Virus record (IMG/VR): IMGVR_UViG_3300010413_000018
Location: 1-64,000 of that record
DNA: 64,000 nucleotides
Origin: a virus
Strand: one strand, 5' to 3'
Shown: positions 1-64,000 of the stretch, piece after piece
How the letters are laid out: each line of letters opens with the position of its first letter
Position numbering within the stretch: the stretch's first letter is position 1
Program-made: the position numbers and the translations under genes
The notes under the pieces: model-generated
Told to the model about the DNA's origin: nothing
Database searches by the model: none
What the model saw: only the letters and a program-made list of their open reading frames with translations

Positions 1-707
1 GTCAAATCTTCGTCGACCGGACTGCTCTCACACGGAATATCAATGATACCGCCCTTGCGCCGTACCCGAGCGATCGCCTTTTGAGCTTTAGCGACTTCGT
101 CGGCTGCTTCGGTCAGCGTGATGTCGTGCTGTACGCCAATGTACTTTTCGGGTTCACCGGCTAACGACCGTTCCATCGTTTGTGCTAACTTTGCTGCTTC
201 TACCGCCTGACGCGTAGTCGTCGCAATCTCCCGAAACAACCGCGTCGCCTCCCGTGGGTTCTTCGGTTCGTGAATAGCCAACTCTTCTTCGACCCGTCCG
301 GCTAGCTTTACCGCGCCCTTTAATATTTGTTGGACCGACGCCATCAACGCGATCGCGGTGTGCCGCGCGCCGCGTACCATTTTCACTTCTTCCATCCGTT
401 GTTGTATTGCGTCGTCCTCCGCCCGTACTCGCGTCATCTGATCTCGGCCGGCCTGTTGCTTTGCGAGGTTCTGTATTTCCGCTTCGCGGAGCGTAGCCAG
501 CCGTGCACGTGCGGCTTGCTGCTCCTCGAATATCACGTCTTTTAACGGCCGAAACCCACGGTCCGGCCACCCGCGCTCCCAAGCCTTCTTCGTCGTGACC
601 CGGTTGATCCCGGAGCGCGCGGCACACCTTGTGAAATTTCCAGGCGTGTCCCGGAAGCCTTCAAGCATCGCATTGTACTTTTTTTCATCGATCTGATATC
701 CGCCCAT
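1..707 (-). CDS. Partial HTH/coiled-coil protein, small-terminase-like
   Basis: An open frame of 235 codons runs off the left edge with no stop, so the C-terminus is missing. The ATG at 707 follows AAGGTC, a weak ribosome-binding site. Residues about 8-50 look like a DNA-binding helix-turn-helix (NFTRCAARSGINRVTTKKAW), followed by a long, highly charged, Ala/Glu/Arg-rich helical stretch. An N-terminal HTH plus a coiled-coil body is the usual plan of phage small terminase subunits, which recognise packaging sites. That identity is an inference from architecture, and another DNA-binding phage protein is possible. It is transcribed leftwards, away from the satellite zone that starts just upstream. 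Confidence 0.6.
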   Translation of the reverse strand, partial: MGGYQIDEKKYNAMLEGFRDTPGNFTRCAARSGINRVTTKKAWERGWPDRGFRPLKDVIFEEQQAARARLATLREAEIQNLAKQQAGRDQMTRVRAEDDAIQQRMEEVKMVRGARHTAIALMASVQQILKGAVKLAGRVEEELAIHEPKNPREATRLFREIATTTRQAVEAAKLAQTMERSLAGEPEKYIGVQHDITLTEAADEVAKAQKAIARVRRKGGIIDIPCESSPVDEDL

Positions 708-819
708 GACCTTAAAGTTAGCGCTATCGGTGCCACCACGTCAAATTAAAAGCTTAAGTAATCACTCAGCGATCTAATTGTTCATTATTGCTACCTCACG
801 CACCGTTTACGGTTTGATT
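708..819. other. Non-coding leader between terminase-like gene and satellite
   Basis: No supported gene is present. The stretch is AT-rich near 740-800 and presumably holds the promoter for the gene starting at 707, but no convincing -35/-10 pair stands out. The ordered repeat begins at 820. Confidence 0.5.
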
Positions 820-999
820 AGTGCGCAATGAACGTTATGAACGTTGGGTGAACGTAATGAAAGCGCAATGAACGTAATGAAAGCGCAATGAACGTAATGA
901 AAGCTCAATGAGCGCTACCAACGGCTGGTGAACGGTATGAACGTTGGGTGAGCGTTACCATTGGACAATGAACGTAATGAACGTTGGGTGAGCGCTATG
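820..999. repeat. 9/11-bp alternating satellite, array 1a
   Basis: Exactly 180 bp that parses without remainder into nine 20-bp units, each an 11-bp module plus a 9-bp module. Modules start AACG-like and end in TG or CC. The 11-mers include AACGTTGGGTG, AAAGCGCAATG (twice), AACGGCTGGTG and ATTGGACAATG; the 9-mers include AACGTAATG, AACGTTATG and AGCGCTACC. The internal letters vary, yet module length alternates strictly. No plausible reading frame uses it; the frame crossing 961-1233 is a by-product of the repeat. Confidence 0.9.
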
Positions 1000-1035
1000 A
1001 TAATGGGGAACGCTCATAACCATGGTTACTGTGGT

Positions 1036-1086
1036 AATTACTTAAGCAAGGGCGGTTTTTCGCGGTTTTTTCTTACCCGTCAGGAA
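1036..1086. repeat. 51-bp block, copy A
   Basis: Matches 1408-1458 at 49 of 51 positions. The core reads GGGCGGTTTTTCGCGGTTTT then TTCTTACCCGTCAGGAA. A GC-rich segment followed by two T-runs gives it a terminator-like look on the plus strand, though copy A lacks a perfect stem. A shorter, decayed relative lies at about 3853-3882. Both full copies sit between a 9/11 array and a hairpin element, so the block is one part of a larger composite unit. Confidence 0.85.
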
Positions 1087-1166
1087 CATCACCAACAGTA
1101 CCATCATCACCAACAGTGTAGGCGCGCCGCGTCTATTGCCGGGAATGGTTATTGGGGTTTTGAATC

Positions 1167-1190
1167 ACAGGATTACTGCTCACGCTGTAA
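1167..1190. repeat. Hairpin element (ACAG..TTACTGCT..CTGT), copy a
   Basis: Reads ACAG-GATTACTGCTCACG-CTGT-AA, so the ends can pair around a conserved loop core ATTACTGCT. It lies two bases before the next 9/11 array. The minus strand reads GTGAGCAGTAATCCTG, the same string that forms the start of the small gene at 4242. Confidence 0.75.
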
Positions 1191-1192
1191 TG

Positions 1193-1341
1193 AGCACTCC
1201 CAACGGTGCCCCAACGTTACCATTGGACAATGAACGTTATGAACGGTGCCCCAACGTTACCATTGGACAATGAACAATACCAACGTTGGGTGAACGGCAT
1301 GAACGGGGCATGAACGTTACCAACGGCTGATGAACGTCAGG
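1193..1341. repeat. 9/11-bp alternating satellite, array 1b
   Basis: A leading 9-mer (AGCACTCCC) is followed by seven exact 20-bp units (1202-1341). Modules shared with array 1a include ATTGGACAATG, AACGTTATG and AACGTTGGGTG. AACGGTGCCCC and AACGTTACC each occur more than once here. Length alternation is unbroken. It then decays into ATAATGGTGAGCG, much as array 1a ends in ATAATGGGG. Confidence 0.9.
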
Positions 1342-1407
1342 ATAATGGTGAGCGTTGGTAACTATGGTTATTGGTTCATATGGTTCACTACTGCATGCAC
1401 TATATTG

Positions 1408-1458
1408 AATTACTTAGGTAAGGGCGGTTTTTCGCGGTTTTTTCTTACCCGTCAGGAA
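1408..1458. repeat. 51-bp block, copy B
   Basis: Second copy of the block at 1036-1086, with two differences. Here GGTAAG (near 1417) and CTTACC (near 1444) form a 6-bp inverted repeat around the T-rich core, making a terminator-like hairpin plausible. It is followed by a GC-rich stretch containing GGGGCGCCGTG and GCCGGGGAAAGG, which resembles the stretch after copy A. Confidence 0.85.
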
Positions 1459-1546
1459 ATATTCCCTACGGTAGGTTAACCATACGGGGTGGGGCGCCGT
1501 GCTCACGTTTTATCATGCCGGGGAAAGGTTGGCGCGCTGGGGAATA

Positions 1547-1568
1547 ACAGATTTACTGCTAACTCTGT
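1547..1568. repeat. Hairpin element, copy b
   Basis: ACAG-ATTTACTGCTAACT-CTGT followed by AAAT. The loop matches the copy at 3391-3420 exactly. It marks the switch from the 9/11-type zone to the CTNNR satellite, which starts 10 bp later. Confidence 0.8.
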
Positions 1569-1578
1569 AAATAATAAG

Positions 1579-2183
1579 CTAAGCTAAGCTGAGCTGAGCT
1601 ACGCTCTACTTCACTACACTAGACTATGCCTGCTCCGCTCTGCTCTGCTCTGCTCAGCTAGGCTAAGCTCAGCTAGGCTAAGCTCAGCTCATCTTCACTC
1701 CGCCTGCTCGGCTCTACTGCGCTATACTACGCTACACTTTGCTGAACTCCGCCTGCTCGGCTCTACTGCGCTCAGCTTCGCTCCACTTAGCTATACTATG
1801 CCTGCTTCACTTTGCTTTACTGGGCTTTGCCTGCACTCTGCTCCACTTTGCCTGCTCTACTTAGCTAAACTATGCTAGGCTACGCTCAACTTTGCTAGAC
1901 TTCGCCTGCTCTACTTAGCTGCACTCGGCTCCACTTAGCTTAACTTAGCCTGCTCTGCTGCACTATGCTTTGCTTCACTAAACTTAGCTCCACTTCGCCT
2001 GCTCTGCTTTACTTGGCTCCGCTCAGCTCCACTGTGCTTTGCTCCACTATGCTTTACTTCACTATGCCTGCTCTGCTTTACTATGCTACACTCGGCTTTG
2101 CTGCACTCTACTACGCTACGCCTGCTCTACTTCGCTCGGCTGCACTATGCTCCACTTTGCTATACTGAGCCTGCTCTGCTTTG
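1579..2183. repeat. CTNNR pentamer satellite with CCTG punctuation
   Basis: All 605 bp parse into 112 pentamers of form CTNNR plus eleven CCTG tetramers and one extra C (560+44+1). Only one pentamer, CTCAT, breaks the R rule. Between CCTG marks there are 10, 14, 9, 9, 9, 10, 8, 9, 13, 10 and 9 pentamers, then a final 2. Positions 3-4 vary freely, so this is not a simple microsatellite. It ends at 2183, directly against the stop codon of the next gene (TTA at 2184-2186). Frames inside it have the biased composition of the repeat and are not called as genes. Confidence 0.95.
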
Positions 2184-2816
2184 TTAGTCGCCCAGTTTGA
2201 AATGCCCCATCCCAATACCGCAGGATGTCTTCGAATCCGCTCGTCCCGCGCCAATACCGACCTGCATGCCTACTCGGCTCAATAGGTTGGCAATATCCTG
2301 TTGAGAGAATTGATCGGCGTCAAAACGGACCGTTATGCTCGCTTCCCAACCTTCCGGTAGCAGTCCGCGCGCTAGCACATTGGGCGATCCATCGGCGTTA
2401 CGCGTCATTGACACGTTTTTTTGAAATTCGCCTTTAGTAATGCGGATCAACGGCGTGTGCTCCTCGTTGTCGTAGCCGTCAGCCTCGGTAAAAATAGACA
2501 GCTTGGCGAGGGTCATCTTGAAACCACAAAGTTTACAAGCGCTGACCATTGCGTTACGAAACATATTGGCCGGTAAACCAGCCCAACCATCTGTTGACCA
2601 ATGCACTGAACGCGGCCAGGTCGCGTCGAAGTCAGTGCCTTCCCTACTACGGCGTACATTACGCTTTGAACCCTCAGCGTACGCCGCAATAAATCCGTCG
2701 CGGTTCTGGAACTTATTGGATAAGTACGGGCTGGTGCCAATTAGGGTAAACTTGGCGTATTGAAAGTTGGGCGCAGTGATCTGCACCGTTGCAGTTTTTT
2801 TAGTTTTTGCTACCAT
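2184..2816 (-). CDS. Conserved phage-type protein with glycine-rich C-terminal loop
   Basis: 210 aa, function not recognised. It is a compact, probably soluble protein. Residues about 70-100 contain HWSTDGWAGLPANMFRNAMVS, and the last 30 residues contain VGIGAGRADSK then GIGMGHFKL. A Gly-rich loop after alternating strands recalls RAMP/Cas7-like ferredoxin folds, but no other Cas gene is present, so this is only a fold-level suggestion. Its start overlaps the end of the upstream gene by 17 nt, pointing to a two-gene operon with 2800-3336. Its stop codon touches the CTNNR satellite, so that repeat would form the transcript's 3' end. Confidence 0.8.
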   Translation of the reverse strand: MVAKTKKTATVQITAPNFQYAKFTLIGTSPYLSNKFQNRDGFIAAYAEGSKRNVRRSREGTDFDATWPRSVHWSTDGWAGLPANMFRNAMVSACKLCGFKMTLAKLSIFTEADGYDNEEHTPLIRITKGEFQKNVSMTRNADGSPNVLARGLLPEGWEASITVRFDADQFSQQDIANLLSRVGMQVGIGAGRADSKTSCGIGMGHFKLGD

Positions 2817-3336
2817 TGGTGGTTCCTTTGCTGGTGTTTACTAAACTCGGCGCTAAGTTCTTTATCGCCGACCAAACTTTATTGATGCTCGGATCGTTAA
2901 TGTATTGATATTTATCCGCGATCGCTTGCAGTTGTTGCTTGGCCTTTAAATAAATGCCGTGCTTTTCTTCTTCGGTTAGCATCGTCCAAGGTTTGTAATC
3001 TCCGCATTTGCTAAACGGCTTTTGAGCGTTACTCGGCACTCCGTGGAGCACGCCAACCGAAATGACTTTCTTTTTTGGAGTGATCACTGTCACTTTGACG
3101 GATTGAATCAAATAACTAGCGCGCTTAAGTCGATATTTATGCGCGGCTGCTTCATCATCCCATTCAAATTCGTCGTGTAGTGCGTGATTCGGGTCTTCCG
3201 CTTCCTGTAGCACTAACGCTGGGGTTAGCTTGCTGTGCTTTTTTCTGATCGCAGCAAAAGCACGTCCAACGTTGTTGGCGTCAGTGCGTAAAACGTATCC
3301 ATCGCGTTTTTCATAAACTATTTTGCTTGCAGCCAT
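2800..3336 (-). CDS. Conserved phage hypothetical protein
   Basis: 178 aa from the ATG at 3336, chosen because AAGGAAGGAAAATACC precedes it; an upstream in-frame ATG at 3366 has no such site. The central segment ALHDEFEWDDEAAAHKYRL followed by a hydrophobic strand matches a pattern I recall from many phage and prophage proteins of unknown role. No enzyme motif is visible. The C-terminal 50 residues are Ser/Thr/Asn-rich. It is first gene of a two-gene unit isolated between the two satellite zones, which suggests the unit and the repeats may be functionally linked. Confidence 0.8.
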   Translation of the reverse strand: MAASKIVYEKRDGYVLRTDANNVGRAFAAIRKKHSKLTPALVLQEAEDPNHALHDEFEWDDEAAAHKYRLKRASYLIQSVKVTVITPKKKVISVGVLHGVPSNAQKPFSKCGDYKPWTMLTEEEKHGIYLKAKQQLQAIADKYQYINDPSINKVWSAIKNLAPSLVNTSKGTTNGSKN

Positions 3337-3390
3337 GGTATTTTCCTTCCTTTTAAGTGAATGCACTAATTAATTATTTTTGACACATTT

Positions 3391-3420
3391 ATTTACAGAT
3401 TTACTGCTAACTCTGTAAAT
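3391..3420. repeat. Hairpin element, copy c (perfect 8-bp stem)
   Basis: ATTTACAG (3391-3398) pairs perfectly with CTGTAAAT (3413-3420) around the 14-nt loop ATTTACTGCTAACT. It is the best-formed copy and lies one base before a 9/11 array. Confidence 0.85.
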
Positions 3421-3421
3421 G

Positions 3422-3600
3422 AGCGTATTACCCACGTCACCAACGTAATGAACGCGTTATGAACGCTACCAACGCGTTATGAACGTTACCAACGGTGGGT
3501 GAACGTTACCAACGCGTGATGAACGTAATGAACGTTGGGTGAACGCTACCAACGGTGGGTGAACGCTACCAACGGTGGGTGAACGTAATGATAGCTGGTG
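3422..3600. repeat. 9/11-bp alternating satellite, array 2a
   Basis: From 3451 on, 11-mers and 9-mers alternate (AACGCGTTATG, AACGCTACC, AACGGTGGGTG, AACGTTACC and others). The most regular stretch repeats the 20-mer AACGCTACCAACGGTGGGTG. One irregularity, two consecutive 9-mers, occurs at 3433-3450. The array ends at ATAGCTGGTG, just before another hairpin element. Confidence 0.9.
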
Positions 3601-3604
3601 AACG

Positions 3605-3630
3605 ACAGATTTACTGCTAACTTCGTAAAT
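3605..3630. repeat. Hairpin element, copy d (decayed right arm)
   Basis: ACAGATTTACTGCTAACTT followed by CGTAAAT. The loop is identical to copies b and c, but the right arm has lost the CTGT match, so it should not fold as well. It sits in the same position at the edge of an array. Confidence 0.7.
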
Positions 3631-3728
3631 AAAAAGTATCAAAAATAGTAAAAGCGCGATGAATTAATGAACAATCGGATAAAAGCACCAGCATTTAAAA
3701 ATAAGTGACTCCGCTTTTAGCCGTTACC
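3631..3728. other. AT-rich non-coding gap
   Basis: No gene, stem or promoter could be supported here. It separates array 2a from array 2b and contains short A-rich runs. Confidence 0.5.
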
Positions 3729-3848
3729 AACGTGACCATTGGACAATGAGCACTACCAACGGCGCCCCAACGTTACCAAAGCGCAATGAACGTTACCAAA
3801 GCGCAATGAACGTTACCATCGTGGTACCAACGGTATGATAATGCGGCG
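3729..3848. repeat. 9/11-bp alternating satellite, array 2b
   Basis: Exactly 120 bp, six 20-bp units. Modules include ATTGGACAATG, AAAGCGCAATG (twice) and AACGTTACC (three times), the same words used in arrays 1a and 1b more than 2 kb away. It ends with ATAATGCGGCG, matching the ATAATGG ends of arrays 1a and 1b. Confidence 0.9.
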
Positions 3849-3889
3849 AATGGCTGTTACGCGGCTTTTTCTCTGCCGGGAAGATTACC

Positions 3890-3929
3890 AACACTCCCCC
3901 AACGTAATGAACGGCGCCCCAACGTTACC
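3890..3929. repeat. 9/11-bp alternating satellite, array 2c
   Basis: Two units (AACACTCCCCC, AACGTAATG, AACGGCGCCCC, AACGTTACC) after a short GC/T-rich block (3853-3882) that looks like a decayed form of the 51-bp block. Confidence 0.85.
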
Positions 3930-3932
3930 ATT

Positions 3933-3956
3933 TACAGGATTACTGCTCACGCTGTA
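3933..3956. repeat. Hairpin element, copy e
   Basis: TACAG-GATTACTGCTCACG-CTGTA gives a 5-bp stem with the same loop as copy a. It closes the second repeat zone about 35 bp before the stop codon of the first ZR gene. Confidence 0.75.
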
Positions 3957-3990
3957 GTGCTATCCTAACGGGTTGGTTACGGCGCGAGCG

Positions 3991-4242
3991 TTACCCTTCG
4001 CCTTCTTCTTCGTACATGTCATTGGCGTCAGCTAAACGTTGTTCGTCTGTTTTTACGCTTAGACCGAATTGTTTTCTTAATTTAGTCGGTATTGTAACCA
4101 GTTTAGCCGGATTGTTTGTGTGCACCAACCTGTATGCAATTCCAAGTTCCTCCGGTATCGGTTCGCCGTAGCAAAGGCGGCAGAACTTTTCTCTGCGACC
4201 GCTACAGCGCGGGCAAACTACTTTTTCAGTATTACTGCTCAC
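3991..4242 (-). CDS. ZR-family small two-CxxC protein (ZR1), GTG start
   Basis: 83 aa, and defines the family used below. A CPRC knuckle (10-13) and a CRLC knuckle (21-24) followed by YG are likely to hold one zinc ion, like half of a DnaJ cysteine-rich domain. Then come Pro, LxxAY and a hydrophobic helix, and a second amphipathic helix with LR (about 55). The tail is acidic (EEEGEG). Start is GTG at 4242 inside a GTGAGCAGTAATACTG string that is also the intergenic hairpin element. It overlaps ZR2 by 11 nt and is last of a long co-directional chain. Biochemical role unknown. Confidence 0.85.
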   Translation of the reverse strand: MSSNTEKVVCPRCSGRREKFCRLCYGEPIPEELGIAYRLVHTNNPAKLVTIPTKLRKQFGLSVKTDEQRLADANDMYEEEGEG

Positions 4243-4474
4243 GCTGTAAGATCTTTCTTAATTTCAATACGTGCTGAATACGCACGTACCCATCGGTCAT
4301 CATTAGTATGTAAGCCGCAGCGATCTCTTCAATGACTTGGCCGGTATTATCACACAACGCGCAAATGTCAGCGTTATAGGTCGTGTCAGCGCCAACACAA
4401 TGGAACCCTCTATTTTGCTCGCGCACCGGAGTGCAACGCGGGCAGGGAGTCAGTTTGGCGTCGTCTTGGCTCAT
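4232..4474 (-). CDS. ZR-family protein (ZR2)
   Basis: 80 aa. Knuckles are CPRC (11-14) and CALC (38-41) with a 23-residue linker that holds a spare Cys and His (25-26). AAAYILMM follows. The ATG at 4474 overlaps the upstream stop as ATGA, which decides the start over an in-frame ATG 15 nt further up. The C-terminal helix ends in KLRKILQREQ. The longer, polar linker is the part that differs most from its neighbours. Confidence 0.85.
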   Translation of the reverse strand: MSQDDAKLTPCPRCTPVREQNRGFHCVGADTTYNADICALCDNTGQVIEEIAAAYILMMTDGYVRIQHVLKLRKILQREQ

Positions 4475-4695
4475 TTCGCATGCCCCCAACGTTCCTCGTA
4501 AACATTTGGTAAGTCAAAAGCGCGCCGCAGCTCATCACACTGTTCTGAACTCGGCACTTTGCATTCTTCGAAGCCTTCACGCAACAATAAATAAGCAGTG
4601 CGCAGATCAGCAGGGATCTCGCGATCGTAGCACAAACGACACGCGTACATATATCCACCACAGCGCGGGCATTGTACTGCTTTCCTGGTCTTCAT
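4471..4695 (-). CDS. ZR-family protein (ZR3)
   Basis: 74 aa with a minimal linker: CPRC (9-12), CRLC (19-22). TAYLLL and the helix QCDELRRAFDLP follow, the latter very close to EQLRRNFDLP of ZR8. The start ATGAAG overlaps the stop of ZR4 by 4 nt. With ZR4 it forms a pair that looks duplicated at ZR9/ZR10. Confidence 0.85.
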   Translation of the reverse strand: MKTRKAVQCPRCGGYMYACRLCYDREIPADLRTAYLLLREGFEECKVPSSEQCDELRRAFDLPNVYEERWGHAK

Positions 4696-4904
4696 GGCGC
4701 TATCCCTGCTTTGTCTAGCTTTTCAATAATGCGATCGTACTCTGCCCACATAAAAGGCCCGTCATCGTCAGGTAGCAGAAGCTCGTACGCGGCCAAACGC
4801 TCTTTTGATACCCACCCTTTACCTTTACACATACCACAACCGCACCAACCGGCTCGCTCGCACTGAGGACAGCGCACTTTTCCTTTTCTTGGGTTACTGC
4901 TCAT
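4692..4904 (-). CDS. ZR-family protein (ZR4)
   Basis: 70 aa. CPQC (12-15) and CGMC (23-26) with an additional Cys at 21. AAYELLL follows. It begins MSSN, the same N-terminus as ZR1, and ends IIEKLDKAGIAP, nearly the same end as ZR10. It overlaps ZR5 by 11 nt and ZR3 by 4 nt. Confidence 0.85.
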   Translation of the reverse strand: MSSNPRKGKVRCPQCERAGWCGCGMCKGKGWVSKERLAAYELLLPDDDGPFMWAEYDRIIEKLDKAGIAP

Positions 4905-5187
4905 TTTGTAACTCCGCGAGTAACTGTAAAACCGTGCTCTCTAATGGACGCCAAACATACTTACCTAAATCAGGTATGATCAAACGGACCGCAACCGCAT
5001 AATGAGTCGGCACTACACCGCAGCCAGTGCAAAACACACATACAATATCGTGGTCATCATGAAGTATCTGTTTCTTTGTGTTCACCCAGAGACGAGGTTC
5101 CTTGCTTGACGGTAGGCTTTTACCGCGCGTTAGTTTTCCGTACCCGTAACAAATGGGGCACATTTCTCTTTTAGTGTTAATGCTCAT
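4894..5187 (-). CDS. ZR-family protein (ZR5), long linker
   Basis: 97 aa. CPIC followed by YGYG (10-17) is DnaJ-like; the second knuckle CVFC (50-53) lies 36 residues on, with an extra Cys at 56. The linker is basic and contains HDDHD. The AY motif has become YAVAV, so this is one of the more divergent members. Starts MSIN, and overlaps ZR6 by 4 nt. Confidence 0.8.
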   Translation of the reverse strand: MSINTKREMCPICYGYGKLTRGKSLPSSKEPRLWVNTKKQILHDDHDIVCVFCTGCGVVPTHYAVAVRLIIPDLGKYVWRPLESTVLQLLAELQNEQ

Positions 5188-5384
5188 TCTGTATCCATTT
5201 GTCGGGTTAGTTTAGCAATTTCATAAAACTGCAGAAATCCGTCTTCATCTGCCAGTAGCGCGTACGCGGTAGCCAACGATCTCGGCACGCGCCAATTAGC
5301 TAAACACAATGGGCATAACACGCTCCGGCCGGTATGCGCGCACCTAGGACAATCTACCAAATCATTGTTATCCTGACCGTTCAT
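5184..5384 (-). CDS. ZR-family protein (ZR6)
   Basis: 66 aa, among the shortest. CPRC (12-15), CPLC (24-27), then VPRSLATAYALL and a short C-terminal helix. The N-terminus is polar and acidic. Seven bases separate it from ZR7 downstream, one of few junctions in the chain without overlap. Confidence 0.85.
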   Translation of the reverse strand: MNGQDNNDLVDCPRCAHTGRSVLCPLCLANWRVPRSLATAYALLADEDGFLQFYEIAKLTRQMDTE

Positions 5385-5391
5385 AGCGCGT

Positions 5392-5613
5392 TCACTCGTT
5401 TTCCATTGCTATTAAATTCTCTCGCAACGCTTTGGCTTCCGAGGTAAGGCTCATCACTATTTCTTTTCCAGTGTCTGAGTCAATTGTTAACGGAAATCTC
5501 ATATAATATGCGGCAGTCCACGATTCAGGTACGCCGCGCTGACCTTGACAAAATGAGCAAAGCGCACGGCAGCCACAACGTGGGCATGCAACCCAACGTT
5601 CATACCTGCTCAT
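5392..5613 (-). CDS. ZR-family protein (ZR7)
   Basis: 73 aa from the ATG at 5613, chosen because it overlaps the stop of ZR8 as ATGA. CPRC (10-13) with Cys15, then CSFC (19-22) and QG. TAAYYM replaces the usual AYxLL. An unusually long polar stretch precedes a final helix rich in Glu and Leu. Confidence 0.85.
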   Translation of the reverse strand: MSRYERWVACPRCGCRALCSFCQGQRGVPESWTAAYYMRFPLTIDSDTGKEIVMSLTSEAKALRENLIAMENE

Positions 5614-5849
5614 TCCCAATCCTTATTTACTGGTAAGTCAAAGTTCCGCCGTAACTGCTCACATTTTGCTTCTGAAAGCCCAAAATACTTATTACCACTA
5701 GACATCAATATGTACGCTACTCTCAGCTCAATTGGAATCCTTTTTCCGTAGCACAATGGACACTTCGATAAAACACCATCGCACCAAGGACACACTTCTT
5801 CCTGCGGTATCATTGGGCTAAATAATTCTTCGTTTACTTCGTCTGCCAT
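5610..5849 (-). CDS. ZR-family protein (ZR8)
   Basis: 79 aa. A 19-residue acidic N-terminus precedes CPWC (20-23) and CPLC (30-33), with only six residues between the knuckles. VAYILM and EQLRRNFDLP follow; the latter is almost shared with ZR3. Overlaps ZR9 by 16 nt. Confidence 0.85.
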   Translation of the reverse strand: MADEVNEELFSPMIPQEEVCPWCDGVLSKCPLCYGKRIPIELRVAYILMSSGNKYFGLSEAKCEQLRRNFDLPVNKDWE

Positions 5850-6079
5850 CGTTCAATATCCATTAATAATGCTGCGGTTTCTGGTGGCGATGGGTGCACT
5901 GGGTAGCCGCGTTCAGTGCTTAGTAAAAAACTGTACGCGGTAGCTAAGTCTTCAGGCACTTTGTGCTTACCGCGACATAGCGTGCAACTCCCAGCGTAAA
6001 TACGATCTCCGTCGTACGGCCAATTCAACGCGCAACAACGCGGGCAGTTTACCATTGGTTGCGTCTTCCTTTTCTTCAT
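5834..6079 (-). CDS. ZR-family protein (ZR9)
   Basis: 81 aa from the ATG at 6079 (ATGA overlap with ZR10; an upstream in-frame ATG would extend far into ZR10). MKKRK start resembles MKTRK of ZR3. CPRCC (12-16), CTLC (32-35), then KVPEDLATAYSFLL. The C-terminal part has a Pro-rich insert (PVHPSPPE). Confidence 0.85.
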   Translation of the reverse strand: MKKRKTQPMVNCPRCCALNWPYDGDRIYAGSCTLCRGKHKVPEDLATAYSFLLSTERGYPVHPSPPETAALLMDIERWQTK

Positions 6080-6318
6080 GGTGCTATCCCGACGTTCTTG
6101 AGCTTGGTCAGTATTTCTATCCACTGGTCAACGCTTAAAATCGGTCCTCCTCCGGCCCAAAACTGTACGCCTTCCGGTAGTAGCATCGTAAATGCCACGT
6201 GCCGTTCAGGCGTCAAATAGCCTGTGCCACGACATAAACCGCAGTACTTGTACTTAAATGTCCCTCCTCTACCAGTAAGGCAGGCCGGACACTGTATTAA
6301 TTCTCCTTTAGATTTCAT
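6076..6318 (-). CDS. ZR-family protein (ZR10)
   Basis: 80 aa. CPAC (10-13) and CGLC (26-29) followed by RGTG. HVAFTMLL stands in for AYxLL. The insert FWAGGGP is Gly-rich. The C-terminus LTKLKNVGIAP echoes ZR4, and in both cases the stop is overlapped by an ATGAAG start. Confidence 0.85.
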   Translation of the reverse strand: MKSKGELIQCPACLTGRGGTFKYKYCGLCRGTGYLTPERHVAFTMLLPEGVQFWAGGGPILSVDQWIEILTKLKNVGIAP

Positions 6319-6530
6319 TCGCCGATCACTTCCTTACGTAGCTTCTCCAACCGTTCTGCCATCGCCCAAACGTCGTACTCCTGTAAAGCTCGTTCAACAT
6401 CATCCTTAACCAACCAAAAAGCCGCGTTTAATGCTGGAGATACGTAACCGCGCCCTAAACACAGTTGACACGTGCCGATTGAAACGTACTGACAAAACTG
6501 CGCTGGGCACACTATCCGGCTCTTCCTCAC
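6315..6530 (-). CDS. ZR-family protein (ZR11), altered first knuckle
   Basis: 71 aa. The first knuckle is CPAQFC (8-13), with four residues between the cysteines instead of two. The second is normal, CQLC (21-24). AAFWLV follows, and the C-terminus is a charged helix LEKLRKEV. Metal binding may be changed or lost. Overlaps both neighbours by 4 nt. Confidence 0.8.
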   Translation of the reverse strand: MRKSRIVCPAQFCQYVSIGTCQLCLGRGYVSPALNAAFWLVKDDVERALQEYDVWAMAERLEKLRKEVIGE

Positions 6531-6808
6531 GTCTTCCTACCCTTCCTCAGTGCTACCAAGTCTTCATAATGCGCGAAGTAATCGTCGTCTTCTTCTTTTT
6601 GTGTTAACAGCACGTACGCGATTTTATCTTCTGGAGTCACCTTTTTAGTACCACAACAAAGTGGACAAGTAACGAATTTAAAATCCCAGCGTGGATTGGC
6701 TTTCCTAATTACTGTTTCTTCAGGAACGATTCCATAATATTCGTACGGTGCACAATATACCATGCCTTCATTAGAACAAAGCGGACATTTAACTTTTTTA
6801 GTACCCAT
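6527..6808 (-). CDS. ZR-family protein (ZR12), long linker
   Basis: 93 aa from the ATG at 6808; a longer form from 6847 would overlap ZR13 by 50 nt and has no better start site. CPLC (8-11), lone Cys19, CPLCC (48-52). The 36-residue linker is aromatic-rich (YEYYG, RWDFKF). IAYVLL follows. The C-terminus is acidic then basic (RKGRKT). Confidence 0.8.
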   Translation of the reverse strand: MGTKKVKCPLCSNEGMVYCAPYEYYGIVPEETVIRKANPRWDFKFVTCPLCCGTKKVTPEDKIAYVLLTQKEEDDDYFAHYEDLVALRKGRKT

Positions 6809-7085
6809 ACTTATCCCATAAGTGATCAACTTCAACATTGAACTCAAGCGCTTGATAGGTATGCAGACAGTCTGTTTCCAAGTCAGGATGCTTTAGATAC
6901 AGAGCCGCGCTCACCGGTTCAGGCAGTTTGCCCGTACCTTTACAAATTGGGCAAGGCTTTTGATTATAATGAACGCCAGGAACATCAGGTGGCACTACAA
7001 AGCCTGACTGAATCCAACATAAGCGATCCACCCATTTTACTCCTTCACATACGGGGCAAAGAATCCGTTTTACGCGCTTACTCAA
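6798..7085 (-). CDS. ZR-family protein (ZR13), TTG start
   Basis: 95 aa if started at TTG 7085, which follows AAAGAGG at good spacing and overlaps the stop of ZR14. An ATG-only reading would begin at 7160, deep inside ZR14. CPVC (10-13), Cys23, CPICKGTG (45-52), the last being a textbook DnaJ-type CxxCxGxG. SAALYL replaces AYxLL. Confidence 0.75.
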   Translation of the reverse strand: MSKRVKRILCPVCEGVKWVDRLCWIQSGFVVPPDVPGVHYNQKPCPICKGTGKLPEPVSAALYLKHPDLETDCLHTYQALEFNVEVDHLWDKYGY

Positions 7086-7383
7086 AATACCTCTTTCTTT
7101 GTTTTTTAGACAAACTAATCCCGTCTGGACTTTGCATCTTAAAGTAGCACCCATGATCAAAAAACTGATGAAACGGCATCTTTAGCCCATCGACTTGCGT
7201 TCTTATAGTCCATATTTCAGATACACTAACGCGCTCTACACTCAAACTGTCGCTAACAAGTAATAAGTACGCGGAAGCTAGTGCAGCCGATACTTTACGC
7301 TGCTGGCTACAAAGGAAGCACGTTCCTTTATGCTGCACATCTTTACAGCGCGGGCACGGTACCTTTTCATGATTTTTTATCAT
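7078..7383 (-). CDS. ZR-family protein (ZR14), extended C-terminus
   Basis: 101 aa. CPRC (10-13), CFLC (22-25), SAYLLL. About 35 residues more than the family norm follow the last helix, basic and aromatic, ending KKQRKRYFE. The extension overlaps ZR13's start region by only 8 nt, so it is not an overlap artefact. Confidence 0.8.
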   Translation of the reverse strand: MIKNHEKVPCPRCKDVQHKGTCFLCSQQRKVSAALASAYLLLVSDSLSVERVSVSEIWTIRTQVDGLKMPFHQFFDHGCYFKMQSPDGISLSKKQRKRYFE

Positions 7384-7585
7384 ATAATAAATCTATTTTC
7401 ATTTGGCTAACATCATCGATAGCCGGTGGAACGTCGGGCGTGTTCGCACACAATAGCGCGTAACCGATCATTATTATTTCCGGTATTGGCTTTCCGTGGC
7501 ACAGCCCACAGCCTTTCCACGCTGGAGTTTCTGGGCTTAAAATATGACACCCACAACGCGGGCATGTTAACGACGGATCGCTCAT
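7367..7585 (-). CDS. ZR-family protein (ZR15)
   Basis: 72 aa. CPRCGC (8-13), CGLC (26-29) then HGKPIPE. IGYALL follows. The linker holds a Trp (PAWKG). The C-terminal helix is QMKIDLLYDKKS. Overlaps ZR14 by 17 nt and the upstream non-ZR gene by 4 nt. Confidence 0.85.
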   Translation of the reverse strand: MSDPSLTCPRCGCHILSPETPAWKGCGLCHGKPIPEIIMIGYALLCANTPDVPPAIDDVSQMKIDLLYDKKS

Positions 7586-7770
7586 GAAGCCATCAGCTGA
7601 CGGTTAAACTCCACCGTTATTGGACCGCTGAACACTTCCCCACCGTCAGCATCGGTGCACACCATGTAGTCTTCCTCCGACACTGGGGCGATCTTCAGCT
7701 TTTCACCGTCAAACTCAATACGTACAAGGCGTCCGTCTTTTAGTTCGAGCGTTATTTTCGTCTCTTTCAT
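7582..7770 (-). CDS. Small non-ZR protein in the ZR chain
   Basis: 62 aa, not recognised and without cysteine pairs. It looks like a small beta-rich protein (ITLELKDGRLVRIEFDGEKL). TAGGAGTACCAA gives a good ribosome-binding site for the ATG at 7770. First gene of a minus-strand transcript ending in the ZR1-15 chain, back to back with the divergent lipoprotein gene at 7830. Confidence 0.8.
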   Translation of the reverse strand: MKETKITLELKDGRLVRIEFDGEKLKIAPVSEEDYMVCTDADGGEVFSGPITVEFNRQLMAS

Positions 7771-7799
7771 TTGGTACTCCTATGTAAAATTGCTACTAT
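7771..7799 (+). promoter_or_regulatory. Promoter for lipoprotein gene
   Basis: TTGGTA (7771-7776), 17-bp spacer, TACTAT (7794-7799) on the plus strand, about 30 bp before the lipoprotein start. Confidence 0.6.
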
Positions 7800-7829
7800 T
7801 TAGTTAATGCTCGGACGTTGGAGATTTGA

Positions 7830-8003
7830 ATGAAAAAAGTGATTTTCCTTTTGTTGGTCGCGGTTTCTTTACTAGGTAGCTGCTTGCTAATTGACTCAGA
7901 TATTGACGTCGACAGCGACATCACCATCAATAACGATCTTCCACCCAATAAACTAAATGTTGCTTTTGACGACGACGCTGGAGTAGATCCCGATCTGTTT
8001 TAG
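7830..8003 (+). CDS. Small predicted lipoprotein
   Basis: 57 aa: a short basic N-terminus MKK, hydrophobic core, then lipobox LLGSC with Cys18 as the predicted lipidated residue. The mature part is very acidic (repeated Asp) with PP. GGAG lies 7 nt before the ATG and a -35/-10 pair lies upstream. Likely exported and anchored in a membrane. Candidate roles are an outer-membrane spanin or a superinfection-exclusion protein; neither is shown. Its last 77 bases overlap the 3' end of ZR16 on the other strand. It is the only plus-strand gene within 3991-9909. Confidence 0.75.
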   Translation: MKKVIFLLLVAVSLLGSCLLIDSDIDVDSDITINNDLPPNKLNVAFDDDAGVDPDLF

Positions 8004-8250
8004 TGTAACCAGGCAACGGAATTCCCATTTCTTCCATAAACGCTTGCAAGTCCGGGCCAGTAGGTGCGCTCGCCCCAAGCTTTAGTGCAAACGCGGTCAC
8101 TACTGTTTGATCCAACTTTTTAGATCCACGGCACAACGGACACATATCACCTTTAAAAATACTTTTAGGGAATATGCGATAGTGGCCATCCGCTGTTGCC
8201 ATCAGTACAACTTCCCCTTTCCCACCACATAATGGACATTTTTCCATCAT
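7927..8250 (-). CDS. ZR-family protein (ZR16)
   Basis: 107 aa. CPLCGGKG (5-12) and CPLCRG (37-42), with a 28-residue linker. TAFALKL follows. The last 25 residues (QRRRQKQH and on) are antisense to the Asp-rich end of the lipoprotein gene, so this tail may be shaped by the overlap. Start overlaps ZR17's stop as ATGA. Confidence 0.8.
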   Translation of the reverse strand: MMEKCPLCGGKGEVVLMATADGHYRIFPKSIFKGDMCPLCRGSKKLDQTVVTAFALKLGASAPTGPDLQAFMEEMGIPLPGYTKTDRDLLQRRRQKQHLVYWVEDRY

Positions 8251-8396
8251 TTCTTTTTAGCTCCAAAGCGCTTAGCGATTCGTGTGAATTCGGTGTAATT
8301 CGGCAGCTTATCAACCGTGTCTACCAATATCAGGTAAGCGGCATGCAGAGCAGGCGTTACTTTTGATTTACCATTACAAATTGGACATGGCACCAA
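8247..8396 (-). CDS. Half ZR protein (ZR17), single CxxC
   Basis: 49 aa from TTG 8396 (GTG 8393 also possible). It keeps only one knuckle, CPICNGKSKV, then AAYLIL and the C-terminal helix. The codon chain up to the ZR18 stop has no second CxxC, so this looks like a ZR gene that has lost its first knuckle. Its stop is overlapped 4 nt by the ATG of ZR16, as between intact neighbours, which argues it is still translated. No clear ribosome-binding site. Confidence 0.6.
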   Translation of the reverse strand: MVPCPICNGKSKVTPALHAAYLILVDTVDKLPNYTEFTRIAKRFGAKKK

Positions 8397-8400
8397 CTCA

Positions 8401-8586
8401 TTATTTAAACATACTGACAAGTTCTCTAACCTGAGTTCCCGGTATTAAAGTTTTACGCTCATCTTCTAATAAAATGTACGCTGTACGCAATTCTTCAGAA
8501 ATCGGCTTACCTTTACATAATGCACACAACGCGTCTCTTCTCGGTGCGTAGCAGCCACAGCGCGGGCACGGTTTTTCATTCGCCAT
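8401..8586 (-). CDS. ZR-family protein (ZR18), near-minimal
   Basis: 61 aa, the shortest complete member. CPRCGC (7-12), CALCKGKPIS (21-30), LRTAYILL, then VRELVSMF. Because it has little else, it is a good core template for the family. Overlaps ZR19 by 11 nt. Confidence 0.85.
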   Translation of the reverse strand: MANEKPCPRCGCYAPRRDALCALCKGKPISEELRTAYILLEDERKTLIPGTQVRELVSMFK

Positions 8587-8890
8587 TATACTCGTCTTCT
8601 CCTACGTCAATGCGTAGTTGCTGTAAGTTAAAAAACAAGTCTGAGTACCTACGCCACCTTAGATCTCTATCAATCTGATCGACGACCAACAAATAAGCCG
8701 CGTTGAGTTCTTTGGATATCGCTTTGCCGTGGCATAACAAGCAACCCACCTCAATCTTACCGCATGTAGGGCACCCGCCGTACTTTAATAATTGCAGTTG
8801 CGGCTTAATAGGCAAACCGTGACAAAACGGGCACTCATTGATCAATACTTTATAAATAGTTTTACAATATGGACATCGAATAACGCGCAT
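8576..8890 (-). CDS. Double ZR protein (ZR19), four CxxC
   Basis: 104 aa with four knuckles: CPYC (6-9), CPFCHG (20-25), CPTC (40-43), CLLCHGKAIS (50-59). The first pair is followed by PIKPQLQLLK, a worn copy of the region before the AY helix; the second pair by AAYLLV. Best explained as an in-frame fusion of one truncated and one complete ZR unit. Shares a single base with the upstream gene. Confidence 0.85.
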   Translation of the reverse strand: MRVIRCPYCKTIYKVLINECPFCHGLPIKPQLQLLKYGGCPTCGKIEVGCLLCHGKAISKELNAAYLLVVDQIDRDLRWRRYSDLFFNLQQLRIDVGEDEYNGE

Positions 8891-9207
8891 TATTGAGTTG
8901 ATAAGTTTCTATTTCCTAGTTGTGCCAGCTCAAAGCGCTCTTTCCACTCTTCAAGCGAAATGAACGTTTCGCCATGAGTATCGTCCCATACGATCCACCC
9001 ACCGGCCATGTCTGACAGCCACTTCAAGGCTTCTAAGTCGCGCTCAGAAATCTGTCCTTGTCCGTAGTGAAACGGTGCCTCACGCAACATGGCGTACCAC
9101 AACGTGTACTCTAATCCCATCATCCATCCGGCGCAGTAGCACCGTTCGGAGATCTCACTCATGTACTTTGCTAATACAAACGCTTGAATGCTAAGTATAG
9201 GATGCAT
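8890..9207 (-). CDS. Phage hypothetical protein, Trp-rich
   Basis: 105 aa, not a ZR protein and not recognised. The N-terminal half is helical (CAGWMMGLEYTLWYAMLRE) with a Cys pair CYC. The middle has WLSDMAGGWIVWDD. AAGAAAGGAAATACC precedes the ATG. Leads the transcript into ZR19-16 with a one-base overlap (TAATG type). Confidence 0.8.
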   Translation of the reverse strand: MHPILSIQAFVLAKYMSEISERCYCAGWMMGLEYTLWYAMLREAPFHYGQGQISERDLEALKWLSDMAGGWIVWDDTHGETFISLEEWKERFELAQLGNRNLSTQ

Positions 9208-9244
9208 GGTATTTCCTTTCTTATTAAGTTAATGCCGTTCCAAA

Positions 9245-9469
9245 TTATTTTTGTACCTTATCTTGCGCTTTCAGCATTAAAATTAGGTCACGCGTCTCAA
9301 TGCCAGTCGGATGCGTATTCCCGTGCATAATCAAAAGGTACGCAGTTACGTAATACTCAGGAACCGGCACTCCACCGCACAATTGACACCAGGACGTGCC
9401 ATCAGCGCGTCTAATACCGCGCCCACGGCAACGCGGGCAGTTATAAGGCTCTAGTGTCGGTGTGCCCAT
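9245..9469 (-). CDS. ZR-family protein (ZR20)
   Basis: 74 aa. CPRCRGRG (11-18) and CQLCGG (28-33), linker with Trp. TAYLLI follows. The last helix LILMLKAQDK lacks the usual LR pair. Overlaps ZR21 by 29 nt. Confidence 0.85.
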   Translation of the reverse strand: MGTPTLEPYNCPRCRGRGIRRADGTSWCQLCGGVPVPEYYVTAYLLIMHGNTHPTGIETRDLILMLKAQDKVQK

Positions 9470-9656
9470 AGCGCTTTCTTAACTCTTCAATATGCTTAAC
9501 TTCGTTACACTCTAAGGCGCGCCCCCAGTAATCCGGGAATCCGTATAAACGATAAGCAGCAGCCAATTCAGTTGGAACGTAGCGCACTCCTGCGCACAGA
9601 TAACACGATCCTAAATACGTTCGACCGCAGTTACATCTAGGGCACCTTACATCCAT
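9441..9656 (-). CDS. ZR-family protein (ZR21)
   Basis: 71 aa. CPRCNC (5-10), CYLCAG (18-23), AAAYRLY, then an aromatic loop (GFPDYWG) and IEELRKRYG. First ZR gene of this minus-strand cluster; no strong promoter was identified in the 46 bp upstream. Confidence 0.85.
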   Translation of the reverse strand: MDVRCPRCNCGRTYLGSCYLCAGVRYVPTELAAAYRLYGFPDYWGRALECNEVKHIEELRKRYGHTDTRAL

Positions 9657-9702
9657 ATTAGGTGAATGGGCGACTGTAAAAGTTTTTGTAAACTTACGGC
9701 GC

Positions 9703-9909
9703 CTACCCAGTCGCGACGAGCTTCAGCGGCTCTTCCTGCTCTTCCGGGATGGGTTCCTTCTCCGGATCCGGATCAAAGTCATCGTCAAAGTTATCATCAT
9801 CCGAATCAAATTCCGCACAAATAGAGGCGCCGTCCGGTAAATGCACGGTTAAAACAGTCGGATGCAACGTACGAAAAAGCTTTATCAGTTCACGTAGTTC
9901 TTTCCGCAT
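9703..9909 (-). CDS. Small acidic protein
   Basis: 68 aa. A basic N-terminal helix (MRKELRELIKLFRTL) leads to a strand-like stretch and then a very acidic run (SDDDNFDDDFDPDPEKEPIPEEQEE is its composition, about residues 36-60). Not recognised; the tail could mimic nucleic acid or act as a linker. Divergent from the operon at 10045. Confidence 0.65.
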   Translation of the reverse strand: MRKELRELIKLFRTLHPTVLTVHLPDGASICAEFDSDDDNFDDDFDPDPEKEPIPEEQEEPLKLVATG

Positions 9910-9991
9910 ACAAGTATTGTGCCAGCTCGTATATTAATGATCAAGTTACTGGTTATTTTGATGTAAGTTACTGTAAGCATAATTATTTTAT

Positions 9992-10038
9992 TTGCAACGT
10001 TACTTTTTATTTGCAAACGTAACAAAATGAAGTATGCT
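9992..10038 (+). promoter_or_regulatory. Tandem-box promoter P1
   Basis: TTGCAA at 9992 and again at 10011 (19 bp apart, separated by ACGTTACTTTTTAT), then a 16-bp spacer and TATGCT (10033-10038). Start is predicted about 7 nt on, at the A of ATGGAC (10045). The proximal TTGCAA serves as -35; the distal box is extra and conserved in nine other promoters, so it may be an activator or operator site. Confidence 0.8.
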
Positions 10039-10044
10039 TTAAAT

Positions 10045-10368
10045 ATGGACAGCAACAAAGGAAATAAGATGGGAAACAGCGAAAAAACAACAATCAACAC
10101 CGTTTACTACACCGCTTACGCGTTTGCATCAACCCTAATCGCCGCCGTCGACGACAGAGACGCTGACTGGGATCTGGTTGACCAGACCGCAAAAGACACC
10201 GTAGCCGCGTGTGAAGAAGTTGTTCCTAGCCCAGCCCTTAGCCGCGCGCTCGACTACGCGGAAGCGATCGTGAACCGCGAAGCCAAAGCCACCTACGAAG
10301 CCATCAAAAACGTAGCCGGCCTTGACGACGCGCTTATGAGCGAGCTGTCCACCCTACTCTGCAACTAA
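10045..10368 (+). CDS. Phage hypothetical protein, paralogue of 19959
   Basis: 99 aa if started at ATG 10069 (AAAGGAAATAAG precedes it), or 107 aa from a leaderless ATG at 10045; both are in frame. An apparent ATG at 10027 lies inside the promoter and is rejected. Mostly helical and acidic. The segment VPSPALSRALDYAEAIVNRE matches LPGNALSNVLQIAESMTG of the protein at 19959, so the two are distant paralogues, each behind the same promoter type. Function unknown. Confidence 0.75.
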   Translation: MDSNKGNKMGNSEKTTINTVYYTAYAFASTLIAAVDDRDADWDLVDQTAKDTVAACEEVVPSPALSRALDYAEAIVNREAKATYEAIKNVAGLDDALMSELSTLLCN

Positions 10369-10381
10369 TAAAGGCTCAAAC

Positions 10382-10750
10382 ATGGACGAAAACACCAGAA
10401 ACAAAGTCGCGAAACTGCCTGTGTGGGCGCGCAACCTAATAAACCAGCTTGAAGTGGAAGTCGCTTGCTACCAGCACGAGATCGAAACCTTGAAGCAAGT
10501 AAAAACGTCGCGGATCTACTACGGTTTTGAAGCATCACAGCGTGGCATGATGCCGATCCCCGACGACGGTCCAGTCACCTTCATGATGGGTCAGCTAAAG
10601 CCAGAAAACGAGTTTTCGCGAATACGTATCAGCTACGATCGCGACGCGCTTGAACCGGACAAATGGCTGACTGTAAGCAGTGACCTCGGCGCCCTTCTGG
10701 TAAAGCCGTGGGCCAGCAACATGATCAAGATCAAGATCGAAGATCGGTAA
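10382..10750 (+). CDS. Conserved phage hypothetical protein
   Basis: 122 aa. Begins with a helical stretch LPVWARNLINQLEVEVACY followed by a predicted coiled coil, then a beta-rich domain (FSRIRISYDRDA, WLTVSSDLGALLVKPWASN). I recall similar proteins (LPxWAxxLIxxLE) in many phages, without a function. AAAGGCTCAAAC precedes the ATG. Its stop is followed directly by the ATG of ZR22. Confidence 0.8.
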   Translation: MDENTRNKVAKLPVWARNLINQLEVEVACYQHEIETLKQVKTSRIYYGFEASQRGMMPIPDDGPVTFMMGQLKPENEFSRIRISYDRDALEPDKWLTVSSDLGALLVKPWASNMIKIKIEDR

Positions 10751-11014
10751 ATGCCAAAGCAAGAAATGGTGATGTGCCCGCGATGCTACTTTTTTTGCGT
10801 GGCACCACCACGCCAAGGGGAAGAGTGTCATACTCAATGCGCGCTATGCGGTAATAAAAAGCAAGTTCCAGAAGATCTTGCTACCGCATACGCGCTAGTT
10901 GAAGACCACCTTCACGGCCACCCTACCACCAACGAAACGATCCGGCTAAAAAACGATTACTGGGGATGTGAATGGCGCCTAGAAATTGAACAGTCTAAAA
11001 ATCATCCCAAATAG
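10751..11014 (+). CDS. ZR-family protein (ZR22), plus strand
   Basis: 87 aa. CPRC (9-12) and CALC (30-33) with two spare cysteines (16, 26). KQVPEDLATAYALV is close to ZR9. Third gene of the P1 operon, immediately after the preceding stop. Its last 20 nt overlap the end of ZR23 coming from the other strand, so the two share a convergent junction without a terminator. Confidence 0.85.
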   Translation: MPKQEMVMCPRCYFFCVAPPRQGEECHTQCALCGNKKQVPEDLATAYALVEDHLHGHPTTNETIRLKNDYWGCEWRLEIEQSKNHPK

Positions 11015-11297
11015 ACTTATTTTTAACTAATCGGTACCACTTCGGTAAATCACGCGATAACCGTGCGGTTTCTTTATTGTTTTTCTCTCCGCTGTAAGTT
11101 TGGCGAACTTTCCGAGCTACGTCTTCATTCTTAAAACCTGACTTATCGTCACTGTCGTATAATAACCGATACGCGGTACTCATTTCTTCCGTAACCGATC
11201 GCGCTCCTTCGCATAACCGGCAGCCGTTAGGTCGGCGCCATGGGCTACCATGACACATCGGGCACGCTACGTTTTCTTTCTTACGCTTGGGCATCAT
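10995..11297 (-). CDS. ZR-family protein (ZR23), basic tail
   Basis: 100 aa. CPMCHGSPW (12-20), CRLCEG (26-31), STAYRLL. After the last helix a 30-residue Lys/Arg/Asn-rich extension follows (SGEKNNKETARLSRD). Overlaps ZR24 by 17 nt. Confidence 0.85.
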   Translation of the reverse strand: MMPKRKKENVACPMCHGSPWRRPNGCRLCEGARSVTEEMSTAYRLLYDSDDKSGFKNEDVARKVRQTYSGEKNNKETARLSRDLPKWYRLVKNKSIWDDF

Positions 11298-11514
11298 AAT
11301 CCTTTCTCAAGCTTAGTGCAGTTTCTCGCGAAACTGATTCTCCAACGTTCGAAATAAGCGCGTAAGCGGTTGCTAGATCTGAATTGACACTATTTGTCCC
11401 GTAGCATAAAACGCAGTCAGTAAACCCAAAATATCCGCCGTCAACGTCTACGCCACCACAGCGCGGACATTCCACCTTACTTAGATCGCCGTCGATTTTT
11501 CTGTCGCTGGGCAC
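11281..11514 (-). CDS. ZR-family protein (ZR24)
   Basis: 77 aa. CPRCGG (16-21) and CVLCYG (34-39); the linker is Gly/Asp/Phe-rich (GVDVDGGYFGFTD). NSDLATAYALI and SLRKDY follow. Overlaps ZR25 by 38 nt. Confidence 0.85.
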   Translation of the reverse strand: MPSDRKIDGDLSKVECPRCGGVDVDGGYFGFTDCVLCYGTNSVNSDLATAYALISNVGESVSRETALSLRKDYDAQA

Positions 11515-11716
11515 TAAAGTCCTTTTTCAACTGATAAATCTCGTTTGAAGATGGCGCCGTACCGTCTTCATGCTTCAAAAGTAAATACGCGGTTTCCAAG
11601 TTTTTTGAAACGTAGCCGCGCGTCCCACACAAAAAACACACGCACGTCTCGTTCCACGCGTTTTTCATACCGGCCGTACCGCCACAATGCGGGCAGTCTT
11701 TATGCTTCTTAGTCAT
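11477..11716 (-). CDS. ZR-family protein (ZR25)
   Basis: 79 aa. CPHCGGTAG (8-16), Cys25, CFLCGTRGYV (27-36), ETAYLLL. A basic tail (RQKNRRRSK) lies within the overlap with ZR24 and could reflect that overlap or nucleic-acid binding. Confidence 0.85.
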   Translation of the reverse strand: MTKKHKDCPHCGGTAGMKNAWNETCVCFLCGTRGYVSKNLETAYLLLKHEDGTAPSSNEIYQLKKDFSAQRQKNRRRSK

Positions 11717-11903
11717 AGCCTAAGTCTACCCTTACTTTTATTGTTTCTTCGATCGTTAACCAGCCACCGGTTGAAGCGTCAACTGTAAGCTTGTAAGCGG
11801 CAGCCAAATCTTCGGACACACGCCGCGTATTGGCGCACAACGAACACGGAACGCCGATCCCGTCGCAGCGCGGACACACTTCACTGTGGTCGTTGTTTAT
11901 CAT
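11709..11903 (-). CDS. ZR-family protein (ZR26)
   Basis: 64 aa from the ATG at 11903; starting at 11957 would add 18 residues that only retrace ZR27 in another frame. CPRCDGIG (10-17), CSLC (20-23), AAAYKL. Very short linker of six residues. Confidence 0.8.
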   Translation of the reverse strand: MINNDHSEVCPRCDGIGVPCSLCANTRRVSEDLAAAYKLTVDASTGGWLTIEETIKVRVDLGYD

Positions 11904-12159
11904 ACCCAAACAACCTGCGTAGCTCGCGCACTTCCCGCGCTTCCGGATGGGCCTCATCCTCTCCGATCAATAAAATATACGCTGTCTTCAGCTTTTCAGA
12001 GATCGGCTTACCCTCACACAGTGAACATTTACGGTACTGCCAGCCTTTTGGCCGCCACCCTTTCTCCGGACAGCGCGGGCACCCGTTTCTAATCCTTCCT
12101 TTGTTAACGCGTGGGGGGCGCCGTACGCGCCCCAAACCCCAGCCTCTAAGTCTTCGCAT
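11881..12159 (-). CDS. ZR-family protein (ZR27), Arg-rich N-terminus
   Basis: 92 aa. A strongly basic 25-residue N-terminus (RRLRGWGLGRVRRPPRVNKG), unlike other members, precedes CPRC (27-30) and CSLCEGKPIS (45-54). TAYILL and VRELRRLFGY follow; the C-terminal half closely resembles ZR18. The basic arm suggests RNA or DNA contact. Confidence 0.8.
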   Translation of the reverse strand: MRRLRGWGLGRVRRPPRVNKGRIRNGCPRCPEKGWRPKGWQYRKCSLCEGKPISEKLKTAYILLIGEDEAHPEAREVRELRRLFGYDKQRPQ

Positions 12160-12162
12160 GAT

Positions 12163-12495
12163 TTACCCGATCATCAACTCCGCGTAGTCCTCCAGCTCGC
12201 TAAGAACCTCCAAATAACCGGAAGAATGTCCTTCTTCCCACGCACGGTCAGCGGCTTTACGGCCGTTCTTGTGGTTTTCCAACCCACACGCGCGAATCGC
12301 TTCACATATGAACAACTCTTCAAGTCGCCTACTTTCCGCGCGGTACGCTCTATTCTTCTCCAAATACGCGTCACGAATATCTTTACGTTTCGCAGATTGC
12401 CGATCTGGCGCTTCCGGAAATGAAAGCTTGTTTTCAAACTCGCCGGCTTGAATACGCTCTTCTAACGCCTCTATTTTAACTCTATCTAGTGCCAT
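12163..12495 (-). CDS. Charged helical protein
   Basis: 110 aa from the ATG at 12495, preceded by AAGGAGAAAACA. All-helical, high in Arg/Glu/Lys, with a central YLEKNRAYRAESRRLEELF and a C-terminal helix ending in LSELEDYAELMIG. Not recognised. Begins the transcript into ZR27-23, driven by promoter P2. Confidence 0.75.
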   Translation of the reverse strand: MALDRVKIEALEERIQAGEFENKLSFPEAPDRQSAKRKDIRDAYLEKNRAYRAESRRLEELFICEAIRACGLENHKNGRKAADRAWEEGHSSGYLEVLSELEDYAELMIG

Positions 12496-12557
12496 TGTTT
12501 TCTCCTTATTGTTTGCAGTTACCACAAAATAAATCGGCTTTTCGCCTCACAGGTTTT

Positions 12558-12604
12558 AGTATAACTCATTTTGTTATGGTTGCAAATAAAAAGTAACGTT
12601 GCAA
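12558..12604 (-). promoter_or_regulatory. Tandem-box promoter P2
   Basis: Minus strand: TTGCAA (12604-12599), TTGCAA (12585-12580), 16-bp spacer, TATACT (12563-12558). The boxes are 19 bp apart as in P1. Here the leader is about 60 nt long before the AAGGAG site. Confidence 0.8.
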
Positions 12605-12607
12605 ACT

Positions 12608-13132
12608 TTATTCTTCTGCGTACACCCTTTTCCAACTTTCAATAAACGCCACGATCGCCTTGGCGCCTTCCGGGTTCATTGATATTACAGTATACTCAAA
12701 CGTAGGTGTAAAGTTGGATAGGTGCAGCCACCGTAAAAACTCCATCACCGTGCTGTTCTCGCCTAAGTCGTGATCAAGGTACATATGATCCGGTAAGCCG
12801 TACCTCTGCACGTGAAACTTAGCTAATTCCACACAGTTAGCCCAAATCACTAGCGCGTCCCTCGGTATGTCATGGTCTCGATCCTTTCCGGGATTGCGCA
12901 CGTCATCCAACCACAAAATGTAGCGGATCGGTTGATCCAATAAAACACTTTTTAATTCACGTGCTGACTGCCCGTCTAACCCGTAACAATTATCTGCCTT
13001 CTCTAGAGCGTACGCTGCAGCTAAAAACTCCGGCACTTCACCGGTATCCTCGCAAAAAAAGCATCGCCGTTGACTAAAAAGTGCCTTCGCCATGTAACAG
13101 TGTGGACATTTAGCATACCCTGGTTTCATCAC
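12608..13132 (-). CDS. ZR-cREC fusion protein (ZR28)
   Basis: 174 aa. Residues 1-65 are a complete ZR unit: CPHC (9-12), CFFC (24-27), AAAYAL, ARELKSVL. Residues about 70-170 match the pattern of the cyclic-phosphate-processing receiver-like family (cREC): ILWLDDVRNPG (72-82) with an Asp pair, a central W/A helix, and YLDHDLG (118-124) with Asp-His-Asp. The family assignment is from memory of its signature. cREC is predicted to act on RNA or nucleotide cyclic phosphates, so the fusion hints that ZR domains work near nucleic acids. Overlaps ZR29 by 4 nt. Confidence 0.8.
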   Translation of the reverse strand: MMKPGYAKCPHCYMAKALFSQRRCFFCEDTGEVPEFLAAAYALEKADNCYGLDGQSARELKSVLLDQPIRYILWLDDVRNPGKDRDHDIPRDALVIWANCVELAKFHVQRYGLPDHMYLDHDLGENSTVMEFLRWLHLSNFTPTFEYTVISMNPEGAKAIVAFIESWKRVYAEE

Positions 13133-13332
13133 TTTTCTCCGTACTGAGTGCGTAAATTATCAATAAGCTCAATTATTTGTAAACTCGTGCGCGCTGTATC
13201 AATCATCAAAATGTAAGCCGCGCGCGTACAAGGTTGTACTTTATGCTTACCTTTACATAGCAAGCAATTTTTGAACTTAATCAGCTCACAACGCGGGCAG
13301 TCTACTAGCTGTGTTTTCTTCTTCCAGTGCAT
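13129..13332 (-). CDS. ZR-family protein (ZR29)
   Basis: 67 aa. CPRC (12-15), CLLCKGKHKV (23-32), RAAYILM, IDNLRTQYG. A -35/-10 pair lies just upstream (13339-13366), and the predicted transcript start falls at or next to the ATG, leaving almost no leader. Confidence 0.85.
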   Translation of the reverse strand: MHWKKKTQLVDCPRCELIKFKNCLLCKGKHKVQPCTRAAYILMIDTARTSLQIIELIDNLRTQYGEK

Positions 13333-13338
13333 TAATGG

Positions 13339-13366
13339 TTAATACCCGCGCCACAACTTTTTGTAA
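13339..13366 (-). promoter_or_regulatory. GGGTATTAA-type promoter for ZR29
   Basis: Minus strand TTACAA (13366-13361), 16-bp spacer, TATTAA (13344-13339) preceded by CGGG. The same GGGTATTAA string occurs before the genes at 27372 and 21303, suggesting a second promoter class in the window. Confidence 0.6.
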
Positions 13367-13376
13367 ATATTTTTGT

Positions 13377-13423
13377 TTGCAACGTTACTTTTTATTTGCA
13401 CTAACCCTAAAATGAAGTATGCT
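13377..13423 (+). promoter_or_regulatory. Tandem-box promoter P3
   Basis: TTGCAA (13377), TTGCAC (13396), 16-bp spacer, TATGCT (13418-13423). Predicted start at about 13430, the A of the ATG, so the message is probably leaderless. Confidence 0.8.
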
Positions 13424-13429
13424 TTAAGT

Positions 13430-13645
13430 ATGGACAAACGCTACAGAAAAATCAGTCAAAAAGAACGACAGGCAATGATTGACGACAGAAAAGTACAACT
13501 TCGCTCATTATGCAACGAAGTAGGATCTTGTGCTAACGAAGAACGCAGAATTTTACAAGCGGACATCAAGCGGTTAGAAAACCGCAGCCGTAAAGTTGTT
13601 TTTGACACATACGAAAGAACTGTCTGTTACGCCAGTTCAAAGTAA
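13430..13645 (+). CDS. Small basic helical protein, leaderless start
   Basis: 71 aa from ATG 13430, the predicted first base of the transcript; no ribosome-binding site is present. A start at an earlier ATG would place coding sequence over the -10 box. Helical and rich in Arg/Lys/Glu (QKERQAMIDDRKVQLRSL) with three cysteines. Function unknown. Confidence 0.7.
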   Translation: MDKRYRKISQKERQAMIDDRKVQLRSLCNEVGSCANEERRILQADIKRLENRSRKVVFDTYERTVCYASSK

Positions 13646-13670
13646 AACCCTAACCCTTTCGGAGGTTTTC

Positions 13671-13943
13671 ATGAAAGTTTCTCTTACCGCGATCGCTACC
13701 CTAACCGCTTCCCCTAACAACACCGAGCTACGCGGCCAACGCGCTAGCCGCACGGTTGTTTTCGGCGAATTTTCGCGCTATTGCTTGTTCGCCGTGCATG
13801 TGCGCGAAGGTAACCGCGTTATGTGGATGGTCGAAGACGCCGAGACCGTAGATCCGGAAACCGGCCTATCGGAAGTTATTCGCCAGGCTTGGACTCCGCT
13901 TGAGGCAGTAAAAGGCCTGGAAGCTGAATTCGCAACGACGTAG
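13671..13943 (+). CDS. Phage hypothetical protein
   Basis: 90 aa from ATG 13671, which follows CGGAGGTTTTC; an earlier in-frame ATG at 13596 has no site and overlaps the preceding gene. Small alpha/beta protein (YCLFAVHVREGNRVMWMVED) ending in an acidic helix. Second gene of the P3 transcript, followed by a terminator. Confidence 0.75.
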   Translation: MKVSLTAIATLTASPNNTELRGQRASRTVVFGEFSRYCLFAVHVREGNRVMWMVEDAETVDPETGLSEVIRQAWTPLEAVKGLEAEFATT

Positions 13944-13965
13944 TTTGCACGTTTCCCAAAAGTTT

Positions 13966-13993
13966 AGGCGGCTCCTGGCCGCCTTTATTTTTT
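13966..13993 (+). terminator. Rho-independent terminator
   Basis: AGGCGG (13966-13971) pairs with CCGCCT (13979-13984), then TTATTTTTT. Ends the P3 transcript just before P4. Confidence 0.8.
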
Positions 13994-14008
13994 AATAAAA
14001 AAAGTTGT

Positions 14009-14055
14009 TTGCAACGTTACTTTTTATTTGCATATCCCACAAAATGAAGTATGCT
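14009..14055 (+). promoter_or_regulatory. Tandem-box promoter P4
   Basis: TTGCAA (14009), TTGCAT (14028), 16-bp spacer, TATGCT (14050-14055). Predicted start at 14062, the A of ATG. Confidence 0.8.
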
Positions 14056-14061
14056 TTAAAT

Positions 14062-14343
14062 ATGGACAAAAACACAAATAAAACCTACACCGTAGAAGTT
14101 TTTCGAAGCACTAACCGCATCAGCATCGTAACCGGTACGGTAGCGGAGCTGACCCGTCATTTTATGTACACGCTGCAAGCTGGAGCTTCCTACCAGCACG
14201 AGCGCGGCAACAAAAAGATCAACCTAGCGCCGAAGAACATAACCGCGCTTTTGGCAAACCTGAATAAAGCCAGCGCTAACGTTTCTTGCAACGGTAGCCG
14301 AAACAAAACCTACGCACTTTCCCAGTTTGACGAGCAAAATTAG
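14062..14343 (+). CDS. Phage hypothetical protein, leaderless start
   Basis: 93 aa starting MDKNTNKTYTVEVFRS at the predicted transcript start. Appears alpha/beta with a Lys/Asn-rich C-terminal half (NGSRNKTYALSQFDEQN). No recognised family. First of a two-gene unit with 14353. Confidence 0.7.
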   Translation: MDKNTNKTYTVEVFRSTNRISIVTGTVAELTRHFMYTLQAGASYQHERGNKKINLAPKNITALLANLNKASANVSCNGSRNKTYALSQFDEQN

Positions 14344-14352
14344 AGGCAACCA

Positions 14353-14628
14353 ATGAACAGCACACAAAAACATACAGTTCAAACGATAAACGACCTCCTA
14401 GTTCAAAACGGTGTTGACGCGCTAATTAAAGTAACGACCGGTAAGTGGCGCGCTTCTTGCACCAACTCCGCTGCTAAAAAGCAAACATACCTTAGCGGCC
14501 AGTGGGTGGCGTCTCACCGACGATCGCGCGGTACCGTTGAAGCGCTCCGGAACGCAGTAGTAGCGTCCGGCTTTTCAGTAGTTGATACTTGGGCCGACGA
14601 TTACAATGTCGGTGTCGTTTTTAATTAG
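14353..14628 (+). CDS. Phage hypothetical protein
   Basis: 91 aa. AGAGGCAACCA precedes the ATG. Begins with a helix (TINDLLVQNGVDALIKV) then a basic middle (TGKWRASCTNSAAKKQTY) and a hydrophobic end. Could be a small nucleic-acid-binding protein, but nothing decisive is seen. Promoter P5 begins 10 bp past its stop. Confidence 0.7.
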   Translation: MNSTQKHTVQTINDLLVQNGVDALIKVTTGKWRASCTNSAAKKQTYLSGQWVASHRRSRGTVEALRNAVVASGFSVVDTWADDYNVGVVFN

Positions 14629-14637
14629 ATATTTTAT

Positions 14638-14685
14638 TTGCAACGTTACTTTTTATTTGCACGTACCACAAAAGCGTGGTATACT
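14638..14685 (+). promoter_or_regulatory. Tandem-box promoter P5
   Basis: TTGCAA (14638), TTGCAC (14657), 17-bp spacer, TATACT (14680-14685). Closest of the set to a consensus sigma-70 -10. The leader ATGGACAATAACA is shared in spirit with the other transcripts. Confidence 0.8.
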
Positions 14686-14724
14686 TAAAGCATGGACAAT
14701 AACACTGCAACAAGGGGTAAAATA

Positions 14725-15228
14725 ATGTTACGAAAAGAAAGAAATCAAGAGTGCGCGCGAAATTGGCTTCAAACCAGCAAAAATACACTAATGAATCTTC
14801 TGGAAGGTGAAATGCGATCCGCACTATCAGCCGAAGCGATCGACCATATTGGGCGCGCCGTTCTCGAAATAAGCGACGCTCAGCGCGCGGTACGTAAAGC
14901 CAGCCAACCCGTAAAAAAAGAAAAAGCGCCGGAAGCGATCAAGTTCACCGACGTGATGAGCGTGTACTCCGGTAAAGCCGGGCACTGTTGCTGTGGTTGT
15001 TCCGGAAAGCACACTTACCGCTCCGAAACGCGGGAGCAAGCCGGTAAAAATCGTGGCTACGCCATAGGTGACGACGAGGTCAACGACAGCTCTGTAAAGC
15101 GTATTTTGAGCACCATGAATCAACTAATCGCCAGTAACAAACCGTGCGAAATTGATATGCCGTCCGACTGGGGGCACATAGCTATAACGTTCGGCTCGCG
15201 GCTTTACGTCGCCTACCTAAGAAAGTAA
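14725..15228 (+). CDS. Phage hypothetical with CCCGC motif
   Basis: 167 aa from ATG 14725 (AAGGGGTAAAATA upstream); an in-frame leaderless ATG at 14692 would add 11 residues. The N-terminal half is a coiled coil (EAIDHIGRAVLEISDAQRAV). The middle holds VYSGKAGHCCCGCSGKHTY, a cysteine cluster I recall from uncharacterised phage proteins, likely metal-binding. The C-terminal part is alpha/beta. Leads an operon with the SspB homologue and two ZR genes. Confidence 0.75.
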   Translation: MLRKERNQECARNWLQTSKNTLMNLLEGEMRSALSAEAIDHIGRAVLEISDAQRAVRKASQPVKKEKAPEAIKFTDVMSVYSGKAGHCCCGCSGKHTYRSETREQAGKNRGYAIGDDEVNDSSVKRILSTMNQLIASNKPCEIDMPSDWGHIAITFGSRLYVAYLRK

Positions 15229-15237
15229 CCTAACCTG

Positions 15238-15603
15238 ATGAACTCAGCTAAGAAACGCCTTGTAGAATATTTAATCCAGGCCGGATCCGTTTACGTCCAT
15301 CTGCTCACCCGAGCGGATGGCGTTTACGTTCCAGAGCACCTTAAAGCGACTCCCACTACCGCGTTACAGATCGGCTACAACTTTCCCGTGCCGATCCCGG
15401 ATCTAAAAATCGACGATACCGGTATAACCGCCACATTGTCGTTCAGTCGTACGCCGTACCTGTGCTTTGTACCGTGGGACGCAGTCTTCGCGATCACTAA
15501 CGAGGCCGGCCAAGGCGCACAATGGCCTATCGACGGCGAGCTGCTGCTTGAGCCGGAAGATAAACCCGAGGAACGGCGCCCCAAGCTTAGGTTGGTAAAA
15601 TGA
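15238..15603 (+). CDS. sspB: SspB-like ClpXP adaptor
   Basis: 121 aa, near the usual SspB size. Characteristic features appear in order: VYVHLLTRADGVYVPEHL (18-35), LQIGYNFPVPIPDLKIDD, ITATLSFSRTPYLCFVPW (62-79) and GQGAQWP, then a charged tail ending KLRLVK that may serve as the ClpX-binding segment. In bacteria SspB tethers ssrA-tagged and some other substrates to ClpXP. A phage copy could redirect host proteolysis or steer tagged phage proteins. The next ZR gene starts inside its stop (ATGA), so the two are translationally coupled. Confidence 0.85.
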   Translation: MNSAKKRLVEYLIQAGSVYVHLLTRADGVYVPEHLKATPTTALQIGYNFPVPIPDLKIDDTGITATLSFSRTPYLCFVPWDAVFAITNEAGQGAQWPIDGELLLEPEDKPEERRPKLRLVK

Positions 15604-15809
15604 GTCAAGAAACAAAACAAACAATGGCGTGCCCGCGCTGTACTGGCGTGGGTGCGTTTATACCTTGGCATAGTTGTGCACTTTGTCACAACCGTAAAGC
15701 AGTTCCAGTAGAGGTAGGTACCGCGTACAATTTGTTGCGCGACGACGGCGAACCCCACCTATCACAAGTTCGAACTGATTGGCTTTTAAGGCAATTTAAA
15801 AATGAGTGA
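15600..15809 (+). CDS. ZR-family protein (ZR30), plus strand
   Basis: 69 aa. CPRCTGVG (11-18), CALC (26-29) then HNRKAVPVE, GTAYNLL. The 4-nt overlap with sspB and 8-nt overlap with ZR31 put it in the middle of the P5 operon. Confidence 0.85.
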   Translation: MSQETKQTMACPRCTGVGAFIPWHSCALCHNRKAVPVEVGTAYNLLRDDGEPHLSQVRTDWLLRQFKNE

Positions 15810-16038
15810 AAAACTTGTTACCTGCCCGCGCTGTCAGTCTGCTTGGTGGCCAATGGATAAAGATCTGTTATTTCCCGGTTATTGTGCGCTCTGTCAAGGC
15901 GCGCGTACCGTTAGTGCCGCGCTATCAAGCGCCTACCAACTATTTCTCGACGAACGGTTTAAATACGATCAACACCCCGATGCAATTCTTACTCGGACGA
16001 TCGTCAAGACAGTAGACAATGACAGCAACGCGCGCTAA
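15802..16038 (+). CDS. ZR-family protein (ZR31), plus strand
   Basis: 78 aa. CPRC (8-11), CALCQG (28-33), SSAYQLF. The linker (SAWWPMDKDLLFPGY) resembles that of ZR9 (ALNWPYDGDRIYAGS), so these two are probably closer relatives despite lying on opposite strands. Overlaps the next gene by 20 nt. Confidence 0.85.
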   Translation: MSEKLVTCPRCQSAWWPMDKDLLFPGYCALCQGARTVSAALSSAYQLFLDERFKYDQHPDAILTRTIVKTVDNDSNAR

Positions 16039-16393
16039 ACGCCAAGAGCGCGATCGTCAAGCAATGGCTGCGGCGCCGTTAACAAAAGAACTCCATGATT
16101 TAATGCGACGCATGTACCGCTACTCAAAGCACCAGCCGGTAATAAAAAGCCGTAGCTCTTCGCTAAGCTATCAGTGTAACTTCCTCTGGACAGGTATGTA
16201 CTGGGTCGGAACTGGCGTTTACAAGCAACGTATTACCGCCATCAGGGATTTACGTCGGTGCGCCACCAAGCTACTTGAAGCGCAAGTTTGGAGCACCAGC
16301 ACGTACACACGGCTTATTGATCGCTTAGAAGCGATTGAAGTTGGCCTTGCCTTAATCAGTAGCCCAGCTTTAAAGAATATCTGCGATCGTTAG
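16019..16393 (+). CDS. Phage hypothetical protein, helical
   Basis: 124 aa. Basic N-terminal helix (TRAKRQERDRQ), Trp/Tyr-rich middle (FLWTGMYWVGTGVYK), and C-terminal LIDRLEAIEVGLALI. The last motif has a counterpart in the proteins at 17820 and 27772, so these ZR-linked genes may be distant relatives. Last of the P5 operon; its 3' end overlaps ZR32 by 24 nt from the opposite strand. Confidence 0.7.
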   Translation: MTATRAKRQERDRQAMAAAPLTKELHDLMRRMYRYSKHQPVIKSRSSSLSYQCNFLWTGMYWVGTGVYKQRITAIRDLRRCATKLLEAQVWSTSTYTRLIDRLEAIEVGLALISSPALKNICDR

Positions 16394-16633
16394 ATCAACG
16401 GTCAAGCTTAATACCGACGTCTCATTCAACGGGTACGTCTGTGTATCAGCTCCAAACACTAACTGAAACGCTGCAACACGCTCTTCAGTAACTTCTTTTT
16501 TACCTTTACAAAAAGTACAAATGTCACCGCGCGCGTTTTCCGGCCTCTGGCTCGCAATGTAACGTATTGGCCAGCCAAACTTGTAAACTCGGCCGTCGCC
16601 GCGACAAACCGGACACCTAAGCCGCTTACTCAT
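16370..16633 (-). CDS. ZR-family protein (ZR32)
   Basis: 87 aa from the ATG at 16633 beside the ZR33 stop. CPVCRGDG (7-14), CTFCKGKKEV (39-48), 28-residue basic linker (FGWPIRYIASQRPENARG), AAFQLV. The C-terminus is hydrophobic and lacks LR. Confidence 0.8.
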   Translation of the reverse strand: MSKRLRCPVCRGDGRVYKFGWPIRYIASQRPENARGDICTFCKGKKEVTEERVAAFQLVFGADTQTYPLNETSVLSLTVDLTIADIL

Positions 16634-16838
16634 CCCGATCCTCAAGTTCATAGCGCACTTGTCTTGCGTCTAAAATAGACGGTAAATAGCCGTCTTCAGT
16701 GCCCATAAAAGCGTACGCTGTCGCTAGCGCTTTATAGATGCGCTTTGCATCGTCGCACAACGCGCACGGTTCCCCGCAGCTGGTTTCGATAAGAAACGGC
16801 TTATAGCTACCGCCTTTACAGCGCGGACAATCAACCAC
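16626..16838 (-). CDS. ZR-family protein (ZR33)
   Basis: 70 aa. The knuckle starts at residue 4 (CPRCKGGS), then Cys21 and CALC (25-28). TAYAFM follows. C-terminal helix is acidic (RYELEDRDE). Overlaps ZR34 by 8 nt. Confidence 0.85.
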   Translation of the reverse strand: MVDCPRCKGGSYKPFLIETSCGEPCALCDDAKRIYKALATAYAFMGTEDGYLPSILDARQVRYELEDRDE

Positions 16839-17097
16839 GATGACTACTCTCTAAATCAGCGATCAACTGACTAACGAACTTGATTGTGCGCACAACTGGA
16901 TTCAAAAGTGCTATCGCGGTGTAGGCCTCTTCAGTTACCCGTTGTGCTCCCTGACAAAGTGGACACGGGATGGGCTCAGCGCCTCCTAAGTTATAGCGCA
17001 CCAATTGATCATTCCACGCCCAATAAATTCCATCAACGCAAACCACCGTCCCCACTCCTTGGCAAACCGGGCATCTATACGTTTTAACGGCCGTCAC
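16831..17097 (-). CDS. ZR-family protein (ZR34), long linker
   Basis: 88 aa. CPVCQGVG (9-16), Cys20, CPLCQGAQRV (45-54). The 32-residue linker contains YWAWNDQLVRYN. YTAIALL replaces AYxLL. Overlaps ZR35 by 4 nt. Confidence 0.85.
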   Translation of the reverse strand: MTAVKTYRCPVCQGVGTVVCVDGIYWAWNDQLVRYNLGGAEPIPCPLCQGAQRVTEEAYTAIALLNPVVRTIKFVSQLIADLESSHRG

Positions 17098-17372
17098 TGC
17101 GCCCTCCGATACGTTTTTCGTAGCTCGTCAATGTCTTCGAAAAAGTCAACCTTATTATTTAATGTTAAAGAAAACGCAATGGACAGCTCTTCGTCCACGT
17201 CACACGCGCCGTAACAAAGTGGGCATCTGCGCACTGCTGTAAATCCGTAGCGCTTCCATTTTTTACGATCTTTAAAAGTCACATTATGATACGGCGCTAG
17301 TGTCAAACGACTCACTCTAATTTCGCCAGCTCCTCCACATACCGGACACGTGACTTTTTTACTGCGTGGCAT
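17094..17372 (-). CDS. ZR-family protein (ZR35), basic long linker
   Basis: 92 aa. CPVCGGAG (9-16) and CPLCYG (50-55) with 37 residues between, very basic (FKDRKKWKRYGF). SIAFSLTL then IDELRKTYRR. The conserved CxxCxGxG of the first knuckle is the clearest DnaJ-like feature here. Confidence 0.85.
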   Translation of the reverse strand: MPRSKKVTCPVCGGAGEIRVSRLTLAPYHNVTFKDRKKWKRYGFTAVRRCPLCYGACDVDEELSIAFSLTLNNKVDFFEDIDELRKTYRRAQ

Positions 17373-17601
17373 ATGACTTCCTAAATTCTCTTAGTTCTTC
17401 GATTGTGGGATACCTATTAGTTTCCTTAAAAAGAGCATACGCGGTAAGCATCTCACGATCCGGTATTGCGCCTTTACCTTCGCATAATGGACAAGGGTAG
17501 CTATCCCACACTAAACGTTCTTCACCTTCACGTATGTACGCCACTGTCTTAAGCCCATGACAATGTGGACAATTCAATGGGCGCCCTCTACGCTTCGCCA
17601 T
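17359..17601 (-). CDS. ZR-family protein (ZR36), RGRP start
   Basis: 80 aa. MAKRRGRP resembles an AT-hook core and precedes CPHCHG (11-16) and CPLCEGKG (37-44). TAYALF and LREFRKSY follow. The RGRP tripeptide-plus-arginines suggests minor-groove DNA contact; this is a suggestion from the motif alone. Confidence 0.85.
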   Translation of the reverse strand: MAKRRGRPLNCPHCHGLKTVAYIREGEERLVWDSYPCPLCEGKGAIPDREMLTAYALFKETNRYPTIEELREFRKSYATQ

Positions 17602-17827
17602 AACCCATCTCCACGCGTAGCTGTTTAATATCAGCAGAGTTTAAGTAGGTATTCTGGCGCTTTAAAATGAATGCAGTTGCCAATAGCCTAATGACCTTCT
17701 GCTTGCCTAAACAAAGCGCACAAGGATCTGGCGTATACTTCCATTCTCCCGATTTCTTGTCGTAGCCAGCGTACACTCCGTAATATCCAGTGCCTTTACA
17801 GGCTGGACACTTTACCTTTTTAGACAC
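17588..17827 (-). CDS. ZR-family protein (ZR37)
   Basis: 79 aa. CPACKGTG (7-14) and CALCLGKQKV (36-45), linker Tyr/Lys-rich (YYGVYAGYDKKSGEWKY). ATAFIL and KQLRVEMGY follow. Overlaps the upstream non-ZR gene by 8 nt. Confidence 0.85.
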   Translation of the reverse strand: MSKKVKCPACKGTGYYGVYAGYDKKSGEWKYTPDPCALCLGKQKVIRLLATAFILKRQNTYLNSADIKQLRVEMGYGEA

Positions 17828-18218
17828 TAATACGATCTCCTTCTGCTAGTAAGCGGAGTGCGCCTTCTACCGCGTCCAATTGATCCCAAAACTCTTCTAC
17901 TCCGTTATGCTCCCACTGACTACATTTGATAGGCTGTACTTTTTTAAATACAATATCTGCATACGCACGAAGTAAGCGTAAACGAGAAAGTGCTTGAGAG
18001 CGAGATATAATCGCTGCAGTCGTCTTGAAGTAAAACCGTTCAAACGTAGCGCCGTACTGCGCTTCAAAATCTGCATGCCCCCGACATAAAAACCCTAGTT
18101 CAATGATGATCGTTTCAAGGCTATACACTTGGTTAAAATAATATGTATCAGGTACGGTTTGAGCACGCACCTTTAAAAAGTTTTCAACCTGCTCTGTAGA
18201 TAACCGCATCATCGGCAT
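17820..18218 (-). CDS. Phage hypothetical protein, helical
   Basis: 132 aa, no cysteine knuckles. Helical throughout; C-terminal WDQLDAVEGALRLLAEGD aligns by eye with LIDRLEAIEVGLALI of 16019. Contains IIIELGFLCRGHADFE. Overlaps ZR38 by 10 nt. Function unknown. Confidence 0.75.
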   Translation of the reverse strand: MPMMRLSTEQVENFLKVRAQTVPDTYYFNQVYSLETIIIELGFLCRGHADFEAQYGATFERFYFKTTAAIISRSQALSRLRLLRAYADIVFKKVQPIKCSQWEHNGVEEFWDQLDAVEGALRLLAEGDRISV

Positions 18219-18490
18219 TGTACGTCACTCCGTAACTGACGCAGCTCTTCATCTTCTGGAACTTCATCGTCATCCCAATCAGCGGTCACTAGCGCGTACG
18301 CGGCGTACAACTCATTTGAAATTAAACCTGCTCCTTCGCACAATCGGCAATTATTCCATATTATGTTTCGTTGTGCAGGTTCATTGACTGGTGTTTGATC
18401 ATAAATAAGCGTATAATCGCCGCCTCTCCCATCGCAAGCCGGACATCTATTTCTTTCTTCTTTTGTTGGCCTGATTTTCCTGCTTTGCAT
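18209..18490 (-). CDS. ZR-family protein (ZR38)
   Basis: 93 aa from the ATG at 18490; earlier starts would retrace the gene at 18447-18632. CPACDGRGG (16-24), CRLCEGAG (48-55), 28-residue linker, AAYALV. An acidic insert DWDDDEVPEDEE precedes LRQLRSD. Confidence 0.75.
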   Translation of the reverse strand: MQSRKIRPTKEERNRCPACDGRGGDYTLIYDQTPVNEPAQRNIIWNNCRLCEGAGLISNELYAAYALVTADWDDDEVPEDEELRQLRSDVQCR

Positions 18491-18632
18491 AAGCGATCGC
18501 TGCATCTCCGTCAAAGGTACTGAATGCACCATCCGGGCTAGTCCACACGAACGCATAGCTGTATTGTCCTTTACGCCGTTGTCGTCGTGTCCAGCCTGCT
18601 CGAAATAAGTATCCGACGTCTTCACTTCTCAC
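18447..18632 (-). CDS. Small hypothetical protein
   Basis: 61 aa, GTG start at 18632 overlapping the upstream stop by 4 nt. Sequence such as GYLFRAGWTRRQRRKGQYSY and FVWTSPDGAFSTFDGD looks like a small beta-rich basic domain; C-terminus KRRKK. It overlaps ZR38 by 44 nt in another frame. Unknown. Confidence 0.65.
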   Translation of the reverse strand: MRSEDVGYLFRAGWTRRQRRKGQYSYAFVWTSPDGAFSTFDGDAAIAYAKQENQANKRRKK

Positions 18633-18886
18633 AACTGCTCTTTGTTAATACGTAAAAGGTATTTAACCGCACAACGCTTACACGTATTGTGCTTTAAATG
18701 AAAGTCAACTATAGGAACATCCAAGTCCCAACCCATCCTTTCTTTTACATGTCCGCACAAGCTTTCCGTAGTAATTCCTCCTCCGAGCTTGCGTCCTTCC
18801 TTAGTCAACTCACGAATATGCCAAAGCGCGTGCGGACCCGCGCAGTTCGATTCACAAAACGAATACTCCGTTTTCTTCTTACCCAT
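18629..18886 (-). CDS. Cys/His-rich phage hypothetical protein
   Basis: 85 aa. Cysteines and histidines arranged as CxxxC (11-15), H19, H23, CGH (44-46) and CKRC (68-71) with flanking His suggest a metal site, but spacing does not match the ZR family. RINKEQL end. Overlaps its neighbour upstream by 8 nt. Confidence 0.75.
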   Translation of the reverse strand: MGKKKTEYSFCESNCAGPHALWHIRELTKEGRKLGGGITTESLCGHVKERMGWDLDVPIVDFHLKHNTCKRCAVKYLLRINKEQL

Positions 18887-19193
18887 GGTGCCTCTTTTGT
18901 AAGCGTTTAGGCAACATCGCGTAGGCTTCGTCTATTAGCTCTTGAACGGTACCTGGAACCTCCGTTCCATTTACCACCAACTTATTAGCTAGCACGATCG
19001 CTTCGCCGTCAGAATCCTCTTTACACACTTCAAACGACACCGTCCGGTTATCGCTTAGTACCTCAGCCTCAAAGTTATAGCCGGCCGACTCTAACGCAGA
19101 AGCTTTCGCCAACGTGGTGTCATCCACTGTAAGCTTGATAGATCGGCGCTTTCCTCCCGGCCTAACAAATTGTGTAAACTCAACGCTTGCCAT
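18879..19193 (-). CDS. Conserved phage-type hypothetical protein
   Basis: 104 aa from the ATG at 19193 (AACTGGAGGTAAA upstream). Alternating strands (VEFTQFVRPGGKRRSIKLTV, FEAEVLSDNRTVSFEV) and a C-terminal helical tail. I recall similar proteins in phages, function unknown. A stable hairpin lies in its leader. Confidence 0.75.
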   Translation of the reverse strand: MASVEFTQFVRPGGKRRSIKLTVDDTTLAKASALESAGYNFEAEVLSDNRTVSFEVCKEDSDGEAIVLANKLVVNGTEVPGTVQELIDEAYAMLPKRLQKRHHG

Positions 19194-19214
19194 TTTACCT
19201 CCAGTTAAGATTGC

Positions 19215-19242
19215 CCTCCCCGCAGGAGTATAAACGGGGAGG
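19215..19242 (-). promoter_or_regulatory. Leader hairpin, 8-bp GC stem
   Basis: CCTCCCCG (19215-19222) pairs with CGGGGAGG (19235-19242). On the minus strand it lies 22 nt before the start of 18879-19193 and has no T-run, so it is more likely a processing, stability or translational element than a terminator. Confidence 0.55.
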
Positions 19243-19258
19243 ACGGTTGGACAACACA

Positions 19259-19765
19259 CTAAGGATTACGTTGTAAAAACCTTACAATATTTTGCAGTTC
19301 ATTTCGAACCGCATGCAGTTTAGATAAGCGATCGTGATACTCGTTGTTAACTCCACCGTTCGTACCATCAAGGTGCGCGCTACGCTTATACATTTCAACC
19401 ACTTCAACGGCGTTTTCAACGGCCGTTAGCTGGTCCTGGTACATGCTAAGAAGTTCAACTTTTGGTACGCCGTCGACACAATCCCACTCCGAACAGAACT
19501 CTATTAATTCCTTAATTTGATTAGCGATCAACTTGAGAGACGCTTCCTGATCTCCTTCAATCAAAAATCCGACCTCTTCATTGCCGTACAAGAACTCCGC
19601 CAGTATGGCGCCTTCGGAGTCTACTTGCACCTCAAAAAACAAGCTGATGTCGTATCCGTCTACCTTCGGCCAGGCCACTACGTTGTGCCCGCGATCACGT
19701 AGTACGTTAATAAGCGCTTGGGTAAGATCGTCGATGCGCGCTTGATCTTGCTTAGCCTCCGTCAT
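19259..19765 (-). CDS. Phage hypothetical protein
   Basis: 168 aa from the ATG at 19765, preceded by GGAGATGAGC. An acidic alpha/beta N-terminal half (WPKVDGYDISLFFEVQVD) is followed by two helical segments, the last predicted coiled coil (HDRLSKLHAVRNELQNIV). No motif recognised. Overlaps the membrane-protein gene upstream by 14 nt. Confidence 0.75.
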   Translation of the reverse strand: MTEAKQDQARIDDLTQALINVLRDRGHNVVAWPKVDGYDISLFFEVQVDSEGAILAEFLYGNEEVGFLIEGDQEASLKLIANQIKELIEFCSEWDCVDGVPKVELLSMYQDQLTAVENAVEVVEMYKRSAHLDGTNGGVNNEYHDRLSKLHAVRNELQNIVRFLQRNP

Positions 19766-19958
19766 GCTCATCTCCTGTCGGTCCAATTAGTTCAAGCATA
19801 AACCGTACTGCGTACAGTAGCACCAGTACAAAAATTCCGAATGCAATAGAAAACTGAAAGTTATCTTCACCAGTTTTAATGAGCTGTATTGTGTCCGCAA
19901 AAAAATTCAGCGCGTATGATACTAGCAATAAGCTCAGTATGCTAACCAATGCCAACAT
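19752..19958 (-). CDS. Small membrane protein, two TM segments
   Basis: 68 aa. TM1 about 2-22 (LALVSILSLLLVSYALNFFA), TM2 about 36-58 (FSIAFGIFVLVLLYAVRFML); short polar loop and a hydrophilic tail. Could be a holin-like or superinfection protein, but it lies away from the lysis-like cluster at the right end. Directly follows the stop of 19959 with no gap. Confidence 0.75.
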   Translation of the reverse strand: MLALVSILSLLLVSYALNFFADTIQLIKTGEDNFQFSIAFGIFVLVLLYAVRFMLELIGPTGDEHDGG

Positions 19959-20270
19959 CTAGCAGGCTCCCTTTAGCGCGTGGGCGCAGTATTCGTCGCG
20001 TAGCGTTTGTTCGAGGTTAAGGTCAGCGTCGCGAAGGTAAAGCTCAAAAGCTACGCCGTCTTTGGTCCCGGTCATCGACTCGGCGATCTGTAAAACGTTG
20101 CTGAGCGCGTTTCCGGGAAGGATCTCGCTCGCCGCCTCTAGCGCTTGTCGGCAAAGCTCGTAAATGTCTTCGCCAAAAGTGATTATAAAACCGGTCTGTT
20201 TCATCGTGTCAAGCGCTTTCGCTAGGTCGATTCCAACGCGGTAAATGTCGTTTATTGTAGCGGTTGTCAT
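19959..20270 (-). CDS. Phage hypothetical protein, paralogue of 10045
   Basis: 103 aa from the ATG at 20270 behind AAGGAGAAACAACA; an ATG at 20318 falls inside the promoter and is rejected. Helical; LPGNALSNVLQIAESM is the stretch shared with the protein at 10045-10368. Driven by P6. Confidence 0.75.
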   Translation of the reverse strand: MTTATINDIYRVGIDLAKALDTMKQTGFIITFGEDIYELCRQALEAASEILPGNALSNVLQIAESMTGTKDGVAFELYLRDADLNLEQTLRDEYCAHALKGAC

Positions 20271-20306
20271 TGTTGTTTCTCCTTGTTGTGTTGTCGTCAT
20301 ATTTAA

Positions 20307-20353
20307 AGCATACTTCATTTTGTTACGTTTGCAAATAAAAAGTAACGTTGCAA
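20307..20353 (-). promoter_or_regulatory. Tandem-box promoter P6
   Basis: Minus strand: TTGCAA (20353-20348), TTGCAA (20334-20329), 16-bp spacer, TATGCT (20312-20307). Confidence 0.8.
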
Positions 20354-20375
20354 ATTATTTATTTTTGGCTACCCC

Positions 20376-20960
20376 TTACCACGCTTCATTGTCGCCTTCC
20401 AGTAGCTGGAGAATTGAGATTAAATACGGAAAATCTTCTTCGCAACGACGTAAAAACGCGTGTATTGGCCCTTCTTCCGAAGCGCGCTCGCTCAACACTT
20501 TCACACACTTCAGTAACCTTTGAAGATCGCGCGCGCCGTTATTAATGACGTCATGATGAATGTACGCCAAGGTTTTATGCTTAAACAACCACTGATACAG
20601 CCTAAACCAATGAACAAAGTACGGCCGATCAGCAAGGTCAACCGGATAGGTATCAGCGGCTGGGTCTGGATAGCGTTCAAGATCAACCGTAAACATTCCA
20701 AGCTGTAATGAGCTAATTCCGTACGCTCTCGCTGAAAACTCAGGATGCTCGTACGGATTTACATGTGGTCGCAACCACTCAGAATACTTGGTTTTTTTCC
20801 ACGCATCCATGGCTTCTTCATGCCACCAAAATATACGCTTAACGACATCGTATCCTAGCGCTTTACTCACTGGGCACCAGCGCATTATTTGGTGTTCGCG
20901 CTTACGCATCTGGCGCCGTAGTTTGCGCCGTTTTCTTTTATACCGTTTGTTTCCCATCAT
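20376..20960 (-). CDS. Phage hypothetical protein, basic N-terminus
   Basis: 194 aa. The first 25 residues are extremely basic (KRYKRKRRKLRRQMRKRE). The middle is Trp/Tyr/His-rich (FWWHEEAMDAW, YFVHWFRLYQWLFKH). The end is helical. The basic arm suggests nucleic-acid binding. Unknown family. Confidence 0.75.
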   Translation of the reverse strand: MMGNKRYKRKRRKLRRQMRKREHQIMRWCPVSKALGYDVVKRIFWWHEEAMDAWKKTKYSEWLRPHVNPYEHPEFSARAYGISSLQLGMFTVDLERYPDPAADTYPVDLADRPYFVHWFRLYQWLFKHKTLAYIHHDVINNGARDLQRLLKCVKVLSERASEEGPIHAFLRRCEEDFPYLISILQLLEGDNEAW

Positions 20961-20965
20961 TAAAT

Positions 20966-20990
20966 ATTACCGGCCATTAAGACCGGTAAT
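20966..20990 (-). terminator. Hairpin, possible weak terminator
   Basis: ATTACCGG (20966-20973) pairs perfectly with CCGGTAAT (20983-20990). On the minus strand it is followed by ATTTAA rather than a strong T-run. It lies between the stop of 21049 and the start of 20960. Confidence 0.5.
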
Positions 20991-21048
20991 ACCCTTTCAG
21001 CATGTTTTCTACTATGTCCAATTGATCTCGCCGGTTACCTCCAGTCTG

Positions 21049-21303
21049 TTAGTTGTCTATACCTTGCAGCGACGTGCTGCGAAAAATTAGCGTTTTTTGA
21101 CAGTGTTTGCGTTTCGGTTGTCCAACCCAACGACTCCACGCGTAGCGATCGCTCATCTTTACAAAGCACAAGCCGGATACGGCCGGTAAATCGACAACCC
21201 AAACAGCTTGATTGTCACGCATCACCGCGCGTAGTATTCTTACCTCACCGTTAGCGATCCGCTTGTCCAATGAACTGAGTAACTTTTGGTCAGTGATAAG
21301 CAT
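21049..21303 (-). CDS. Small hypothetical protein
   Basis: 84 aa from the ATG at 21303, which follows TGGAGGTTGTA. Helical N-terminus (LITDQKLLSSLDKRIANG), then beta strands (VRILRAVMRDNQAVWVVDLP). Basic C-terminus. Unknown. Confidence 0.7.
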   Translation of the reverse strand: MLITDQKLLSSLDKRIANGEVRILRAVMRDNQAVWVVDLPAVSGLCFVKMSDRYAWSRWVGQPKRKHCQKTLIFRSTSLQGIDN

Positions 21304-21347
21304 TACAACCTCCATTAATTACTAAATACGGCTCGCTGCGGTTATGA

Positions 21348-21376
21348 TTAATACCCTTACACTTGGTAATTGCACG
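21348..21376 (-). promoter_or_regulatory. GGGTATTAA-type promoter (candidate)
   Basis: Minus strand TATTAA (21353-21348) preceded by AGGG; a -35 of TGCAAT (21376-21371) lies 17 bp upstream. Divergent from the promoter at 21392. Confidence 0.45.
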
Positions 21377-21391
21377 ATTGTCAAAAATTTT

Positions 21392-21419
21392 GTAAAACCA
21401 ATAGCGCTGGGCATAATAG
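21392..21419 (+). promoter_or_regulatory. Promoter for the radical-SAM-like operon
   Basis: TTGTAA (21392-21397), 16-bp spacer, CATAAT (21414-21419), followed 34 nt later by the start codon. Confidence 0.55.
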
Positions 21420-21452
21420 CAAATTGAACACTATCAACTTTTACAGGTGACA

Positions 21453-22292
21453 ATGTCTGAATACATTTTTAATCCAAAAACAAATGGTTCGCAAGTTCTC
21501 GGTTGCGTACCGCTGCACGGTCCTTGTCCGTTCGCGTGCGCGGACTGCTTTGCCCAATACAAGGACAAACGAGGGCGCTCTTACCTCGGGGAAAACTGGG
21601 AGCACACACCTAACATGCCTAGCTTGGAACAGGCTGAGAAGAAGATTATACGCGTTAACGACATTGGTGACTCGTCGGATCGTGTCAACCAAGTAGTCGC
21701 CGCCGTCCAATGCTACAAGCACCGCTTTTATAACACCTCGTTCACCGGCCGACTACAGCACTTCGACGCGCCGTTTATGCTGTCGGTAAATCCCGGTGAC
21801 CTTACCGACCAATCGTATCAGCAGATTCTTAGCCGGTTTCACAGCAATGCACTCGCGGTACGCGTTCGCGTCAATATGTGGAACGTCCACGTCGTGCAAG
21901 AAGTGATCAATCACTACACTGCGGTAGGAATACCGGTCATCATGACGTTCATGGCCTATCATGAAACGCCGATCCCACGCGAATACGAGCAATACTACAA
22001 AGATCGCCAACGGACCATCAATAACTACTACTGCATCACGCAAGAAGGTTGGGACAAGGTACTGGCTCAACTGCAGTTAAATGAACTCACTTTGACGTGC
22101 GGACGCGACGCTACCACCCACGCCTGCACCGCGTGCCGTAACTGCGAAAAGCTTTACGTCCTACACATGCTTCGACGTGACCATAATATTAAACCGGACG
22201 ACGCCGCTGAACTCTTCGACCTACTGAAGTCCGAACAGCAAGACGAGGTTTACGCCAAATGGTTAAATCCATCGAAGAACCTGTATACATAA
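21453..22292 (+). CDS. Radical-SAM-like protein
   Basis: 279 aa from ATG 21453 (AGGTGAC upstream; an in-frame GTG two codons earlier is also possible). Near the N-terminus GPCPFACADCF gives CxxxCxxC, the signature that binds the 4Fe-4S cluster in radical SAM enzymes. Further on, LSVNPGDLTD and GIPVIMTFMAYHE fit strands of a partial TIM barrel. A second cysteine group CTACRNC near 229-235 may bind an auxiliary cluster. Substrate unknown. It begins a five-gene plus-strand operon. I am fairly sure of the fold class, not of the reaction. Confidence 0.7.
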   Translation: MSEYIFNPKTNGSQVLGCVPLHGPCPFACADCFAQYKDKRGRSYLGENWEHTPNMPSLEQAEKKIIRVNDIGDSSDRVNQVVAAVQCYKHRFYNTSFTGRLQHFDAPFMLSVNPGDLTDQSYQQILSRFHSNALAVRVRVNMWNVHVVQEVINHYTAVGIPVIMTFMAYHETPIPREYEQYYKDRQRTINNYYCITQEGWDKVLAQLQLNELTLTCGRDATTHACTACRNCEKLYVLHMLRRDHNIKPDDAAELFDLLKSEQQDEVYAKWLNPSKNLYT

Positions 22293-22840
22293 TCCCGCGA
22301 ATCAAAAATAAAAAAGATTCGTATCGTATCTGGGAGCAAGGCGGTTTCGGTAATCGCCTGCAAGCTTGGTTCTCTCTAGAAGAACTGCGCGAAGCTTCAT
22401 ACTCGGGCCAAGTAGGGATCCGCTACAGCGATGTGCGTGGAGGCGGTTCCTTATTTGTGCCGTTTCTAGATCAAGACACTCTTACCGCGAAAGTTGAAGA
22501 GCTGGAAGAAAAGGGATATCGGCGCGCCGACATGGTGTTCAGCGAGATGGCTCCTGATTACGCGCTGACCATTAACGGTGAGGTTAATGACTTCTGGGAT
22601 TTATGGTATTCACACGTAAAAAAACCTATGCGGATCGCCTTGAAAGAGTGGAGTCGCCACGAATCCGGTGTCCGCGCACGAATGATTATTCGGCAGTTCA
22701 TGAACGATGCTAGCTATGCTGATTTGTGCGCACTAATGGATCTCTATCCTGCCCACACAATTGAGTTTAGCTGCTATCCTTTCCACTTGGGTAATATCCC
22801 TGGTCGAAATTCAGTTATCTGGGAAGTGCGTAAATACTAA
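22259..22840 (+). CDS. Phage hypothetical protein, partner of radical-SAM-like gene
   Basis: 193 aa, overlapping the preceding gene by 34 nt. Contains YRIWEQGGFGNRLQAWFSLE and several conserved-looking Trp/Tyr positions (FWDLWYSHVKK). No cofactor motif found. Tight coupling suggests it acts with the radical-SAM-like protein. Confidence 0.7.
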   Translation: MVKSIEEPVYIIPRIKNKKDSYRIWEQGGFGNRLQAWFSLEELREASYSGQVGIRYSDVRGGGSLFVPFLDQDTLTAKVEELEEKGYRRADMVFSEMAPDYALTINGEVNDFWDLWYSHVKKPMRIALKEWSRHESGVRARMIIRQFMNDASYADLCALMDLYPAHTIEFSCYPFHLGNIPGRNSVIWEVRKY

Positions 22841-23172
22841 TGCCGGATCAAGAAAAAACCCCTAAAATGATCCTGCTAGACACCAGCAATCTGGAAGAGA
22901 TTGAAGGTGCCCTAGCACTACTCAATACCGAAGACGGCATCACCGCGTATCGGTACGCGCTCCTAACCTTTCCTCTACCAGAAAATCAATACGACTTTGA
23001 GCTAGCGTATAGAGGCGCTGACTTCGCGTTTGCTTGGGATGAAATACGTAATCAAATTCGTGATGAGCTAAAATACAACCCCAACATCAGCGAAGAATAC
23101 TCTAAAGCGCTACGTTGGGTGCAAAAAATTATGTACGATCTCGTAACTGAAAAGAACCTTCCAACATTTTGA
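22840..23172 (+). CDS. Small helical phage protein
   Basis: 110 aa, start sharing one base with the previous stop (TAATG). LTFPLPENQYDFELAYRGAD followed by WDEIRNQIRDELKYNP and two more helices. I recall this plan (an N-terminal strand, then an acidic helical bundle) in small phage proteins of unknown function. Confidence 0.7.
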   Translation: MPDQEKTPKMILLDTSNLEEIEGALALLNTEDGITAYRYALLTFPLPENQYDFELAYRGADFAFAWDEIRNQIRDELKYNPNISEEYSKALRWVQKIMYDLVTEKNLPTF

Positions 23173-23180
23173 CAGGTAAC

Positions 23181-23534
23181 ATGAAGTTCACCATCGACAC
23201 CACCAAACTAGCCAACCAAGTGAAGCTATGCCGGCGAAACTTACGCTCTGATCGCGTCAAGGTTTGCGCCCAATGCCCATTTGAAGACATCATTGTTCAC
23301 CGGTATCCTGAGCTTCAAAAACTGTTCGTAGCAAAACGGCGTAGTGTTGCCAGAAAAACGCATGTGTCTGCTGCAGGCACTTTAGTTGTGGAGACAACAC
23401 AAGTGCATAATTGCTGGAACTGCGGGCACACTAAAAACGCTTGCTTTAACAAGCAGTTTCCTCCAAAAAAAAGCTCAGAAGGGCGCGACTGTCACCTTTG
23501 GATACCAGTAGGCGCGGATGACGGCCAGCTTTAA
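23181..23534 (+). CDS. Cysteine-rich hypothetical protein
   Basis: 117 aa from ATG 23181 (CAGGTAAC upstream). CAQC (31-34) and CWNCGH (77-82), with further Cys at 87 and 102, suggest one or two metal sites. Lys/Arg-rich overall. Spacing is unlike the ZR family. Unknown function in the same operon. Confidence 0.7.
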   Translation: MKFTIDTTKLANQVKLCRRNLRSDRVKVCAQCPFEDIIVHRYPELQKLFVAKRRSVARKTHVSAAGTLVVETTQVHNCWNCGHTKNACFNKQFPPKKSSEGRDCHLWIPVGADDGQL

Positions 23535-23772
23535 TCAGCGATCGCAGTGCGAGCAGTGCTTCAACGAAAACTGTGGCGATCGCGGTAAGCGCAACATTCA
23601 CTGGGACGGTAAGCGCAACTACTGCAGTCGGTTCAAGACGGACCCTAATAAGGCCGACACGCTGCCTCCGCCACCTCAAGGTAAAAGCTTAGAGGAGTGG
23701 CAGCGCGACCTTGCGAAGGCTATGAAGGGCATGCGTGTCTTTTTAAAACAAAACGCGCGCTCGACAGACTAA
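23518..23772 (+). CDS. Small cysteine-rich protein
   Basis: 84 aa. CEQCFNENC (11-19) and a later Cys (36), with H28, resemble a zinc-binding module; a Pro-rich joint (LPPPPQGKS) leads to a charged helix. Overlaps the preceding gene by 17 nt and is the last coding gene of this operon. Confidence 0.7.
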   Translation: MTASFNQRSQCEQCFNENCGDRGKRNIHWDGKRNYCSRFKTDPNKADTLPPPPQGKSLEEWQRDLAKAMKGMRVFLKQNARSTD

Positions 23773-24021
23773 GCGGTATTGGGCTATCAATAAAAGCGTG
23801 TGGGGGCAACTGCCACTCTTATTGACTACCGCGCCGTATCAGAGCGCGCTGGCCACCGTTCCACTGTAAGTGCGCCTGCTACACCGGAAACCAGCAACCG
23901 GTATCGTAACAGGGGAAGGACGCGCACGAACAGCTGGCTTGTGGTTATGTTAAGCGTAGCCGAGAAGCGCGCTCGCGGTCAACTGATTTCCATTAAAGAA
24001 AAAAGCCGGCCGTAGCCGGCT
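23773..24021 (+). ncRNA. Candidate structured RNA
   Basis: About 250 bp without a convincing gene but with nested pairings. Helix 1: GCGGTA (23773) with TACCGC (23827), enclosing TCAATAA/TTATTGA. Helix 2: GTGCGC (23870) with GCGCAC (23922), enclosing CTG/CAG and ACCGG (23883)/CCGGT (23898). Two AGCGCGCT palindromes follow. It ends in the AGCCGGC hairpin. It lies directly after the stop of 23518-23772, so it may be a 3' UTR-derived RNA. No known RNA family was recognised. A 71-codon frame inside (23800-24015) is probably spurious. Confidence 0.5.
23998..24021 (-). terminator. Terminator for minus-strand genes 24508-24041
   Basis: AGCCGGC (24004-24010) pairs with GCCGGCT (24015-24021) around a 4-nt loop. 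On the minus strand it is followed by TTTTTT, a strong rho-independent form; on the plus strand the tail is weaker (CTATTCTC). Confidence 0.8.
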
Positions 24022-24040
24022 CTATTCTCTGAAGTTTATT

Positions 24041-24319
24041 TTAAAGTTCGGTTGCGCACCCCATCGGAATTCCATGAACAAGCGGATTGTACCGCCTATC
24101 TATTTTACCTTCAGCTTCAAGGTAACGGTATTCAGTTGCCGCGTCTTCAACCGACAGCGCGTGCGTCGCGTAATGCCATACTGCGGCGCCAGTCGGTATA
24201 CGGCCGGCCGGCAGTACGCATACAAGCGGATCTTTCCAACCACAACGTTCCAGGTCAAATACCAACCAAACTGAAAAGCGCTTCATTCCGGACCAAGTTC
24301 TTCGCTTTCTGATCTTCAT
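24041..24319 (-). CDS. Phage hypothetical protein
   Basis: 92 aa. A basic start (MKIRKRRTWSGMKR) precedes a small alpha/beta domain (FSVWLVFDLERCGWKDPLVCVL, WHYATHALSVEDAATEYRYL). GGGAGTAAGCT precedes the ATG. Second gene after P7. Confidence 0.7.
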   Translation of the reverse strand: MKIRKRRTWSGMKRFSVWLVFDLERCGWKDPLVCVLPAGRIPTGAAVWHYATHALSVEDAATEYRYLEAEGKIDRRYNPLVHGIPMGCATEL

Positions 24320-24322
24320 AGC

Positions 24323-24508
24323 TTACTCCCAGCCTTTAATGTTCGCGTTGTAATGTAAACCGGATCTTATAGCCGCGCGGAACGCTTCAGCCGGATTCGT
24401 AAACGTAGTTGCGCCGTTTACAGTTTCGCGGTTACTGCTACCTGGCTTTACAAAGATCCAGTTAGCCGTGCCAAAACAATCGGCTGTTTCTCGTACCAGT
24501 GTGATCAT
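24323..24508 (-). CDS. Small phage protein
   Basis: 61 aa from the ATG at 24508 (AAGGAGAATTCA upstream); a leaderless in-frame start at 24532 would add MDNNKENS. Contains WIFVKPGSSNRETVNGATTF and NPAEAFRAAIRSG, an alpha/beta mini-domain. Unknown. Confidence 0.7.
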   Translation of the reverse strand: MITLVRETADCFGTANWIFVKPGSSNRETVNGATTFTNPAEAFRAAIRSGLHYNANIKGWE

Positions 24509-24538
24509 TGAATTCTCCTTGTTGTTGTCCATACTTAA

Positions 24539-24585
24539 AGGATAACAAAAAATTGAATGAATGCAAATAAAAAGTAACGTTGCAA
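24539..24585 (-). promoter_or_regulatory. Tandem-box promoter P7
   Basis: Minus strand: TTGCAA (24585-24580), TTGCAT (24566-24561), 16-bp spacer, TATCCT (24544-24539). Confidence 0.75.
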
Positions 24586-24587
24586 AT

Positions 24588-24619
24588 AAAAATGTAAGTT
24601 TTTACCTACAAACTAGGTA
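24588..24619 (-). terminator. Probable terminator for 24623-24970
   Basis: TACCTA (24603-24608) pairs with TAGGTA (24614-24619); on the minus strand AAAACTTACATTTTTATTT follows. Weak stem, correct position. Confidence 0.5.
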
Positions 24620-24622
24620 TTC

Positions 24623-24970
24623 TTACCCGTCTATCATCGTCTCAGCTATTGCGTGTTCTTTAATCCACGCAACCACCGCATCATGCGTTTCGTCGCCGGC
24701 ACCGCGCTCTCGCTCAACCCATTTTAAGGTCTGTACCTCTTTCACAATACTTTGATCCTCGGCTTTCACCAAGCACCCGCGCACCGTAATAAGACACGCG
24801 TCGTACGCGAACAGCCACTCCATCCCGTATTCTCGATGCTGTTGTGGATCGTAACCTAACCGGCTACCCATTTCTTCGACAATGTCGGCCTTTACACGTG
24901 TGACCCACACTGGCTCGCGGCGACTCTGGCTGTAACTCTGGCTCTGACTCTTGCTGCTGTTCCCACTCAT
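24623..24970 (-). CDS. Hypothetical protein with overlapping N-terminus
   Basis: 115 aa if started at MSGNSS (24970). The first 20 residues are a Ser/Gln run (SSKSQSQSYSQSRR) encoded by a simple repeat that the upstream gene reads in another frame as Glu/Pro/Gln. The remainder is a plausible helical domain (VKADIVEEMGSRLGYDPQQH, EWLFAYDACLITVRG). A GTG further in, near VWVTRV, is an alternative start that would remove most of the overlap. Confidence 0.65.
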   Translation of the reverse strand: MSGNSSKSQSQSYSQSRREPVWVTRVKADIVEEMGSRLGYDPQQHREYGMEWLFAYDACLITVRGCLVKAEDQSIVKEVQTLKWVERERGAGDETHDAVVAWIKEHAIAETMIDG

Positions 24971-25181
24971 TGTAAACCCGCATTCCGTTTTCATCGTGGC
25001 TGACCATGAATTTAATTAGTTTTTTGATTACATTTTCATATCGCGCTAACCGACGCTGCTGGCGCGCTACTTTGGATCGCAACTCAACCAGCTCAATGGC
25101 GTCAGCATTACGAGTCCTGATACCGGCCTGGTCTAAATCAAACCGTAGTGCTTTTTCTTCCAATGACAGCTCGTTAGCCAT
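24864..25181 (-). CDS. Coiled-coil hypothetical protein
   Basis: 105 aa. Residues about 5-60 form a coiled coil (SLEEKALRFDLDQAGI, LRSKVARQQRRLARYENV). The C-terminal part (QQQESEPELQPESPR) is low complexity and lies in the 107-131 bp shared with the next gene. Either both are read or the end is eroded. Confidence 0.65.
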   Translation of the reverse strand: MANELSLEEKALRFDLDQAGIRTRNADAIELVELRSKVARQQRRLARYENVIKKLIKFMVSHDENGMRVYNEWEQQQESEPELQPESPRASVGHTCKGRHCRRNG

Positions 25182-25578
25182 TAATCCTTCTCACTTCCTG
25201 TTTGATACCGGTTTCAACCTCATCAGCGATCTTGTCGCATTTCTCTCCACCTTCTTCACGAAGTAGCTTTACGGCGTGCGCTAACACTGAAAGTAGTCGA
25301 TCTTTGGATAAACCGGTAAGGTCAAGACGCTTAGCAGACGCCACTAAACGTGCCTTCCACCATTGATCGACAAGCTCTGGAGTTTCTTCATGGATCCGTT
25401 GTTGCGCCCAGCGCTCACGCGGATATTTCCAACCGTCCAGAGTCCACTTCGAACCATCGTCCAGCTCTATGAACCGTTTTAAAACGCGCTTAACGATACG
25501 GCGCCGTAAAATCGGCGAACTGAAATGCCCAACAATAGTCATGACCCGTTGCCCTTCATACCAAACTTGATCGCTCAT
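25174..25578 (-). CDS. Phage hypothetical protein
   Basis: 134 aa. N-terminal small beta domain (VWYEGQRVMTIVGHFSSPIL, IELDDGSKWTLDGWKYPRER), then a helical region rich in Lys/Leu. AAGGAGCAATAA precedes the ATG. First gene after P8; the start overlaps nothing. Confidence 0.75.
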   Translation of the reverse strand: MSDQVWYEGQRVMTIVGHFSSPILRRRIVKRVLKRFIELDDGSKWTLDGWKYPRERWAQQRIHEETPELVDQWWKARLVASAKRLDLTGLSKDRLLSVLAHAVKLLREEGGEKCDKIADEVETGIKQEVRRING

Positions 25579-25610
25579 TTATTGCTCCTTAGGTAGTTGT
25601 CCTTACCCTA

Positions 25611-25657
25611 AGGATACAATAAAAAAGTATGAATGCAAATAAAAAGTACAGTTGCAA
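25611..25657 (-). promoter_or_regulatory. Tandem-box promoter P8
   Basis: Minus strand: TTGCAA (25657-25652), TTGCAT (25638-25633), 16-bp spacer, TATCCT (25616-25611). Confidence 0.75.
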
Positions 25658-25658
25658 A

Positions 25659-26087
25659 CTAATATTTCCACCTGTACAGCGATACCGCTGTACGAAAAGC
25701 ATCCGTAGCGGCTTTTAAATCAATGGCCTGCCCGAGTAAATCGTGCGTGAACCGCATCCTGTATGCAATATCTCCCATGAGTACAGTATCTAGGTTAGCG
25801 CGCTGCTCCATCAGTTGTGCGTCTTCATACCCGATTACGGCTAACTGCTGAAATTTGCTTGCTACATAGATAAATAGCCCATGGTCAAAACCGCTAATCG
25901 CCGCTTTGTAAAGCGCGACTGTCGCATCCGCTGTATCAAAAAACAAAGTTGTGCAATAGCTTTGCTCGATCGCTGACCAATCTACGTTTTTATACGCTAA
26001 GCAAATACCCCAAGCGCGCTCTCTTGCCAGGTCATACGGCCCAACAAGAGCACTCTTCGCAGCTCCAAGTTCTTCAAACTTCATCAT
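25659..26087 (-). CDS. Phage hypothetical protein, helical
   Basis: 142 aa, helical with many Ala and aromatic residues (SYCTTLFFDTADATVALYKAA). Ends LYRWKY. Overlaps the upstream gene by one base (TAATG). The 3' end runs into the P8 boxes. Unknown. Confidence 0.7.
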   Translation of the reverse strand: MMKFEELGAAKSALVGPYDLARERAWGICLAYKNVDWSAIEQSYCTTLFFDTADATVALYKAAISGFDHGLFIYVASKFQQLAVIGYEDAQLMEQRANLDTVLMGDIAYRMRFTHDLLGQAIDLKAATDAFRTAVSLYRWKY

Positions 26088-26947
26088 TAATTTGCGTTGC
26101 GCCCCTTTATTTCACTGTGGGTCATAACGCGTGCATTCGGCAAATTCTTCATCAAGTCTTCAGTGACACCGAACTGTGCGATCGGCCGGCTTAGATCCGC
26201 TCGCTTTACGTACGAACCTGCTAACCGGCTTACATACTTGTGCTCGTCTGTTTCTAAGATCCCAGACATCGAACTTAAAAAACAAAACAAGTTCATTTTC
26301 TGTTTGTCGCCTACTGTTTCATGATAAACAAATCCCTTCGGACTATCGTAAAGCTTAAAAAGCTTACTGTGAAACAAAATATGGCTTAATTGCACTGACG
26401 AAACTGTCCCAAAAGCGTTAAGCGCCGTCGCCATTATGCGAGCGATCGCGTTTACATCTTTCGGCGGAAAGCTTTTTTTAGCCGGATCCCATCCAGGGTA
26501 AAAACGACTTTTAGTTATGTCGGTAGTTCCGAATCCCAAGCACTGCCCGGTATTGGCCAACTTTTCGTCTCCATACACCATATCCTTCCAGGTTAGGTCG
26601 GCCGTCGCCATAAAACCAGTTGCTTTTTGTTTTCCATCTGGCAACTGCTCGGTTCCAACGGTAATAGGCACCCCACTAGTTAAGTACTTATCGTAAGGCT
26701 CACACAGCATGTTAAGCATGTTGAACGGCGAACACATGCGAACCCCATTCGCGTAAATCCCGTAGTTACCCACCAACTCCCCAAAATCCCCGTCTACTTT
26801 AAACGGTTTAAAAGCCCAGTCAGTAAGATTTACCGGATCTAACTGAATTAATTCGTTCATCAGCGATGACGCTAATCGAGCGACGTACACTGGATCCACG
26901 TCTTGCCACAGCTTACGTATGAATTCTTCTAAGTTATTAATCTGCAT
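26087..26947 (-). CDS. Phage hypothetical protein
   Basis: 286 aa, not recognised. Begins with a helical stretch (NNLEEFIRKLWQDVDPVYVA), then mixed alpha/beta with PFNMLNMLCEPYDKYLTSG and GQCLGFGTTDITKSRFYPG. AGAAAGGAAAACC precedes the ATG. No catalytic signature or membrane segment. It is middle gene of a three-gene unit 27372-25659. Confidence 0.75.
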   Translation of the reverse strand: MQINNLEEFIRKLWQDVDPVYVARLASSLMNELIQLDPVNLTDWAFKPFKVDGDFGELVGNYGIYANGVRMCSPFNMLNMLCEPYDKYLTSGVPITVGTEQLPDGKQKATGFMATADLTWKDMVYGDEKLANTGQCLGFGTTDITKSRFYPGWDPAKKSFPPKDVNAIARIMATALNAFGTVSSVQLSHILFHSKLFKLYDSPKGFVYHETVGDKQKMNLFCFLSSMSGILETDEHKYVSRLAGSYVKRADLSRPIAQFGVTEDLMKNLPNARVMTHSEIKGRNAN

Positions 26948-26958
26948 GGTTTTCCTTT

Positions 26959-27372
26959 CTAATTTGGTAAAGCTTCCTTCAAATATACCGTTAACGCTAT
27001 TAAGTCAGCTTCTTTTTTAATTTTTTGTGCGCACTGTGCCAATTCATCAAGAATAGTGAAACCTTTTTCCTTCAGCATTTTAAAACTTATTTCTGCCATA
27101 ATTGCCAGCATTAAGCTGTGCCCAGCAACGTCTTGGCACACCGTTACAACTTCTTCTGGCGAACCAACTCCTTGGTGAATTCCTGTTATTGTCACTGACT
27201 GCAAGCTAGCGTATACGCTTTCAACACGCCAAAACGCCACTAACGGATCTTTACTACCGCGCGCCGCTTCCGCTACTTTCGATAGCTTCTGATAAAATAC
27301 TGACAGCTCTTGAGTTAATGGTGCTATGCGCTCTAGCGCACCTTGAATAGCTTCATTCGATGGATTTGTCAT
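26959..27372 (-). CDS. Phage hypothetical protein, helical
   Basis: 137 aa, all-helical, with a central hydrophobic helix (HSLMLAIMAEISFKMLKEKG). Starts right at the predicted transcript start of the upstream promoter, with little or no leader. Unknown. Confidence 0.7.
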   Translation of the reverse strand: MTNPSNEAIQGALERIAPLTQELSVFYQKLSKVAEAARGSKDPLVAFWRVESVYASLQSVTITGIHQGVGSPEEVVTVCQDVAGHSLMLAIMAEISFKMLKEKGFTILDELAQCAQKIKKEADLIALTVYLKEALPN

Positions 27373-27379
27373 TACTTAT

Positions 27380-27407
27380 TTAATACCCACCTTCAAAAAA
27401 TTTGTAA
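27380..27407 (-). promoter_or_regulatory. GGGTATTAA-type promoter
   Basis: Minus strand TTACAA (27407-27402), 16-bp spacer, TATTAA (27385-27380) preceded by GTGGG. Same layout as at 13339-13366. Confidence 0.6.
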
Positions 27408-27457
27408 TATTTTTACGCAATTATGTTAAAATTTTCCTAATCGCCCAATTACTCAAT

Positions 27458-27757
27458 ATGCCTACTTCTCATCCACAAGTACCTTGCCCGGCCTGCGATG
27501 GCACAGGAACAGTCCTTACAGACCAGAAAAACCCACTACGGCCATACGATCGCCCACGCGTCGCCTGTAAACTTTGTGGTGGTTGCAAAGTAGTGCTCGT
27601 CGAAGTAGACAGCGCTTGGAAACTCTTACACGAATCACTCGACTACAGTGCTTGCCTATGGCGTATTTGGCAAACAATGCCATTATACCTACATCCTAAA
27701 GCACGCCTCCTAATAGAAGCCGACCAGTTTTGTGCTTGGGGATCCAAAAACCACTAA
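27458..27757 (+). CDS. ZR-family protein (ZR39), isolated
   Basis: 99 aa. CPACDGTGTV (10-19), CKLCGGCKVV (37-46) with Cys43, then DSAWKLL in place of TAYxLL. The C-terminal 40 residues (CLWRIWQTMPLYLHPKARLL) are longer and more aromatic than usual. It lies 9 kb from the other ZR genes, so it is an outlier. No clear ribosome-binding site. Confidence 0.8.
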   Translation: MPTSHPQVPCPACDGTGTVLTDQKNPLRPYDRPRVACKLCGGCKVVLVEVDSAWKLLHESLDYSACLWRIWQTMPLYLHPKARLLIEADQFCAWGSKNH

Positions 27758-27771
27758 GCGCTACCACTACT

Positions 27772-28200
27772 ATGAACGACAATATCTACTACGGACTCAA
27801 CTTTAACGACCCTGGAATAGGCCTTGAATCCTGCATATATCGCGACTCTACCATCTTTGAACATTTACGAAAAACCGTCAGCCTAACGGATGTCACATAC
27901 CGCTTATACACCGATCCGCCTACTTTACACCCAACTCACTTTAAAAAGCAGTACGGCAGTCTAATTGAAAAACTCAATCTACAGATCATGCACCTTACTC
28001 AACTACGAAAAAAGATTGGGACTCAAGAAATTATCCCAGTCAAAACGATTAAAAAAATACTATATCGTTTAAAATGCGTCGTGGCGGTCTTTAAAGAAGA
28101 CCTCAACCCGCTACGAAGCATTGCGGAAAACGTCCAAACAATCAAAGACGATATTCAATTTATTGAAGACGCACTCGCACTGCTTACCACCGAGGTTTAG
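27772..28200 (+). CDS. Phage hypothetical protein, helical
   Basis: 142 aa from ATG 27772 (an upstream in-frame ATG at 27730 lies inside ZR39). The C-terminal half is helical, ending DDIQFIEDALALLTTEV, similar in pattern to the ends of 16019 and 17820, which also follow or precede ZR genes. The 3' end overlaps the next gene (opposite strand) by 4 nt. Confidence 0.7.
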   Translation: MNDNIYYGLNFNDPGIGLESCIYRDSTIFEHLRKTVSLTDVTYRLYTDPPTLHPTHFKKQYGSLIEKLNLQIMHLTQLRKKIGTQEIIPVKTIKKILYRLKCVVAVFKEDLNPLRSIAENVQTIKDDIQFIEDALALLTTEV

Positions 28201-28520
28201 CCGCGCGATCCTACGCGTCGCGATCCACGCTCTGTTTTTAGCAGTTTCTTCATCATGAATACGGAACCTTCAGATGTCGCAATCGCGTACACCGCAATCA
28301 TTGGAATCAACTTCGTAATATCGTTCGCTTGAAACGCGCCCCAGATGTGTTTCCACACCAATAAGTGACATATAAGCCACACTGTATTTGAGCAATAAGC
28401 TGCCCAACGATGGTACGCAGGATCTCCAGAGTTACGGGATCGTGAAACCCACGTAAACGCCATGTTCTGTAAAAACGCTACTACGGCCAGCACCGCTAGC
28501 CATCCAATCTGTTCCAACAT
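28197..28520 (-). CDS. Small membrane protein
   Basis: 107 aa with about three hydrophobic segments (LAVLAVVAFLQNMAFTWV; WAAYCSNTVWLICHLLVW; LIPMIAVYAIATSEGSVFMM) and a strongly basic C-terminus (KTERGSRRVGSRG). Topology and size would suit a holin, but position away from other lysis candidates makes that uncertain. Confidence 0.7.
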   Translation of the reverse strand: MLEQIGWLAVLAVVAFLQNMAFTWVSRSRNSGDPAYHRWAAYCSNTVWLICHLLVWKHIWGAFQANDITKLIPMIAVYAIATSEGSVFMMKKLLKTERGSRRVGSRG

Positions 28521-28542
28521 ATCATGCCCTTTTATTAGCTGT

Positions 28543-28881
28543 TCAAATTGCCTCTATAAACCGCACGCGTTGCCGTGGAGATCGAAAGGTCTGATAGTAA
28601 AACTGACTAACTGCAGCACTAGTTTTACGTGAGCATTGCCCACATTTTCCTGTTGGTGAAGGGCGCGCGCACTGCGGACACCTAACAGCATGATAAGCCG
28701 GTAAAGAAAATACTTCGTACGGACGGTTTAACGCTTTACGGTATTCCGTAATCATGCCAGCTACAGTGAAGTACCGTGTCTCGCACGTGTACCCGTCCGA
28801 TCGCGCTACGCGCACACAATACCGTCCACCGGCCGGTTCCGCACTTTCAGGATAAATATGAAGAAACACTGCAAACTGCAC
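28543..28881 (-). CDS. Zinc-ribbon-containing hypothetical protein
   Basis: 112 aa. N-terminal beta domain (YCVRVARSDGYTCETRYF), then CPQC (68-71) and CGQC (79-82), a compact zinc ribbon, then a basic helix (SPRQRVRFIEAI). Not of ZR type: no AY helix follows the second knuckle. Confidence 0.75.
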   Translation of the reverse strand: MQFAVFLHIYPESAEPAGGRYCVRVARSDGYTCETRYFTVAGMITEYRKALNRPYEVFSLPAYHAVRCPQCARPSPTGKCGQCSRKTSAAVSQFYYQTFRSPRQRVRFIEAI

Positions 28882-28889
28882 GCCTATTC

Positions 28890-29414
28890 CTACTTTCCGG
28901 TGGAACCGAATCCACCTGTACCGCGATCTGAGCTTGTAAAGTCTTTAACTTTAATCACTGCACCATGTGAAACTGGAACAATCAACAACTGCGCGATCCG
29001 ATCATTCTTTTTGATTAGTCGATATGTGTCACTCTGCACCGGTTCGCTATCCGGATCCATCGGCACCGACATCAAGCATACGATGATTTCTCCGCGATAC
29101 CCGCTATCCACGACTCCTGGTTGGTTCGCCACGATTAAACCTTGCTTACACGCTAATCCCGAACGTGAGCACACCAAACCGACGTACCCAAACGGAATCT
29201 CAATGGCGATGCCAGTGCCGAACGCTATTCTCCGGAAGTCTTCCTTGAAACTCACTTTACCGGTCGCCGCGAACATGCGCTTCATTAAATTTAGGTCATC
29301 TCCTATGACGCGATTAGCGTGAAGGTCAAATCCCGCATCGCCGGTAAACTGCGGCTCTGGCACAACGGCATCATCTACCAAACACTTATACTTTAATGGC
29401 GGATACACTGTCAT
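28890..29414 (-). CDS. dut: dUTPase
   Basis: 174 aa from the ATG at 29414; the longer frame from 29495 only retraces the upstream gene. Trimeric dUTPase motifs are present in order: DAGFDLHAN (1), SRSGLA (2), GVVDSGYRGE (3), DRIAQLLI (4), and a Gly-rich RGTGGFGSTG at the C-terminus (5). It hydrolyses dUTP to dUMP, lowering uracil incorporation and feeding thymidylate synthesis, consistent with thyX and the dCMP deaminase in this window. The insert between motifs 1 and 2 is longer than usual. Confidence 0.95.
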   Translation of the reverse strand: MTVYPPLKYKCLVDDAVVPEPQFTGDAGFDLHANRVIGDDLNLMKRMFAATGKVSFKEDFRRIAFGTGIAIEIPFGYVGLVCSRSGLACKQGLIVANQPGVVDSGYRGEIIVCLMSVPMDPDSEPVQSDTYRLIKKNDRIAQLLIVPVSHGAVIKVKDFTSSDRGTGGFGSTGK

Positions 29415-29415
29415 A

Positions 29416-29610
29416 TTAAATCTCCAGCACCGCGTCAGCGTCCAGATCAAACTCAGCCGGTAAAGTTTTTGTGATGCACAGCACTTTATAACCATTCTTA
29501 CGCTGAATCGCTATAAACTCTTCCGAGTATGGACGCGGTTGAACAAAAAAGCGCGGCTCACCTGGTTTAACCAGTACCCACATTTCAAGTTTCATCGGTA
29601 CTTTCGCCAT
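29416..29610 (-). CDS. Small hypothetical protein
   Basis: 64 aa. Beta-rich (LEMWVLVKPGEPRFFVQPRP, GYKVLCITKTLPAEF), acidic C-terminus. Followed one base later by the dUTPase start. Unknown. Confidence 0.65.
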   Translation of the reverse strand: MAKVPMKLEMWVLVKPGEPRFFVQPRPYSEEFIAIQRKNGYKVLCITKTLPAEFDLDADAVLEI

Positions 29611-29617
29611 ATTCCTC

Positions 29618-30232
29618 CTAACCTATTAGTTTTGAGAACTCTCCAAATTGCTCGAACGCTTCCATAAATAGTTTAATACGCGTACCGTAATAAATTAGTG
29701 CGAGCGGCGTCGGATACATCTGTTCGTAGCCTGCAAACGCGATCGGATTCAATAAGTTCAAGCACGTCGCGCGCTTGGCGTGATAGCGATACCACTTCCG
29801 ATTCGTCCTTACAGGAACCAAAAACAAGTGCTCGCGGTTGTTTATACCTTTACTGAGCCACATGTTCAAGTTATTGAACGGCGGATTACAGAACGTACGA
29901 TCTGGCCAATCAATAGACAAACCAGCCCCAACTCCTATCGAATACTTCGGGGAAGAAATAAATACCCAGTTTTCAATAAAGGTGTTGTATTTACCAATCA
30001 CATGATGCTCGGCCGGTATCAGTGAATTTGCATTGCTACAAGGGTCAAGCTCAACACCTTCAGGCCATAAAACCAAAAGCGCGTCAGCCATAGCTTGTGG
30101 CGTATTAATATCCTGAGGCCGATCCTGGCCGCCTACCCGTGCGCCAAAAAACGATCTCATTGCACGTAACGAATAGTCACGCCCGACCGGTAAATGAATT
30201 TTACTTTCTTTAGTACGCTTTGTTCGCGCCAT
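29618..30232 (-). CDS. Phage Dam-type DNA N6-adenine methyltransferase
   Basis: 204 aa. VELDPCSNANS resembles the AdoMet-binding motif and DRTFCNPPFNN contains NPPF, the catalytic (D/N)PP(Y/F) of N6-adenine methylases. This matches the phage Dam family that lacks a separate recognition domain. It is likely to modify phage DNA against restriction or mark strands. No cognate endonuclease adjoins it. Confidence 0.88.
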   Translation of the reverse strand: MARTKRTKESKIHLPVGRDYSLRAMRSFFGARVGGQDRPQDINTPQAMADALLVLWPEGVELDPCSNANSLIPAEHHVIGKYNTFIENWVFISSPKYSIGVGAGLSIDWPDRTFCNPPFNNLNMWLSKGINNREHLFLVPVRTNRKWYRYHAKRATCLNLLNPIAFAGYEQMYPTPLALIYYGTRIKLFMEAFEQFGEFSKLIG

Positions 30233-30307
30233 TTAGTATTCCTTCCAGTTAGTAGCCCAATACTCGAAAGGATATATCAAATAGACTACGCCGACAATTT
30301 TTTAGGC

Positions 30308-30589
30308 TCAGTTTTTGTCAAACTTACCATCAAGGCAGTCGGAGTTCATGCACGAATATCCTAGGATATCCTCACCGTCTTCACGTCCAGGAGCTTCAGC
30401 TGTTAGTCGAAGCCAACCCGCGTGCTTTACACGTATAGCTTCAAGCCTAGCGCCGCACTTTTCACAGTAAAGCTCTTCGGGTTCCGGAGGCGTGCGTGGA
30501 ATAAACGGCTTAGGTCGCTCAGTAATCGGCTCGTGACAACGTACTACTTCAAGTTGAACGGTTTTGGCTTCTGATCGTGCGGTTCTCAT
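30308..30589 (-). CDS. Zinc-ribbon protein, leaderless start
   Basis: 93 aa. CEKCGARL (42-49) and a distal Cys pair (CMNSDC, 80-85) form a likely zinc ribbon; the N-terminus has PRTPPEPEE. The ATG at 30589 coincides with the transcript start predicted from P9, so translation is probably leaderless. Confidence 0.75.
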   Translation of the reverse strand: MRTARSEAKTVQLEVVRCHEPITERPKPFIPRTPPEPEELYCEKCGARLEAIRVKHAGWLRLTAEAPGREDGEDILGYSCMNSDCLDGKFDKN

Positions 30590-30595
30590 GCTTTA

Positions 30596-30642
30596 ATTTT
30601 AGTTTATTACAGAACGAATGCAAATAAAAAGTAAGATTGCAA
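30596..30642 (-). promoter_or_regulatory. Tandem-box promoter P9
   Basis: Minus strand: TTGCAA (30642-30637), TTGCAT (30623-30618), 16-bp spacer, TAAAAT (30601-30596). Box spacing 19 bp as elsewhere. Confidence 0.75.
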
Positions 30643-30643
30643 A

Positions 30644-30678
30644 AAATTATAGTAAGTGCTTGAAGTTACAGCACTTAC
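30644..30678 (-). terminator. Strong terminator after the YkgJ-like gene
   Basis: GTAAGTGCT (30652-30660) pairs with AGCACTTAC (30670-30678), a 9-bp stem; on the minus strand ATAATTTTTT follows. Directly upstream of P9. Confidence 0.85.
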
Positions 30679-30681
30679 CAA

Positions 30682-31410
30682 CTATTCTGCAATACTACTT
30701 TGTAAATCATCTAGCGTTTTGGTAAGCGAATCTCCGCTAGGCGCGCGCTCTTTTACAGTCACGATGTCTCGGGTTTTCTCACGCAATGTTGCTAACCCGA
30801 ACTCAAAGCCAACGTTCGCAAAAGTTATAGCGACAGGGAGCGGTAGCAAAACTGCCGGAATGCGCAAGTCCTTTCCGACTAGTTTATTTACGCGGGTAAG
30901 CGCTTCAAAGTAATGCTCCGGATTGATAAAGCGACCACTTTCAGCGTTGTTCTCACAAAGTTTGGCATCATCCAACGCCAAGCGTACACGACACGCGATC
31001 GGCCGACACTGATACACTGTGCAATGACCGTCCACGTTTAATAACCCGCAGTTTACCTGCTTCGCAAACCACGCGTCCGGACCGTCTTCCCCGTACAAAT
31101 CCGGCTCTTTGCTGATCATCGCGACATGGCCGGCTATTGTATTTTTTGATTTCTGATAAATACCCCATCGCATGCCGTCGCGAGTAAGGTACGCCATAAT
31201 AAACAACGCTTCCGGAATGCTCACCATAACCAACTGCTTACAGCAAGCTGAGCACCCTTTCTTGCATGAAAAGCTTAACTTTTGACTGTCCGCCAATTTC
31301 ACGATCGCTTCATCAACCACAGTCATCAGCTTACTGTATGGCGCTACCGCGTCCATTATACGCCCAACGCCAGGCGCCATTATTCTTTTTTGTGTTGGTC
31401 TAAATCTCAT
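30682..31410 (-). CDS. YkgJ-family cysteine-cluster protein
   Basis: 242 aa. CKKGCSACCKQL near residues 49-60 and CTVYQCRPIACR near 131-142 give the paired clusters (CxxCC and CxxY..RPxxCR) typical of the YkgJ/UPF0153 family, thought to bind zinc or iron. Role in phages unknown. Its start overlaps the stop of the upstream gene by 4 nt. Confidence 0.8.
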   Translation of the reverse strand: MRFRPTQKRIMAPGVGRIMDAVAPYSKLMTVVDEAIVKLADSQKLSFSCKKGCSACCKQLVMVSIPEALFIMAYLTRDGMRWGIYQKSKNTIAGHVAMISKEPDLYGEDGPDAWFAKQVNCGLLNVDGHCTVYQCRPIACRVRLALDDAKLCENNAESGRFINPEHYFEALTRVNKLVGKDLRIPAVLLPLPVAITFANVGFEFGLATLREKTRDIVTVKERAPSGDSLTKTLDDLQSSIAE

Positions 31411-31955
31411 TTTAACCCCGCTAAAACTTCTACATCGTGTGATTTAAATACAGAATACTTCGGTGATGTTTGAATCATTGTGTTGATCGCTTTACAAACT
31501 AGTATGCGCGCTTGAAGCAACTCTTCCTGGTCTTTTATTTTCCACTTTTGGGATATGCGCTCCACCAAGTACCCATGTAGGTGCAACAGATTATTATACG
31601 GTCCTATGTATCCAGTGTCGTCTTCGTTCTTAATGAACAAGTCGCCATTGTTACGCCAGTCTGCATCGCGCAGTAACTCTACACAAAACTCTAGCTTTAA
31701 TTGTGCTATTGTCTCCGTGCTCAACTCAGCATCCCCGGTTTTGCTGTGACACTTACAATCTCCACCACACGAATGCTGTGCCTTATTGGTGTCAAGCCAA
31801 TGAAACGTCACACTCATTCCGCCAATATTGTCGCCGGTTACAGTGACGTTGATATCCTTGGCTTCTGGCAATCCTGAAATTTTTTCTTTTAGCCCTGGAT
31901 AAATTAAATTTAGCACTTCCATCAGCCCAAGATGGACTGCGCGTTCCTGTCGCAT
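31407..31955 (-). CDS. Phage hypothetical protein
   Basis: 182 aa. HSCGGDCKCHSK near residue 61 is a Cys/His cluster. Acidic C-terminal half with repeated Leu. The start lies 12 bp from the preceding stop. No family recognised. Confidence 0.7.
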   Translation of the reverse strand: MRQERAVHLGLMEVLNLIYPGLKEKISGLPEAKDINVTVTGDNIGGMSVTFHWLDTNKAQHSCGGDCKCHSKTGDAELSTETIAQLKLEFCVELLRDADWRNNGDLFIKNEDDTGYIGPYNNLLHLHGYLVERISQKWKIKDQEELLQARILVCKAINTMIQTSPKYSVFKSHDVEVLAGLK

Positions 31956-31967
31956 ATTTGCCCTCCA

Positions 31968-32498
31968 CTAGTTTGCAAACGAAATACCCGAAAGCGGATC
32001 TCCTTTTGGTGCTGCTATTCCTGATTGCTGTAAGCTGGTGTTTGCCCGTTGTGCTAACCGCTTAAGCGCTAATGCTTTAACTTCTGGTTTTATTTGACTA
32101 CTGCCGGCCGACTCAGCCGGTATTGACGCGGGTGCCCGGCTGGCTAATGGCACTGGCGTAATGTGATCTTTGTTAAAGCGAATGTCCATCTCCGTGCGAA
32201 TCGCAACGACTGCTTCGCGTAAGTATCTCACGTTTTCTTCGTTCTGCGAAAAACGCGTCTTAGTGGCTTGCAGGGATTCTTTAACGATCCCTTTAAGTTC
32301 GTTAATCTCTTGCGCTTGCGCTTCAACTGCTGCTGTTAACTTAAGGATTTCTTTGTCCCTTTTTGACATCAAAACGTCACACCCTAACGGTGCCAGCGCG
32401 CCACAAATAGTAAGAAGCGCGGCTATAGCTGCTAAGATTGCCGCGCGTTTCTGCCACTTCTTTGTTGTTTCTGGAGATACCGACGAAGATCGGGCCAT
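31968..32498 (-). CDS. Membrane-anchored coiled-coil protein
   Basis: 176 aa. Short polar N-terminus, one TM segment about 18-45 (RAAILAAIAALLTICGALAPLG), then a long coiled coil (EILKLTAAVEAQAQEINELK). The C-terminal third is Pro/Ala/Ser-rich. Plan resembles inner-membrane spanin or tail-related membrane proteins; not decisive. Confidence 0.7.
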   Translation of the reverse strand: MARSSSVSPETTKKWQKRAAILAAIAALLTICGALAPLGCDVLMSKRDKEILKLTAAVEAQAQEINELKGIVKESLQATKTRFSQNEENVRYLREAVVAIRTEMDIRFNKDHITPVPLASRAPASIPAESAGSSQIKPEVKALALKRLAQRANTSLQQSGIAAPKGDPLSGISFAN

Positions 32499-32505
32499 TG
32501 CACCC

Positions 32506-32898
32506 TCACAGTAAAGTTGGTTGGTGAAAAGGCGTTGAACTCATTTTCTCTAAGAATTCTCGACACTTTTTACCGTAGTGATTCACAATTGTTCCTGGAA
32601 GATTATAACGCGTTTTAGTTATTTCTTTAGCTTCAACGCATCCAATATACAATAGCACATCTTGAGTTTTATTGGGATCATCCGCGAAGTGCGGATATAA
32701 ATACGACGGCTCGTTCCCTAACGTATGCACCGGATGTGGGTCTAAGTATTTCACATGATGTGTGACCACTGTAACCGTTTGCGGCATGTTTTCCAACCTT
32801 ACTTGCCACGCACGCTTCATCTCCATCAACTCTGTCATCTGCCACATTACAAATAAAAACGTACATATAGCAGCCAAAGTTATTGTCGTGAATCGCAT
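32506..32898 (-). CDS. Single-TM or secreted hypothetical protein
   Basis: 130 aa from the ATG at 32898. N-terminal hydrophobic segment (FTTITLAAICTFLFVMWQM), then a soluble domain containing TVVTHHVKYLDPHPVH and a Cys pair (about 88, 113). Likely periplasmic or membrane-anchored. Paired with the coiled-coil gene 8 bp downstream, so the two could be partners. Confidence 0.7.
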   Translation of the reverse strand: MRFTTITLAAICTFLFVMWQMTELMEMKRAWQVRLENMPQTVTVVTHHVKYLDPHPVHTLGNEPSYLYPHFADDPNKTQDVLLYIGCVEAKEITKTRYNLPGTIVNHYGKKCREFLEKMSSTPFHQPTLL

Positions 32899-32927
32899 GT
32901 TAACCTCCATATTCTAATTATGCGTAA

Positions 32928-32957
32928 TTGGCAATTTTTTTGTAATCCTGCTACTTT
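32928..32957 (+). promoter_or_regulatory. Promoter for 32978
   Basis: TTGGCA (32928-32933), 18-bp spacer, TACTTT (32952-32957); AAGGAG precedes the start codon. Divergent from 32506-32898. Confidence 0.5.
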
Positions 32958-32977
32958 AATCTCAAGAAGGAGCCCTT

Positions 32978-33850
32978 ATGGCATACCCAACTGGCATCGG
33001 CCTTTATCTACGCGGATTAACTCAAAAGAAACACGGCAGTCCGGCCGTCGCCGCTAAAATGGCGAAAGACCACGGTGTCTCGTTTGTTTGCCTAATGTCC
33101 GCCTGGCAAGACGTTAAAAAAGATACCGGTAAACCCTACATGCTGCACTCCAATGGTCGTGACGCCACCGTTATTGCGCAATACGCAGAAGCCTTCTCCA
33201 ATACTGATATAGAGGTATTAATTTGGGGATTTCCACGAGCTGGTGGGGAAGACGAATACATTGATCGACTTGGACACGTTACCGAAGTGTGTGATGGCAC
33301 CATCGGCGGATGGCTACACGATCCAGAAGTTTACTACAAGTGGAAACTAAAAAGCCAAAAGCCAGATATTACAATGCGCGGCCAGGAAGAATTCTCAAAA
33401 GACGCTAAACCTATTTCGACCAAAGCCTTATGGATCAAAGAGTGCGCACAAAAGCTAGTGCGACTTAGTTACCAAAATGATTGCTGCGGCGAAAAATTAG
33501 GATTCACCAGCTACGGTATGGCGCCGTACCACAAAATGTACCCTTGGGAAGTATTTGGTGGACACGGATTCGGTAGCCCTCAGCTTTACTCCGTAAGCCC
33601 AAAAGAAGTCGACTTAGGCATACGCGCTTGGCGTCAATACGGCTGGCAGCACATCATTCCTTCCGTCCCTTTGTTCGGAAAAAACAGCGAAGCCAAACTC
33701 CACGCGCACCTAAGCAACTTTGTCGACGGAGAAGAAAACATCACCGGTTTTCTCTTTTGGTCGTGGCAGCAAGCGTCTCCGCTTGAATGGAAAGTGATCA
33801 AGCGGTGGTCCGAATGGTTGCGGCGAGGTGCGTGTTCGCTACCTCTTTGA
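32978..33850 (+). CDS. TIM-barrel-like protein, candidate glycoside hydrolase
   Basis: 290 aa, single plus-strand gene among minus-strand neighbours, with AAGAAGGAGCCCTT before the ATG. GIGLYLRGL near the start, VSFVCLMSAWQD, VLIWGFPRAGG and a C-terminal GFLFWSWQQASPLEW suggest an (alpha/beta)8 barrel of the glycosidase type, perhaps a muralytic enzyme or an enzyme acting on surface glycan. Catalytic acids could not be assigned from sequence alone. No signal peptide. Confidence 0.55.
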   Translation: MAYPTGIGLYLRGLTQKKHGSPAVAAKMAKDHGVSFVCLMSAWQDVKKDTGKPYMLHSNGRDATVIAQYAEAFSNTDIEVLIWGFPRAGGEDEYIDRLGHVTEVCDGTIGGWLHDPEVYYKWKLKSQKPDITMRGQEEFSKDAKPISTKALWIKECAQKLVRLSYQNDCCGEKLGFTSYGMAPYHKMYPWEVFGGHGFGSPQLYSVSPKEVDLGIRAWRQYGWQHIIPSVPLFGKNSEAKLHAHLSNFVDGEENITGFLFWSWQQASPLEWKVIKRWSEWLRRGACSLPL

Positions 33851-34270
33851 TCCAGTTGGACTCGGTAAGCCGTATGGAAAGTCTAACGAGTGGCTCAAAT
33901 CGTTAATATGAATGTTTAAATCGCTCGCAGTAAAGTACTTGCAGATCAAGTTGCGCACTGTACGTGTTTCAAACGTACGACAAGAATACACGTCAAGTAC
34001 GCAGTAATGGTGCTCCGGCCACGAATGTAAGGCAGCGTGGGACGTTGACAGCACAACTACACCAGTAACCCCACCTTCATCCTCTTCGCACTCCATCCCC
34101 AGTTTTTCAACCTGAATGGGCACCGAATAACAAATCGGAGAAGCAAGCGCGCGCATTCCGATCTTCTCAACCAGATCGGCTAAAAATAAATGCACTTTTT
34201 TTGGAGAGCCTAGTGCTTCGCGCGAGCCAATAAACTTGACTTTAATGTGTTTACCTTTACGCGGGTCCAT
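33839..34270 (-). CDS. speH: AdoMet decarboxylase-like protein
   Basis: 143 aa from the ATG at 34270 (AGGAGGTAGTTTTG upstream). STSHAALHSWPEHHYCVLD near residues 75-93 aligns with the conserved SHxxxHxWPExxxxxxD region of prokaryotic S-adenosylmethionine decarboxylase. That enzyme self-cleaves before the Ser to form pyruvoyl. In bacterial enzymes the residue before that Ser is usually Glu; here it is Thr, so self-processing needs testing. It could alter host polyamine or AdoMet pools. Its 3' end overlaps the plus-strand gene by 12 nt. Confidence 0.75.
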   Translation of the reverse strand: MDPRKGKHIKVKFIGSREALGSPKKVHLFLADLVEKIGMRALASPICYSVPIQVEKLGMECEEDEGGVTGVVVLSTSHAALHSWPEHHYCVLDVYSCRTFETRTVRNLICKYFTASDLNIHINDLSHSLDFPYGLPSPTGSKR

Positions 34271-34292
34271 CAAAACTACCTCCTAAGTAGTG

Positions 34293-34727
34293 TCAATTGT
34301 ACTCTTCGTCGTTAAATCCATCTCTATCGATGAATTCTTTTCCTAAAAGCCTAAATATACAAGACACAATTGATTTGGCTTTGCGAATCGGTGGATAACC
34401 ATACACTGGACCGCTAGGTTCAAAGCTAACTTGTGAAAAAAAGTTAATAAACGTTTTCAACGGTACGCCGTACTGAATCCCTAACGAAACCGCAATTGCC
34501 AAGCAATTAAAAAGACCACGAATAATAGATCCTTCTTTTTGAATATCAATAAAAATCTCACACAAAGATCCATCGTCGTATCGTCCGACTCCCAAATAAA
34601 ACTCATGCCCGGTCATTATTAATTTGAAAGTCTCGGATCTCCTCTTGTTCGGTGGCTTACGTGGATGGTGGTGTGATCCACAACTACACTCGTCGCATTG
34701 TTGATAATCGGTATCGTTTTCCAGCAT
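34293..34727 (-). CDS. Stand-alone TSCPD domain protein (RNR-associated)
   Basis: 144 aa from the ATG at 34727, directly after the upstream stop. Begins with a Cys/His-rich tail-like piece (CDECSCGSHHHPRK), then the TSCPD pattern: EIFIDIQKEGSIIRG, SLGIQYGVPLKTFINF, FEPSGPVYGYPPI, SIVSCIFRLLG. This domain is normally the C-terminal part of class II (adenosylcobalamin) ribonucleotide reductase. Here it stands alone, with no NrdJ catalytic chain in the window. It could act on the host enzyme or be split off from a gene elsewhere. Confidence 0.8.
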   Translation of the reverse strand: MLENDTDYQQCDECSCGSHHHPRKPPNKRRSETFKLIMTGHEFYLGVGRYDDGSLCEIFIDIQKEGSIIRGLFNCLAIAVSLGIQYGVPLKTFINFFSQVSFEPSGPVYGYPPIRKAKSIVSCIFRLLGKEFIDRDGFNDEEYN

Positions 34728-34728
34728 C

Positions 34729-34968
34729 CTACACCGCCGAGTCCTTAAACCATACGTACCACACACGCAGTACATATCCAGCCAATACTACTGATTGTAA
34801 TACTAAAAATAAATTATGCGTTAAAACCGCTGACCAAATCCAAAATAACTGGGCCACAAGCATCACTGCTTGCCCTGAAGCTTGTTTGCGTTCAATCCCA
34901 TACATCGCGCGTAAAACCAGTACGAATGCTATAAAGCTTACTATTTCTTTCCCGTATTGTTCAAGCAT
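34729..34968 (-). CDS. Small membrane protein
   Basis: 79 aa from the ATG at 34968. Hydrophobic stretches IVSFIAFVLVLRAMYG, VMLVAQLFWIWSAVL and FLVLQSVVLAGYVLRVWY suggest two or three membrane passes. GTGAGAGGTGCC precedes the ATG. Function unknown; lies between sbcC-like and TSCPD genes. Confidence 0.7.
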   Translation of the reverse strand: MLEQYGKEIVSFIAFVLVLRAMYGIERKQASGQAVMLVAQLFWIWSAVLTHNLFLVLQSVVLAGYVLRVWYVWFKDSAV

Positions 34969-34976
34969 GGCACCTC

Positions 34977-36710
34977 TCACAAAACCTTGATAGTACCGTT
35001 ATTAACTTCTAAGTGCAACGCCACGTCAAGATAATCTTGAACATAGCGCGAATGCGAAATTACAACTATTGGACGTTCTTTCGCCATTTCCGACAATGCT
35101 TCAGATACTGCGGCGACGCCCGACGCGTCAAGGCTGTCAAACACCTCGTCAAAAAACAGCGTTCCTTGATCAATGCCTTGCGCAGCATTCGCAACCGTCG
35201 CCATCGCCATCGTTAAAGATACATCCACACGACGCCGCTCACCACCGCTAGCTGCCTTATAGCCGTATCCCCCACCAAAGCCATGCACGATCAACGACAG
35301 CTTATCGGACACTGCTCCCGATCCCTTTTCAGAATACGGCTTTAGCTCAAGAGACGCGTTAGGTGGATCATCGGTAATCTTAGCTAGCCAATAACTAGCC
35401 AACGACTCAATACCGCTCAACGCGTGGCCTAACACCTGAGTGCGCACTCCGCGCAAACCTAGTACACCCTCCACTGCTTTTAGAAACTTAACGCGATCCG
35501 CACAATCGCGTACAGCCTTTATTTTCCCTTTTATAGTAGCGTGTAACGTGACGCGCGCGCTTTCAAGGCTGGCAACTTTAGCTTCTTCATCACGCACTCT
35601 TTGCTCCGCACGCGCAACCCGATCGTCGTGCTGCTTTTGCTTAGCCGCGCGCACGCGCTCATTAGCAACGCGGAGCTTTCCGTCAGCGTTGTTTACTTGT
35701 TGGCGTAGTTCCCTAATTTGGGTAGTCTTAGCGGCTCGACTTTTTTCTAACGCAGAGTTTTCGGTAGTGGCTAGCGCTTTTACTTGCTTCACACGATCCA
35801 CCAATGCTTGCAAACTAACAATAATGGATTCGCGCATTTCTTTCGGAATGTCTTGATGGCACGTTGGACACTTCCCTTTTGTCAGCCCAACAGTCTCATT
35901 TTGCTTGATCTCCAACTTGGTCTCCGCTTTTGTTACTGATGCTTCCAACTCACGCATTCGCGATGCCATGGTTTGCAAGCTATCTTCTTCCGCACTTAGT
36001 GCTTCACGTAAGTGTGCTACCGCGTTTTCCAAGTCTGTAATCTCTTCCGGTGTAGGCGGTTTATCCTCTTCTTCGTCGTCTAATCCTTGCTCCAGCGTTT
36101 CTCTGGCTAAACGGAGGGTTTCTTCCGCACGCGCCTTTTGATCCTTCAACCCAGAGTAGCGTATCTTCTCTTGAGTAAGCTCGCGCTCTTCCCGCTCCAA
36201 ATCACGCTCTGCAAGGCGAAGATCTTCCCGACATAGCTTTAGCCCTCCGTCGAAGCATTCAAGCCCTAAGAAGGCCTCTATGAGCCGTTTACGCTCGCCG
36301 TCGGTCGCAAGCGTAAAGTGAGACGCGTCGTGTGAAGAAAACACATGTGTGCGTTTCCATAAGTCCCACGACATTATGGCGCTTTCCAACGCTTCTTTTG
36401 CCTTGGTTTGGGTGTTAAACCTCTTTCCCCGTACCGAGTTTAAATCCAACGATACTTTTCCGCCTTTTGTGGACTTTCGTGTTACTTCTACGTCACCGGC
36501 TGAAACCGTTACAAAACCGGCTACGTCTTTTTGCCAAGGCGTGGCTCCACGCAGTGTCTTCCCCCAGATACCAGTAGACACTGCCTCAATAATTGTTGAC
36601 TTTCCAGCACCGTTTTTTCCAGTGATCAACACTATTCCCGATGCTGGAAGTTCAACATTCACCTGTGCATACTTAGCGAAATTCTTTGCTTCAATGGTTT
36701 TTACCAGCAT
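34977..36710 (-). CDS. SbcC/gp46-like recombination nuclease ATPase subunit
   Basis: 577 aa. Walker A GKNGAGKST near residue 31, long coiled coil with a CPTC zinc hook in the middle, ABC signature SGGERRRVDVS, Walker B LFFDEVFDSLD and a switch His (ISHSR). This is the SbcC/Rad50/T4 gp46 plan; with the SbcD-like gene at 38395 it should form a nuclease complex that resects DNA ends for recombination. It is shorter than cellular SbcC, as phage versions are. Overlaps nothing but follows the next gene by 4 bp. Confidence 0.92.
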   Translation of the reverse strand: MLVKTIEAKNFAKYAQVNVELPASGIVLITGKNGAGKSTIIEAVSTGIWGKTLRGATPWQKDVAGFVTVSAGDVEVTRKSTKGGKVSLDLNSVRGKRFNTQTKAKEALESAIMSWDLWKRTHVFSSHDASHFTLATDGERKRLIEAFLGLECFDGGLKLCREDLRLAERDLEREERELTQEKIRYSGLKDQKARAEETLRLARETLEQGLDDEEEDKPPTPEEITDLENAVAHLREALSAEEDSLQTMASRMRELEASVTKAETKLEIKQNETVGLTKGKCPTCHQDIPKEMRESIIVSLQALVDRVKQVKALATTENSALEKSRAAKTTQIRELRQQVNNADGKLRVANERVRAAKQKQHDDRVARAEQRVRDEEAKVASLESARVTLHATIKGKIKAVRDCADRVKFLKAVEGVLGLRGVRTQVLGHALSGIESLASYWLAKITDDPPNASLELKPYSEKGSGAVSDKLSLIVHGFGGGYGYKAASGGERRRVDVSLTMAMATVANAAQGIDQGTLFFDEVFDSLDASGVAAVSEALSEMAKERPIVVISHSRYVQDYLDVALHLEVNNGTIKVL

Positions 36711-36714
36711 CCGC

Positions 36715-37527
36715 CTACTCTTTCGTTAATACTTGATGCAATTCCTCAATCGTCATGAACGGAACAAAAAAGCGAAAGTCCTTCCGCTGAATGCCTGGCG
36801 TCGGCATCGTATACGGCGGTACACGATTTAAGTACTGCGGATACGCTTCCATACCACGCGCGAACTTACCTTTGGAATTCAGCGCATCCTGCCACGGTTT
36901 CCATAACGGAGATGCCCGCCCTGCTTTCGCCGGCCGTACCAACCAGTCACCGTCTACCGCTCCGATCGTTGATCCTTTTCCCTCAAACGTACGCACCCAA
37001 GGGTTTCTAGTTGTATGACCAGCGGTAGTGTGAGCATACACCTTCACCCACGGCCGACCGGCTTTACAAAACTCATCACGTACCTGATCGGCGAATCCTC
37101 CTTCACCTCCGGGACCGAGTTTTGTTTGATTTGCTTTTGGGGAGCCGGGAACGTCGCCGGTTAGGCAACAGTAAAGGATTATGTGAAGGGGATGTTCGGC
37201 GTCTTTTCCGTTGGCAGTGATAGAAAGAAGGAGATGTGCGAGATTGCCAGCATCTTCGCAACGGACCCCGCATTGTATGCCCTTTGACCATCCATGCATA
37301 AAGAATGCGACGTCATTAAACATCATGGCGTCGTCGTTTAATTCTTTGAAAGCTGTGTATAAATCGGCTCGTCGACCCGGCATACTTTTCGATACATCAA
37401 TGCGAATTGTTTCGTGGTTGCCGGGGATCACTTTTGCGAAGCGGTCGGCTTCTGGACTAAACGCACCGGTATAGTCCTTCTTCCCGTTAGTGTTACGGTC
37501 GCCTGTAATAATCAAAGTATCGCCCAT
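36715..37527 (-). CDS. Putative clan-CD (caspase-like) protein, unconfirmed
   Basis: 270 aa. FFMHGWSKGIQCG (about 77-89, HG) and LHIILYCCLTGD (about 114-125, hydrophobic strand then Cys) are spaced as the catalytic His and Cys of caspase-like peptidases. GGFADQVRDEF and YAHTTAGHTTRNPWVRTF follow. I recall similar sequences in Pseudomonas and Ralstonia phages without function. Alternatively an unrelated alpha/beta hydrolase-type fold. First residues (GDTLIITGDRNTNGK) suggest the start is right. Confidence 0.6.
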   Translation of the reverse strand: MGDTLIITGDRNTNGKKDYTGAFSPEADRFAKVIPGNHETIRIDVSKSMPGRRADLYTAFKELNDDAMMFNDVAFFMHGWSKGIQCGVRCEDAGNLAHLLLSITANGKDAEHPLHIILYCCLTGDVPGSPKANQTKLGPGGEGGFADQVRDEFCKAGRPWVKVYAHTTAGHTTRNPWVRTFEGKGSTIGAVDGDWLVRPAKAGRASPLWKPWQDALNSKGKFARGMEAYPQYLNRVPPYTMPTPGIQRKDFRFFVPFMTIEELHQVLTKE

Positions 37528-37528
37528 T

Positions 37529-37753
37529 TTATAACCCTTTCTGCTCGAACTTTAGTAGTGTGTTTAAAACCGTTTCGTAGTCCTCTTGCACAACGATATC
37601 ATCGTTGATCTCTTTGACGTACAGACGCGTTGCGCTTTCATCTTCTTCGTATGAACTCAACGCGGCTATTTCCCTCGGCCGTACAAAAAGCACTTTATTA
37701 CCGCGCCGTAGAGTAAACTTAATAAACTCGCCTTGCTGTTTTTCTTTTGCCAT
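37529..37753 (-). CDS. Small hypothetical protein
   Basis: 74 aa. Predicted small beta domain (FIKFTLRRGNKVLFVRPREI) with an acidic second half. The upstream gene region (37754-37762) is a 9-bp gap. AGGAGCGACG precedes the ATG. Confidence 0.7.
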   Translation of the reverse strand: MAKEKQQGEFIKFTLRRGNKVLFVRPREIAALSSYEEDESATRLYVKEINDDIVVQEDYETVLNTLLKFEQKGL

Positions 37754-37762
37754 CGTCGCTCC

Positions 37763-38398
37763 TTACGAATAGATTGAAATATCGTCGAATAATACCGGCA
37801 CCCGCGCCTGCACCTCATCACAAAGAGGTACCATGAGTTGACGCATTTGCGGATGCGCGCGTGGACTAGTACGTTGAAAGAAAATGTGCCCCCATTGGCG
37901 AAGATTCGCAGTCGCGACGATCTCAGTCTTAAGACCGGTCGGTAGAACAGAACGCGCTTCTTCCGGTTTAGCTCCGTCGTCTAGCAGTTTAAAGTACTGT
38001 TCTTCGGCTTGCTCGCAGCTCTTTTTCCATTCCTGATAAACCCGTTCGCCCTTCGCAAAAAACAACGGCTCAATGACGGTTATCTCTCCACCAAACTTCC
38101 CCTTGGCGTAGTTACAATAGCGTGTGCTTTCTTGAGAATACGATACCAACCTATGGCGAACCAACTCATGCGTGAATCCCCTTTCACACACGAACTTAAC
38201 CGTCATAGTGGAATGCTCAATAACGCTCAGATGTGCCGGCCGATGCGACAGTAAGCGCTTAATAAATTCCAATGCAGACGTGTCGGTGATTTTGTCTTCC
38301 GACTTATAACACGTACGTCCGGCCAGTTCGATAAGCTTCAACACTTCAAGCCCATCGTCCAGTTTTAAGATCTCGTAGCTTGGCTCAAGTATTCTCAT
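37763..38398 (-). CDS. thyX: Flavin-dependent thymidylate synthase
   Basis: 211 aa. ThyX motif RHRLVSYSQESTRY (RHRxxSxxxxSxR) at about 79-92 and EHSTMTVKFVCERG before it. Converts dUMP to dTMP using FAD, NADPH and methylene-tetrahydrofolate. Together with dut and the dCMP deaminase it supplies dTTP for phage DNA. The 4-nt overlap with the SbcD-like gene links it to the replication operon. Confidence 0.95.
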   Translation of the reverse strand: MRILEPSYEILKLDDGLEVLKLIELAGRTCYKSEDKITDTSALEFIKRLLSHRPAHLSVIEHSTMTVKFVCERGFTHELVRHRLVSYSQESTRYCNYAKGKFGGEITVIEPLFFAKGERVYQEWKKSCEQAEEQYFKLLDDGAKPEEARSVLPTGLKTEIVATANLRQWGHIFFQRTSPRAHPQMRQLMVPLCDEVQARVPVLFDDISIYS

Positions 38399-39510
38399 TT
38401 TCCTACCTTTCCTTTGGTTAGATATTCCTTTGCTTTGTGGTAAATCTGTTTACGATCCAGCCCCTCTTCCACTTCCATCTTATCGATGAACGCGGCGAGC
38501 GCTGCTTCCAAAGTGTTTTGTTCGCGCGCTGCGGTCGCGGCGTTGCACGCCGATTTCTCCGCTGTTTTCTTGTCCGGCACCACTTCAACTTCGGACACGT
38601 GCTTATCATCCAAAAGTTCTTTTCGGTACCCTTGCGCTTCAGTCATACGATCGGATTCCGCAGTAATCTGCAGATATACCGGACCGAGGTATTCCTTCGC
38701 TTTTTCAATAAGTTCATCATCGTCGATGCTCGCCTGTACAAAACGCGGTCCACTGATTTGATGGAGCTTTACCGATCGCTCATCAGGGTCAAACACGGCC
38801 AGTTTTCCGTACCCAGTTAAACCTGGATTGTCATAACCGGTCGGTACCAACGCACCAATCTGAATGATCTCACAGTTGTTATGCTGCCAGCGCTCGTGAA
38901 AGTGAAAGTTTCCGGCAACCACAAAGTCAAGCTTCAGCTTCTCAACCAAGCGCTTTAGCGTGTCCAACTTTATGGAATCCGGCGCGTCCCGTAAAAACTT
39001 CGGTGTACCACTGTGAGTTATTCCAGCATGAAACGCCAAAGCTCGCGCTCGCGACGAATCAACCGATGATGAAAACAGATCGCTAGCGGCTTTCGCTACT
39101 AACTTCTCCGATGACCCTGGCTGGAACGGAACACACGCTAACTCAACGTTAGAAAGCCGCATCAGCTTCGGCTCGTCAATGACATGCGCAACAGGTGCCA
39201 ACGGTCCAAGCGCATGGTCGCCTTTTTCGTTCGTAACAATCTCATGGTCGCCCAACACAAGCACAATGTCCAATCCAGCCTGCTTAATGGTAGTTTGCAG
39301 TAACGCTATAATCTGTGGTTCCATCCGCACGTAGTCTAAAAAGTCGCCGGCTACTAGCAGTACTCCACACTTCTCACGTTTTGCTACCGCGATCGCTTCA
39401 TCAAACGCGGCTAGGATCAAACAGCACCGCGTGTTCATTCCAGCGTCTACTTTACCGCCATGCCGCTTATGATTCCCCACATGAATGTCACTTACACACG
39501 CTATACGCAT
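38395..39510 (-). CDS. SbcD/gp47-like nuclease subunit
   Basis: 371 aa from the ATG at 39510 (GGAGG nine bases upstream). Metallophosphoesterase motifs: SDIHVGN (DxH) near the N-terminus, GDFLD (GDxxD), LGDHE (GDHE variant of GNH[DE]), FHAGIT and VAGNFHFHERW (xGHxH-like). Two-metal nuclease partner of the SbcC-like protein. The C-terminal 100 residues are charged and probably bind the coiled-coil base. Confidence 0.92.
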   Translation of the reverse strand: MRIACVSDIHVGNHKRHGGKVDAGMNTRCCLILAAFDEAIAVAKREKCGVLLVAGDFLDYVRMEPQIIALLQTTIKQAGLDIVLVLGDHEIVTNEKGDHALGPLAPVAHVIDEPKLMRLSNVELACVPFQPGSSEKLVAKAASDLFSSSVDSSRARALAFHAGITHSGTPKFLRDAPDSIKLDTLKRLVEKLKLDFVVAGNFHFHERWQHNNCEIIQIGALVPTGYDNPGLTGYGKLAVFDPDERSVKLHQISGPRFVQASIDDDELIEKAKEYLGPVYLQITAESDRMTEAQGYRKELLDDKHVSEVEVVPDKKTAEKSACNAATAAREQNTLEAALAAFIDKMEVEEGLDRKQIYHKAKEYLTKGKVGK

Positions 39511-39530
39511 TGGCTTTAACCTCCATTTAA

Positions 39531-39815
39531 TCACCAAAATCCGCCCTGGTTTTCGTTCTCATCCGACGGTATGGCGTCAGACCGTAAAATCGCAGACTGT
39601 TGATCATACCCAACGCGCTTTGCGCACGTGTCCATATCAGTAGCAAACGCAAGGCGCCCTTCCGTGTAACCCGTCTTGTACTCCTCCGCTAAATCCGGAC
39701 GAGTCTTATGCTCAATAAACGACGTGTTCATCACTTTGTCGCCAGCTCCGTCACGCCACCCGCGCCGATACGCGTGGAATAACTCACTCGGAAGCTTCTG
39801 TTGTTTCTGTTTCAT
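39531..39815 (-). CDS. Conserved phage hypothetical protein
   Basis: 94 aa from the ATG at 39815. FHAYRRGWRDGAGDK and EYKTGYTEGRLA form two similar GxxxG-containing helices, a pattern I recall from many phages. It overlaps the end of recA by 32 nt. Function unknown. Confidence 0.75.
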   Translation of the reverse strand: MKQKQQKLPSELFHAYRRGWRDGAGDKVMNTSFIEHKTRPDLAEEYKTGYTEGRLAFATDMDTCAKRVGYDQQSAILRSDAIPSDENENQGGFW

Positions 39816-40818
39816 CGAGTAAGGCATTTGCTACCTCCACATTTTCAGGTACATCCCAACCAAGCGCCGCAACACTTTCTTTGTACGCTTTGGTGCTCAT
39901 TTTTGTATCCTTCGCAATAACTCCACGATCTTTCGCATGGGAAAGTGTCGTCCACGCGTTATTCCAACCGGAAGCGTAGTCCAAACGCACCAACGCTTTA
40001 CGATACGGCGGACTAAATCGACTCTTCACTACCAAGAAAGTGATTACCTTCGCTATGTGATCGTTGGTTTTGTTATCCTTTACGGCTTTACCGCCGAGTA
40101 GCTGCAAGCGTAACGATGCGTGAAACTTCACCGCTTTACCGCCAGGTGTGGTGTCTTTGTTTCCAAATACTACACCCACCTTTTCACGTAGTTGATTAAT
40201 ACACACCATGCAAACTTTTGATCGCTTAATGCGCGGACCAATAATGCGCATGGCTCGTGATAGCGCTGCAGCCTTTTTGGCCGCGTGTTCCTTGGTGTCA
40301 AATCCTTCCTCAAACTCCGCTTTCGTAGACGCTGCCGCTATTGAATCCCAAACTATTACGGACGGCCCAACGTCTTTTTCAGCTTCTAGCGTACGTAAAA
40401 ATACGTCAACACCTTCCAACAGTTCTTCAATATGATCTGGTTGAGCGAGAAGTAAATCGTTAGTGTTCACACCAAACAACTGCGCGCGCTCTGGATCAAA
40501 CGACTGCTCCGAATCCCACAACGCGGCTAATCCTCCAGCGCGCTGAGCTGCGGCTAGAAAAGAATAACCCAGAGAGGTCTTCCCCCCACCTTCTTCTGAA
40601 AACAACTCTACTATGCGACCGGCCGGTAAACCACCAATACTGAACAGAAAGTTATCGATCACTTCTACACCAGTCGGAATAACGTGCTCAACAGACTGTA
40701 TTTGTAGGCCTTCCCGTAGTAGTGTCACCGAGCCTTTTCCCAACGCTTTATTAATCGCGTCGAAAACCGCTTTTACGTGGTCCGCTTTTTTTGTGCTAGC
40801 TGCTGCTTTCTTCGCCAT
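39784..40818 (-). CDS. recA: RecA-family recombinase
   Basis: 344 aa. Walker A region SEEGGGKTSLG (canonical GPESSGKTT altered), catalytic Glu-containing WDSEQSFDPER, Walker B VIVWDSIAAASTKAE, loop-2-like TPGGKAVKFHASLRLQL. Smaller than cellular RecA, as in UvsX-like phage proteins. Forms filaments on ssDNA for recombination-dependent replication, working with the SSB-like protein and SbcCD-like nuclease in the same operon. Confidence 0.93.
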   Translation of the reverse strand: MAKKAAASTKKADHVKAVFDAINKALGKGSVTLLREGLQIQSVEHVIPTGVEVIDNFLFSIGGLPAGRIVELFSEEGGGKTSLGYSFLAAAQRAGGLAALWDSEQSFDPERAQLFGVNTNDLLLAQPDHIEELLEGVDVFLRTLEAEKDVGPSVIVWDSIAAASTKAEFEEGFDTKEHAAKKAAALSRAMRIIGPRIKRSKVCMVCINQLREKVGVVFGNKDTTPGGKAVKFHASLRLQLLGGKAVKDNKTNDHIAKVITFLVVKSRFSPPYRKALVRLDYASGWNNAWTTLSHAKDRGVIAKDTKMSTKAYKESVAALGWDVPENVEVANALLDETETTEASE

Positions 40819-41101
40819 CTTCTTCCTCAGCTTCAGTAATATCGCACTCAGCGGCTAAAAGCCTAATGTTATGTTTTAGGTACGCGGACACTTTTTTAAA
40901 ACCTTCATCTTCCATGTCACTAGTAAATCCGCGAAACTTAGTACGCGCTGGATACGCACGTGTGATAACACCGTTTTCGTCTTCTTCATATTCTATTACC
41001 CAACCAAACAAATGAAGAATTCTATTTGCAAACCAGATTAACCCAGTTTCTTGAAATTCTTTCCACGACTTTTCTTTGATCCACTCAATCTTATTGGCCA
41101 T
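40796..41101 (-). CDS. Conserved phage hypothetical protein
   Basis: 101 aa from the ATG at 41101. LIWFANRILHLFGWVIEYEED near the N-terminus is a pattern I associate with a widespread small phage protein family of unknown role. Acidic, Ser-rich C-terminus overlaps recA by 23 nt. Confidence 0.75.
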   Translation of the reverse strand: MANKIEWIKEKSWKEFQETGLIWFANRILHLFGWVIEYEEDENGVITRAYPARTKFRGFTSDMEDEGFKKVSAYLKHNIRLLAAECDITEAEEEDGEESSS

Positions 41102-41423
41102 CTTCATTCCCTTCAATTAACCGCGCCGTATACTCACGCACCGTCTCAGCCTGCACGTTATAAAGATTCCAACGCGCCCCTTCCTCGTCGCGCAAGCGAA
41201 CCATAATCTCGTACTCTTCGTTCTGGTGGTCGCCTTCTTGCTCGATAAGTTCAGCGTAGTTTTCCGCAGCGTCTTCTTCGTCAATACCGCGCACTACGCG
41301 TGCGTCTTCTTCAGTTTCATCGTTGCGTTCGTAACAATCCCACTGTGGCTTACACTTATGGTTGCTTGTGCTACCATCCGCGATCTCAAAACAGTACTCT
41401 CCGCATACAGGACACTGCTTCAT
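41091..41423 (-). CDS. Zinc-knuckle acidic protein
   Basis: 110 aa from the ATG at 41423 (TGGAGGGTACG upstream). CPVCGEYC (4-11) plus a later C (24) and C (30) near the N-terminus likely bind zinc; the rest is strongly acidic (ETEEDARVVRGIDEEDAAEN). Not ZR: only one clear CxxC knuckle and no AY helix. Confidence 0.75.
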   Translation of the reverse strand: MKQCPVCGEYCFEIADGSTSNHKCKPQWDCYERNDETEEDARVVRGIDEEDAAENYAELIEQEGDHQNEEYEIMVRLRDEEGARWNLYNVQAETVREYTARLIEGNEDGQ

Positions 41424-41447
41424 CGTACCCTCCATTAGTAAAGCGCA

Positions 41448-41465
41448 AGGGTGGCCTCCCACCCT
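41448..41465 (-). promoter_or_regulatory. Intergenic hairpin
   Basis: AGGGTGG (41448-41454) pairs with CCACCCT (41459-41465). It lies between the stop of the SSB-like gene and the next start, with no T-run, so a processing or stability role is likelier than termination. Confidence 0.5.
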
Positions 41466-41484
41466 CACACTTTTAACCTGCTAT

Positions 41485-42339
41485 CTAAACGTCGTCTTCG
41501 TCTTCAAACTCATCGTCATCGACAATTTCGTAATCCGCGTCAAACGCTTCATCCTGTGCCATGCGTTGAGGGCGCGCTCGGGACGCGCTCTTTCCGCTTT
41601 GTTGCCCGGAAGTACGCCGTTGTTGGGTTCCGGACGTCAGTTGCTTGCGAGCTGGAGGATCTTCGCCGCGTAAGCGTGCCATGATCTCTTCTTCAGTCGG
41701 AACCAACGCAAACCGGTTAAGGTCGTGCATTCCGACGCGCCAAGCTTCCATCTCATCCGGATCCTCCGTAAGAGGTCGCGACTTACGCGCCATGTTCACC
41801 GAGTACTTGGTGTCGAACTGACCGGTGCCTTCTCGATCAATAACGACGTCGAAGCCATCAGTCGGATGTGTGTAGTCTCCACCCACGTCTTCATCACGCC
41901 GTAGCTTAACCAATGCTTCGTGGATCGTCTTTCCGAAAGCCAGCACTTTAGGACCAGCGTCTTCGTCTTTTCGATCAATAGCATTCGCGAACACGCGCCT
42001 CTTGGCTTGCAATGATCGTGCTTGTTCGGCGTCAGCCGGATTACCGGTTTTGCGAAGTTGATCTGACATTTGACAAGCCGGACAACGCTTTTTTGCCATA
42101 AGGCGCGGACAAGTAAATGACCACTTTTTACCATCCGGCAGTTCGATGTAATGCTGATAAACGATCTGAAACGGAGAGGTCCGGCCGGCAGCTGGCGGCA
42201 TAATTCGAACGACGTTCTTACCGGGTTCCAGCTTTAAATAATCAGTGCCGGATCCTTCTTTTGCTAGAGCTTCTTGCTCTTCGGTTGCAGCGTCTTCAGT
42301 GTATGTACCCCATTTTTGTAGATTAGTTCCTTTTCCCAT
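41485..42339 (-). CDS. gp32-like single-stranded DNA-binding protein
   Basis: 284 aa. N-terminal region DYLKLEPGKNVVRIMPP, then FTCPRLMAKKRCPAC forming the zinc site seen in T4 gp32-type SSBs, an OB-like core and a long acidic C-terminal tail (DADYEIVDDDEFEDEDDV). Coats ssDNA and recruits replication and recombination partners through the tail. Transcription may restart here because an AT-rich leader with a hairpin lies upstream. Confidence 0.9.
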   Translation of the reverse strand: MGKGTNLQKWGTYTEDAATEEQEALAKEGSGTDYLKLEPGKNVVRIMPPAAGRTSPFQIVYQHYIELPDGKKWSFTCPRLMAKKRCPACQMSDQLRKTGNPADAEQARSLQAKRRVFANAIDRKDEDAGPKVLAFGKTIHEALVKLRRDEDVGGDYTHPTDGFDVVIDREGTGQFDTKYSVNMARKSRPLTEDPDEMEAWRVGMHDLNRFALVPTEEEIMARLRGEDPPARKQLTSGTQQRRTSGQQSGKSASRARPQRMAQDEAFDADYEIVDDDEFEDEDDV

Positions 42340-42445
42340 TTGATATGCTCCTATTTTTTATTTTTGCTATAATGCCTAAACGGCTATTCGCATATGTTGA
42401 TATTTGGTCTAACTAACCGTACGCAAACGTACGGGTTGGTTTTAT
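42340..42445 (-). promoter_or_regulatory. Leader with 7-bp hairpin upstream of SSB
   Basis: CCGTACG (42417-42423) pairs with CGTACGG (42428-42434). On the minus strand the leader after it contains ATTATAG near 42370 and ends with AGGAGCATATCAA at the start codon. On the plus strand the stem is followed by GGTTTTATTTAA. It may separate the dCMP deaminase transcript from a second start for the SSB gene. Confidence 0.45.
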
Positions 42446-42982
42446 TTAACTTCTGCGAAGGTACGCGCATCCATCACAAATCACGCACTCACAATTTTTT
42501 GGTCCTGCGCAGCTATAGCCTTCGTACTCTCCGCCAAGCGCGCGACAATCTTCACCGTACCACTGCACAGTCACTCCGCATTCGTTAAACATTTGCAGCG
42601 CGATACGAAAATGTTGCCCCCAATCCGGATCTTTAAAGTCAGGCCTACGCGCTACCACTTTTTTGATTCCAGCTTGAATAATGGCTTTAGCACAATCAGA
42701 ACACGGAAACCACGGCACGTATATTGTGCATCCTACCAACGACTTAGCCGCATTCCAAATTGCGTTTTGTTCTGCATGACACGTAAAAAAATACTTGTTT
42801 TCCGGTGTGTACTTTTCCGGATCCTCATCGTCACAACCACGTGGACATCCATTATATCCGTGCCCCAGTACAGTGTGGCGATCATCCACGATTACTGCTC
42901 CGACTTTCCTTCCCGGATACTTACTCCAGTTTGCAAAGTATTCGGCCAGCTCCATGAATCTCTTTTCCCAGTTAGTCTTCAT
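42446..42982 (-). CDS. dcd: dCMP deaminase
   Basis: 178 aa. Zinc-binding deaminase signature CHAEQNAIWNAA (HAE) and PWFPCSDCAKAI (PCxxC). Extra cysteine-rich C-terminus (CECVICDGCAYLRR) is unusual. Deaminates dCMP to dUMP, substrate for ThyX. The symbol is given loosely; phage dCMP deaminases are often named cd. Confidence 0.9.
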   Translation of the reverse strand: MKTNWEKRFMELAEYFANWSKYPGRKVGAVIVDDRHTVLGHGYNGCPRGCDDEDPEKYTPENKYFFTCHAEQNAIWNAAKSLVGCTIYVPWFPCSDCAKAIIQAGIKKVVARRPDFKDPDWGQHFRIALQMFNECGVTVQWYGEDCRALGGEYEGYSCAGPKNCECVICDGCAYLRRS

Positions 42983-43022
42983 AACCGCTATCCTATTCTA
43001 CTGGTGGTAAAAGTAAAAAAAG

Positions 43023-43712
43023 TTACCGAGTTAATTTGTTGGCTATCATTTGATCCCTAACCACCGGATCTGACATCATCTCAACGCGGAGCTTCGCCCC
43101 CAACGACTGCAGCATATCGCGCTTCGCCATTAAAGCATCACAGCGATTCCGTAGTGCCTGGCGCGCTGCTTCTGCCTCTACCAATGCAAGGTTTGCATCC
43201 TGTACGCGATCGTCAAGTTGAACCTTCGCTTCCAAGTCGCCAACCGTCATCTTGACGCCAGAAGCGTTCGCAAACTCACGTGTTTCCATTGTCACCAACG
43301 CTTTAGTTTCGTCGGCGCGCAACTTCGCCAGCAAGTATTCGCGAAGCGCAATGGAATACTTCTCGTTCCAGTACGCTATATCGGCCGGCAGACGTATGAA
43401 CTCTTCTTCCAGCGCTTCCGGTTCAATCTGTACGCACTCGTACAAATAGGTGTCGATCTCAATGTCGCGCACCACCGTCGTGTCGTTTACTTTATTGTTT
43501 GGTTGCGGAACTTCTTTTGCTTCCAGTTTTTCTTTTTTAGTCATGTCGGCATCCTTATATGGTGATAGTATTTTTCTGTTTTTACCAAAGATATAATAAG
43601 CTCTGTTTGGATCGCGCCCACCTAAATTCAACGAATCTAAATGCTGCGGAGATAAGTACGTAGCACACCAACCAATCGCAAAATCATCAGCAGCTTGTTC
43701 CTCTTCTGTCAC
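43023..43712 (-). CDS. Conserved phage helical protein beside DNA polymerase
   Basis: 229 aa from GTG 43712, which overlaps the polymerase stop as GTGA; an internal ATG at 43544 (AAGGATGCCGAC upstream) gives 173 aa and may be the real start. The part from about residue 70 (LRADETKALVTMETREFANA, DDRVQDANLALVEAEAARQAL) is a long amphipathic helix pair. Proteins of this type in phages lie near recombination genes and may act as recombination mediators similar to UvsY; that is inference. Confidence 0.7.
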   Translation of the reverse strand: MTEEEQAADDFAIGWCATYLSPQHLDSLNLGGRDPNRAYYIFGKNRKILSPYKDADMTKKEKLEAKEVPQPNNKVNDTTVVRDIEIDTYLYECVQIEPEALEEEFIRLPADIAYWNEKYSIALREYLLAKLRADETKALVTMETREFANASGVKMTVGDLEAKVQLDDRVQDANLALVEAEAARQALRNRCDALMAKRDMLQSLGAKLRVEMMSDPVVRDQMIANKLTR

Positions 43713-46267
43713 GCTAGTTTGTAATCTTCCAATGAACCCCACGCCGTACCCACCTTCAAATCGGCTACCAAAGGAACACCAGCACTCGGCCAGGACTCCA
43801 TTATCCTAACCGCGTTATAACATACTTCGTCTTTCGCGCTTTCTTCAACGTGAAACATCACGCTGTCGTGCACGGTTAATACCAACTCGGCCGGAACCGC
43901 GTCTTCTTTGAGCCACTTCACCAGTTGCACTATCGACGCTAAACAGAAATCGCTGGCAGTACCTTGCACGGGAGTATTCAACGAAGCGTTCTCCGCGCCG
44001 TTCCTACGTCGGTCATCCGGGTCCGCTATGTTTACTAACGGACGGCGCCGCGCTTCTTGGCCGTCCCACCAAGTGTGGGTGTAACCGGTCTTACGCGCAT
44101 TAATGATCTGTTGCTTGCACCAACGGTTAAACACCGTAAACTGCCCCTTAATGGCGTTAACGATGTTCTCAGCTTCCTGCACGGTGCAGCCAATTTTACC
44201 GGCCAAACCTTTCGGCGTCATCCCATAAATCACACCAAAGTTCGGAACCTTGGCCTTACTACGGTGCTCTTTTGTTACTTCGCTCGGCGGTATACCCCAA
44301 GCCACTTGCGAAATAAGTTCGGCCGTCTTTTGATGATAATCCACGCCCGATTGCCAAATTTTTAGCATCTTAGGATCTTGGCACAACATAGATGCGACGC
44401 GCAGTTCAAGCTGGGAGAAATCTGCTTCCACAAAAATGTAACCTTCACGCGCTACGAACAAATCCCGCGCCATCTTTGACTCTACATCTTTTGGCCGCGC
44501 TATGTTTTGTAAATTTGGGTTTACAGCTGATAAACGACCCGTGCGAGTACCGTCAATCTTAAATGACGGATGAATGCGCTCGTCATCGCAGATATGGCGT
44601 TGGATGCCTTTCGCGAATCCGTGTAACTTTGTCAAACGACGCCATTCTAATAAGTCATCCACTACAGGATGCTGACCTTTTAGGGCTTTCAACGATTCGC
44701 TATCAGTCGACGGACCACCGCTGTTGGTAAGCTTAGGAGGATGCAACCCAATCTTTTTAAACAGTAAAGCGCTCACACTGGCCGGACTGTTGGGTTTTAA
44801 ATCCTTGTACTGAGCAAAGCGATTTTGCACGTCATCCATCTTGGTTTCAAGATGCTTTTGGTAAAGCTTCGCATTCTCCATACTAGTAGGAATACCCCAG
44901 CACTCAATCTGCTTTATTGACTGATTTGCGTCCTTTACTATTACGTCCCAAACGCGCTTTACCGGTGCGTTCTTCTCAAGACGCTTCTCTAAAAGCTCAC
45001 AAACTCTGGCAGTAGATAACGCGTCGCGCGCACAGTAACGAACTAATATCTCCCACGGTAGTAAACCGTACGCGTACGTTTTAGAGCTTTCATCAGGGTT
45101 CTCACACGCAGCTAGAATAAGCGGATCTACTCCGTTGGGATCTAGTAAAAACGAATCTTTATCTTTAATGTACTCACGTCTAGCTTTCGCAATAACTCTG
45201 CACGCTTTAACAAGCGCTTCTTCGGCCTCGCCTTTAATTCCACCCAAACCCACCAGCTCAGCCATCACATCCAAGCTGGCATCAACATCGGCATACAATA
45301 AACGGCGCCACAACCGGCTATCCCCATGGTAGTTGGCTAACTCAGCGCCTAACCCAGAGTCCACCGCATGAGCATCATACTTCAAGTTCTGCCCAACTTT
45401 TTTTACCTGACGATCGTTCAACAGTTTAATCAACGGACCACGCGTAGGCTTACGGATCAAACCGTCACGATCCCAAACAAAAACTTCGTTGGAATACCGC
45501 GCTACTGCCGCGAGAGTAACCACCTGGAACTCTTTCTTGTACATCATCCCAGCGGTTTCTGTGTCAAACGAAAACCACAACTCTTGGCGTAATGCTTCAC
45601 ACGCGTATTCCGCGTCTTGCGCGTTCTCGACCACGTAGCAGTATTCTTCCCAAGGCGGTAGTGCTGGCATCGCGCAGTTTAACGCATAGCGTAGATCACT
45701 TTCAAACCAATTTCGAAGAAACCTATTTCGCATCGCACTGACCGGATTCATCAACTCAAATACCGGTATCGGCGTGCACGTACCATCTATGTCTTCGTTG
45801 TATAGCCAGCCGTACCCGCGCCGTACCGATTGAGCTTGAACCGATCTACCCAAAACGCTATTTATTGCTTTGTTTCCCATAGCAATAACACGCTTTGGTT
45901 GAACTTCGCGAATGGTAGCCGCTAAATGCCCACGGCACGCGGCTAGTTGCTTGTCACCTATAGCAGTGCTTCCTGGCGCGCAACGTATTCCATTATCATA
46001 AGCAACTGGCCCATCAAAGTACGAGTTTACTAATTTTCGTACGTAACGGCCGGCTGGTCCGCTAAACGGTATGCCAGCCCGATCTTCCATTACGCCAGGG
46101 TACTCACCGACGATAAGGATCCCTCCCGGATCTCCTTCTGCCATCATGCAAATGTTTCGCGCTGATTCCCCAAATTTGCATAACTGGCAAGAAGGATCCG
46201 AGTCAATAGGCGTAGCAACTTCAACAGCTGCTAACGGAGTATCTTTATATAACGGAATTTGACGCAT
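43709..46267 (-). CDS. UDG-like / DNA polymerase I (family A) fusion
   Basis: 852 aa. Residues about 1-200 resemble a family 4 uracil-DNA glycosylase: CQLC and a Cys pair, GEYPGVMEDRAGIPFSG, then a helix-rich tail with MNPVSAMRNR. Then a 3'-5' exonuclease-like domain (FSFDTETAGMMYKKE). The polymerase has motif A VEADFSQLELRVASM, motif B SKAKVPNFGVIYGM and motif C LTVHDSVMFHVE. The fused glycosylase may survey template uracil. It is the longest gene in the window and central to the replication operon. Confidence 0.9.
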   Translation of the reverse strand: MRQIPLYKDTPLAAVEVATPIDSDPSCQLCKFGESARNICMMAEGDPGGILIVGEYPGVMEDRAGIPFSGPAGRYVRKLVNSYFDGPVAYDNGIRCAPGSTAIGDKQLAACRGHLAATIREVQPKRVIAMGNKAINSVLGRSVQAQSVRRGYGWLYNEDIDGTCTPIPVFELMNPVSAMRNRFLRNWFESDLRYALNCAMPALPPWEEYCYVVENAQDAEYACEALRQELWFSFDTETAGMMYKKEFQVVTLAAVARYSNEVFVWDRDGLIRKPTRGPLIKLLNDRQVKKVGQNLKYDAHAVDSGLGAELANYHGDSRLWRRLLYADVDASLDVMAELVGLGGIKGEAEEALVKACRVIAKARREYIKDKDSFLLDPNGVDPLILAACENPDESSKTYAYGLLPWEILVRYCARDALSTARVCELLEKRLEKNAPVKRVWDVIVKDANQSIKQIECWGIPTSMENAKLYQKHLETKMDDVQNRFAQYKDLKPNSPASVSALLFKKIGLHPPKLTNSGGPSTDSESLKALKGQHPVVDDLLEWRRLTKLHGFAKGIQRHICDDERIHPSFKIDGTRTGRLSAVNPNLQNIARPKDVESKMARDLFVAREGYIFVEADFSQLELRVASMLCQDPKMLKIWQSGVDYHQKTAELISQVAWGIPPSEVTKEHRSKAKVPNFGVIYGMTPKGLAGKIGCTVQEAENIVNAIKGQFTVFNRWCKQQIINARKTGYTHTWWDGQEARRRPLVNIADPDDRRRNGAENASLNTPVQGTASDFCLASIVQLVKWLKEDAVPAELVLTVHDSVMFHVEESAKDEVCYNAVRIMESWPSAGVPLVADLKVGTAWGSLEDYKLA

Positions 46268-46271
46268 GCAA

Positions 46272-47066
46272 CTAGTTAGCGATCTGCAATCCTACGGCCG
46301 TCCGACGTACACGACTTTCAAGCTGGCTTTCGTTTATGCGTGACAAAACTGGGCACACTGCTTTATACTGCACCGCTGCCGCTACCACCGCATCGATGGT
46401 TTTGTTGCCGTTGTCTTCAAGAGTAGCTACGACATCCCGCAACGACGTGCACTTCAATAGCTCAGCGATAAGTTTCTCGTCGCCTTCCAACGGCTCCCCT
46501 TCATCCTCTTCCGGAGTTTCTTCCACAGTTTTTACCGGTTCGTCGTCTTCATCTTCTACAATCGACGTATCTTCCGCCAACGGATCGGCCTCTTCTTCTT
46601 CAACTGGGGTTTCCGGCTCTTCAGGACTCCCAACGGACGCTGCTTCTTCTACCGGCTCAGCTGCTTTCTGTTCTTCTTTCTTCGGTCTACCGCGACGAGT
46701 ACGACGCTTTTTCTCTTCAGGTTTTTTATCCGGCTCAGGTTCGTCTTCCTTGGCCTCTTTTTCTGGTTCAACGTAAGTCATCGGAACGTCATCCGGCACG
46801 TCGGTTGTGGTTTCTCCAACTGGAGCATCGGTAGCCACCGGATGCGTAACAGTAGCTTTTACTGCGCCCATTCGTTGGAGCGAATCACGTATTATTCTTG
46901 ACGCTTCTTCCGTGTCATATTTAGATTCGAGCTTGGCTAGAATTTGTGTTACCTCAGCCAACGAATTAACTTGGATCACAATACAACCGTCTTCGTACGC
47001 GATCTTCCGCTCGGTACCAAGAATTTTTGCCGTCCCTGTGAACTCTGTAATTGATTCAATAGCCAT
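46272..47066 (-). CDS. Acidic-linker protein with AT-hook-like motif
   Basis: 264 aa from the ATG at 47066. N-terminal globular part (about 1-80), then a long disordered acidic linker containing RRTRRGRPKKEE, an AT-hook-like core (RGRP), then a C-terminal helical domain (LLKCTSLRDVVATLEDNGNK). Could bind AT-rich DNA. Located between polymerase and primase genes. Function unknown. Confidence 0.7.
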   Translation of the reverse strand: MAIESITEFTGTAKILGTERKIAYEDGCIVIQVNSLAEVTQILAKLESKYDTEEASRIIRDSLQRMGAVKATVTHPVATDAPVGETTTDVPDDVPMTYVEPEKEAKEDEPEPDKKPEEKKRRTRRGRPKKEEQKAAEPVEEAASVGSPEEPETPVEEEEADPLAEDTSIVEDEDDEPVKTVEETPEEDEGEPLEGDEKLIAELLKCTSLRDVVATLEDNGNKTIDAVVAAAVQYKAVCPVLSRINESQLESRVRRTAVGLQIAN

Positions 47067-47068
47067 TG

Positions 47069-47389
47069 TTAGTCCTCTTCCTTTTCCCAAAGACCGCGCT
47101 CACACGCGATCCATTTTGTGATTATTAAGTTACCGTCTCCGCCTTCCTCGAAAACCTCACTGTCGTCGTGGATTTGGCTCTTCGGAATCCAGTGTTCAGC
47201 GCGATCCTCGTCTTCGCCCAATACGACGAGAATTGCCTTTTCCGTTTCGCGTAAACACTGAGCTTCATCTATTATGACGTTATCGCCATCATATTCATCT
47301 ATCATATCAAGTTGCCCTTTCGTAAAAGTAAATGTAGCAGGCAAGGTCAGGTTTAGCTTAACTTTTTTTCCCTGACAATTTATTGTCAA
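47069..47389 (-). CDS. Phage hypothetical protein
   Basis: 106 aa. Small alpha/beta domain AILVVLGEDEDRAEHWIPKS then IITKWIACERGLWEKEED. I recall the W(I/V)PxSQI region from many phage proteins of unknown role. Precedes the gene above by 2 bp and overlaps the primase by 32 nt. Confidence 0.75.
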   Translation of the reverse strand: MTINCQGKKVKLNLTLPATFTFTKGQLDMIDEYDGDNVIIDEAQCLRETEKAILVVLGEDEDRAEHWIPKSQIHDDSEVFEEGGDGNLIITKWIACERGLWEKEED

Positions 47390-48257
47390 TTTTTAATCCT
47401 GCTGCTTTCAAAACCATCGCAAAAAAAGTGCTCTCGTCGTAGTTTCCAGGGTCGGTGTCTGGTCCTAAGCGCAAAAAATTCGTGCGCTTACCAAATAGTT
47501 TTAAATGATGCGCTAAAGCGTGGCTTTCTTCCCACGCATCTCCGTCTAGCACAATCACGATCGGCCGTTCTGTTTTTCTTAAAATTTGTACATGGCTGTT
47601 AGTTGGCTTTCCTAAGCAAGCCACCGCGTTAGGCCAATGTGGTAGTGCGTCAAAAATACCCTCGACTACAATCAATGGGACGCTAGTCTTTTTGTATACT
47701 GCTTCCATGTTAAACAGGATTTCACCACGTGGCATGTGCTTCGGGTATAAGTATTTTAATTCCGGATCTTTAGCCCACGATCTACCAACCCACCCGTACG
47801 GCTGCCCATCAAACACCACCGGAACCACAATTCTATACGCCGCATACCCGCGCACAGATGCTCCAATATTAGCTGCTTCCCACACGGGCTTATCTACGCG
47901 GCGCCGCACTAATTCATCTCGCGCAGGAGCGAATATTGTGGCGGTTGAACCCGGCTCTTTCCACAACGGATAATAACCTTCCGGAAGTTCTAGATTTGGC
48001 GCTTCGGTATCTTCTGGCTCTTCTTCAACTTCAAAGTCTTCATAACCTGTGGGTGGAGTTTTTAGACGTCCGGATGCGTGGCATCTAAAACAATGATAAG
48101 CCCACTCCGTCGCCAAAATACCTAATGCACGCTTTGTATCAGGCGTGCCGACGCGCGCTTCACACAATGGGCAATCGACGCGGTGCCATCCTTTTGTAGA
48201 CGGCTTTGCATACGCAAATGCTGCGGCTACTAATTCTCTATCAGACTGTTTCGTCAT
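47358..48257 (-). CDS. DNA primase (Zn finger plus TOPRIM)
   Basis: 299 aa from the ATG at 48257. CPLC and CFRC (residues about 30-75) make the zinc-binding domain; VVEGIFDALP (E motif) and VIVLDGDAWE (DxD) form the TOPRIM core that makes RNA primers for the DnaB-like helicase encoded just upstream. Missing the helicase-binding C-terminal part of DnaG, as usual for phage primases. Overlaps the helicase by 17 nt. Confidence 0.88.
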   Translation of the reverse strand: MTKQSDRELVAAAFAYAKPSTKGWHRVDCPLCEARVGTPDTKRALGILATEWAYHCFRCHASGRLKTPPTGYEDFEVEEEPEDTEAPNLELPEGYYPLWKEPGSTATIFAPARDELVRRRVDKPVWEAANIGASVRGYAAYRIVVPVVFDGQPYGWVGRSWAKDPELKYLYPKHMPRGEILFNMEAVYKKTSVPLIVVEGIFDALPHWPNAVACLGKPTNSHVQILRKTERPIVIVLDGDAWEESHALAHHLKLFGKRTNFLRLGPDTDPGNYDESTFFAMVLKAAGLKIDNKLSGKKS

Positions 48258-50604
48258 CAGCTGCTGCAACTGGAACAATAATAGGAGCTATGCGCCCCAT
48301 ATCAAACTCGTGTGGCAATGGTCCGGCCGTCGTGTCGGCTATGCCTATCCTGTTCTTTAACATGCAAAATTCAAGCTGCGTGCCGTCTTCTTTTTTGTTT
48401 ATTGCTAACACCATATCAGCTACACGCACTTTTTCCTGACTGTCAGCCAAACTATCAATAGTGAGTTTCTTGCGCCCTTTTTCTTTGGCGCGCTGGGGTT
48501 GGCTAGCAGTCCAAACCCACATGTTTTTCTCGACTGCAAAGTGACGTAAGCCTTCGTACACCTTGCTCATTTCACGATAGCTTGAATCATCGGTTTTTCG
48601 CGCCCCCAACTTATCCGCGTAGTCCACCACCAGTAAGTCTACTGGTCGCTTTAAATCTGCTTCGATTTTTTCTACAAAATCCCGGACATCTTCCAGTGTG
48701 GTTACCTTGGGAGTGAATTCCTCAATAACGCAAGTTCCCATTTTCATTGTCGCGGCTTTGGCTTTAGCTTTATCAAGTGAATCCGTCAGTATGTTGTTGG
48801 TCGGAATATCAAAAAGGTTAGCAAACAACCGCGCTAGAATTAACGGTTTAGGGAGTTCCAACGTAATAAACACCGTCAGTAAGTCTGGATTGCGAATTGC
48901 ACACGCCGCAATGTGAGACAAGAAGATACTGTTGTGTGTAACTGTAAAATCATCCAACAAATAGCGTCCATCTCCGTCAAGAGTAAACCCAAAATAATCT
49001 TCTTTTCCACACGGCTTGATCTCGAACCGTGTGTTTTTATAATTTACCCTTTTCGTGTACTTAACGGCTTGCTTCCGCTTAATACGACACGGAATTTTCC
49101 ACACATCACCACCAATATAAACACGATAGTAAGTTCCTACTGCGCCTGTGTTACCGCAAACTTTTTGTACTGCTTTTCCGTATGCTGCTAATCCTACACT
49201 ACGCGCTAAAAACAGCACGTCATTAAATAGTTTTTCTGAAGCTGTTGAATATTCATAACTACGTTTAAACCCACGATATGATCCATCTGTGTCCAACAAT
49301 CCCGCCAATAAGCACAACCTGTCTGCAACACTCGCTACTTTGTATACATGCGGAATGAATTTTTCATGACAATTCTTACGGCGCAATTCGAAACGATCTA
49401 GAGCTTCTAAAATTGGGTTCTTCACCCCTTGAATACCAACAACACCGTATGTTTTTGCTGCACCATTATAGTTGTTTGAACGTAGTGAAACACGCAACCC
49501 ATACACTGTAACAATATCTTTCAAGTAATCTAAAATCTCTTGGTCTGCTGTTGTAATATTCAACGACCCGCTAGTAGTGCTCCCATCTCCTAAAACAACT
49601 CCAAACAGATACGGATCAATAGGAAGCTCCACCCTTCCTTGAAAAGTAGCCGCGCAACGAACCAACAATGACCGTTTCTGCTTCTTCGCCGACCACGTTA
49701 AAAACTCTTTTACACTTACGTCCACCAAAGGCTCTTTACCATTGACCGCTACCGTGAGAATATGATCCAAATTTACTCGCCACGGATCTCCTCTCTTCGG
49801 AACAATTTCTACCATTTCATCGTGGCCGGTATTGGTCTGCAATACTGTCCTAAAACCACTCTCAGGAGCTGCTAATAAATCACCTCTACAAATATCCTCA
49901 ACCTTCTTTATGGAACCATCTGCCATTAATATACCTTGCCCCTTGGCATGGCACTTACCGCCTCCCGGTCCCGCTACCACAACTCCTAACCCAGAACGCC
50001 ATAATCCACCTTCCATCAAAGTTTCAATTTCAGGCACATCAAATCCCAACCGTACTACACTTTGCAGTTGCGAGATTAAATCAAAAGCTCCGGCGCTAGA
50101 GATATCTAAGCCTTTAGTTTCTTCAGTGGCTCCTAAGCGGTCAACGCGTTGTAAAGTCTCGACTGATTGACTGATATCCTTGCGCTTACCAAAAGAATCA
50201 ATTGCTACTTCCAATGCTTCGCGCTGTTTACGGCGCTTTAGAATCGGAATGATCTCGTTGGCGATCTGTTCGAGGTTAGGCTGTTCTTCGTTGTCGTCAA
50301 ATTCATCAAAGAAATCCAGACAAGCGTTTATTTCTTCTTGAGAGACAGAACCCTCTTCCCGCATGCGATTCAACCGTTGAATCACGATAACGTCGCTGGA
50401 AGGTCCGGAACCGGTCTCGTTCGCTATTACCTGAGCGGTCTGCATCAGGCGTAAAGCAACGTCATCCTTGAGAGCGCTCGGCTCGATGTAATTTCCTATG
50501 CGATTGTAAAGTTTGGGTTTACGACAAAGCGACACCACCATGTCGCGCTCGAAGTCTGGGTCTAATCCGTAAAGTTCAACGTCTTTCTTACGCTTTACTC
50601 CCAT
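48241..50604 (-). CDS. dnaB: DnaB-like replicative helicase with intein
   Basis: 787 aa precursor from the ATG at 50604 (AGGAACGTGCCC upstream). Residues 1-217 are the N-terminal domain and the start of the RecA-like fold. The Walker A GPGGGK is interrupted after Lys by an intein and resumes with Ser, giving GPGGGKS after splicing. DKAKAKAATM and VDLLVVDYADKLGAR (Walker B) and SLADSQEKVRVADMVLAI (helicase motif) follow. Hexameric replicative helicase partnered with the primase. The mature protein would be 446 aa. Confidence 0.9.
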   Translation of the reverse strand: MGVKRKKDVELYGLDPDFERDMVVSLCRKPKLYNRIGNYIEPSALKDDVALRLMQTAQVIANETGSGPSSDVIVIQRLNRMREEGSVSQEEINACLDFFDEFDDNEEQPNLEQIANEIIPILKRRKQREALEVAIDSFGKRKDISQSVETLQRVDRLGATEETKGLDISSAGAFDLISQLQSVVRLGFDVPEIETLMEGGLWRSGLGVVVAGPGGGKCHAKGQGILMADGSIKKVEDICRGDLLAAPESGFRTVLQTNTGHDEMVEIVPKRGDPWRVNLDHILTVAVNGKEPLVDVSVKEFLTWSAKKQKRSLLVRCAATFQGRVELPIDPYLFGVVLGDGSTTSGSLNITTADQEILDYLKDIVTVYGLRVSLRSNNYNGAAKTYGVVGIQGVKNPILEALDRFELRRKNCHEKFIPHVYKVASVADRLCLLAGLLDTDGSYRGFKRSYEYSTASEKLFNDVLFLARSVGLAAYGKAVQKVCGNTGAVGTYYRVYIGGDVWKIPCRIKRKQAVKYTKRVNYKNTRFEIKPCGKEDYFGFTLDGDGRYLLDDFTVTHNSIFLSHIAACAIRNPDLLTVFITLELPKPLILARLFANLFDIPTNNILTDSLDKAKAKAATMKMGTCVIEEFTPKVTTLEDVRDFVEKIEADLKRPVDLLVVDYADKLGARKTDDSSYREMSKVYEGLRHFAVEKNMWVWTASQPQRAKEKGRKKLTIDSLADSQEKVRVADMVLAINKKEDGTQLEFCMLKNRIGIADTTAGPLPHEFDMGRIAPIIVPVAAADDETV
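48931..49953 (-). mobile_element. LAGLIDADG intein in DnaB Walker A
   Basis: 341 residues. It starts with Cys (CHAKGQGILMADGSIKK, block A-like) at codon 49953-49951 and ends VTHN at 48931; the flanking residue is Ser. LFGVVLGDGST (about 115-125 in the intein) and LAGLLDTDGSY are the two LAGLIDADG motifs of the homing nuclease. The final Asn and preceding His, and the Ser +1, support splicing. The coordinates follow directly from the frame. Confidence 0.9.
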
Positions 50605-50725
50605 GGGCACGTTCCTATCCGCGTGTTAGTCATCCAAATCGTCTCTAGCAACTCCGCAAACGATGAAGAGTCCCGATACCCTCGGATTGGCGAACGAACG
50701 CCGTCAGGTCGGTGTTTTGTCCAGG
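50605..50725 (-). other. Short intergenic region upstream of dnaB
   Basis: 121 bp. Contains AGGAACGTGCCC at the dnaB start; no terminator or promoter was confidently identified, so cotranscription from 51571 is possible. Confidence 0.4.
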
Positions 50726-51571
50726 TTAGGTCCATATCCATTCCCCTTTGAGCGCACGCTTTTTGAGTTGTGCGTGATACGCATCAATTTCTTGTTGCAC
50801 AGTCTTAAGTAAAAGTTTGTAGTTTGTTGGGAAAAACCGATCTACTACCGCGTCCACGGTCGCTTGGGTAGGATCCTCAAGCTGAGCGAGCGCATGGCGC
50901 ATGCTGTAGTGATCGTAAATTAATTTCTTGTGAAGCGGAGTGAAAATTGTTCTACCTTCTAAACCGTAGCTTTCGCGTACTGCGTTGTACCATCCACCGC
51001 GTTTTTCCAAGCGACTGTGAGAAAATACCCAGTTGAGTGGTGGTACTGCGCTTTTGGCTTTCTTCCGGCGCTTATTGCACTTCTCACCGTCGGATTGTTT
51101 TGTCAGCATAGCTTCCATTCGGCGATAACTGAAAATAATCCACGAAGCAGGTTGAACTGAAAACTCTATCATCAAATCCGCAGCGCGTAAAAGTATTTTT
51201 CTATTTTGCTTAATCGGATCGAAGTATGTCTCAGTTTTTCCCTTCTTTAGCTTTCGCGATCGGAACGGCCAATAAATTTTTCCAGTCAGGTACTCAATGG
51301 TGTTACGCCATGTCATTGCCATAAATGCAACTTTGGCGTCGTCGCTCCATGTTGGATCAACAAACGGCGGCGACGGAACGCGGCACCATCGCACCAACGG
51401 CCAAGGCGGAATGTCCTGGTACTGATTCCAAGCTTTACGCTTTGAGGCGGGTCGTGGGCCTGGACGGCCAATCATGGTGGTAGCGGTGGCACTCGTGGTG
51501 ATTAGGCCAGCACGGGTCAAGGTGGAGGTGAGTTTTTTAGAGTCTACGTTGTGTAAGTCGTTGGATGACAT
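50726..51571 (-). CDS. Phage hypothetical protein
   Basis: 281 aa, not recognised. Polar Thr/Ser-rich start (TLTRAGLITTSATATT), then Trp/Arg-rich segments (YQDIPPWPLVRWCRVPSPPF) and a helical C-terminus (VDRFFPTNYKLLLKTVQQEI). Possibly nucleic-acid binding given basic patches. It follows the terminator region at 51605. Confidence 0.7.
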   Translation of the reverse strand: MSSNDLHNVDSKKLTSTLTRAGLITTSATATTMIGRPGPRPASKRKAWNQYQDIPPWPLVRWCRVPSPPFVDPTWSDDAKVAFMAMTWRNTIEYLTGKIYWPFRSRKLKKGKTETYFDPIKQNRKILLRAADLMIEFSVQPASWIIFSYRRMEAMLTKQSDGEKCNKRRKKAKSAVPPLNWVFSHSRLEKRGGWYNAVRESYGLEGRTIFTPLHKKLIYDHYSMRHALAQLEDPTQATVDAVVDRFFPTNYKLLLKTVQQEIDAYHAQLKKRALKGEWIWT

Positions 51572-51604
51572 TGAAGTCAGCTTAAATCATTTCTCTCGTC
51601 GTAC

Positions 51605-51655
51605 AAAAAAAGACGGGCTAGCACCTACATGTAGGTGCGCAGCCGTTCTTTTTTA
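51605..51655. terminator. Bidirectional terminator with perfect palindrome
   Basis: GCACCTACATGTAGGTGC at 51621-51638 is an 18-bp perfect palindrome; outer arms GACGG and CCGTTC extend the stem and both sides end in runs of A or T (AAAAAAAG and CTTTTTT). This should stop transcription from either direction and isolates the operon 60972-51792 from the genes below. Confidence 0.85.
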
Positions 51656-51791
51656 TTTGTAAAAAAGACTGACTCGACTTAAGAATTTAAATTATATTAA
51701 TACTTAATAATTAATTCTTAAATTTCGCGTAACGCGCACGCGACATTATAGTATTAGTGAGCGCCGTATTTAAGTTTAAAACTTAACAGGA
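51656..51791. other. AT-rich intergenic region with dyad, candidate origin
   Basis: TTAAGAATT (51679-51687) and AATTCTTAA (51713-51721) form a 9-bp dyad around a 25-bp AT-only core, followed by CGCGTAACGCGCACGCG. An AT-rich unwinding-like element next to a GC-rich cluster and near the helicase genes would fit an origin or a promoter hub. Neither is demonstrated. A TTACTGC fragment like the hairpin element touches the next stop codon. Confidence 0.45.
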
Positions 51792-52004
51792 TTACTGCGT
51801 GGCTAGTTTGTTGATACGCTTTACCTGAATTCGCTGAATTTCTAGCTTTTGAATATCTTTAAGCCTAAACAAGATATGTGTTTTGAATTTGTACGATCTT
51901 ATTGCTCCTTGGCTTACAAGTTCACTTAAATTTTTTCTTCGTATGTGCAGTATTTTTGCTGCTTCTGCGGAATTAATAAGGGTGTACTGTGTATTTATTA
52001 TCAT
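51792..52004 (-). CDS. HTH protein, excisionase/MerR-like
   Basis: 70 aa. TLINSAEAAKILHIRRKNLS and LVSQGAIRSYKFKTHILFRL give the winged-helix pattern of excisionase-type (HTH_17) regulators. Basic C-terminus. DNA-binding regulator candidate, partner unknown. Confidence 0.75.
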   Translation of the reverse strand: MIINTQYTLINSAEAAKILHIRRKNLSELVSQGAIRSYKFKTHILFRLKDIQKLEIQRIQVKRINKLATQ

Positions 52005-52027
52005 AGCATTACTGCTCTTTCTGTTTA

Positions 52028-53458
52028 TTAAGAGGGCTCCGGCGCATCAGTTTTAGTGACACTCAACGCTGAAATCACAGTGACGTCGTGGCCTTCGCGC
52101 TCATATGCATTCTTCCTAGCGTGTGAATGCTTAATCAACATGCGATTGCCTTCGTCAATAAAATCCCAAACTTGAAACGTGTTGCCTTTACCTTCTGCAG
52201 TTCGCATTCCCCGGCCAATACGCTGTAAGGTGGCGATCACACTTTTACCTGCTGCCGCGACGATCACAGATTTGAGTTCTGGTATGTCGGCGCCTTCTTG
52301 TAGTACCACTGAACAAATCAACACATCTATGTCTGCGCGCACTAAACGTTCAATCGCGGCTATTCGACTGGGAGTCATGGTAGTGCCCCATACAAATTCC
52401 GCGTTTAAACCGGCCTGTTGAAACCGTTGCAGTAGGGCTTTACCGTGCTTTATTTCTTTTACAAAAACGAGCGCTGGCTTGGCAGCTACTTGCGCAACTT
52501 GGGTAATGATTTGATTGCGCTTAGTGTTGCGCACGATGCCTTCACCGTACGCTCCTTGAAATGTAGGCGCGCGGCTTACGGCTGGAGCTTTTACCATTTT
52601 GATATCAGGCTTGGCTAGCAACCCACGCTCAATCAGTACTTCAGGTCTAAGCCTATAGATAACTGGTCCGAGTGTTCCAATTGCGAGTAAACTTCTACGG
52701 TCATCGCGCGCTAACGGTGTTCCTGAGATTCCAATGCGATAGTACGCGTTTGGTATTTGGCGAGTAACTTCGTAAAACGTGTCAGCAGCGACAGTGTGGC
52801 TCTCATCAATAATTACACCTTGAATGCCTTGAAGAAACTTTCTTGCGCGTATTGTTTTTGGATTGGTAGAGTTTTTTGGTTCGTCTTTAAGCGCTCCATG
52901 TAGTGTTTGAAAAGTGGCTGCTGTAAACCGTTCTTCTTCCCAACGGCCGTCTCCGATTCGGCCCACTACCGCTCCAGTACGCTTTACGTAACGATCGGCT
53001 GCTTGGTGCATTAGGTTTTCACGATGCACAAGAAAAAGCCAGCGACATGGAAAAGCAACCGCTAGGCCTACTGCTATTTCTGTTTTTCCCGCTCCAGTCG
53101 GAAGCCACAGAATACCGCGAGTACGTTTAGCTGCTGCGCGGACAGCAATAAACTGATAGTCACGAAGCCAATTTAAATCAGCGCTAGTGTCGCGAGTAAT
53201 AGGTTTGATACGTAGGTCTATAACATTTACGTCGAAGCCTTGGTCTTTCGCGGCTTTATAAACCATTTGAGTGAATCCGCCAGGAAATGTCTTAGAAAAT
53301 AAACTGTAAAGATGGCGCCGCGTATCACCGCTTTTGGTGAATTTTTTGTTCCAAAAGCGCGCTTTAGCGTCGTCAAAAGACAGGTATTCGTAGAGCCAAG
53401 CAGTTTCATCTTCGTTGGCAACTACTTTTGTTAAAAGATTAGAAAGTGTTAGTTGCAT
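52028..53458 (-). CDS. SF2 helicase, UvsW-like
   Basis: 476 aa. Motif I LPTGAGKTE, motif II IIDESHTV (DESH), motif III ISGTPL, later LICSVVLQEGADIPE and motif VI LQRIGRGMR. N-terminal 90 residues are helical. This is the DEAD/DEAH-type repair or branch-migration helicase plan of phage UvsW-like proteins. Likely unwinds or anneals branched DNA in recombination. Confidence 0.92.
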   Translation of the reverse strand: MQLTLSNLLTKVVANEDETAWLYEYLSFDDAKARFWNKKFTKSGDTRRHLYSLFSKTFPGGFTQMVYKAAKDQGFDVNVIDLRIKPITRDTSADLNWLRDYQFIAVRAAAKRTRGILWLPTGAGKTEIAVGLAVAFPCRWLFLVHRENLMHQAADRYVKRTGAVVGRIGDGRWEEERFTAATFQTLHGALKDEPKNSTNPKTIRARKFLQGIQGVIIDESHTVAADTFYEVTRQIPNAYYRIGISGTPLARDDRRSLLAIGTLGPVIYRLRPEVLIERGLLAKPDIKMVKAPAVSRAPTFQGAYGEGIVRNTKRNQIITQVAQVAAKPALVFVKEIKHGKALLQRFQQAGLNAEFVWGTTMTPSRIAAIERLVRADIDVLICSVVLQEGADIPELKSVIVAAAGKSVIATLQRIGRGMRTAEGKGNTFQVWDFIDEGNRMLIKHSHARKNAYEREGHDVTVISALSVTKTDAPEPS

Positions 53459-53460
53459 TT

Positions 53461-53868
53461 TTAGCGGTTGCTGCCGTACATTATGCGCTGATATAGCTTC
53501 GGTATTGCTTGATATTGTTGTGCAAGTGATTGGGTGTCAATGTAGCGTTTAAGCTGCATCTTTTCTTTCACTAAAATGGACTTGACTACCTTTTCTCCGA
53601 TTAAACGGTGGATGAATTTTTCGTCACGTTTAGTTCTTTTTGCTGCTTCGCTAACCGAAATGTAGCCGATTGGAATTTTGGTTGGTGCGTTGAGTTTGTC
53701 TACTAGTGATTTTTTTATAAGCCGTTGGTTGGCGACTTCGATAGAGGTTATTTTTCCATTTTTAACCCAACGCCAAACGGTTGAAAAAGCAACATCAAGG
53801 ACGATGGCTGCTTCGGAGATGGTGTAGTAGTTCGCGGTAGCGGGTAGCTCTAGTTTCTTTTTTGGCAT
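53461..53868 (-). CDS. Double HTH protein
   Basis: 135 aa. Two excisionase-like HTH units: YYTISEAAIVLDVAFSTVWR (about 15-34) and YISVSEAAKRTKRDEKFIHR (about 68-87), each followed by a short basic wing. Likely binds paired DNA sites. Lies 2 bp from the SF2 helicase start. Confidence 0.8.
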   Translation of the reverse strand: MPKKKLELPATANYYTISEAAIVLDVAFSTVWRWVKNGKITSIEVANQRLIKKSLVDKLNAPTKIPIGYISVSEAAKRTKRDEKFIHRLIGEKVVKSILVKEKMQLKRYIDTQSLAQQYQAIPKLYQRIMYGSNR

Positions 53869-53887
53869 GTTTTCACCTTTACCTGTA

Positions 53888-54355
53888 TTATGCAGGATTC
53901 TTTTTTTGTGTCAACTTTTCACTTACCATAGAAAGTAAAAGTTGGCGCGCGCCTGGCCACCCCGTCAGTCTATGCGCACCTATAAATGCGGTTTGATCCG
54001 TTTCATTTGCGGCTAAATGCTGGAGAAACATTAGGCGCAGTTCGCGTGTAGTGCGAGGATATGATTTCGCTCGCGTTTTTGTAAGAACAATATCTGCCCA
54101 ATTTGGAATCCACAATCCATAGATCGCGGTTTGCTCGTAAATGCGCCCTCCGGATAGGCTTACCATTTCGCGTTTAGTAGGTACGTTTCCTTCTCTAATA
54201 AGCCGTTTCCAGCTACCATCAAGTATGCACCAGCCCTCTTGGATCATGCGATCATAAATCACTTGAAACTTACAGAAGTCTGAGTTTTGGTGTGCTTCTA
54301 TGTTCTTGGAAAAACAGCGTTTTCCGCATTTCGGACATCGCCAATACCTGCTCAT
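53888..54355 (-). CDS. Zinc-finger phage protein, paralogue of 58022
   Basis: 155 aa. CPKCGKRCFSKNIEAHQNS near the N-terminus is a C2H2-like finger (CxxC...H...C). GWCILDGSWKRLIREGNVPTKRE and WIPNWADIVLTK follow, both matched in order in the protein at 58022-58543. Distant paralogues, possible DNA- or RNA-binding adaptors. Overlaps the next gene by 4 nt. Confidence 0.8.
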   Translation of the reverse strand: MSRYWRCPKCGKRCFSKNIEAHQNSDFCKFQVIYDRMIQEGWCILDGSWKRLIREGNVPTKREMVSLSGGRIYEQTAIYGLWIPNWADIVLTKTRAKSYPRTTRELRLMFLQHLAANETDQTAFIGAHRLTGWPGARQLLLSMVSEKLTQKKNPA

Positions 54356-54897
54356 CTACGCTCCCACAGTTTTTGTATACGCGCGTCGTTCTTGATTGCT
54401 CGCCGCGCTAAACGAGTGGCGTGATAAACCTTGTTTATGTGACAGTGGTTTCGTTTAGCCACTTCTTCAGCCGATAGCTCGTCCAGAATGAACTGGCGTG
54501 CTAGGTGGCTGTTTGGTTGTTGTTTGAGAATGAAATTAATACGCCGCTTTATTTTTCTTTGCCAGCGTGCTTCGGCCAATTCTTTTTCTATTTCAACGTC
54601 TTCTACACCGGTTTCCGGGAGTAACTCTTCGTTTTGAAGTTTGACAATTTCGTGGAGTCCATGCCAGCTTGACGATACCGGAGCTTTGGCGCGTACAATG
54701 TGTTGGTACACAACGCGGCGCGCTACGATCCGCGCGTACGCTTTTAGGTCATTGCCGGTTAAAGCTTTCCGTCGTGTTGATGCCCAAAGAGCTAAGTACG
54801 CGGCATTGAAACAGTCTTTTTCATGGTCCGGCATTTTGAACTTCGTTGCTGCTTTGTGTGCTTCGGTTTTTAGTATTGATACAATGCTTTGTTCCAT
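54352..54897 (-). CDS. Sigma-factor-like protein
   Basis: 181 aa. Residues about 20-70 (KDCFNAAYLALWASTRRKA, AYARIVARRVVYQHIVRAK) resemble sigma-70 region 2, and the C-terminal LARQFILDELSAEEVAKRNH then INKVYHATRLARRAIKND looks like a region 4 helix-turn-helix. It might direct polymerase to the tandem-box or GGGTATTAA promoters here; no evidence shows which. Alternatively a plain transcription regulator. Confidence 0.7.
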   Translation of the reverse strand: MEQSIVSILKTEAHKAATKFKMPDHEKDCFNAAYLALWASTRRKALTGNDLKAYARIVARRVVYQHIVRAKAPVSSSWHGLHEIVKLQNEELLPETGVEDVEIEKELAEARWQRKIKRRINFILKQQPNSHLARQFILDELSAEEVAKRNHCHINKVYHATRLARRAIKNDARIQKLWERR

Positions 54898-54906
54898 CCC
54901 TGTCTC

Positions 54907-55500
54907 CTATATAAAGTTTTGCTTAAATGCTCGCTTCACTTTTTGCCCATGATCCTTTACTTGCAGAATAATAGGCAATCTACTACGCTTTATTGATTCT
55001 GTATAACTTCCTACTTGAATTCCCAGTACTTCACTGAGTTTAAATGGATCTTTGTACTTATGCGCTTCTTTAATTATTTTCCATGGTCGCCGCGATCGTT
55101 TCTTTTTTGTTGCGATGAAAATGGGTACTAATGATTTTTGAAAGCGCCATGCGTTGTAATGAAACAACACACGAAACATGATGTTGTTGGCTACGCGCCA
55201 TTCCGCTAGTTCCATTTCAGTGAAGAAGTCTTCTAAGCGCGCGGCTATTCCATCGTGCACAGCAGTAGGTACAAAAGGAAATTCACAGCGTTCTCCCTCC
55301 TGGCTAGCTTGACGTTGGCGAACTGCAGGGTACGGGCTGTCAACATACAGTTTTGACAAGTTGCCGCGTTTTTTCCAAAAAAAGTAATGCTCTTCACGAT
55401 TAACGCGTTCATACAGTACGGCTATTGAACCCCATTTACCGGTGATAGATCGCCCGTTTACAATATTCCAGCATAGATTGGAGTTTGAATTATTTTCCAT
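54907..55500 (-). CDS. Phage hypothetical protein
   Basis: 197 aa. Alternating strands at the start (SITGKWGSIAVLYERVNREE), then a basic middle (FIATKKKRSRRPWKIIKEAH). The C-terminus is also basic. The DNA-binding impression is weak. Overlaps the next gene by 11 nt. Confidence 0.7.
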   Translation of the reverse strand: MENNSNSNLCWNIVNGRSITGKWGSIAVLYERVNREEHYFFWKKRGNLSKLYVDSPYPAVRQRQASQEGERCEFPFVPTAVHDGIAARLEDFFTEMELAEWRVANNIMFRVLFHYNAWRFQKSLVPIFIATKKKRSRRPWKIIKEAHKYKDPFKLSEVLGIQVGSYTESIKRSRLPIILQVKDHGQKVKRAFKQNFI

Positions 55501-56335
55501 TTTTCAACATTTTTCTTACGCCAGCATGGTTGTTCAAAGCATTCATAGCCGTTCGCACTGCTTGTAAAACGTTTTGTTGATGGATTTTTGCTTTGATGTG
55601 GCGCTTTACATTAACTATTTCTTTTTGGCACACACGGCAGTAGTTTTTCGTGATAAAAGCACCTGTATCGCGCGCTTCTTTAAACCAACCATCGCACAAA
55701 ATGAAGCGATCGGTTAGTGGCTCTGCTAGGGCTACGTAGTGAAATTTTGTCTTTTCACGGTCCATTACACCTATTGTATACGGACCTATGTTGGTGGTTT
55801 CTTGTTTGCCAGTAACAAAACACTGCGTTACGATTTGACGTTTTCTAACTAAAAACTCGTTTGCAATCCACGGCGAAACATGCCGGTTTAGGTATTCGTT
55901 GAACACAAGTGCTTTCCGTTTATCGCGCATATCTTCGTTTATTTTGGTAATTGGCCAGCTTAAAATTTCTTCAGGTTTGTTGACTTTTTTTGCATAAAAT
56001 CGTTCTTGGCGAATATCTGTGCTTCTAACAAATACAGTTTCAAACAGAGCTTTATTGAAACGATTAAAGTACTCGTGTGTGAGTATGCGTCTAATCGGGA
56101 CCGTGGGTTGCTGGGCGCCTTCTAACTGCGCGCGTATAAAGCTCACTACCGATAGGCAAGTTACAGCGCTGAGTTTATTGGCGCTATCAGCTAGCGTCTC
56201 ATTATGCTTAGTACAGTCTGATGATAAATGTCGCACTTGAAAGTTTTCATCTAACGCTATGTGTACCATGTGCTTACCGGTTTTTGATAATGCACACGGC
56301 ACTTGAAAACTGTATCTTTGGTCTATTGTACGCAT
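55490..56335 (-). CDS. Phage protein with C-terminal C2H2-like finger
   Basis: 281 aa. Residues 1-220 form a mixed alpha/beta body with no familiar motif; about residue 230 onward CRVCQKEIVNVKRHIKAKIH has C-x2-C and H-x5-H as in C2H2 fingers (unusual spacing). Similar fingers of phage-encoded type bind nucleic acid. The start falls 64 bp before the AAA gene. Confidence 0.7.
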   Translation of the reverse strand: MRTIDQRYSFQVPCALSKTGKHMVHIALDENFQVRHLSSDCTKHNETLADSANKLSAVTCLSVVSFIRAQLEGAQQPTVPIRRILTHEYFNRFNKALFETVFVRSTDIRQERFYAKKVNKPEEILSWPITKINEDMRDKRKALVFNEYLNRHVSPWIANEFLVRKRQIVTQCFVTGKQETTNIGPYTIGVMDREKTKFHYVALAEPLTDRFILCDGWFKEARDTGAFITKNYCRVCQKEIVNVKRHIKAKIHQQNVLQAVRTAMNALNNHAGVRKMLKNGK

Positions 56336-56398
56336 GGCTATACTTTCAGTTTGAAGTGCCCCTCTACGAGCGACACTCCATACTCAACGCACAGACAG

Positions 56399-57553
56399 TT
56401 AGCTCCCTTTGATTCCGGCTGCAGTCATGACTTTGTTCATCTTCGTTAAGACTGGCCGTGCTTCTTTGTGTTTTAAGTGCCCGGCTTGAGCCATGCGCCT
56501 GGCAGGTCCAAAGACGATGTCTTGGGCGCCTTTTCCGGCTATTCCAGCTAGGATCGTCCAAAGCTTTTTGGCGCGCGCGTCACGGTTTTTTGCTCCTTCA
56601 GGAATTACTAGCGCGGTACAAGCTGAAAGAACCGCGTAAGTACGATCTAGACGTTTTGCGTTGTGCTCGAATTCTTCTTTGCCTTCGAGAATAGCGACCG
56701 GATCGGGAAGGTCATGCTCGTTCAAGAACGTGAATAGTTCTCCTATTACCGGTTCGCCTACATACGACGATAGCAGTGCGATTTCTTCGTTTTCGTCTAG
56801 TAGGTGAATGGTGCTGGTGGCCATGGCTCGGGTAACCATTTCCCATGTACGACGACTCGGCCAAGCGCCACTGGCTTTTGGATCATGTGCTGCCGGCATC
56901 TTGTGAAGCAGCTCTGGACGTCGCTTTACAAAAGCCGCGATTTTACCTTTTGCTTTTGCGAACTCTTCCGGCCATGCCGCTAAAACGCGTTTTTCTTCGT
57001 CTTCCGGTTTTAAGGTTTCGGAAACTTCGTCACCGACTTCGTTTTCGATAAGCCAGTCGATCCAGTTTTCAACGGTTCCCGCGTTGAATGGAAGATGCCC
57101 CATGCGGTTGGCCAATGGAGGCGGTAAGTCGTAACCGGCTGCCGCTTCTTCCACCGCGTTGTACGCCGCGATAGTGCGTACTCCTGGCGGAAGTGCGTGT
57201 CCACCGATCCGGCCTTCGAGGAACAGTCCCAACAATGGCGGTTGAAGGGCTGGCGGAGCAGTAGTCAGCTCATCGACGAATACAATACCGCGTTTCTGTT
57301 CCATGAAGTATTGCGCCCATTCTGGAGGCGGATACGTCAGCACGTTGTTTTCCGGAACCGGAACAACGCCAAACGCGCCTTCTCCGCGCTCACCTGGCGA
57401 CAGAATTTCACAGTGCATTCCGCACGATTTTGCGATTTGTTTTATTTGAGAGGTTTTGCTTGTTCCGGGAGACGCGACGAGTGCGAGCTGTAAACCCCAC
57501 CCACGAATGGTCGGCGTGAACAAGACTGCTTTGATGATTTTTTTCATATCCAT
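56399..57553 (-). CDS. MoxR-like AAA ATPase
   Basis: 384 aa from the ATG at 57553, behind GGAGG; a GTG 18 nt earlier is possible. Walker A ASPGTSKTSQ, Walker B GIVFVDELTTAPP, sensor-like RTIAAYN. With the VWA gene at 58543 it fits the MoxR-VWA pairing, where the ATPase acts as a chaperone-like remodeller of a VWA partner. Promoter P10 sits directly upstream. Confidence 0.85.
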   Translation of the reverse strand: MDMKKIIKAVLFTPTIRGWGLQLALVASPGTSKTSQIKQIAKSCGMHCEILSPGERGEGAFGVVPVPENNVLTYPPPEWAQYFMEQKRGIVFVDELTTAPPALQPPLLGLFLEGRIGGHALPPGVRTIAAYNAVEEAAAGYDLPPPLANRMGHLPFNAGTVENWIDWLIENEVGDEVSETLKPEDEEKRVLAAWPEEFAKAKGKIAAFVKRRPELLHKMPAAHDPKASGAWPSRRTWEMVTRAMATSTIHLLDENEEIALLSSYVGEPVIGELFTFLNEHDLPDPVAILEGKEEFEHNAKRLDRTYAVLSACTALVIPEGAKNRDARAKKLWTILAGIAGKGAQDIVFGPARRMAQAGHLKHKEARPVLTKMNKVMTAAGIKGS

Positions 57554-57618
57554 GTTGCTATTATCCTCCACCCCAAACTAAGGTGTTGGGAAACCGTTGG
57601 TTGTTAGTTATTCTTTAG

Positions 57619-57666
57619 ATTATTGCATAAAAAAAGTAAGCTTGCAAATAAAAAAGGTAGTTGCAA
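57619..57666 (-). promoter_or_regulatory. Tandem-box promoter P10
   Basis: Minus strand: TTGCAA (57666-57661), TTGCAA (57647-57642), 17-bp spacer, AATAAT (57624-57619). Drives the MoxR-like gene. Confidence 0.7.
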
Positions 57667-57671
57667 ACAAA

Positions 57672-58025
57672 TTAACTCAATAACTTCTCTGCCGCTACAA
57701 GAATTTCAAACTCCATAATCACTGGATCTACGTCAATAATGCGGTCTTTTTCTGGAATAGACTTCGCAATAAATTTTAATAAGTTGAGTATGCGCTCTAA
57801 CAGTGTTCCCGGAAACATGCCGTCTTCGGAGAAAAAGTTTGGATTCCTCCAAAAAGGGCGCTCGCGGTCAGTATGAAGCCCGGCTTGAAAAACTGCTGCA
57901 TCAAAAATGACACGCACTTCTCCAATTGCTTGAAATGGTAATACTTGAAAATATTTGTTGACTACATATACCGCGTAGCGAAGATTCATAACTACTAATT
58001 CTTGCTGGCTGTTAAAGCGATTCAT
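57672..58025 (-). CDS. Phage hypothetical protein, helical
   Basis: 117 aa. Mostly helical (NNLRYAVYVVNKYF region and LLERILNLLKFIAKSI). Its end lies just upstream of P10. Overlaps the finger protein at 58022 by 4 nt. Unknown. Confidence 0.65.
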   Translation of the reverse strand: MNRFNSQQELVVMNLRYAVYVVNKYFQVLPFQAIGEVRVIFDAAVFQAGLHTDRERPFWRNPNFFSEDGMFPGTLLERILNLLKFIAKSIPEKDRIIDVDPVIMEFEILVAAEKLLS

Positions 58026-58543
58026 TTTTTCTTGAAATATGATAGTTTTAGCATCTCTTGGATGTCAGATAAACGCAGTGCCCCTAGTATGTGTTCGCGT
58101 GCAGTTGGGTTTTTCCAGACAAAAATTAATAATTCATCGCAGAACTTAGTGGATAGTTTAGGCGGTTCACCATCAATTAATGCAAATGCAGGGTCTCTGT
58201 TAGTCACTTCGTTTAATGCTTGAATTAATGTGGCTGCCCATTCTGGAACAAAAAAGCTTGTGCAATACGGCTTTCTTGGTTGTGCATGATATAGGCCATC
58301 CCAGCCATTAACTACACATGACCATGATTGTATCAAACCGCTACGCGGTATTTTAAGCTTACGGATCGGAAACCCTTCTTCTTCGAGTAACAACGCTCCC
58401 CACCTACTACCTATTGGCGCCCATCCTAAGCGTTCCATTTCTTGTTGATTTTGACGAGCTGTACATGAGACGCTTCTTTGATGCTCGTCCAACGGGAAAG
58501 CATTAGATAATACCTTCCCGCATTTTGGACAAACGTGAGACAT
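58022..58543 (-). CDS. Zinc-finger phage protein, paralogue of 53888
   Basis: 173 aa from ATG 58543 (overlaps the VWA stop as TAATG). CPKCGKVLSNAFPLDEHQRS is the finger; GWAPIGSRWGALLLEEEGF matches GWCILDGSWKRLIREGNV of 53888. Downstream regions share WxxxWAATL. The pair probably arose by duplication within the phage lineage. Confidence 0.8.
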   Translation of the reverse strand: MSHVCPKCGKVLSNAFPLDEHQRSVSCTARQNQQEMERLGWAPIGSRWGALLLEEEGFPIRKLKIPRSGLIQSWSCVVNGWDGLYHAQPRKPYCTSFFVPEWAATLIQALNEVTNRDPAFALIDGEPPKLSTKFCDELLIFVWKNPTAREHILGALRLSDIQEMLKLSYFKKK

Positions 58544-60054
58544 TATGCGGCTTTCGGCTGGATTTTTACTTCGCCGTCCTCGTCGATCTCGATCATGGTG
58601 CCCCAATCTATTTGGCCGTTCCAGTCACCATTTTTGGCCGGCCAAGGGATACGGCGCCCACTACCCACCAATACCCAAATCACATGAATGTCTGGAGGTG
58701 GGTTTTCGGGAGCTGGTCCACAACCGTCGGTGATAAAAACCAGAACTTGTGGCTTTTCGTGTTTGGGTAAGCGCTCGATCGCCTCAAAGCCAGGGCAGAA
58801 ATCAGTTCCGCCACCACCTTTGAGTAGCTCGGTAAGTTCACGCACATGCTGTACTTTTTTGAAACTTTGGACCTCGGCGTCTAACGCCGCGAAAGTAACT
58901 TCGGCGCTCGCAGCCTGCAGCACTCCGTTGCTCTCTTCAACTGCCAGTTTCAGCTCTTCTTTTCCCATTGACCCACTTGTGTCAACTAGGATGGCTACGC
59001 GCGGCACGGGAGTAAAATAGCTCGGCATTATGGCGCATCCGCGTCCATATCCTAATCCACCTTGGCGGCGACTTGGCTTATGGTAGGCCAGGTCAACGGC
59101 TCCGGCTTTACGGGCAATGTACATGCGGCACGCGCGGCGTAGCTTAGTGCGCCAGTCAACCTTGGGCGGTGATAGTTCGGTTTCAGCCCAACGCATCCAA
59201 TCTCCAGGTACGTTTCCTCGCCCTTTTTGCGCTTCTTGGTTGATCGCTTCAGCGGTTTGCTTCCGGATCATTGTGGTTTCAACCGGTGAACGACCGCCAC
59301 CAGCTTCTTTACGCGCTTTGTCTTCCTGAGCCGCTGGAAGGCCTCCGGATGCGGATCCACACCAGCCGGCTCCTACTTGCGGCGCGCTTGGAGTTTTACC
59401 GTTACCTTGGCCTTTTCCTTTTCCTTTTCCTTTATTTTTTCCTTGGCCTTTGCCTTGACCCTGTCCTTGGCTTTCTTGTTCTCCTTCGCTGTCTCCATCG
59501 CCTTGGCCTTGGCCTTGGCCTTGGCCTTGGCCTTGGCCTTGCTCTGCCATTTTTTGAAGCGCTTCGCGTATTTGCTGTTCCATCGCGTCGCGTTGAGGAT
59601 CCCATTCTTTCCGCAGTAGTTGATAGTATTCTTCAGCGGTTAAACCGTCGTCAAACTTGAAGTTTTTCGGAAGCGCTATGCCTTCCGGTAACGACCAACA
59701 CGCTTCGACTAAATCGTCATTGATCTCGCAATCAGCGGCTACATTCCACACTGCTTTTTCGTAAACGTCTTCATTGGGATGTGGTTTGATGCCCATCGCT
59801 TGAGATCGTTCAAAGTGCGCGCGTAAAATGTGCGATACTTCGTGCACTAAGCATCCCGCTATTTCTGCTACTGAATGCTCAACAACAAAGTCCGGATCCA
59901 CTACCATGATTCCGTCATGTGATACACCCATGGTACCGTAGCCTTTTGCTTCTATCGGGATTAACGAAAAAAGAGCGACGCGAAACCACGCCCACTTTTT
60001 GATCGCCATCAACCGCGCTGCCGCTAGTTTTTCATTCCAAGTTAGGTCTTCCAC
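58543..60054 (-). CDS. HExxH peptidase-like / VWA fusion
   Basis: 503 aa. N-terminal half contains CLVHEVSHILRAHFERSQ, an HExxH zinc-peptidase signature (DUF2201 type). A long Gln/Gly repeat (residues about 160-205, GQGQGQ...) then Lys/Gly-rich linker follows. The C-terminal half has LVDTSGSMG (VWA metal-ion site DxSxS) and GGGGTDFCPGF. This is the VWA partner of the MoxR-like ATPase. Its job in phages is unknown; protein remodelling or host-enzyme inactivation are options. Confidence 0.85.
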   Translation of the reverse strand: MEDLTWNEKLAAARLMAIKKWAWFRVALFSLIPIEAKGYGTMGVSHDGIMVVDPDFVVEHSVAEIAGCLVHEVSHILRAHFERSQAMGIKPHPNEDVYEKAVWNVAADCEINDDLVEACWSLPEGIALPKNFKFDDGLTAEEYYQLLRKEWDPQRDAMEQQIREALQKMAEQGQGQGQGQGQGQGDGDSEGEQESQGQGQGKGQGKNKGKGKGKGQGNGKTPSAPQVGAGWCGSASGGLPAAQEDKARKEAGGGRSPVETTMIRKQTAEAINQEAQKGRGNVPGDWMRWAETELSPPKVDWRTKLRRACRMYIARKAGAVDLAYHKPSRRQGGLGYGRGCAIMPSYFTPVPRVAILVDTSGSMGKEELKLAVEESNGVLQAASAEVTFAALDAEVQSFKKVQHVRELTELLKGGGGTDFCPGFEAIERLPKHEKPQVLVFITDGCGPAPENPPPDIHVIWVLVGSGRRIPWPAKNGDWNGQIDWGTMIEIDEDGEVKIQPKAA

Positions 60055-60072
60055 TTATTGCTCTCCTTATTG

Positions 60073-60972
60073 CTAGTTATTGTCGTCCGGTTCGCACATT
60101 AGTATGGCACCGGTAATTTCTGTGTCTAAGTCGTCAATGTGCCGTTGAAGTTCAGGCAATTGACGTGAAAATAGTGATTCGTAGTGTGCTACTTTTGATC
60201 GCACTTCTTGCGCGCGCCGTTGTCGTGTTTGCAGTGCCCGCAATCCTAGCGCATTGTCGCCTTCGCGGTTAATTTCTTCTTCAATGGCCGCGACTGCAAC
60301 TTCTGCTTCTGCTTTGATCGCGGCTAATACGGCGTCAACGGCGTCTTCTTCTTCAACGGCCGGTATACGGAATATTTTAATTCCAGCGCACGCTTCGTGA
60401 ATAGCTTCGCAGTAACGATGCCAGGTATCAACTTGATCGCGCGGTATAAAGTAAATTCCACCGGATTCGCGTAGACTGACTGCTTTGCATGTGCCAGCGA
60501 GGCGTCCCCAAAGCCAGCGACCTCCAAATACGCGGGAAGCCATGGTATTACGATATTTTTCAAACTGTTCACGTATTTGTTCTGCTTGTGGATGATCTTT
60601 CGGCGCTACTTGAACCACCGGTTGAATCGTTTTATTGCCTTGCTGGTCGGTTATTTCTTGGCGGCGAATGCGTGCTTTTAGCATGTTGCTGGTGTTATAC
60701 GTTAATTCTTCGTCAGTGGCTTCTTCATGCACGAGCGCGAAACCGCTTTTACCGGCGAGCTTGCGTAACAACACGCGATAGCCGCTTTTCATTTCTTCTA
60801 AAACGCGTTGAAGGGCGAATTCTTCCGTTGGTGGAGACGGTAATAGGTCTTCAGGTAACCCGTGGTTTAGCCAGGTTTCGTGAAGTTTTTGTAAGTCGAC
60901 GTCACCGCTTAGCCGACAATAAGTTATTTCTCCGGCAGTTTCTAAACCGCTGATGGCAATTATATCTGTCAT
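60073..60972 (-). CDS. DUF6744-like phage protein
   Basis: 299 aa. SLRESGGIYFIPRDQVDTWH and the charged helical C-terminus (EVRSKVAHYESLFSRQLPEL) match the pattern I recall for the DUF6744 family found beside MoxR/VWA genes in phages. Likely the third component of that module. AAGGATTGCAAAC precedes the ATG. Confidence 0.7.
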   Translation of the reverse strand: MTDIIAISGLETAGEITYCRLSGDVDLQKLHETWLNHGLPEDLLPSPPTEEFALQRVLEEMKSGYRVLLRKLAGKSGFALVHEEATDEELTYNTSNMLKARIRRQEITDQQGNKTIQPVVQVAPKDHPQAEQIREQFEKYRNTMASRVFGGRWLWGRLAGTCKAVSLRESGGIYFIPRDQVDTWHRYCEAIHEACAGIKIFRIPAVEEEDAVDAVLAAIKAEAEVAVAAIEEEINREGDNALGLRALQTRQRRAQEVRSKVAHYESLFSRQLPELQRHIDDLDTEITGAILMCEPDDNN

Positions 60973-61007
60973 GTTTGCAATCCTTCTGTTTTTTTGCGTC
61001 TTACCCT

Positions 61008-61037
61008 ATATTATGCAACTTTACTTATTTTTTGCAA
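61008..61037 (-). promoter_or_regulatory. Promoter of the 60972 gene
   Basis: Minus strand TTGCAA (61037-61032), 18-bp spacer, TAATAT (61013-61008). Lacks the distal second box. Confidence 0.6.
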
Positions 61038-61052
61038 TCCTTTTTACTGCTC

Positions 61053-61082
61053 TTGGCGCTTTTTGGTAAGATTGCGTATAAT
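61053..61082 (+). promoter_or_regulatory. Promoter for the plus-strand operon at 61118
   Basis: TTGGCG (61053-61058), 18-bp spacer, TATAAT (61077-61082), a perfect -10. Back to back with the promoter of the minus operon. Confidence 0.75.
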
Positions 61083-61117
61083 TTGCCAATTTGATTAATT
61101 AATAGTAAAAGGCACTT

Positions 61118-61324
61118 ATGAGCCAAAATAATAAATTCACGCACGAAGAAATGCGTAAAGCCGCTGAATTACAAGATCGTCTGATGGATATGGCTATGCG
61201 CGGTACTGATGATCCGGCTGGAGCAATATTGGCGTTGTCGCAGGCAGCGTCTACCCTTTGCCTGCGTCATAAAATATCGCACACAGATATACTACAGCGC
61301 GTACAAAATACTACCCGAAATTAA
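61118..61324 (+). CDS. Small helical protein
   Basis: 68 aa, helical (THEEMRKAAELQDRLMDMAM) with a hydrophobic end. First gene after the promoter at 61053. Unknown. Weak site AAAGGCACTT before the ATG. Confidence 0.65.
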   Translation: MSQNNKFTHEEMRKAAELQDRLMDMAMRGTDDPAGAILALSQAASTLCLRHKISHTDILQRVQNTTRN

Positions 61325-61328
61325 ATTA

Positions 61329-61760
61329 ATGGCTAAACGCGAGAAAGACCCAAAAAACGTCCGTAAAGGCCGGCTAAGCCGTCGGAAGGGCAAAGTGTGG
61401 GAACGGGAAGTTGCGCGCTCTCTGCGCCCGATTTTCGGCGATAGCGTTCATCGTGGTCATCAAGACGCCAGAGGCGGATCCGGCGCCGGGGAAGGGTCTG
61501 ATATTGAGGGTACACCTTTTTACATGGAATGTCGGCATGAAGCTACGTACGATTGGCGTCGACACTTTCGCGAAACTCAAGCAAAACGCGCAGAACGCGG
61601 CGACGATCGACCGATGGTTTTGGTAGCGAAGGACGGTAAGAAACCTCCAGGTTGGAAACCTGGCACTCCCGGAACTCCTCCGATCGCCATTATGCTGTGG
61701 GAAGATCTTTTAAAACTTTTGGAGATTGTGCATGATCGAAAAGATAGTAATAGCGGTTGA
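61329..61760 (+). CDS. PD-(D/E)XK-like endonuclease
   Basis: 143 aa from ATG 61329. GKVWEREVARSLRPIF (conserved Glu), RGGSGAGEGSDIEG (D of the core) and YMECRHEA (E-x-R, Lys changed to Arg) fit the nuclease core of phage Holliday-junction resolvase or VSR-like enzymes; RGGS suggests resolvase type. The Lys to Arg change should be noted in any activity test. Overlaps the next gene by 29 nt. Confidence 0.75.
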   Translation: MAKREKDPKNVRKGRLSRRKGKVWEREVARSLRPIFGDSVHRGHQDARGGSGAGEGSDIEGTPFYMECRHEATYDWRRHFRETQAKRAERGDDRPMVLVAKDGKKPPGWKPGTPGTPPIAIMLWEDLLKLLEIVHDRKDSNSG

Positions 61761-62322
61761 TTTTGACGGAGTGTTAAATACGTATACGTCGGGGTGGGAA
61801 GGTTCTTCAGCTATCATTTCTGACAGCCCTAATGAAGGTGCTATAGAGTGGCTGCAAGCTGTCTTGTCTCACGGTGGCTTTGAAGTGTTCATCCATTCGT
61901 GTCGTTGTCGACAAGAAGAAGGGATCGCGGCGATGTATGCATGGCTACTTCGATATGGGTTGTCGCGTAAACTTGCGGATGAAATTGTGTTTACCAAGCT
62001 AAAGCCTAACGCTGAAATCTTTCTCGATGATCATGCTATGCAGTTTGTCGGGCGTTGGCCTACGTTTGAAGAGATCACGTCGTTTAAACCTTGGTATAAG
62101 CGCGGCGTTAAAGACATTCCACTCCAAAAAGCGGTGTATGAAGACGCAGCCAGTGAAGAAGAAGCGGAGCTTATTCAAAAGAGTGAGCATAAGTGCTTCT
62201 TATGCATGCACGGAGCAGTTTGTGAAGTGGCTAACGCGGCACTGCGCACTGAAATGTACGTAACCGTTTCCCGATGTTTGAGCTTTACCGAGATTCCGGT
62301 TCAGTTGGTTGGAGAACTTTAG
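61732..62322 (+). CDS. HAD-like hydrolase with C-terminal Cys cluster
   Basis: 196 aa. VIAVDFDGVLNTYTSG carries the DxDG motif, FIHSCRCRQ the Ser/Thr motif II analogue, and FLDDHAM the DD of motif IV. A C-terminal extension CFLCMHGAVCEV is unusual and may bind metal. Could be a nucleotidase or phosphatase. 3' end overlaps the minus-strand gene by 38 nt. Confidence 0.75.
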   Translation: MIEKIVIAVDFDGVLNTYTSGWEGSSAIISDSPNEGAIEWLQAVLSHGGFEVFIHSCRCRQEEGIAAMYAWLLRYGLSRKLADEIVFTKLKPNAEIFLDDHAMQFVGRWPTFEEITSFKPWYKRGVKDIPLQKAVYEDAASEEEAELIQKSEHKCFLCMHGAVCEVANAALRTEMYVTVSRCLSFTEIPVQLVGEL

Positions 62323-62602
62323 CGCGCTCGCGGTCAATAATACTTTTGGCCATAACCAATCGCGTTATTGCGTTGTGCAAGTGATCTTCCCCGTCTGGTT
62401 TTTTATATCCGTGGTATTGCCCCATACCGTACGCGATGTGCCCAATCGCTTTTAGTATGTGGTCATTGACGTCGTCTTTGGCCCATGTGTAGGGTGCGTG
62501 TTTGCTGATGCGATCGTCACTTAACAGGATGGCTACGAGTGCTCTTTTTGCTGTAGCGGTTAGTTCATCGAGTTCTTTTTCAAATTCTTCGTAGGCTGGC
62601 AT
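62285..62602 (-). CDS. Phage hypothetical protein, helical
   Basis: 105 aa. Helical with DDVNDHILKAIGHIAYGMGQ and HLHNAITRLVMAKSIIDRER; the latter resembles the dNTP-handling DUF5664-like proteins I recall, but identification is weak. Sits convergent with the HAD gene. Confidence 0.6.
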   Translation of the reverse strand: MPAYEEFEKELDELTATAKRALVAILLSDDRISKHAPYTWAKDDVNDHILKAIGHIAYGMGQYHGYKKPDGEDHLHNAITRLVMAKSIIDRERAKVLQPTEPESR

Positions 62603-63105
62603 TATCCTTTAATCCGTTCCCGCCGTTCAAGCCACGACTCGCCTAAGTTACGCAATACTATTACATCGGTTTGAGCGTAAGCAGCACGTTCGTGTTCGGC
62701 GTCTCTGTACATGTGTTTAACGCCGTATCTTAACATAGCGGTTACGTAATGTAAAAGAATCCACAGCATGCCTGAGCACCAGATTAGAATCCAGAGCCAC
62801 ACGTTCCACGTTAGCAGTCCTGTTATACTTCCAACGACAAAAGCTTTGGTATTTTCGTCAACCATTTGTCGCACATGAACGTGCTCGTGAGCTTTGGGAT
62901 GGTGGTTAGGTGCATAAATTACTGCGCGGCCAAACGTGGTGGAATAACCCCAATGACGAAAAAACCATTGGCGCCAAGTAGCTGCTAAAACGTAGTTCTC
63001 TTCCCAGCGTAAGTTAGTGGAAAATTGAAAGATCCAAGCCAAGCATGCTAATAGCCACGAGGCCAATGTCATCGGTAGTGAGGTTATAAATAGAATCCAA
63101 CGCAT
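62602..63105 (-). CDS. Membrane protein with HExVH-like motif
   Basis: 167 aa. Hydrophobic segments at about 1-28 and two near 95-125. PKAHEHVHVRQMV contains HEHVH, an HExxH-type zinc motif in a soluble loop. Membrane-bound metallopeptidase or envelope factor is possible. Overlaps the next gene by 1 nt. Confidence 0.7.
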   Translation of the reverse strand: MRWILFITSLPMTLASWLLACLAWIFQFSTNLRWEENYVLAATWRQWFFRHWGYSTTFGRAVIYAPNHHPKAHEHVHVRQMVDENTKAFVVGSITGLLTWNVWLWILIWCSGMLWILLHYVTAMLRYGVKHMYRDAEHERAAYAQTDVIVLRNLGESWLERRERIKG

Positions 63106-63542
63106 TACTTACTCCCTCCAATTAGTGCTGCTGTTACTCCGCCTGCTACCACTCCAATAAGTAACCATAAGATCGGCTTACCGGCAAACCAGCCATCAAG
63201 CGCCTCTTCTGATTCTCGCTGTACGCGCACCGCTTCTTCTAACGTGGACTTTGCTACTTTGGTTTCTTTTTCACTGATTTCAAGCGCTTCTTTAGTCAAC
63301 GTTAAGCGTTCCATGCGGATTGTCAGCTGTTCGTTCAGAAGAGTTATTTGCTTTTTTACAACAATTAATTCTTCTGAATCTTGCTGGGCTTTTTTTGCAA
63401 TATCAAGCGGTAGCCATACTCCTTCTTTACCGTCATGTGTTAGGGCTACCGCTTGAGCACACACTGGTGCCGCAATATTGCTGAGCCAAATGACTAGTAA
63501 AAAACTAGCGATATAACTGATTAAACCTGGCTGCGATTTCAT
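63105..63542 (-). CDS. Signal-peptide coiled-coil protein
   Basis: 145 aa. N-terminal signal-like segment (ISYIASFLLVIWLSNIAAP) with possible cleavage after VCAQA, then coiled coil (about 50-110) and a C-terminal TM (PILWLLIGVVAGGVTAALIG). Reminiscent of spanin or tail-related envelope proteins. Overlaps the next gene by 38 nt. Confidence 0.75.
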   Translation of the reverse strand: MKSQPGLISYIASFLLVIWLSNIAAPVCAQAVALTHDGKEGVWLPLDIAKKAQQDSEELIVVKKQITLLNEQLTIRMERLTLTKEALEISEKETKVAKSTLEEAVRVQRESEEALDGWFAGKPILWLLIGVVAGGVTAALIGGSK

Positions 63543-63840
63543 CGGCCGACCTCGTTTCGACTTCTTCCCGTACTTTAATCGCTTCTTTTTGCGTTTTAGT
63601 GATTTCTTTAGCGATCTGTTTGTCTTTTTCTTCGGCGTGCTTTTCTTTTTCTTGAATTACTTTTCGCTTGGTTTCAAGTTTCGCAATCTTACCGATGGCG
63701 TGCTCGACTTTTACCGCATCTTTTAGCTTACCGACTTTGCGTTCGTAAGCGCCCCACGCTAGCCAACCGACAACCATTGCGCTTAGTGCTCCCAGCAATA
63801 CTTGCCAGTGCTCAGTGATCCATTTCCACGCTTTTTTCAT
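63505..63840 (-). CDS. Inner-membrane coiled-coil protein, spanin-like
   Basis: 111 aa. One N-terminal TM (VLLGALSAMVVGWLAWGAY) then a highly charged coiled coil (EKEKHAEEKDKQIAKEITKT). The layout of an i-spanin; the lipoprotein at 7830 would be a candidate o-spanin far away, so no pairing is claimed. Confidence 0.65.
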   Translation of the reverse strand: MKKAWKWITEHWQVLLGALSAMVVGWLAWGAYERKVGKLKDAVKVEHAIGKIAKLETKRKVIQEKEKHAEEKDKQIAKEITKTQKEAIKVREEVETRSADEIAARFNQLYR

Positions 63841-63845
63841 GGCGG

Positions 63846-64000
63846 TTACTTCTTCGCTGGAGGTTCAGATTGATTAAACTCCAGCTCTATACCGCGCCGT
63901 TTGGCTATGCCTTTGATAATGGCAAATGCCCACGTTGAAATGATACCGGCTAACAGAAAATACAAGCACTTCGCGCTAGACGTATCGACGCCAGGCGAGG
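63846..64000 (-). CDS. Partial membrane protein at right edge
   Basis: At least 50 codons, continuing beyond the window. A hydrophobic segment (LYFLLAGIISTWAFAII) then a basic stretch (KGIAKRRGIELEF) and a short acidic/Pro tail ending PPAKK. Fits a holin or small envelope protein. No start is visible. Confidence 0.6.
   Translation of the reverse strand, partial: SPGVDTSSAKCLYFLLAGIISTWAFAIIKGIAKRRGIELEFNQSEPPAKK

What the first reader, a model, noticed from the sequence alone, without database searches (positions are those of the whole stretch)
3991..18490. Expanded family of 39 small two-CxxC proteins (ZR family) in tandem
Reading the frames side by side shows one architecture repeated 39 times (38 here and one at 27458): CPxC, a variable linker of 6-37 residues, CxLC(x)G, a Pro/Val turn, (A/T)AYxLL and a second helix with LR. 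Overall identity is low, so this is an old, diversified expansion. Most junctions are 4-29 nt overlaps, implying coordinated translation. The knuckles resemble half of a DnaJ zinc module, but no DnaJ domain is attached. Dedicating about 10 kb of phage genome to one small fold is exceptional. Inference: a diversifying battery for host takeover, anti-defence or nucleic-acid binding.
Basis: partly seen in the sequence, partly recalled or inferred. Interest (0 to 1): 0.95.

Follow-up and report, generated by a model that had tools for sequence, protein, structure and literature searches.

The report
Phage with sixty small zinc proteins
A 140-kb uncultured phage devotes about a quarter of its genes to one family of tiny zinc-binding proteins, some 60 copies that share a fold but have almost no surface residues in common, which looks like a kit of diversified binders for manipulating its bacterial host.

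Summary
The record is a 140,728-bp virus contig, and its other end (122-140.6 kb) holds 19 more such genes: 58 ORFs with 60 domains, about 23% of predicted genes and 10.6% of the DNA. A profile trained on one end finds every copy at the other; shuffled genomes give none. Two confident AlphaFold models show a DnaJ/anti-TRAP-type zinc module followed by two helices. Copies average 28% identity (maximum 46%). Neighbours are no more alike than random pairs, so the expansion is old, scrambled and retained. Only zinc ligands, one glycine and hydrophobic positions are conserved; net charge runs from -7 to +12. One copy is fused to a predicted cyclic-phosphate-processing (cREC) domain. Many copies lie in operons behind a repeated, phage-specific promoter box. 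No other public viral contig found has such an array; a 55%-identical terminase relative has one copy. Phage G has a precedent of about 35 copies of an unrelated zinc ribbon. Best explanation: an early battery of small zinc-scaffold adaptors or antagonists, anti-TRAP-like, each binding a different host or rival protein. Function is inferred, not shown.

The parts
3991..4242 (-). ZR gene
4232..4489 (-). ZR gene
4471..4695 (-). ZR gene
4692..4904 (-). ZR gene
4894..5187 (-). ZR gene, long linker
5184..5384 (-). ZR gene
5392..5619 (-). ZR gene
5610..5849 (-). ZR gene
5834..6124 (-). ZR gene (start probably internal, near 6082)
6076..6318 (-). ZR gene
6315..6530 (-). ZR gene; first knuckle CxxxxC
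6527..6847 (-). ZR gene, long linker
6798..7160 (-). ZR gene, long linker
7078..7383 (-). ZR gene with C-terminal extension
7367..7585 (-). ZR gene
7927..8250 (-). ZR gene with C-terminal extension
8247..8420 (-). ZR gene lacking the first knuckle
8401..8586 (-). ZR gene
8576..8890 (-). ZR gene with two ZR modules (the first truncated)
9245..9469 (-). ZR gene
9441..9656 (-). ZR gene
10751..11014 (+). ZR gene
10995..11297 (-). ZR gene with C-terminal extension
11281..11514 (-). ZR gene
11477..11716 (-). ZR gene; AlphaFold model 1 (pLDDT 90.8)
11709..11957 (-). ZR gene
11881..12159 (-). ZR gene
12608..13132 (-). ZR domain fused to cREC_REC (PF20274, E=3.1e-12)
13129..13332 (-). ZR gene
15600..15809 (+). 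ZR gene
15802..16038 (+). ZR gene
16370..16651 (-). ZR gene, long linker
16626..16838 (-). ZR gene
16831..17097 (-). ZR gene, long linker
17094..17372 (-). ZR gene, long linker; AlphaFold model 2 (pLDDT 82.9)
17359..17601 (-). ZR gene
17588..17827 (-). ZR gene
18209..18625 (-). ZR gene with N-terminal extension
27458..27757 (+). isolated ZR gene
9991..10015 (+). 25-bp promoter box TTTGCAACGTTACTTTTTATTTGCA, ahead of genes 10027, 10382 and ZR 10751
12581..12605 (-). 25-bp promoter box ahead of gene 12163 and five ZR genes (10995-12159)
14637..14661 (+). 25-bp promoter box ahead of genes 14692, 15238, ZR 15600 and ZR 15802
20330..20354 (-). 25-bp promoter box ahead of the run that ends in seven ZR genes (16370-18625)
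13376..13400 (+). 25-bp promoter box (genes without ZR)
14008..14032 (+). 25-bp promoter box (genes without ZR)

Best explanation
The ZR genes are one homologous family of 60-130-residue proteins. Each folds as a single DnaJ/anti-TRAP-type zinc hairpin followed by two short helices. An old expansion left about 60 retained copies in the variable, early-type regions at both ends of the contig, in overlapping-gene operons; several of these operons begin at a shared phage-specific promoter box. The fold is held by the four cysteines, a glycine and buried hydrophobic residues, while the linker, the loop between the helices and the exposed faces vary freely. The most likely working is that the module is a cheap, evolvable, zinc-pinned scaffold. 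Each copy binds a different host (or competing-element) protein and blocks or redirects it, as anti-TRAP does to TRAP, so the set acts as a host-takeover/counter-defence battery. Shown: family, fold class, copy number, age, genomic setting, cREC fusion. Inferred: zinc occupancy, early timing, partner binding, host targets.
For: Family and number. Scaffold logic: conserved columns are the Cys ligands, P, L, G, V, A, Y/F, L, L only; net charge -7 to +12; identity 28% (maximum 46%) with no recent duplicates and no neighbour effect. Retention of 58 intact divergent genes in a 140-kb genome implies separate selection. Setting: fifteen consecutive ZR genes at 3991-7585, 26/36 close junctions overlapping, shared promoter box, Bro-N, P22_AR_N and a DNA methylase as neighbours, and a ZR-cREC fusion; cREC is predicted to process cyclic ADP-ribose or 2',3'-cyclic nucleotides in phage-host conflict (PMC7824862). 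Analogy: SPO1's 26-gene takeover module of small early proteins in a terminal region (PMC6873191).
Against: No partner, expression or phenotype data. No orthologues close enough for dN/dS, so diversifying selection is not demonstrated. Foldseek matches are individually insignificant (E 0.17-0.7). The same zinc hairpin also occurs in nucleic-acid-binding or RNA-polymerase-binding proteins (Q antiterminators, UvrA), so fold alone does not choose partner type. Anti-TRAP has one C-terminal trimerising helix (PMC11255114); ZR has two, and its oligomeric state is untested.
Confidence: 0.5

Rival explanations
1. The ZR proteins are nucleic-acid-binding regulators or DNA-structuring proteins, each recognising a different DNA or RNA site, as suggested in the literature for the zinc-ribbon expansion of Bacillus phage G.
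For: The jumbo-phage survey proposes this for the ~35-copy phage G zinc ribbons (PMC7824862). 58% of ZR proteins are net positive. The zinc hairpin occurs in UvrA.
Against: Net charge spans -7 to +12 with mean about +1.7, and no basic residue is conserved except a partly conserved R/K in helix 2. There is no HTH. About 60 regulators for roughly a dozen recognisable promoter boxes is disproportionate. Phage G's zinc ribbon is a different family (hhalign 6.4%).
Confidence: 0.22
2. The proteins are relatives of Q-type antiterminators that act on RNA polymerase, many of them on particular operons.
For: Weak PHROG hits to 'anti-termination protein Q-like' (phrog_6060, best 5.9e-4; phrog_127). Lambda Q appears among Foldseek hits of the long-linker model.
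Against: Only 5-6 of 59 members hit those PHROGs. The shared part is only the generic zinc hairpin; the Q DNA-binding and polymerase-binding parts are absent from 60-130-aa proteins. Foldseek E-values are about 0.7.
Confidence: 0.1
3. Dosage or metal role: the copies together buffer zinc or supply one redundant activity (such as a DnaJ-like holdase) in bulk.
For: Nearly all keep the zinc ligands; bulk transcription from multiple operons is plausible. BSD2/DnaJ zinc domains are chaperone modules.
Against: Selection for dosage predicts near-identical copies or gene conversion, yet the maximum identity is 46% and neighbours are not more alike. Metallothionein-like function would not need the conserved AYxLL and LR helices.
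Confidence: 0.08
4. Mostly non-adaptive: copies accumulate by duplication and exchange in a permissive accessory region and are poorly functional.
For: Patchy, small early genes; no clear relatives elsewhere.
Against: All 58 frames are intact with ligands kept at saturating divergence, and there are no obvious pseudogenes; phage genomes lose unused DNA quickly (general knowledge). No recent duplicates are seen.
Confidence: 0.06

Closest known systems
Anti-TRAP / RtpA (PF15777, NF058604; PDB 2bx9, 3lcz)
   Same: Small single-zinc protein, CPxC...CPxCxGKGV then a helix; hhalign 95.6% with alignment reaching the helix. It works by binding a protein partner and blocking it (PMC11255114).
   Different: 53 aa, one C-terminal trimerising helix, Bacillus chromosomal gene. 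ZR has longer linkers, AYxLL plus a second LR helix, about 60 copies in a phage; members checked against Pfam fall below its cut-off.
DnaJ central zinc domain (PF00684) and BSD2
   Same: CXXCXGXG-type zinc hairpin.
   Different: DnaJ has four CXXCXGXG motifs and two zincs; ZR has two motifs, and no J or substrate domain.
Zinc-ribbon expansion of Bacillus phage G (~35 copies; YP_009015343.1)
   Same: Lineage-specific expansion of small zinc proteins in one phage (PMC7824862), some of them clustered.
   Different: Unrelated zinc-ribbon sequence family (hhalign probability 6.4); 497-kb genome. The present case has more copies in a genome 3.5 times smaller.
Q-type antiterminators (phrog_6060, phrog_127; lambda Q 7ubm)
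   Same: DnaJ-like zinc hairpin, weak profile hits.
   Different: No DNA- or polymerase-binding domains; multicopy.
[quoted passage not shown]
   Same: Block of small, tightly packed, presumably early genes in a terminal region (PMC6873191).
   Different: SPO1 proteins are not described there as one family; here most of the block is a single fold.
Single-copy small zinc proteins of prophages (CPHCAGQGYL..CPVCCGNERISADDARAYA) and of contig IMGVR_UViG_3300037014_000112
   Same: Same order of knuckles and helix, HMM E 1e-5 to 2e-7.
   Different: One copy per record.

Membership tests
Anti-TRAP (RtpA) | Sequence above the curated family cut-off | tested here: not met
   Best Pfam member scores about 21 bits against a cut-off of 32. 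NCBIfam RtpA best E 7.9e-6 in 19/59 members; its cut-off was not displayed.
Anti-TRAP (RtpA) | CxxC-CxxC zinc hairpin followed by a helix | tested here: met
   Alignment A1, AF2 models, hhalign 95.6%.
Anti-TRAP (RtpA) | Trimerisation and TRAP binding | not testable with these tools
   Needs biochemistry.
DnaJ / Hsp40 | J domain | tested here: not met
   No J domain hit among the ZR proteins scanned; predicted proteins are 57-194 aa.
DnaJ / Hsp40 | Four CXXCXGXG motifs | tested here: not met
   Two CxxC per domain.
Q antiterminator | Q-type DNA/RNA-polymerase-binding body plus zinc finger | tested here: not met
   Only the zinc hairpin matches, weakly.
Phage G zinc-ribbon expansion | Homology to YP_009015343.1 family | tested here: not met
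   hhalign probability 6.4; only two marginal hits of A1 in phage G.
Lineage-specific expansion of one gene family in a phage | Many homologous copies in one genome, few or none in relatives | tested here: met
   58 ORFs; BLAST component of 50 against at most 3 in the 118-kb and 112-kb relatives; 1 clear copy among the terminase relatives searched.
Host-takeover module | Early expression and growth inhibition of host | not testable with these tools
   Only genomic setting available.

The most novel reading that the evidence does not exclude
The phage carries a repertoire built on one scaffold: about 60 fixed, diverged variants of a minimal zinc domain, each a specific binder of a different host or mobile-element protein, so one evolvable fold supplies most of the host-takeover and counter-defence arsenal. 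This would be among the largest single-family expansions known in any phage relative to genome size.
Probability: 0.35. Interest if true: 0.88.

Novelty: new variant of a known kind. Interest (0 to 1): 0.74.

Why it matters
Phages usually take over cells with sets of small proteins that share nothing. Here one minimal fold makes up about a quarter of the predicted genes, with four zinc ligands and a few buried residues fixed and the rest free. If members bind different host proteins, this is a natural binder library and a directly testable route to unknown host or defence targets. It also gives the multi-copy zinc-protein expansion of phage G a second, unrelated instance, suggesting that small zinc folds are a recurrent raw material for such batteries.

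Tried and rejected
tblastn of single members against 50,697 cultured phages: nothing convincing. Whole-family patterns and sub-family alignments against IMG/VR and GTDB contigs: no second array, only single-copy prophage proteins and chance hits; near-identical records may be hidden by the tool, so uniqueness is relative to what is searchable, and these patterns have only 20-25% sensitivity per copy. Whole-record HMM search of terminase relatives: one clear copy, but the nearest relatives are short fragments. Joining the two contig ends: no terminal repeat and no continuous frame, so I do not claim that the two ZR blocks are contiguous. Recent tandem duplication rejected. A structured leader RNA at the promoter box rejected (z=0.22). 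Membership in DnaJ, anti-TRAP, Q or the phage G zinc-ribbon family rejected as above. The generic sigma-70 scan of the region was at chance level, so promoter claims rest on the repeated 25-bp box only.
Full report
What was checked. The window is the first 64 kb of a 140,728-bp IMG/VR virus record; I fetched the rest. The record is a tailed phage with a large terminase subunit, portal, tail sheath and baseplate-like genes, a UDG-PolA-type polymerase, a RecA-like protein and a replicative helicase (named from sequence and general knowledge). A 24-kb stretch of it has no megablast match in 50,697 cultured phage records.

The observation. An HMM started from the CPxC...CxLC...AY pattern converged on 60 domains in 58 ORFs at E<0.01. 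Controls: no shuffled genome yields a hit; training on one genome end and searching the other recovers everything. In a single-linkage BLAST clustering of 250 predicted ORFs, 50 fall in one component, and the next largest has 3; two relatives of 118 and 112 kb have no component above 3. The feature is therefore real and extreme.

Anatomy. At 3991-7585 there are fifteen consecutive ZR genes with nothing between. Of 36 close same-strand ZR pairs, 26 overlap by 1-38 nt, compatible with translational coupling. Linkers between knuckles are shorter in the left block than in the right (p=7e-5). Variants include a two-domain ORF (133777-134361), a two-module ORF (8576-8890), a member with one knuckle (8247-8420) and a fusion to a cREC_REC domain (12608-13132, E=3.1e-12). 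ZR genes are mixed with other small unknown genes, Bro-N and P22_AR_N proteins and a DNA methylase, an accessory-region setting.

Regulation. A 25-bp box, TTTGCAACGTTACTTTTTATTTGCA, occurs eight times exactly and several more times with 2-5 mismatches in the record. It lies upstream of -10-like hexamers (TATGCT, TATACT, TATCCT, TATAAT), often followed by a start codon within about 40 nt; the chance expectation in the window is zero. It lies ahead of runs that include ZR genes at 9991(+), 12605(-), 14637(+), 20354(-) and 131661(-), but also ahead of runs without ZR genes, so ZR genes share the phage's general control rather than having their own. The box is found in no other IMG/VR contig available to the search.

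Fold. AlphaFold2 with the window-only alignment gives pLDDT 90.8 and pTM 0.73 for a short-linker member, and 82.9 and 0.68 for a long-linker member. Both show a zinc hairpin, then the AYxLL helix, then a second helix; the long linker adds a lower-confidence hairpin excursion. Sequence profiles and Foldseek agree on the DnaJ/anti-TRAP/BSD2/UvrA/Q class of zinc hairpin, none strongly enough for membership.

Evolution. Mean pairwise identity over core columns is 28%, maximum 46%. Genomic neighbours are no more similar than random pairs (0.271 against 0.276, p=0.81), so there is no recent tandem duplication. Conserved columns are the zinc ligands, the proline after the first cysteine, a glycine and hydrophobic residues; no surface residue is near-invariant; net charge runs from -7 to +12. 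This is what a scaffold with diversified binding faces would look like. It does not prove binding, and selection on individual sites could not be tested because no close orthologues were available.

Distribution. The terminase led to about 80 IMG/VR relatives, the best about 60% identical once the intein is removed. HMM searches of relatives' whole records and of pattern hits found one clear copy in a terminase relative, immediately upstream of the terminase gene in a 16-kb fragment, and single-copy proteins of the same layout in prophages of another type. No second array was found by two whole-collection motif scans of IMG/VR, one of GTDB contigs, or two sub-family scans. Each motif has only about 20-25% sensitivity per copy, so an array of ten or more similar copies would probably have been seen, but smaller ones could be missed, and near-identical records are withheld.

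Comparison with the known. [quoted passage not shown] I fetched that protein and its detectable paralogues: the family is unrelated (hhalign 6.4%). The present case is a second, independent and denser instance with another fold, hence 'new variant of a known kind'.

Mechanism. I favour a battery of protein-binding adaptors or antagonists working like anti-TRAP (a zinc protein that captures a regulatory protein and blocks it, PMC11255114), deployed in the manner of SPO1's host-takeover module (PMC6873191). The cREC fusion gives one direct link to phage-host conflict chemistry, since cREC is predicted to act on cyclic ADP-ribose or 2',3'-cyclic nucleotides (PMC7824862). Steps shown: family, copy number, fold class, age, setting, fusion. 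Steps inferred: zinc binding, early expression, specific partners, function in takeover or counter-defence. The main rival is sequence-specific nucleic-acid binding.

Noticed in passing
L011:2352-5111 (record 106352-109111, minus): The large terminase gene carries an intein-like insert of about 397 aa (starting CFPEGTLVL, ending VHN) that is missing from the aligned relative.
   Followed up: partly
window 48241-50610 (-): The replicative helicase also looks intein-bearing (insert after GPGGGK, starting CHAKGQGILMADGS and ending TVTHNS).
   Followed up: no
window 9991, 12605, 13376, 14008, 14637, 20354, 24586, 25658, 30643; record 122402, 131661, 137571: 25-bp box TTTGCAACGTTACTTTTTATTTGCA repeated exactly 8 times plus variants upstream of -10-like hexamers; found in no other IMG/VR contig. 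Its recognition factor is unknown.
   Followed up: partly
window 823-997, 1213-1275, 3415-3930: Arrays of diverged 20-bp tandem repeats (AACGTTACCAACGCGTGATG type) flank the left ZR block in non-coding DNA.
   Followed up: no
window 1632-2147: Low-complexity repeats with GCTCCACTATGCTTT-like units next to the contig's left end.
   Followed up: no
window 12608-13132 (-): Fusion of a ZR domain with a cyclic-phosphate-processing receiver domain, cREC_REC.
   Followed up: yes
window 58543-60054 and 56399-57571: Adjacent VWA-like metallopeptidase-type and MoxR-like AAA+ ATPase proteins, resembling the chaperone pair described in jumbo phages (PMC7824862).
   Followed up: no
L015:1474-1698 (IMGVR_UViG_3300037014_000112): In a relative, a single ZR gene sits directly upstream of the large terminase gene.
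   Followed up: partly
L034, L036, L043, L047, L049: Conserved single-copy prophage protein CPHCAGQGYL...CPVCCGNERISADDARAYA with ZR-like layout.
   Followed up: partly

Follow-up and report, generated by a model that had tools for sequence, protein, structure and literature searches.

Introduction

Ten promoters with two TTGCA boxes 19 bp apart raise the question of what keeps such an arrangement in a phage genome and what it does for the genes behind it. The window analysed here, 64,000 bp in total, comprises positions 1-64000 of a virus record of 140,728 bp. Myovirus-type genes (baseplate wedge, terminase, maturation protease) were found in this record together with genes of replication and repair (family A DNA polymerase, DnaB-like helicase, SbcC/SbcD-like proteins). 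Among the non-structural proteins the families RecA, Thy1, dCMP deaminase, gp32-like and dUTPase were also matched. The source is a poorly known tailed phage of about 140 kb.

The early region, including window positions 28890-30232, contains genes for a dUTPase, an S-adenosylmethionine decarboxylase and an SspB-like protein; several small proteins of the DnaJ/CXXC type are also encoded there. The terminase large subunit gene (record 106352-109111, minus strand) is unusually long with 919 aa. For residues 413-692 of its product the matching families carry the annotations anaerobic ribonucleotide reductase and endonuclease, which suggests an intein within this subunit. In the maturation-protease-like protein (record 101157-102611, minus strand; 484 aa) the 67 residues 256-322 are 67% identical to a Thermoanaerobacterium phage THSA-485A protein, a much higher value than in the rest of the protein. 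This stretch may be an inserted domain or an intein-like element.

Results

All ten promoters listed for the window in the initial annotation were confirmed at their positions (Table 1). With three further sites elsewhere in the record the class comprises at least 13 promoters. The conserved element has the consensus TTGCAacgtTACTTTTTATTTGCA and the layout TTGCA-N4-TACTTTTTAT-TTGCA, reaching from -53 to -30 relative to the predicted start. Both conserved TTGCA boxes described before are present 19 bp apart, but they are parts of a single 24-bp element and not loose boxes, since the entire 24-mer TTGCAACGTTACTTTTTATTTGCA is identical in seven of the ten window sites. The remaining three vary mostly at positions 6-11. 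No variation among the 13 sites was found at offsets 12-23, which cover the T-rich tract as well as the proximal TTGCA.

Direct repeats of TTGCA with 19 bp spacing occur 19 times on both strands of the whole record, and every other spacing between 5 and 60 bp occurs at most three times. In 20 order-3 Markov simulations no more than two repeats were obtained at spacing 19 and no more than five at any spacing. The pattern read backwards, used as control, gave one match compared to 19. The distal box is indeed too conserved for chance. A tandem 19-bp repeat of the iteron type was rejected as description of the element: only TTGCA recurs, and elsewhere the halves agree at 0.30, like other shifts. 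A degenerate further copy was detected at 61013-61036 on the plus strand (25.7 bits vs at most 8.5 in shuffles). It is centred at -64.5 from a promoter-like TTGGCG-18-TATAAT (61053-61082), clear of any -35, and this position favours a protein-binding site over a duplicated -35. On the opposite strand the copy overlaps with a possible promoter of the minus-strand gene at 60972.

In 11 sites TTGCAN and the -10 are 16 bp apart, in one (14638) 17 bp; at 57666 the -10 is unclear, with AATAAT at 17 bp. Thus, the distance of 15-17 bp given earlier holds as 16 or 17 bp for 12 of the 13 promoters, but not clearly for 57666. In these 12 promoters the -10 is TATGCT, TATACT, TATCCT, TAAAAT or TATAAT. These are ordinary sigma-70-type hexamers, which indicates that a sigma-70-type polymerase reads the class. 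The proximal box had been regarded as a good -35. Its match is in fact poor: TTGCAN agrees with TTGACA at three to four of six positions, and the alternative reading TTTGCA, with a spacer of 17 bp, agrees at four of six. TTGCA is invariant at the -35 position and TTGACA is present at none of the 13 sites; hence, a contact other than that of sigma region 4 probably keeps the proximal box, which points towards a further protein at this site. The suggestion that the distal box is a duplicated -35 is not supported either, as the intervening T-rich segment is equally invariant. The element overlaps the -35 and is centred at -41.5 from the predicted start, where class II activators bind.

In the early-type regions (record 9.9-31 kb and 122-138 kb) short units follow the sites, and most of their products are small and match no family; the site at 57.6 kb heads a replication gene cluster. 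The structural region at 62-118 kb contains none of the 13 sites. The reading as one promoter class heading separate short transcription units is supported, and the regulon, formerly called phage-wide, is confined to the early and replication regions. Terminator-like hairpins adjoin at least two units on the upstream side; those directly before 14009 and 14638 indicate that several units are independent and contain a single gene.

Table 1 Features of the promoter class and of candidate regulators (window positions unless given as record; SD, Shine-Dalgarno site)
Feature	Position	Strand	Remarks
Element	9992..10015	+	-10 TATGCT; predicted +1 = A of ATG at 10045
Predicted leaderless ORF, 107 aa, MDSNKGNKMGN...	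10045..10368	+	In-frame SD start at +25
Element	12581..12604	-	-10 TATACT; leadered; SD AAGGAG, ATG at 12495
Element	13377..13400	+	-10 TATGCT; ATG at predicted +1 = 13430
Predicted leaderless ORF, 71 aa, MDKRYRK...	13430..13645	+	
Terminator-like hairpin	13966-13984		Directly 5' of element 14009
Element	14009..14032	+	-10 TATGCT; ATG at predicted +1 = 14062
Predicted leaderless ORF, 93 aa, MDKNTNKTY...	14062..14343	+	
Terminator-like hairpin	14593-14613		Upstream of element 14638
Element	14638..14661	+	-10 TATACT, 17-bp spacer; ATG at predicted +1 = 14692
Predicted leaderless ORF, 178 aa, MDNNTATRG...	14692..15228	+	In-frame SD start at +34
Element	20330..20353	-	-10 TATGCT; ATG at predicted +1 = 20300
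Predicted leaderless ORF, 113 aa, MTTTQQGETT...	19959..20300	-	In-frame SD start at +31
Element	24562..24585	-	-10 TATCCT; ATG at predicted +1 = 24532
Predicted leaderless ORF, 69 aa, MDNNKENSM...	24323..24532	-	In-frame SD start at +25; frame not distinguished by composition
Element	25634..25657	-	-10 TATCCT; AAGGACAAC at predicted +1, codon AAG, no ATG; leadered, SD AAGGAG, ATG at 25578
Element	30619..30642	-	-10 TAAAAT; ATG at predicted +1 = 30589; stable hairpin directly 5'
Predicted leaderless ORF, 93 aa, MRTARSEAK...	30308..30589	-	
Element, followed by a third partial box (ATGCAA)	57643..57666	-	Leadered, SD GGTGGAGG, ATG at 57553
Unit behind promoter 57666		-	Contains sigma-like and HTH genes
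Sigma-like protein	54352..54897	-	Downstream of double-box promoter 57666
Candidate DNA-binding reader, 135 aa	53461..53868	-	One clear and probably a second MerR/excisionase-type helix-turn-helix (HTH)
Further elements outside the window	record 122401, 131660, 137570	-	

The main point missed in the initial annotation is the start codon at +1. With starts predicted from the sequence, 10 of the 13 promoters place +1 on the A of an in-frame ATG. The gap between -10 and ATG is 6 nt, with 7 nt at 122401. From the distal T to the ATG 53 or 54 nt were counted in the same proportion of sites; for independent sites the probability is 9e-14, a figure that partial copying among sites would weaken, although the sequences from the proximal box to the -10 are different in most sites. 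All ten +1 ATGs open ORFs, 69-178 codons in length. A 3-periodic coding model, trained on genes of at least 750 nt and on none of these ORFs, gave frame 0 the highest score within the first 60 codons of nine of them. The ORF of 24585 showed no coding preference, and those of 14638 and 137570 showed only a weak preference at their start. Element, geometry, in-frame ATG and coding signal are directly readable. Taken together, it is quite probable that the mRNAs of 10 of the 13 units are leaderless.

In E. coli, CA repeats downstream of the start promote leaderless translation. The ORFs opened at +1 often begin with ATGGACAACAAC, which is CA-rich; this block could also have been conserved at the RNA level, as initially transcribed sequence. 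In four units a second start with Shine-Dalgarno site follows 25-34 nt downstream, in frame in all four and out of frame in none, and the +1 ATG may be idle there. The promoters 57666, 25657 and 12604 are exceptions without +1 ATG and have longer leaders with GGAG-type Shine-Dalgarno sites. Outside the class, strict matches of -10 and ATG were found to open a long called gene convincingly only at record position 85054 on the minus strand. There, TATAAT with an extended -10 (TATGGTATAAT) is followed after 6 nt by the ATG of a 343-aa gene of the structural region. This gene, which does not belong to the double-box class, may be leaderless.

Relatives of the element were searched at several levels. 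In IMG/VR the exact core yielded no relative, the loose core only 21 single matches, and the architecture with ATG 15 single matches, which on inspection corresponded to about the chance rate; no relative was among them. A protein-led search with polymerase, SbcC-like protein, sigma-like protein, ATPase and RecA gave no relative carrying the element: two 7-kb contigs with 56-65% identity were found with the polymerase and 25 loci with SbcC, all without it. GTDB genomes gave three single matches, and none of these genomes contained a second exact copy; a host regulon with exactly this sequence was therefore not detected. Among phages and plasmids only matches with E 0.4-10 were obtained.

Two proteins encoded behind promoter 57666 were examined as readers. 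For the sigma-like protein, proposed earlier as candidate, the best family is TIGR02937 sigma70-ECF (28.1 bits vs a cut-off of 42.9, E 1.3e-6), and Pfam Sigma70_r2 gave 13.7 vs a cut-off of 24 (E 0.055). A late-promoter motif possibly read by it was sought and not found. The HTH protein matched TIGR01764 with E 1.3e-12, in two stretches at the permissive limit, and HTH_17 with E 1.2e-9. Comparison of its two halves gave no significant similarity (75 of 500 shuffles), which leaves the family match as the sole basis for the second domain. The nearest solved chains are 6ama and 6amk (E about 0.2), which we take to be BldC. No relatives of the HTH protein were found among phages. Alignment-free structure models of the two candidates, with mean pLDDT of 51.9 and 39.3, were too poor to use. 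Directly 5' of the HTH gene a near-consensus TTGACA-16-CATAAT is located (53888-53914, minus strand), overlapped by the inverted repeat CCTGCATAATACAGG. This promoter would put the HTH gene outside the regulon; single matches of this kind are expected by chance.

Discussion

As had been assumed, the conservation of the distal box is most likely due to a DNA-binding regulator, and the 24-bp element is quite probably a protein-binding regulatory site. Whether the bound protein is an activator we rate as an even question. With the same balanced confidence the following overall model is put forward. A sigma-70-type RNA polymerase would read at least 13 co-regulated phage promoters, and a regulator, most likely a class II activator, would bind the element and offset the poor -35 and the average -10. 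For 10 of the 13 units the model has transcription begin at the A of the start codon, giving a leaderless mRNA that would need 70S-type initiation. Start sites, leaderless translation and activation over repression are what we infer here from the DNA.

A different role of the element, that of an operator at which a repressor covering the -35 shuts the early units off, is unlikely but has several points in its favour. The element overlaps the -35, dispersed identical operators at early units are typical for a phage-wide repressor, and phage P1 C1 represses at scattered asymmetric operators. Furthermore, an antirepressor-type gene (P22_AR_N/Bro-N) is present at record 136278-136598 on the minus strand. 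However, no integrase or CI-like repressor family was found with Pfam among the 139 non-structural proteins scanned, the core promoter seems weak unaided, and the position of the 61013 copy at -64.5 would be unusual for repression. Early phage promoters are often extended in an UP-element-like manner, and a strong early promoter without any regulator would keep the T-rich tract and TTGCA through RNA polymerase alone, the alpha subunit of the host enzyme contacting the upstream segment. The T-rich CTTTTTAT at -42 to -35 and the AT-rich sequence 5' of the distal box fit this. The conserved G and C in TTGCA and TAC do not, as UP elements need none, and an invariant non-consensus -35 would be odd in a strong constitutive promoter; we regard this explanation, too, as improbable.

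The choice of reader is a separate question. Its weak family matches make the sigma-like protein a poor candidate, and we consider it very improbable that it reads the class. Its own gene lies behind a class promoter, which makes it hard to see how it could read the class first; the -10 belongs to the ordinary sigma-70 type, and ECF factors do not bind via a two-box upstream element. The HTH protein appears to be the better candidate, because proteins of its predicted fold, among them BldC, bind direct repeats head to tail. BldC is a MerR-like wHTH protein with this mode of binding (PMC5859096). The MerR-type fold, predicted here, and the direct-repeat site are common to both cases, but BldC has one wHTH and repeats of about 9-10 bp, whereas two domains on a 19-bp unit are hypothetical here. 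It is the most plausible phage-encoded binder, although that it actually reads the element is doubtful. Equally doubtful is the extended proposal that a fused two-domain MerR/excisionase-type phage protein reads a 24-bp activator site, each domain contacting half of the 19-bp unit, and that the start codon at +1 lets an early/middle gene set bypass Shine-Dalgarno sites on purpose. A host regulator as reader is possible.

Comparable promoter designs are known. T4 middle promoters carry a MotA box used with AsiA (PMC7403470). They share with the present class a phage activator box, putative here, near the -35, a -10 of host sigma-70 and genes of the delayed-early type, but the box sequence is another one and the present element spans -53 to -30. 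No relatives of MotA or AsiA were found among the listed Pfam matches of the 139 non-structural proteins. At the Pm promoter of XylS the spacing is 21 bp. Class II sites of the XylS/AraC type consist of direct repeats with a TGCA box and a second short box, abutting the -35 (PMC5481539). The TGCA-containing direct repeats adjoining the -35 are similar here; box B and the spacing, 19 bp in the present element, are different. AraC-type HTH domains were not among the Pfam matches of the 139 non-structural phage proteins; a host AraC protein falls outside this set.

Leaderless mRNAs are initiated by 70S ribosomes with reduced dependence on the anti-Shine-Dalgarno sequence, and in phages they are known singly, as for lambda cI. 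For Thermus phage phiYS40, leaderless middle and late transcripts were reported (PMC3594737). A phage with a set of leaderless mRNAs is also predicted here from sequence; in contrast to the phage of a Thermus host, the present set is of the early/replication type and tied to one upstream 24-bp element. A 5'-terminal AUG upstream of a Shine-Dalgarno start was described for E. coli mRNAs (PMC4965119). Four units are predicted to have this order, but here both starts are in frame and the arrangement is shared by units of a regulon.

As read from the sequence, this is a genuine phage regulon, in which known promoter designs are varied and an unusual design of leaderless translation would be added. 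A single sequence probably sets both the transcription timing and the translation mode of these genes. If this is true, a set of leaderless mRNAs tied to one promoter element in the large phage of an apparent mesophile would be a coordinated switch of transcription plus translation. If infection or defence interferes with initiation, leaderless messages could be of advantage to the phage. Likely start codons are also gained for about ten small genes of a kind that ordinary gene callers may miss or shorten.
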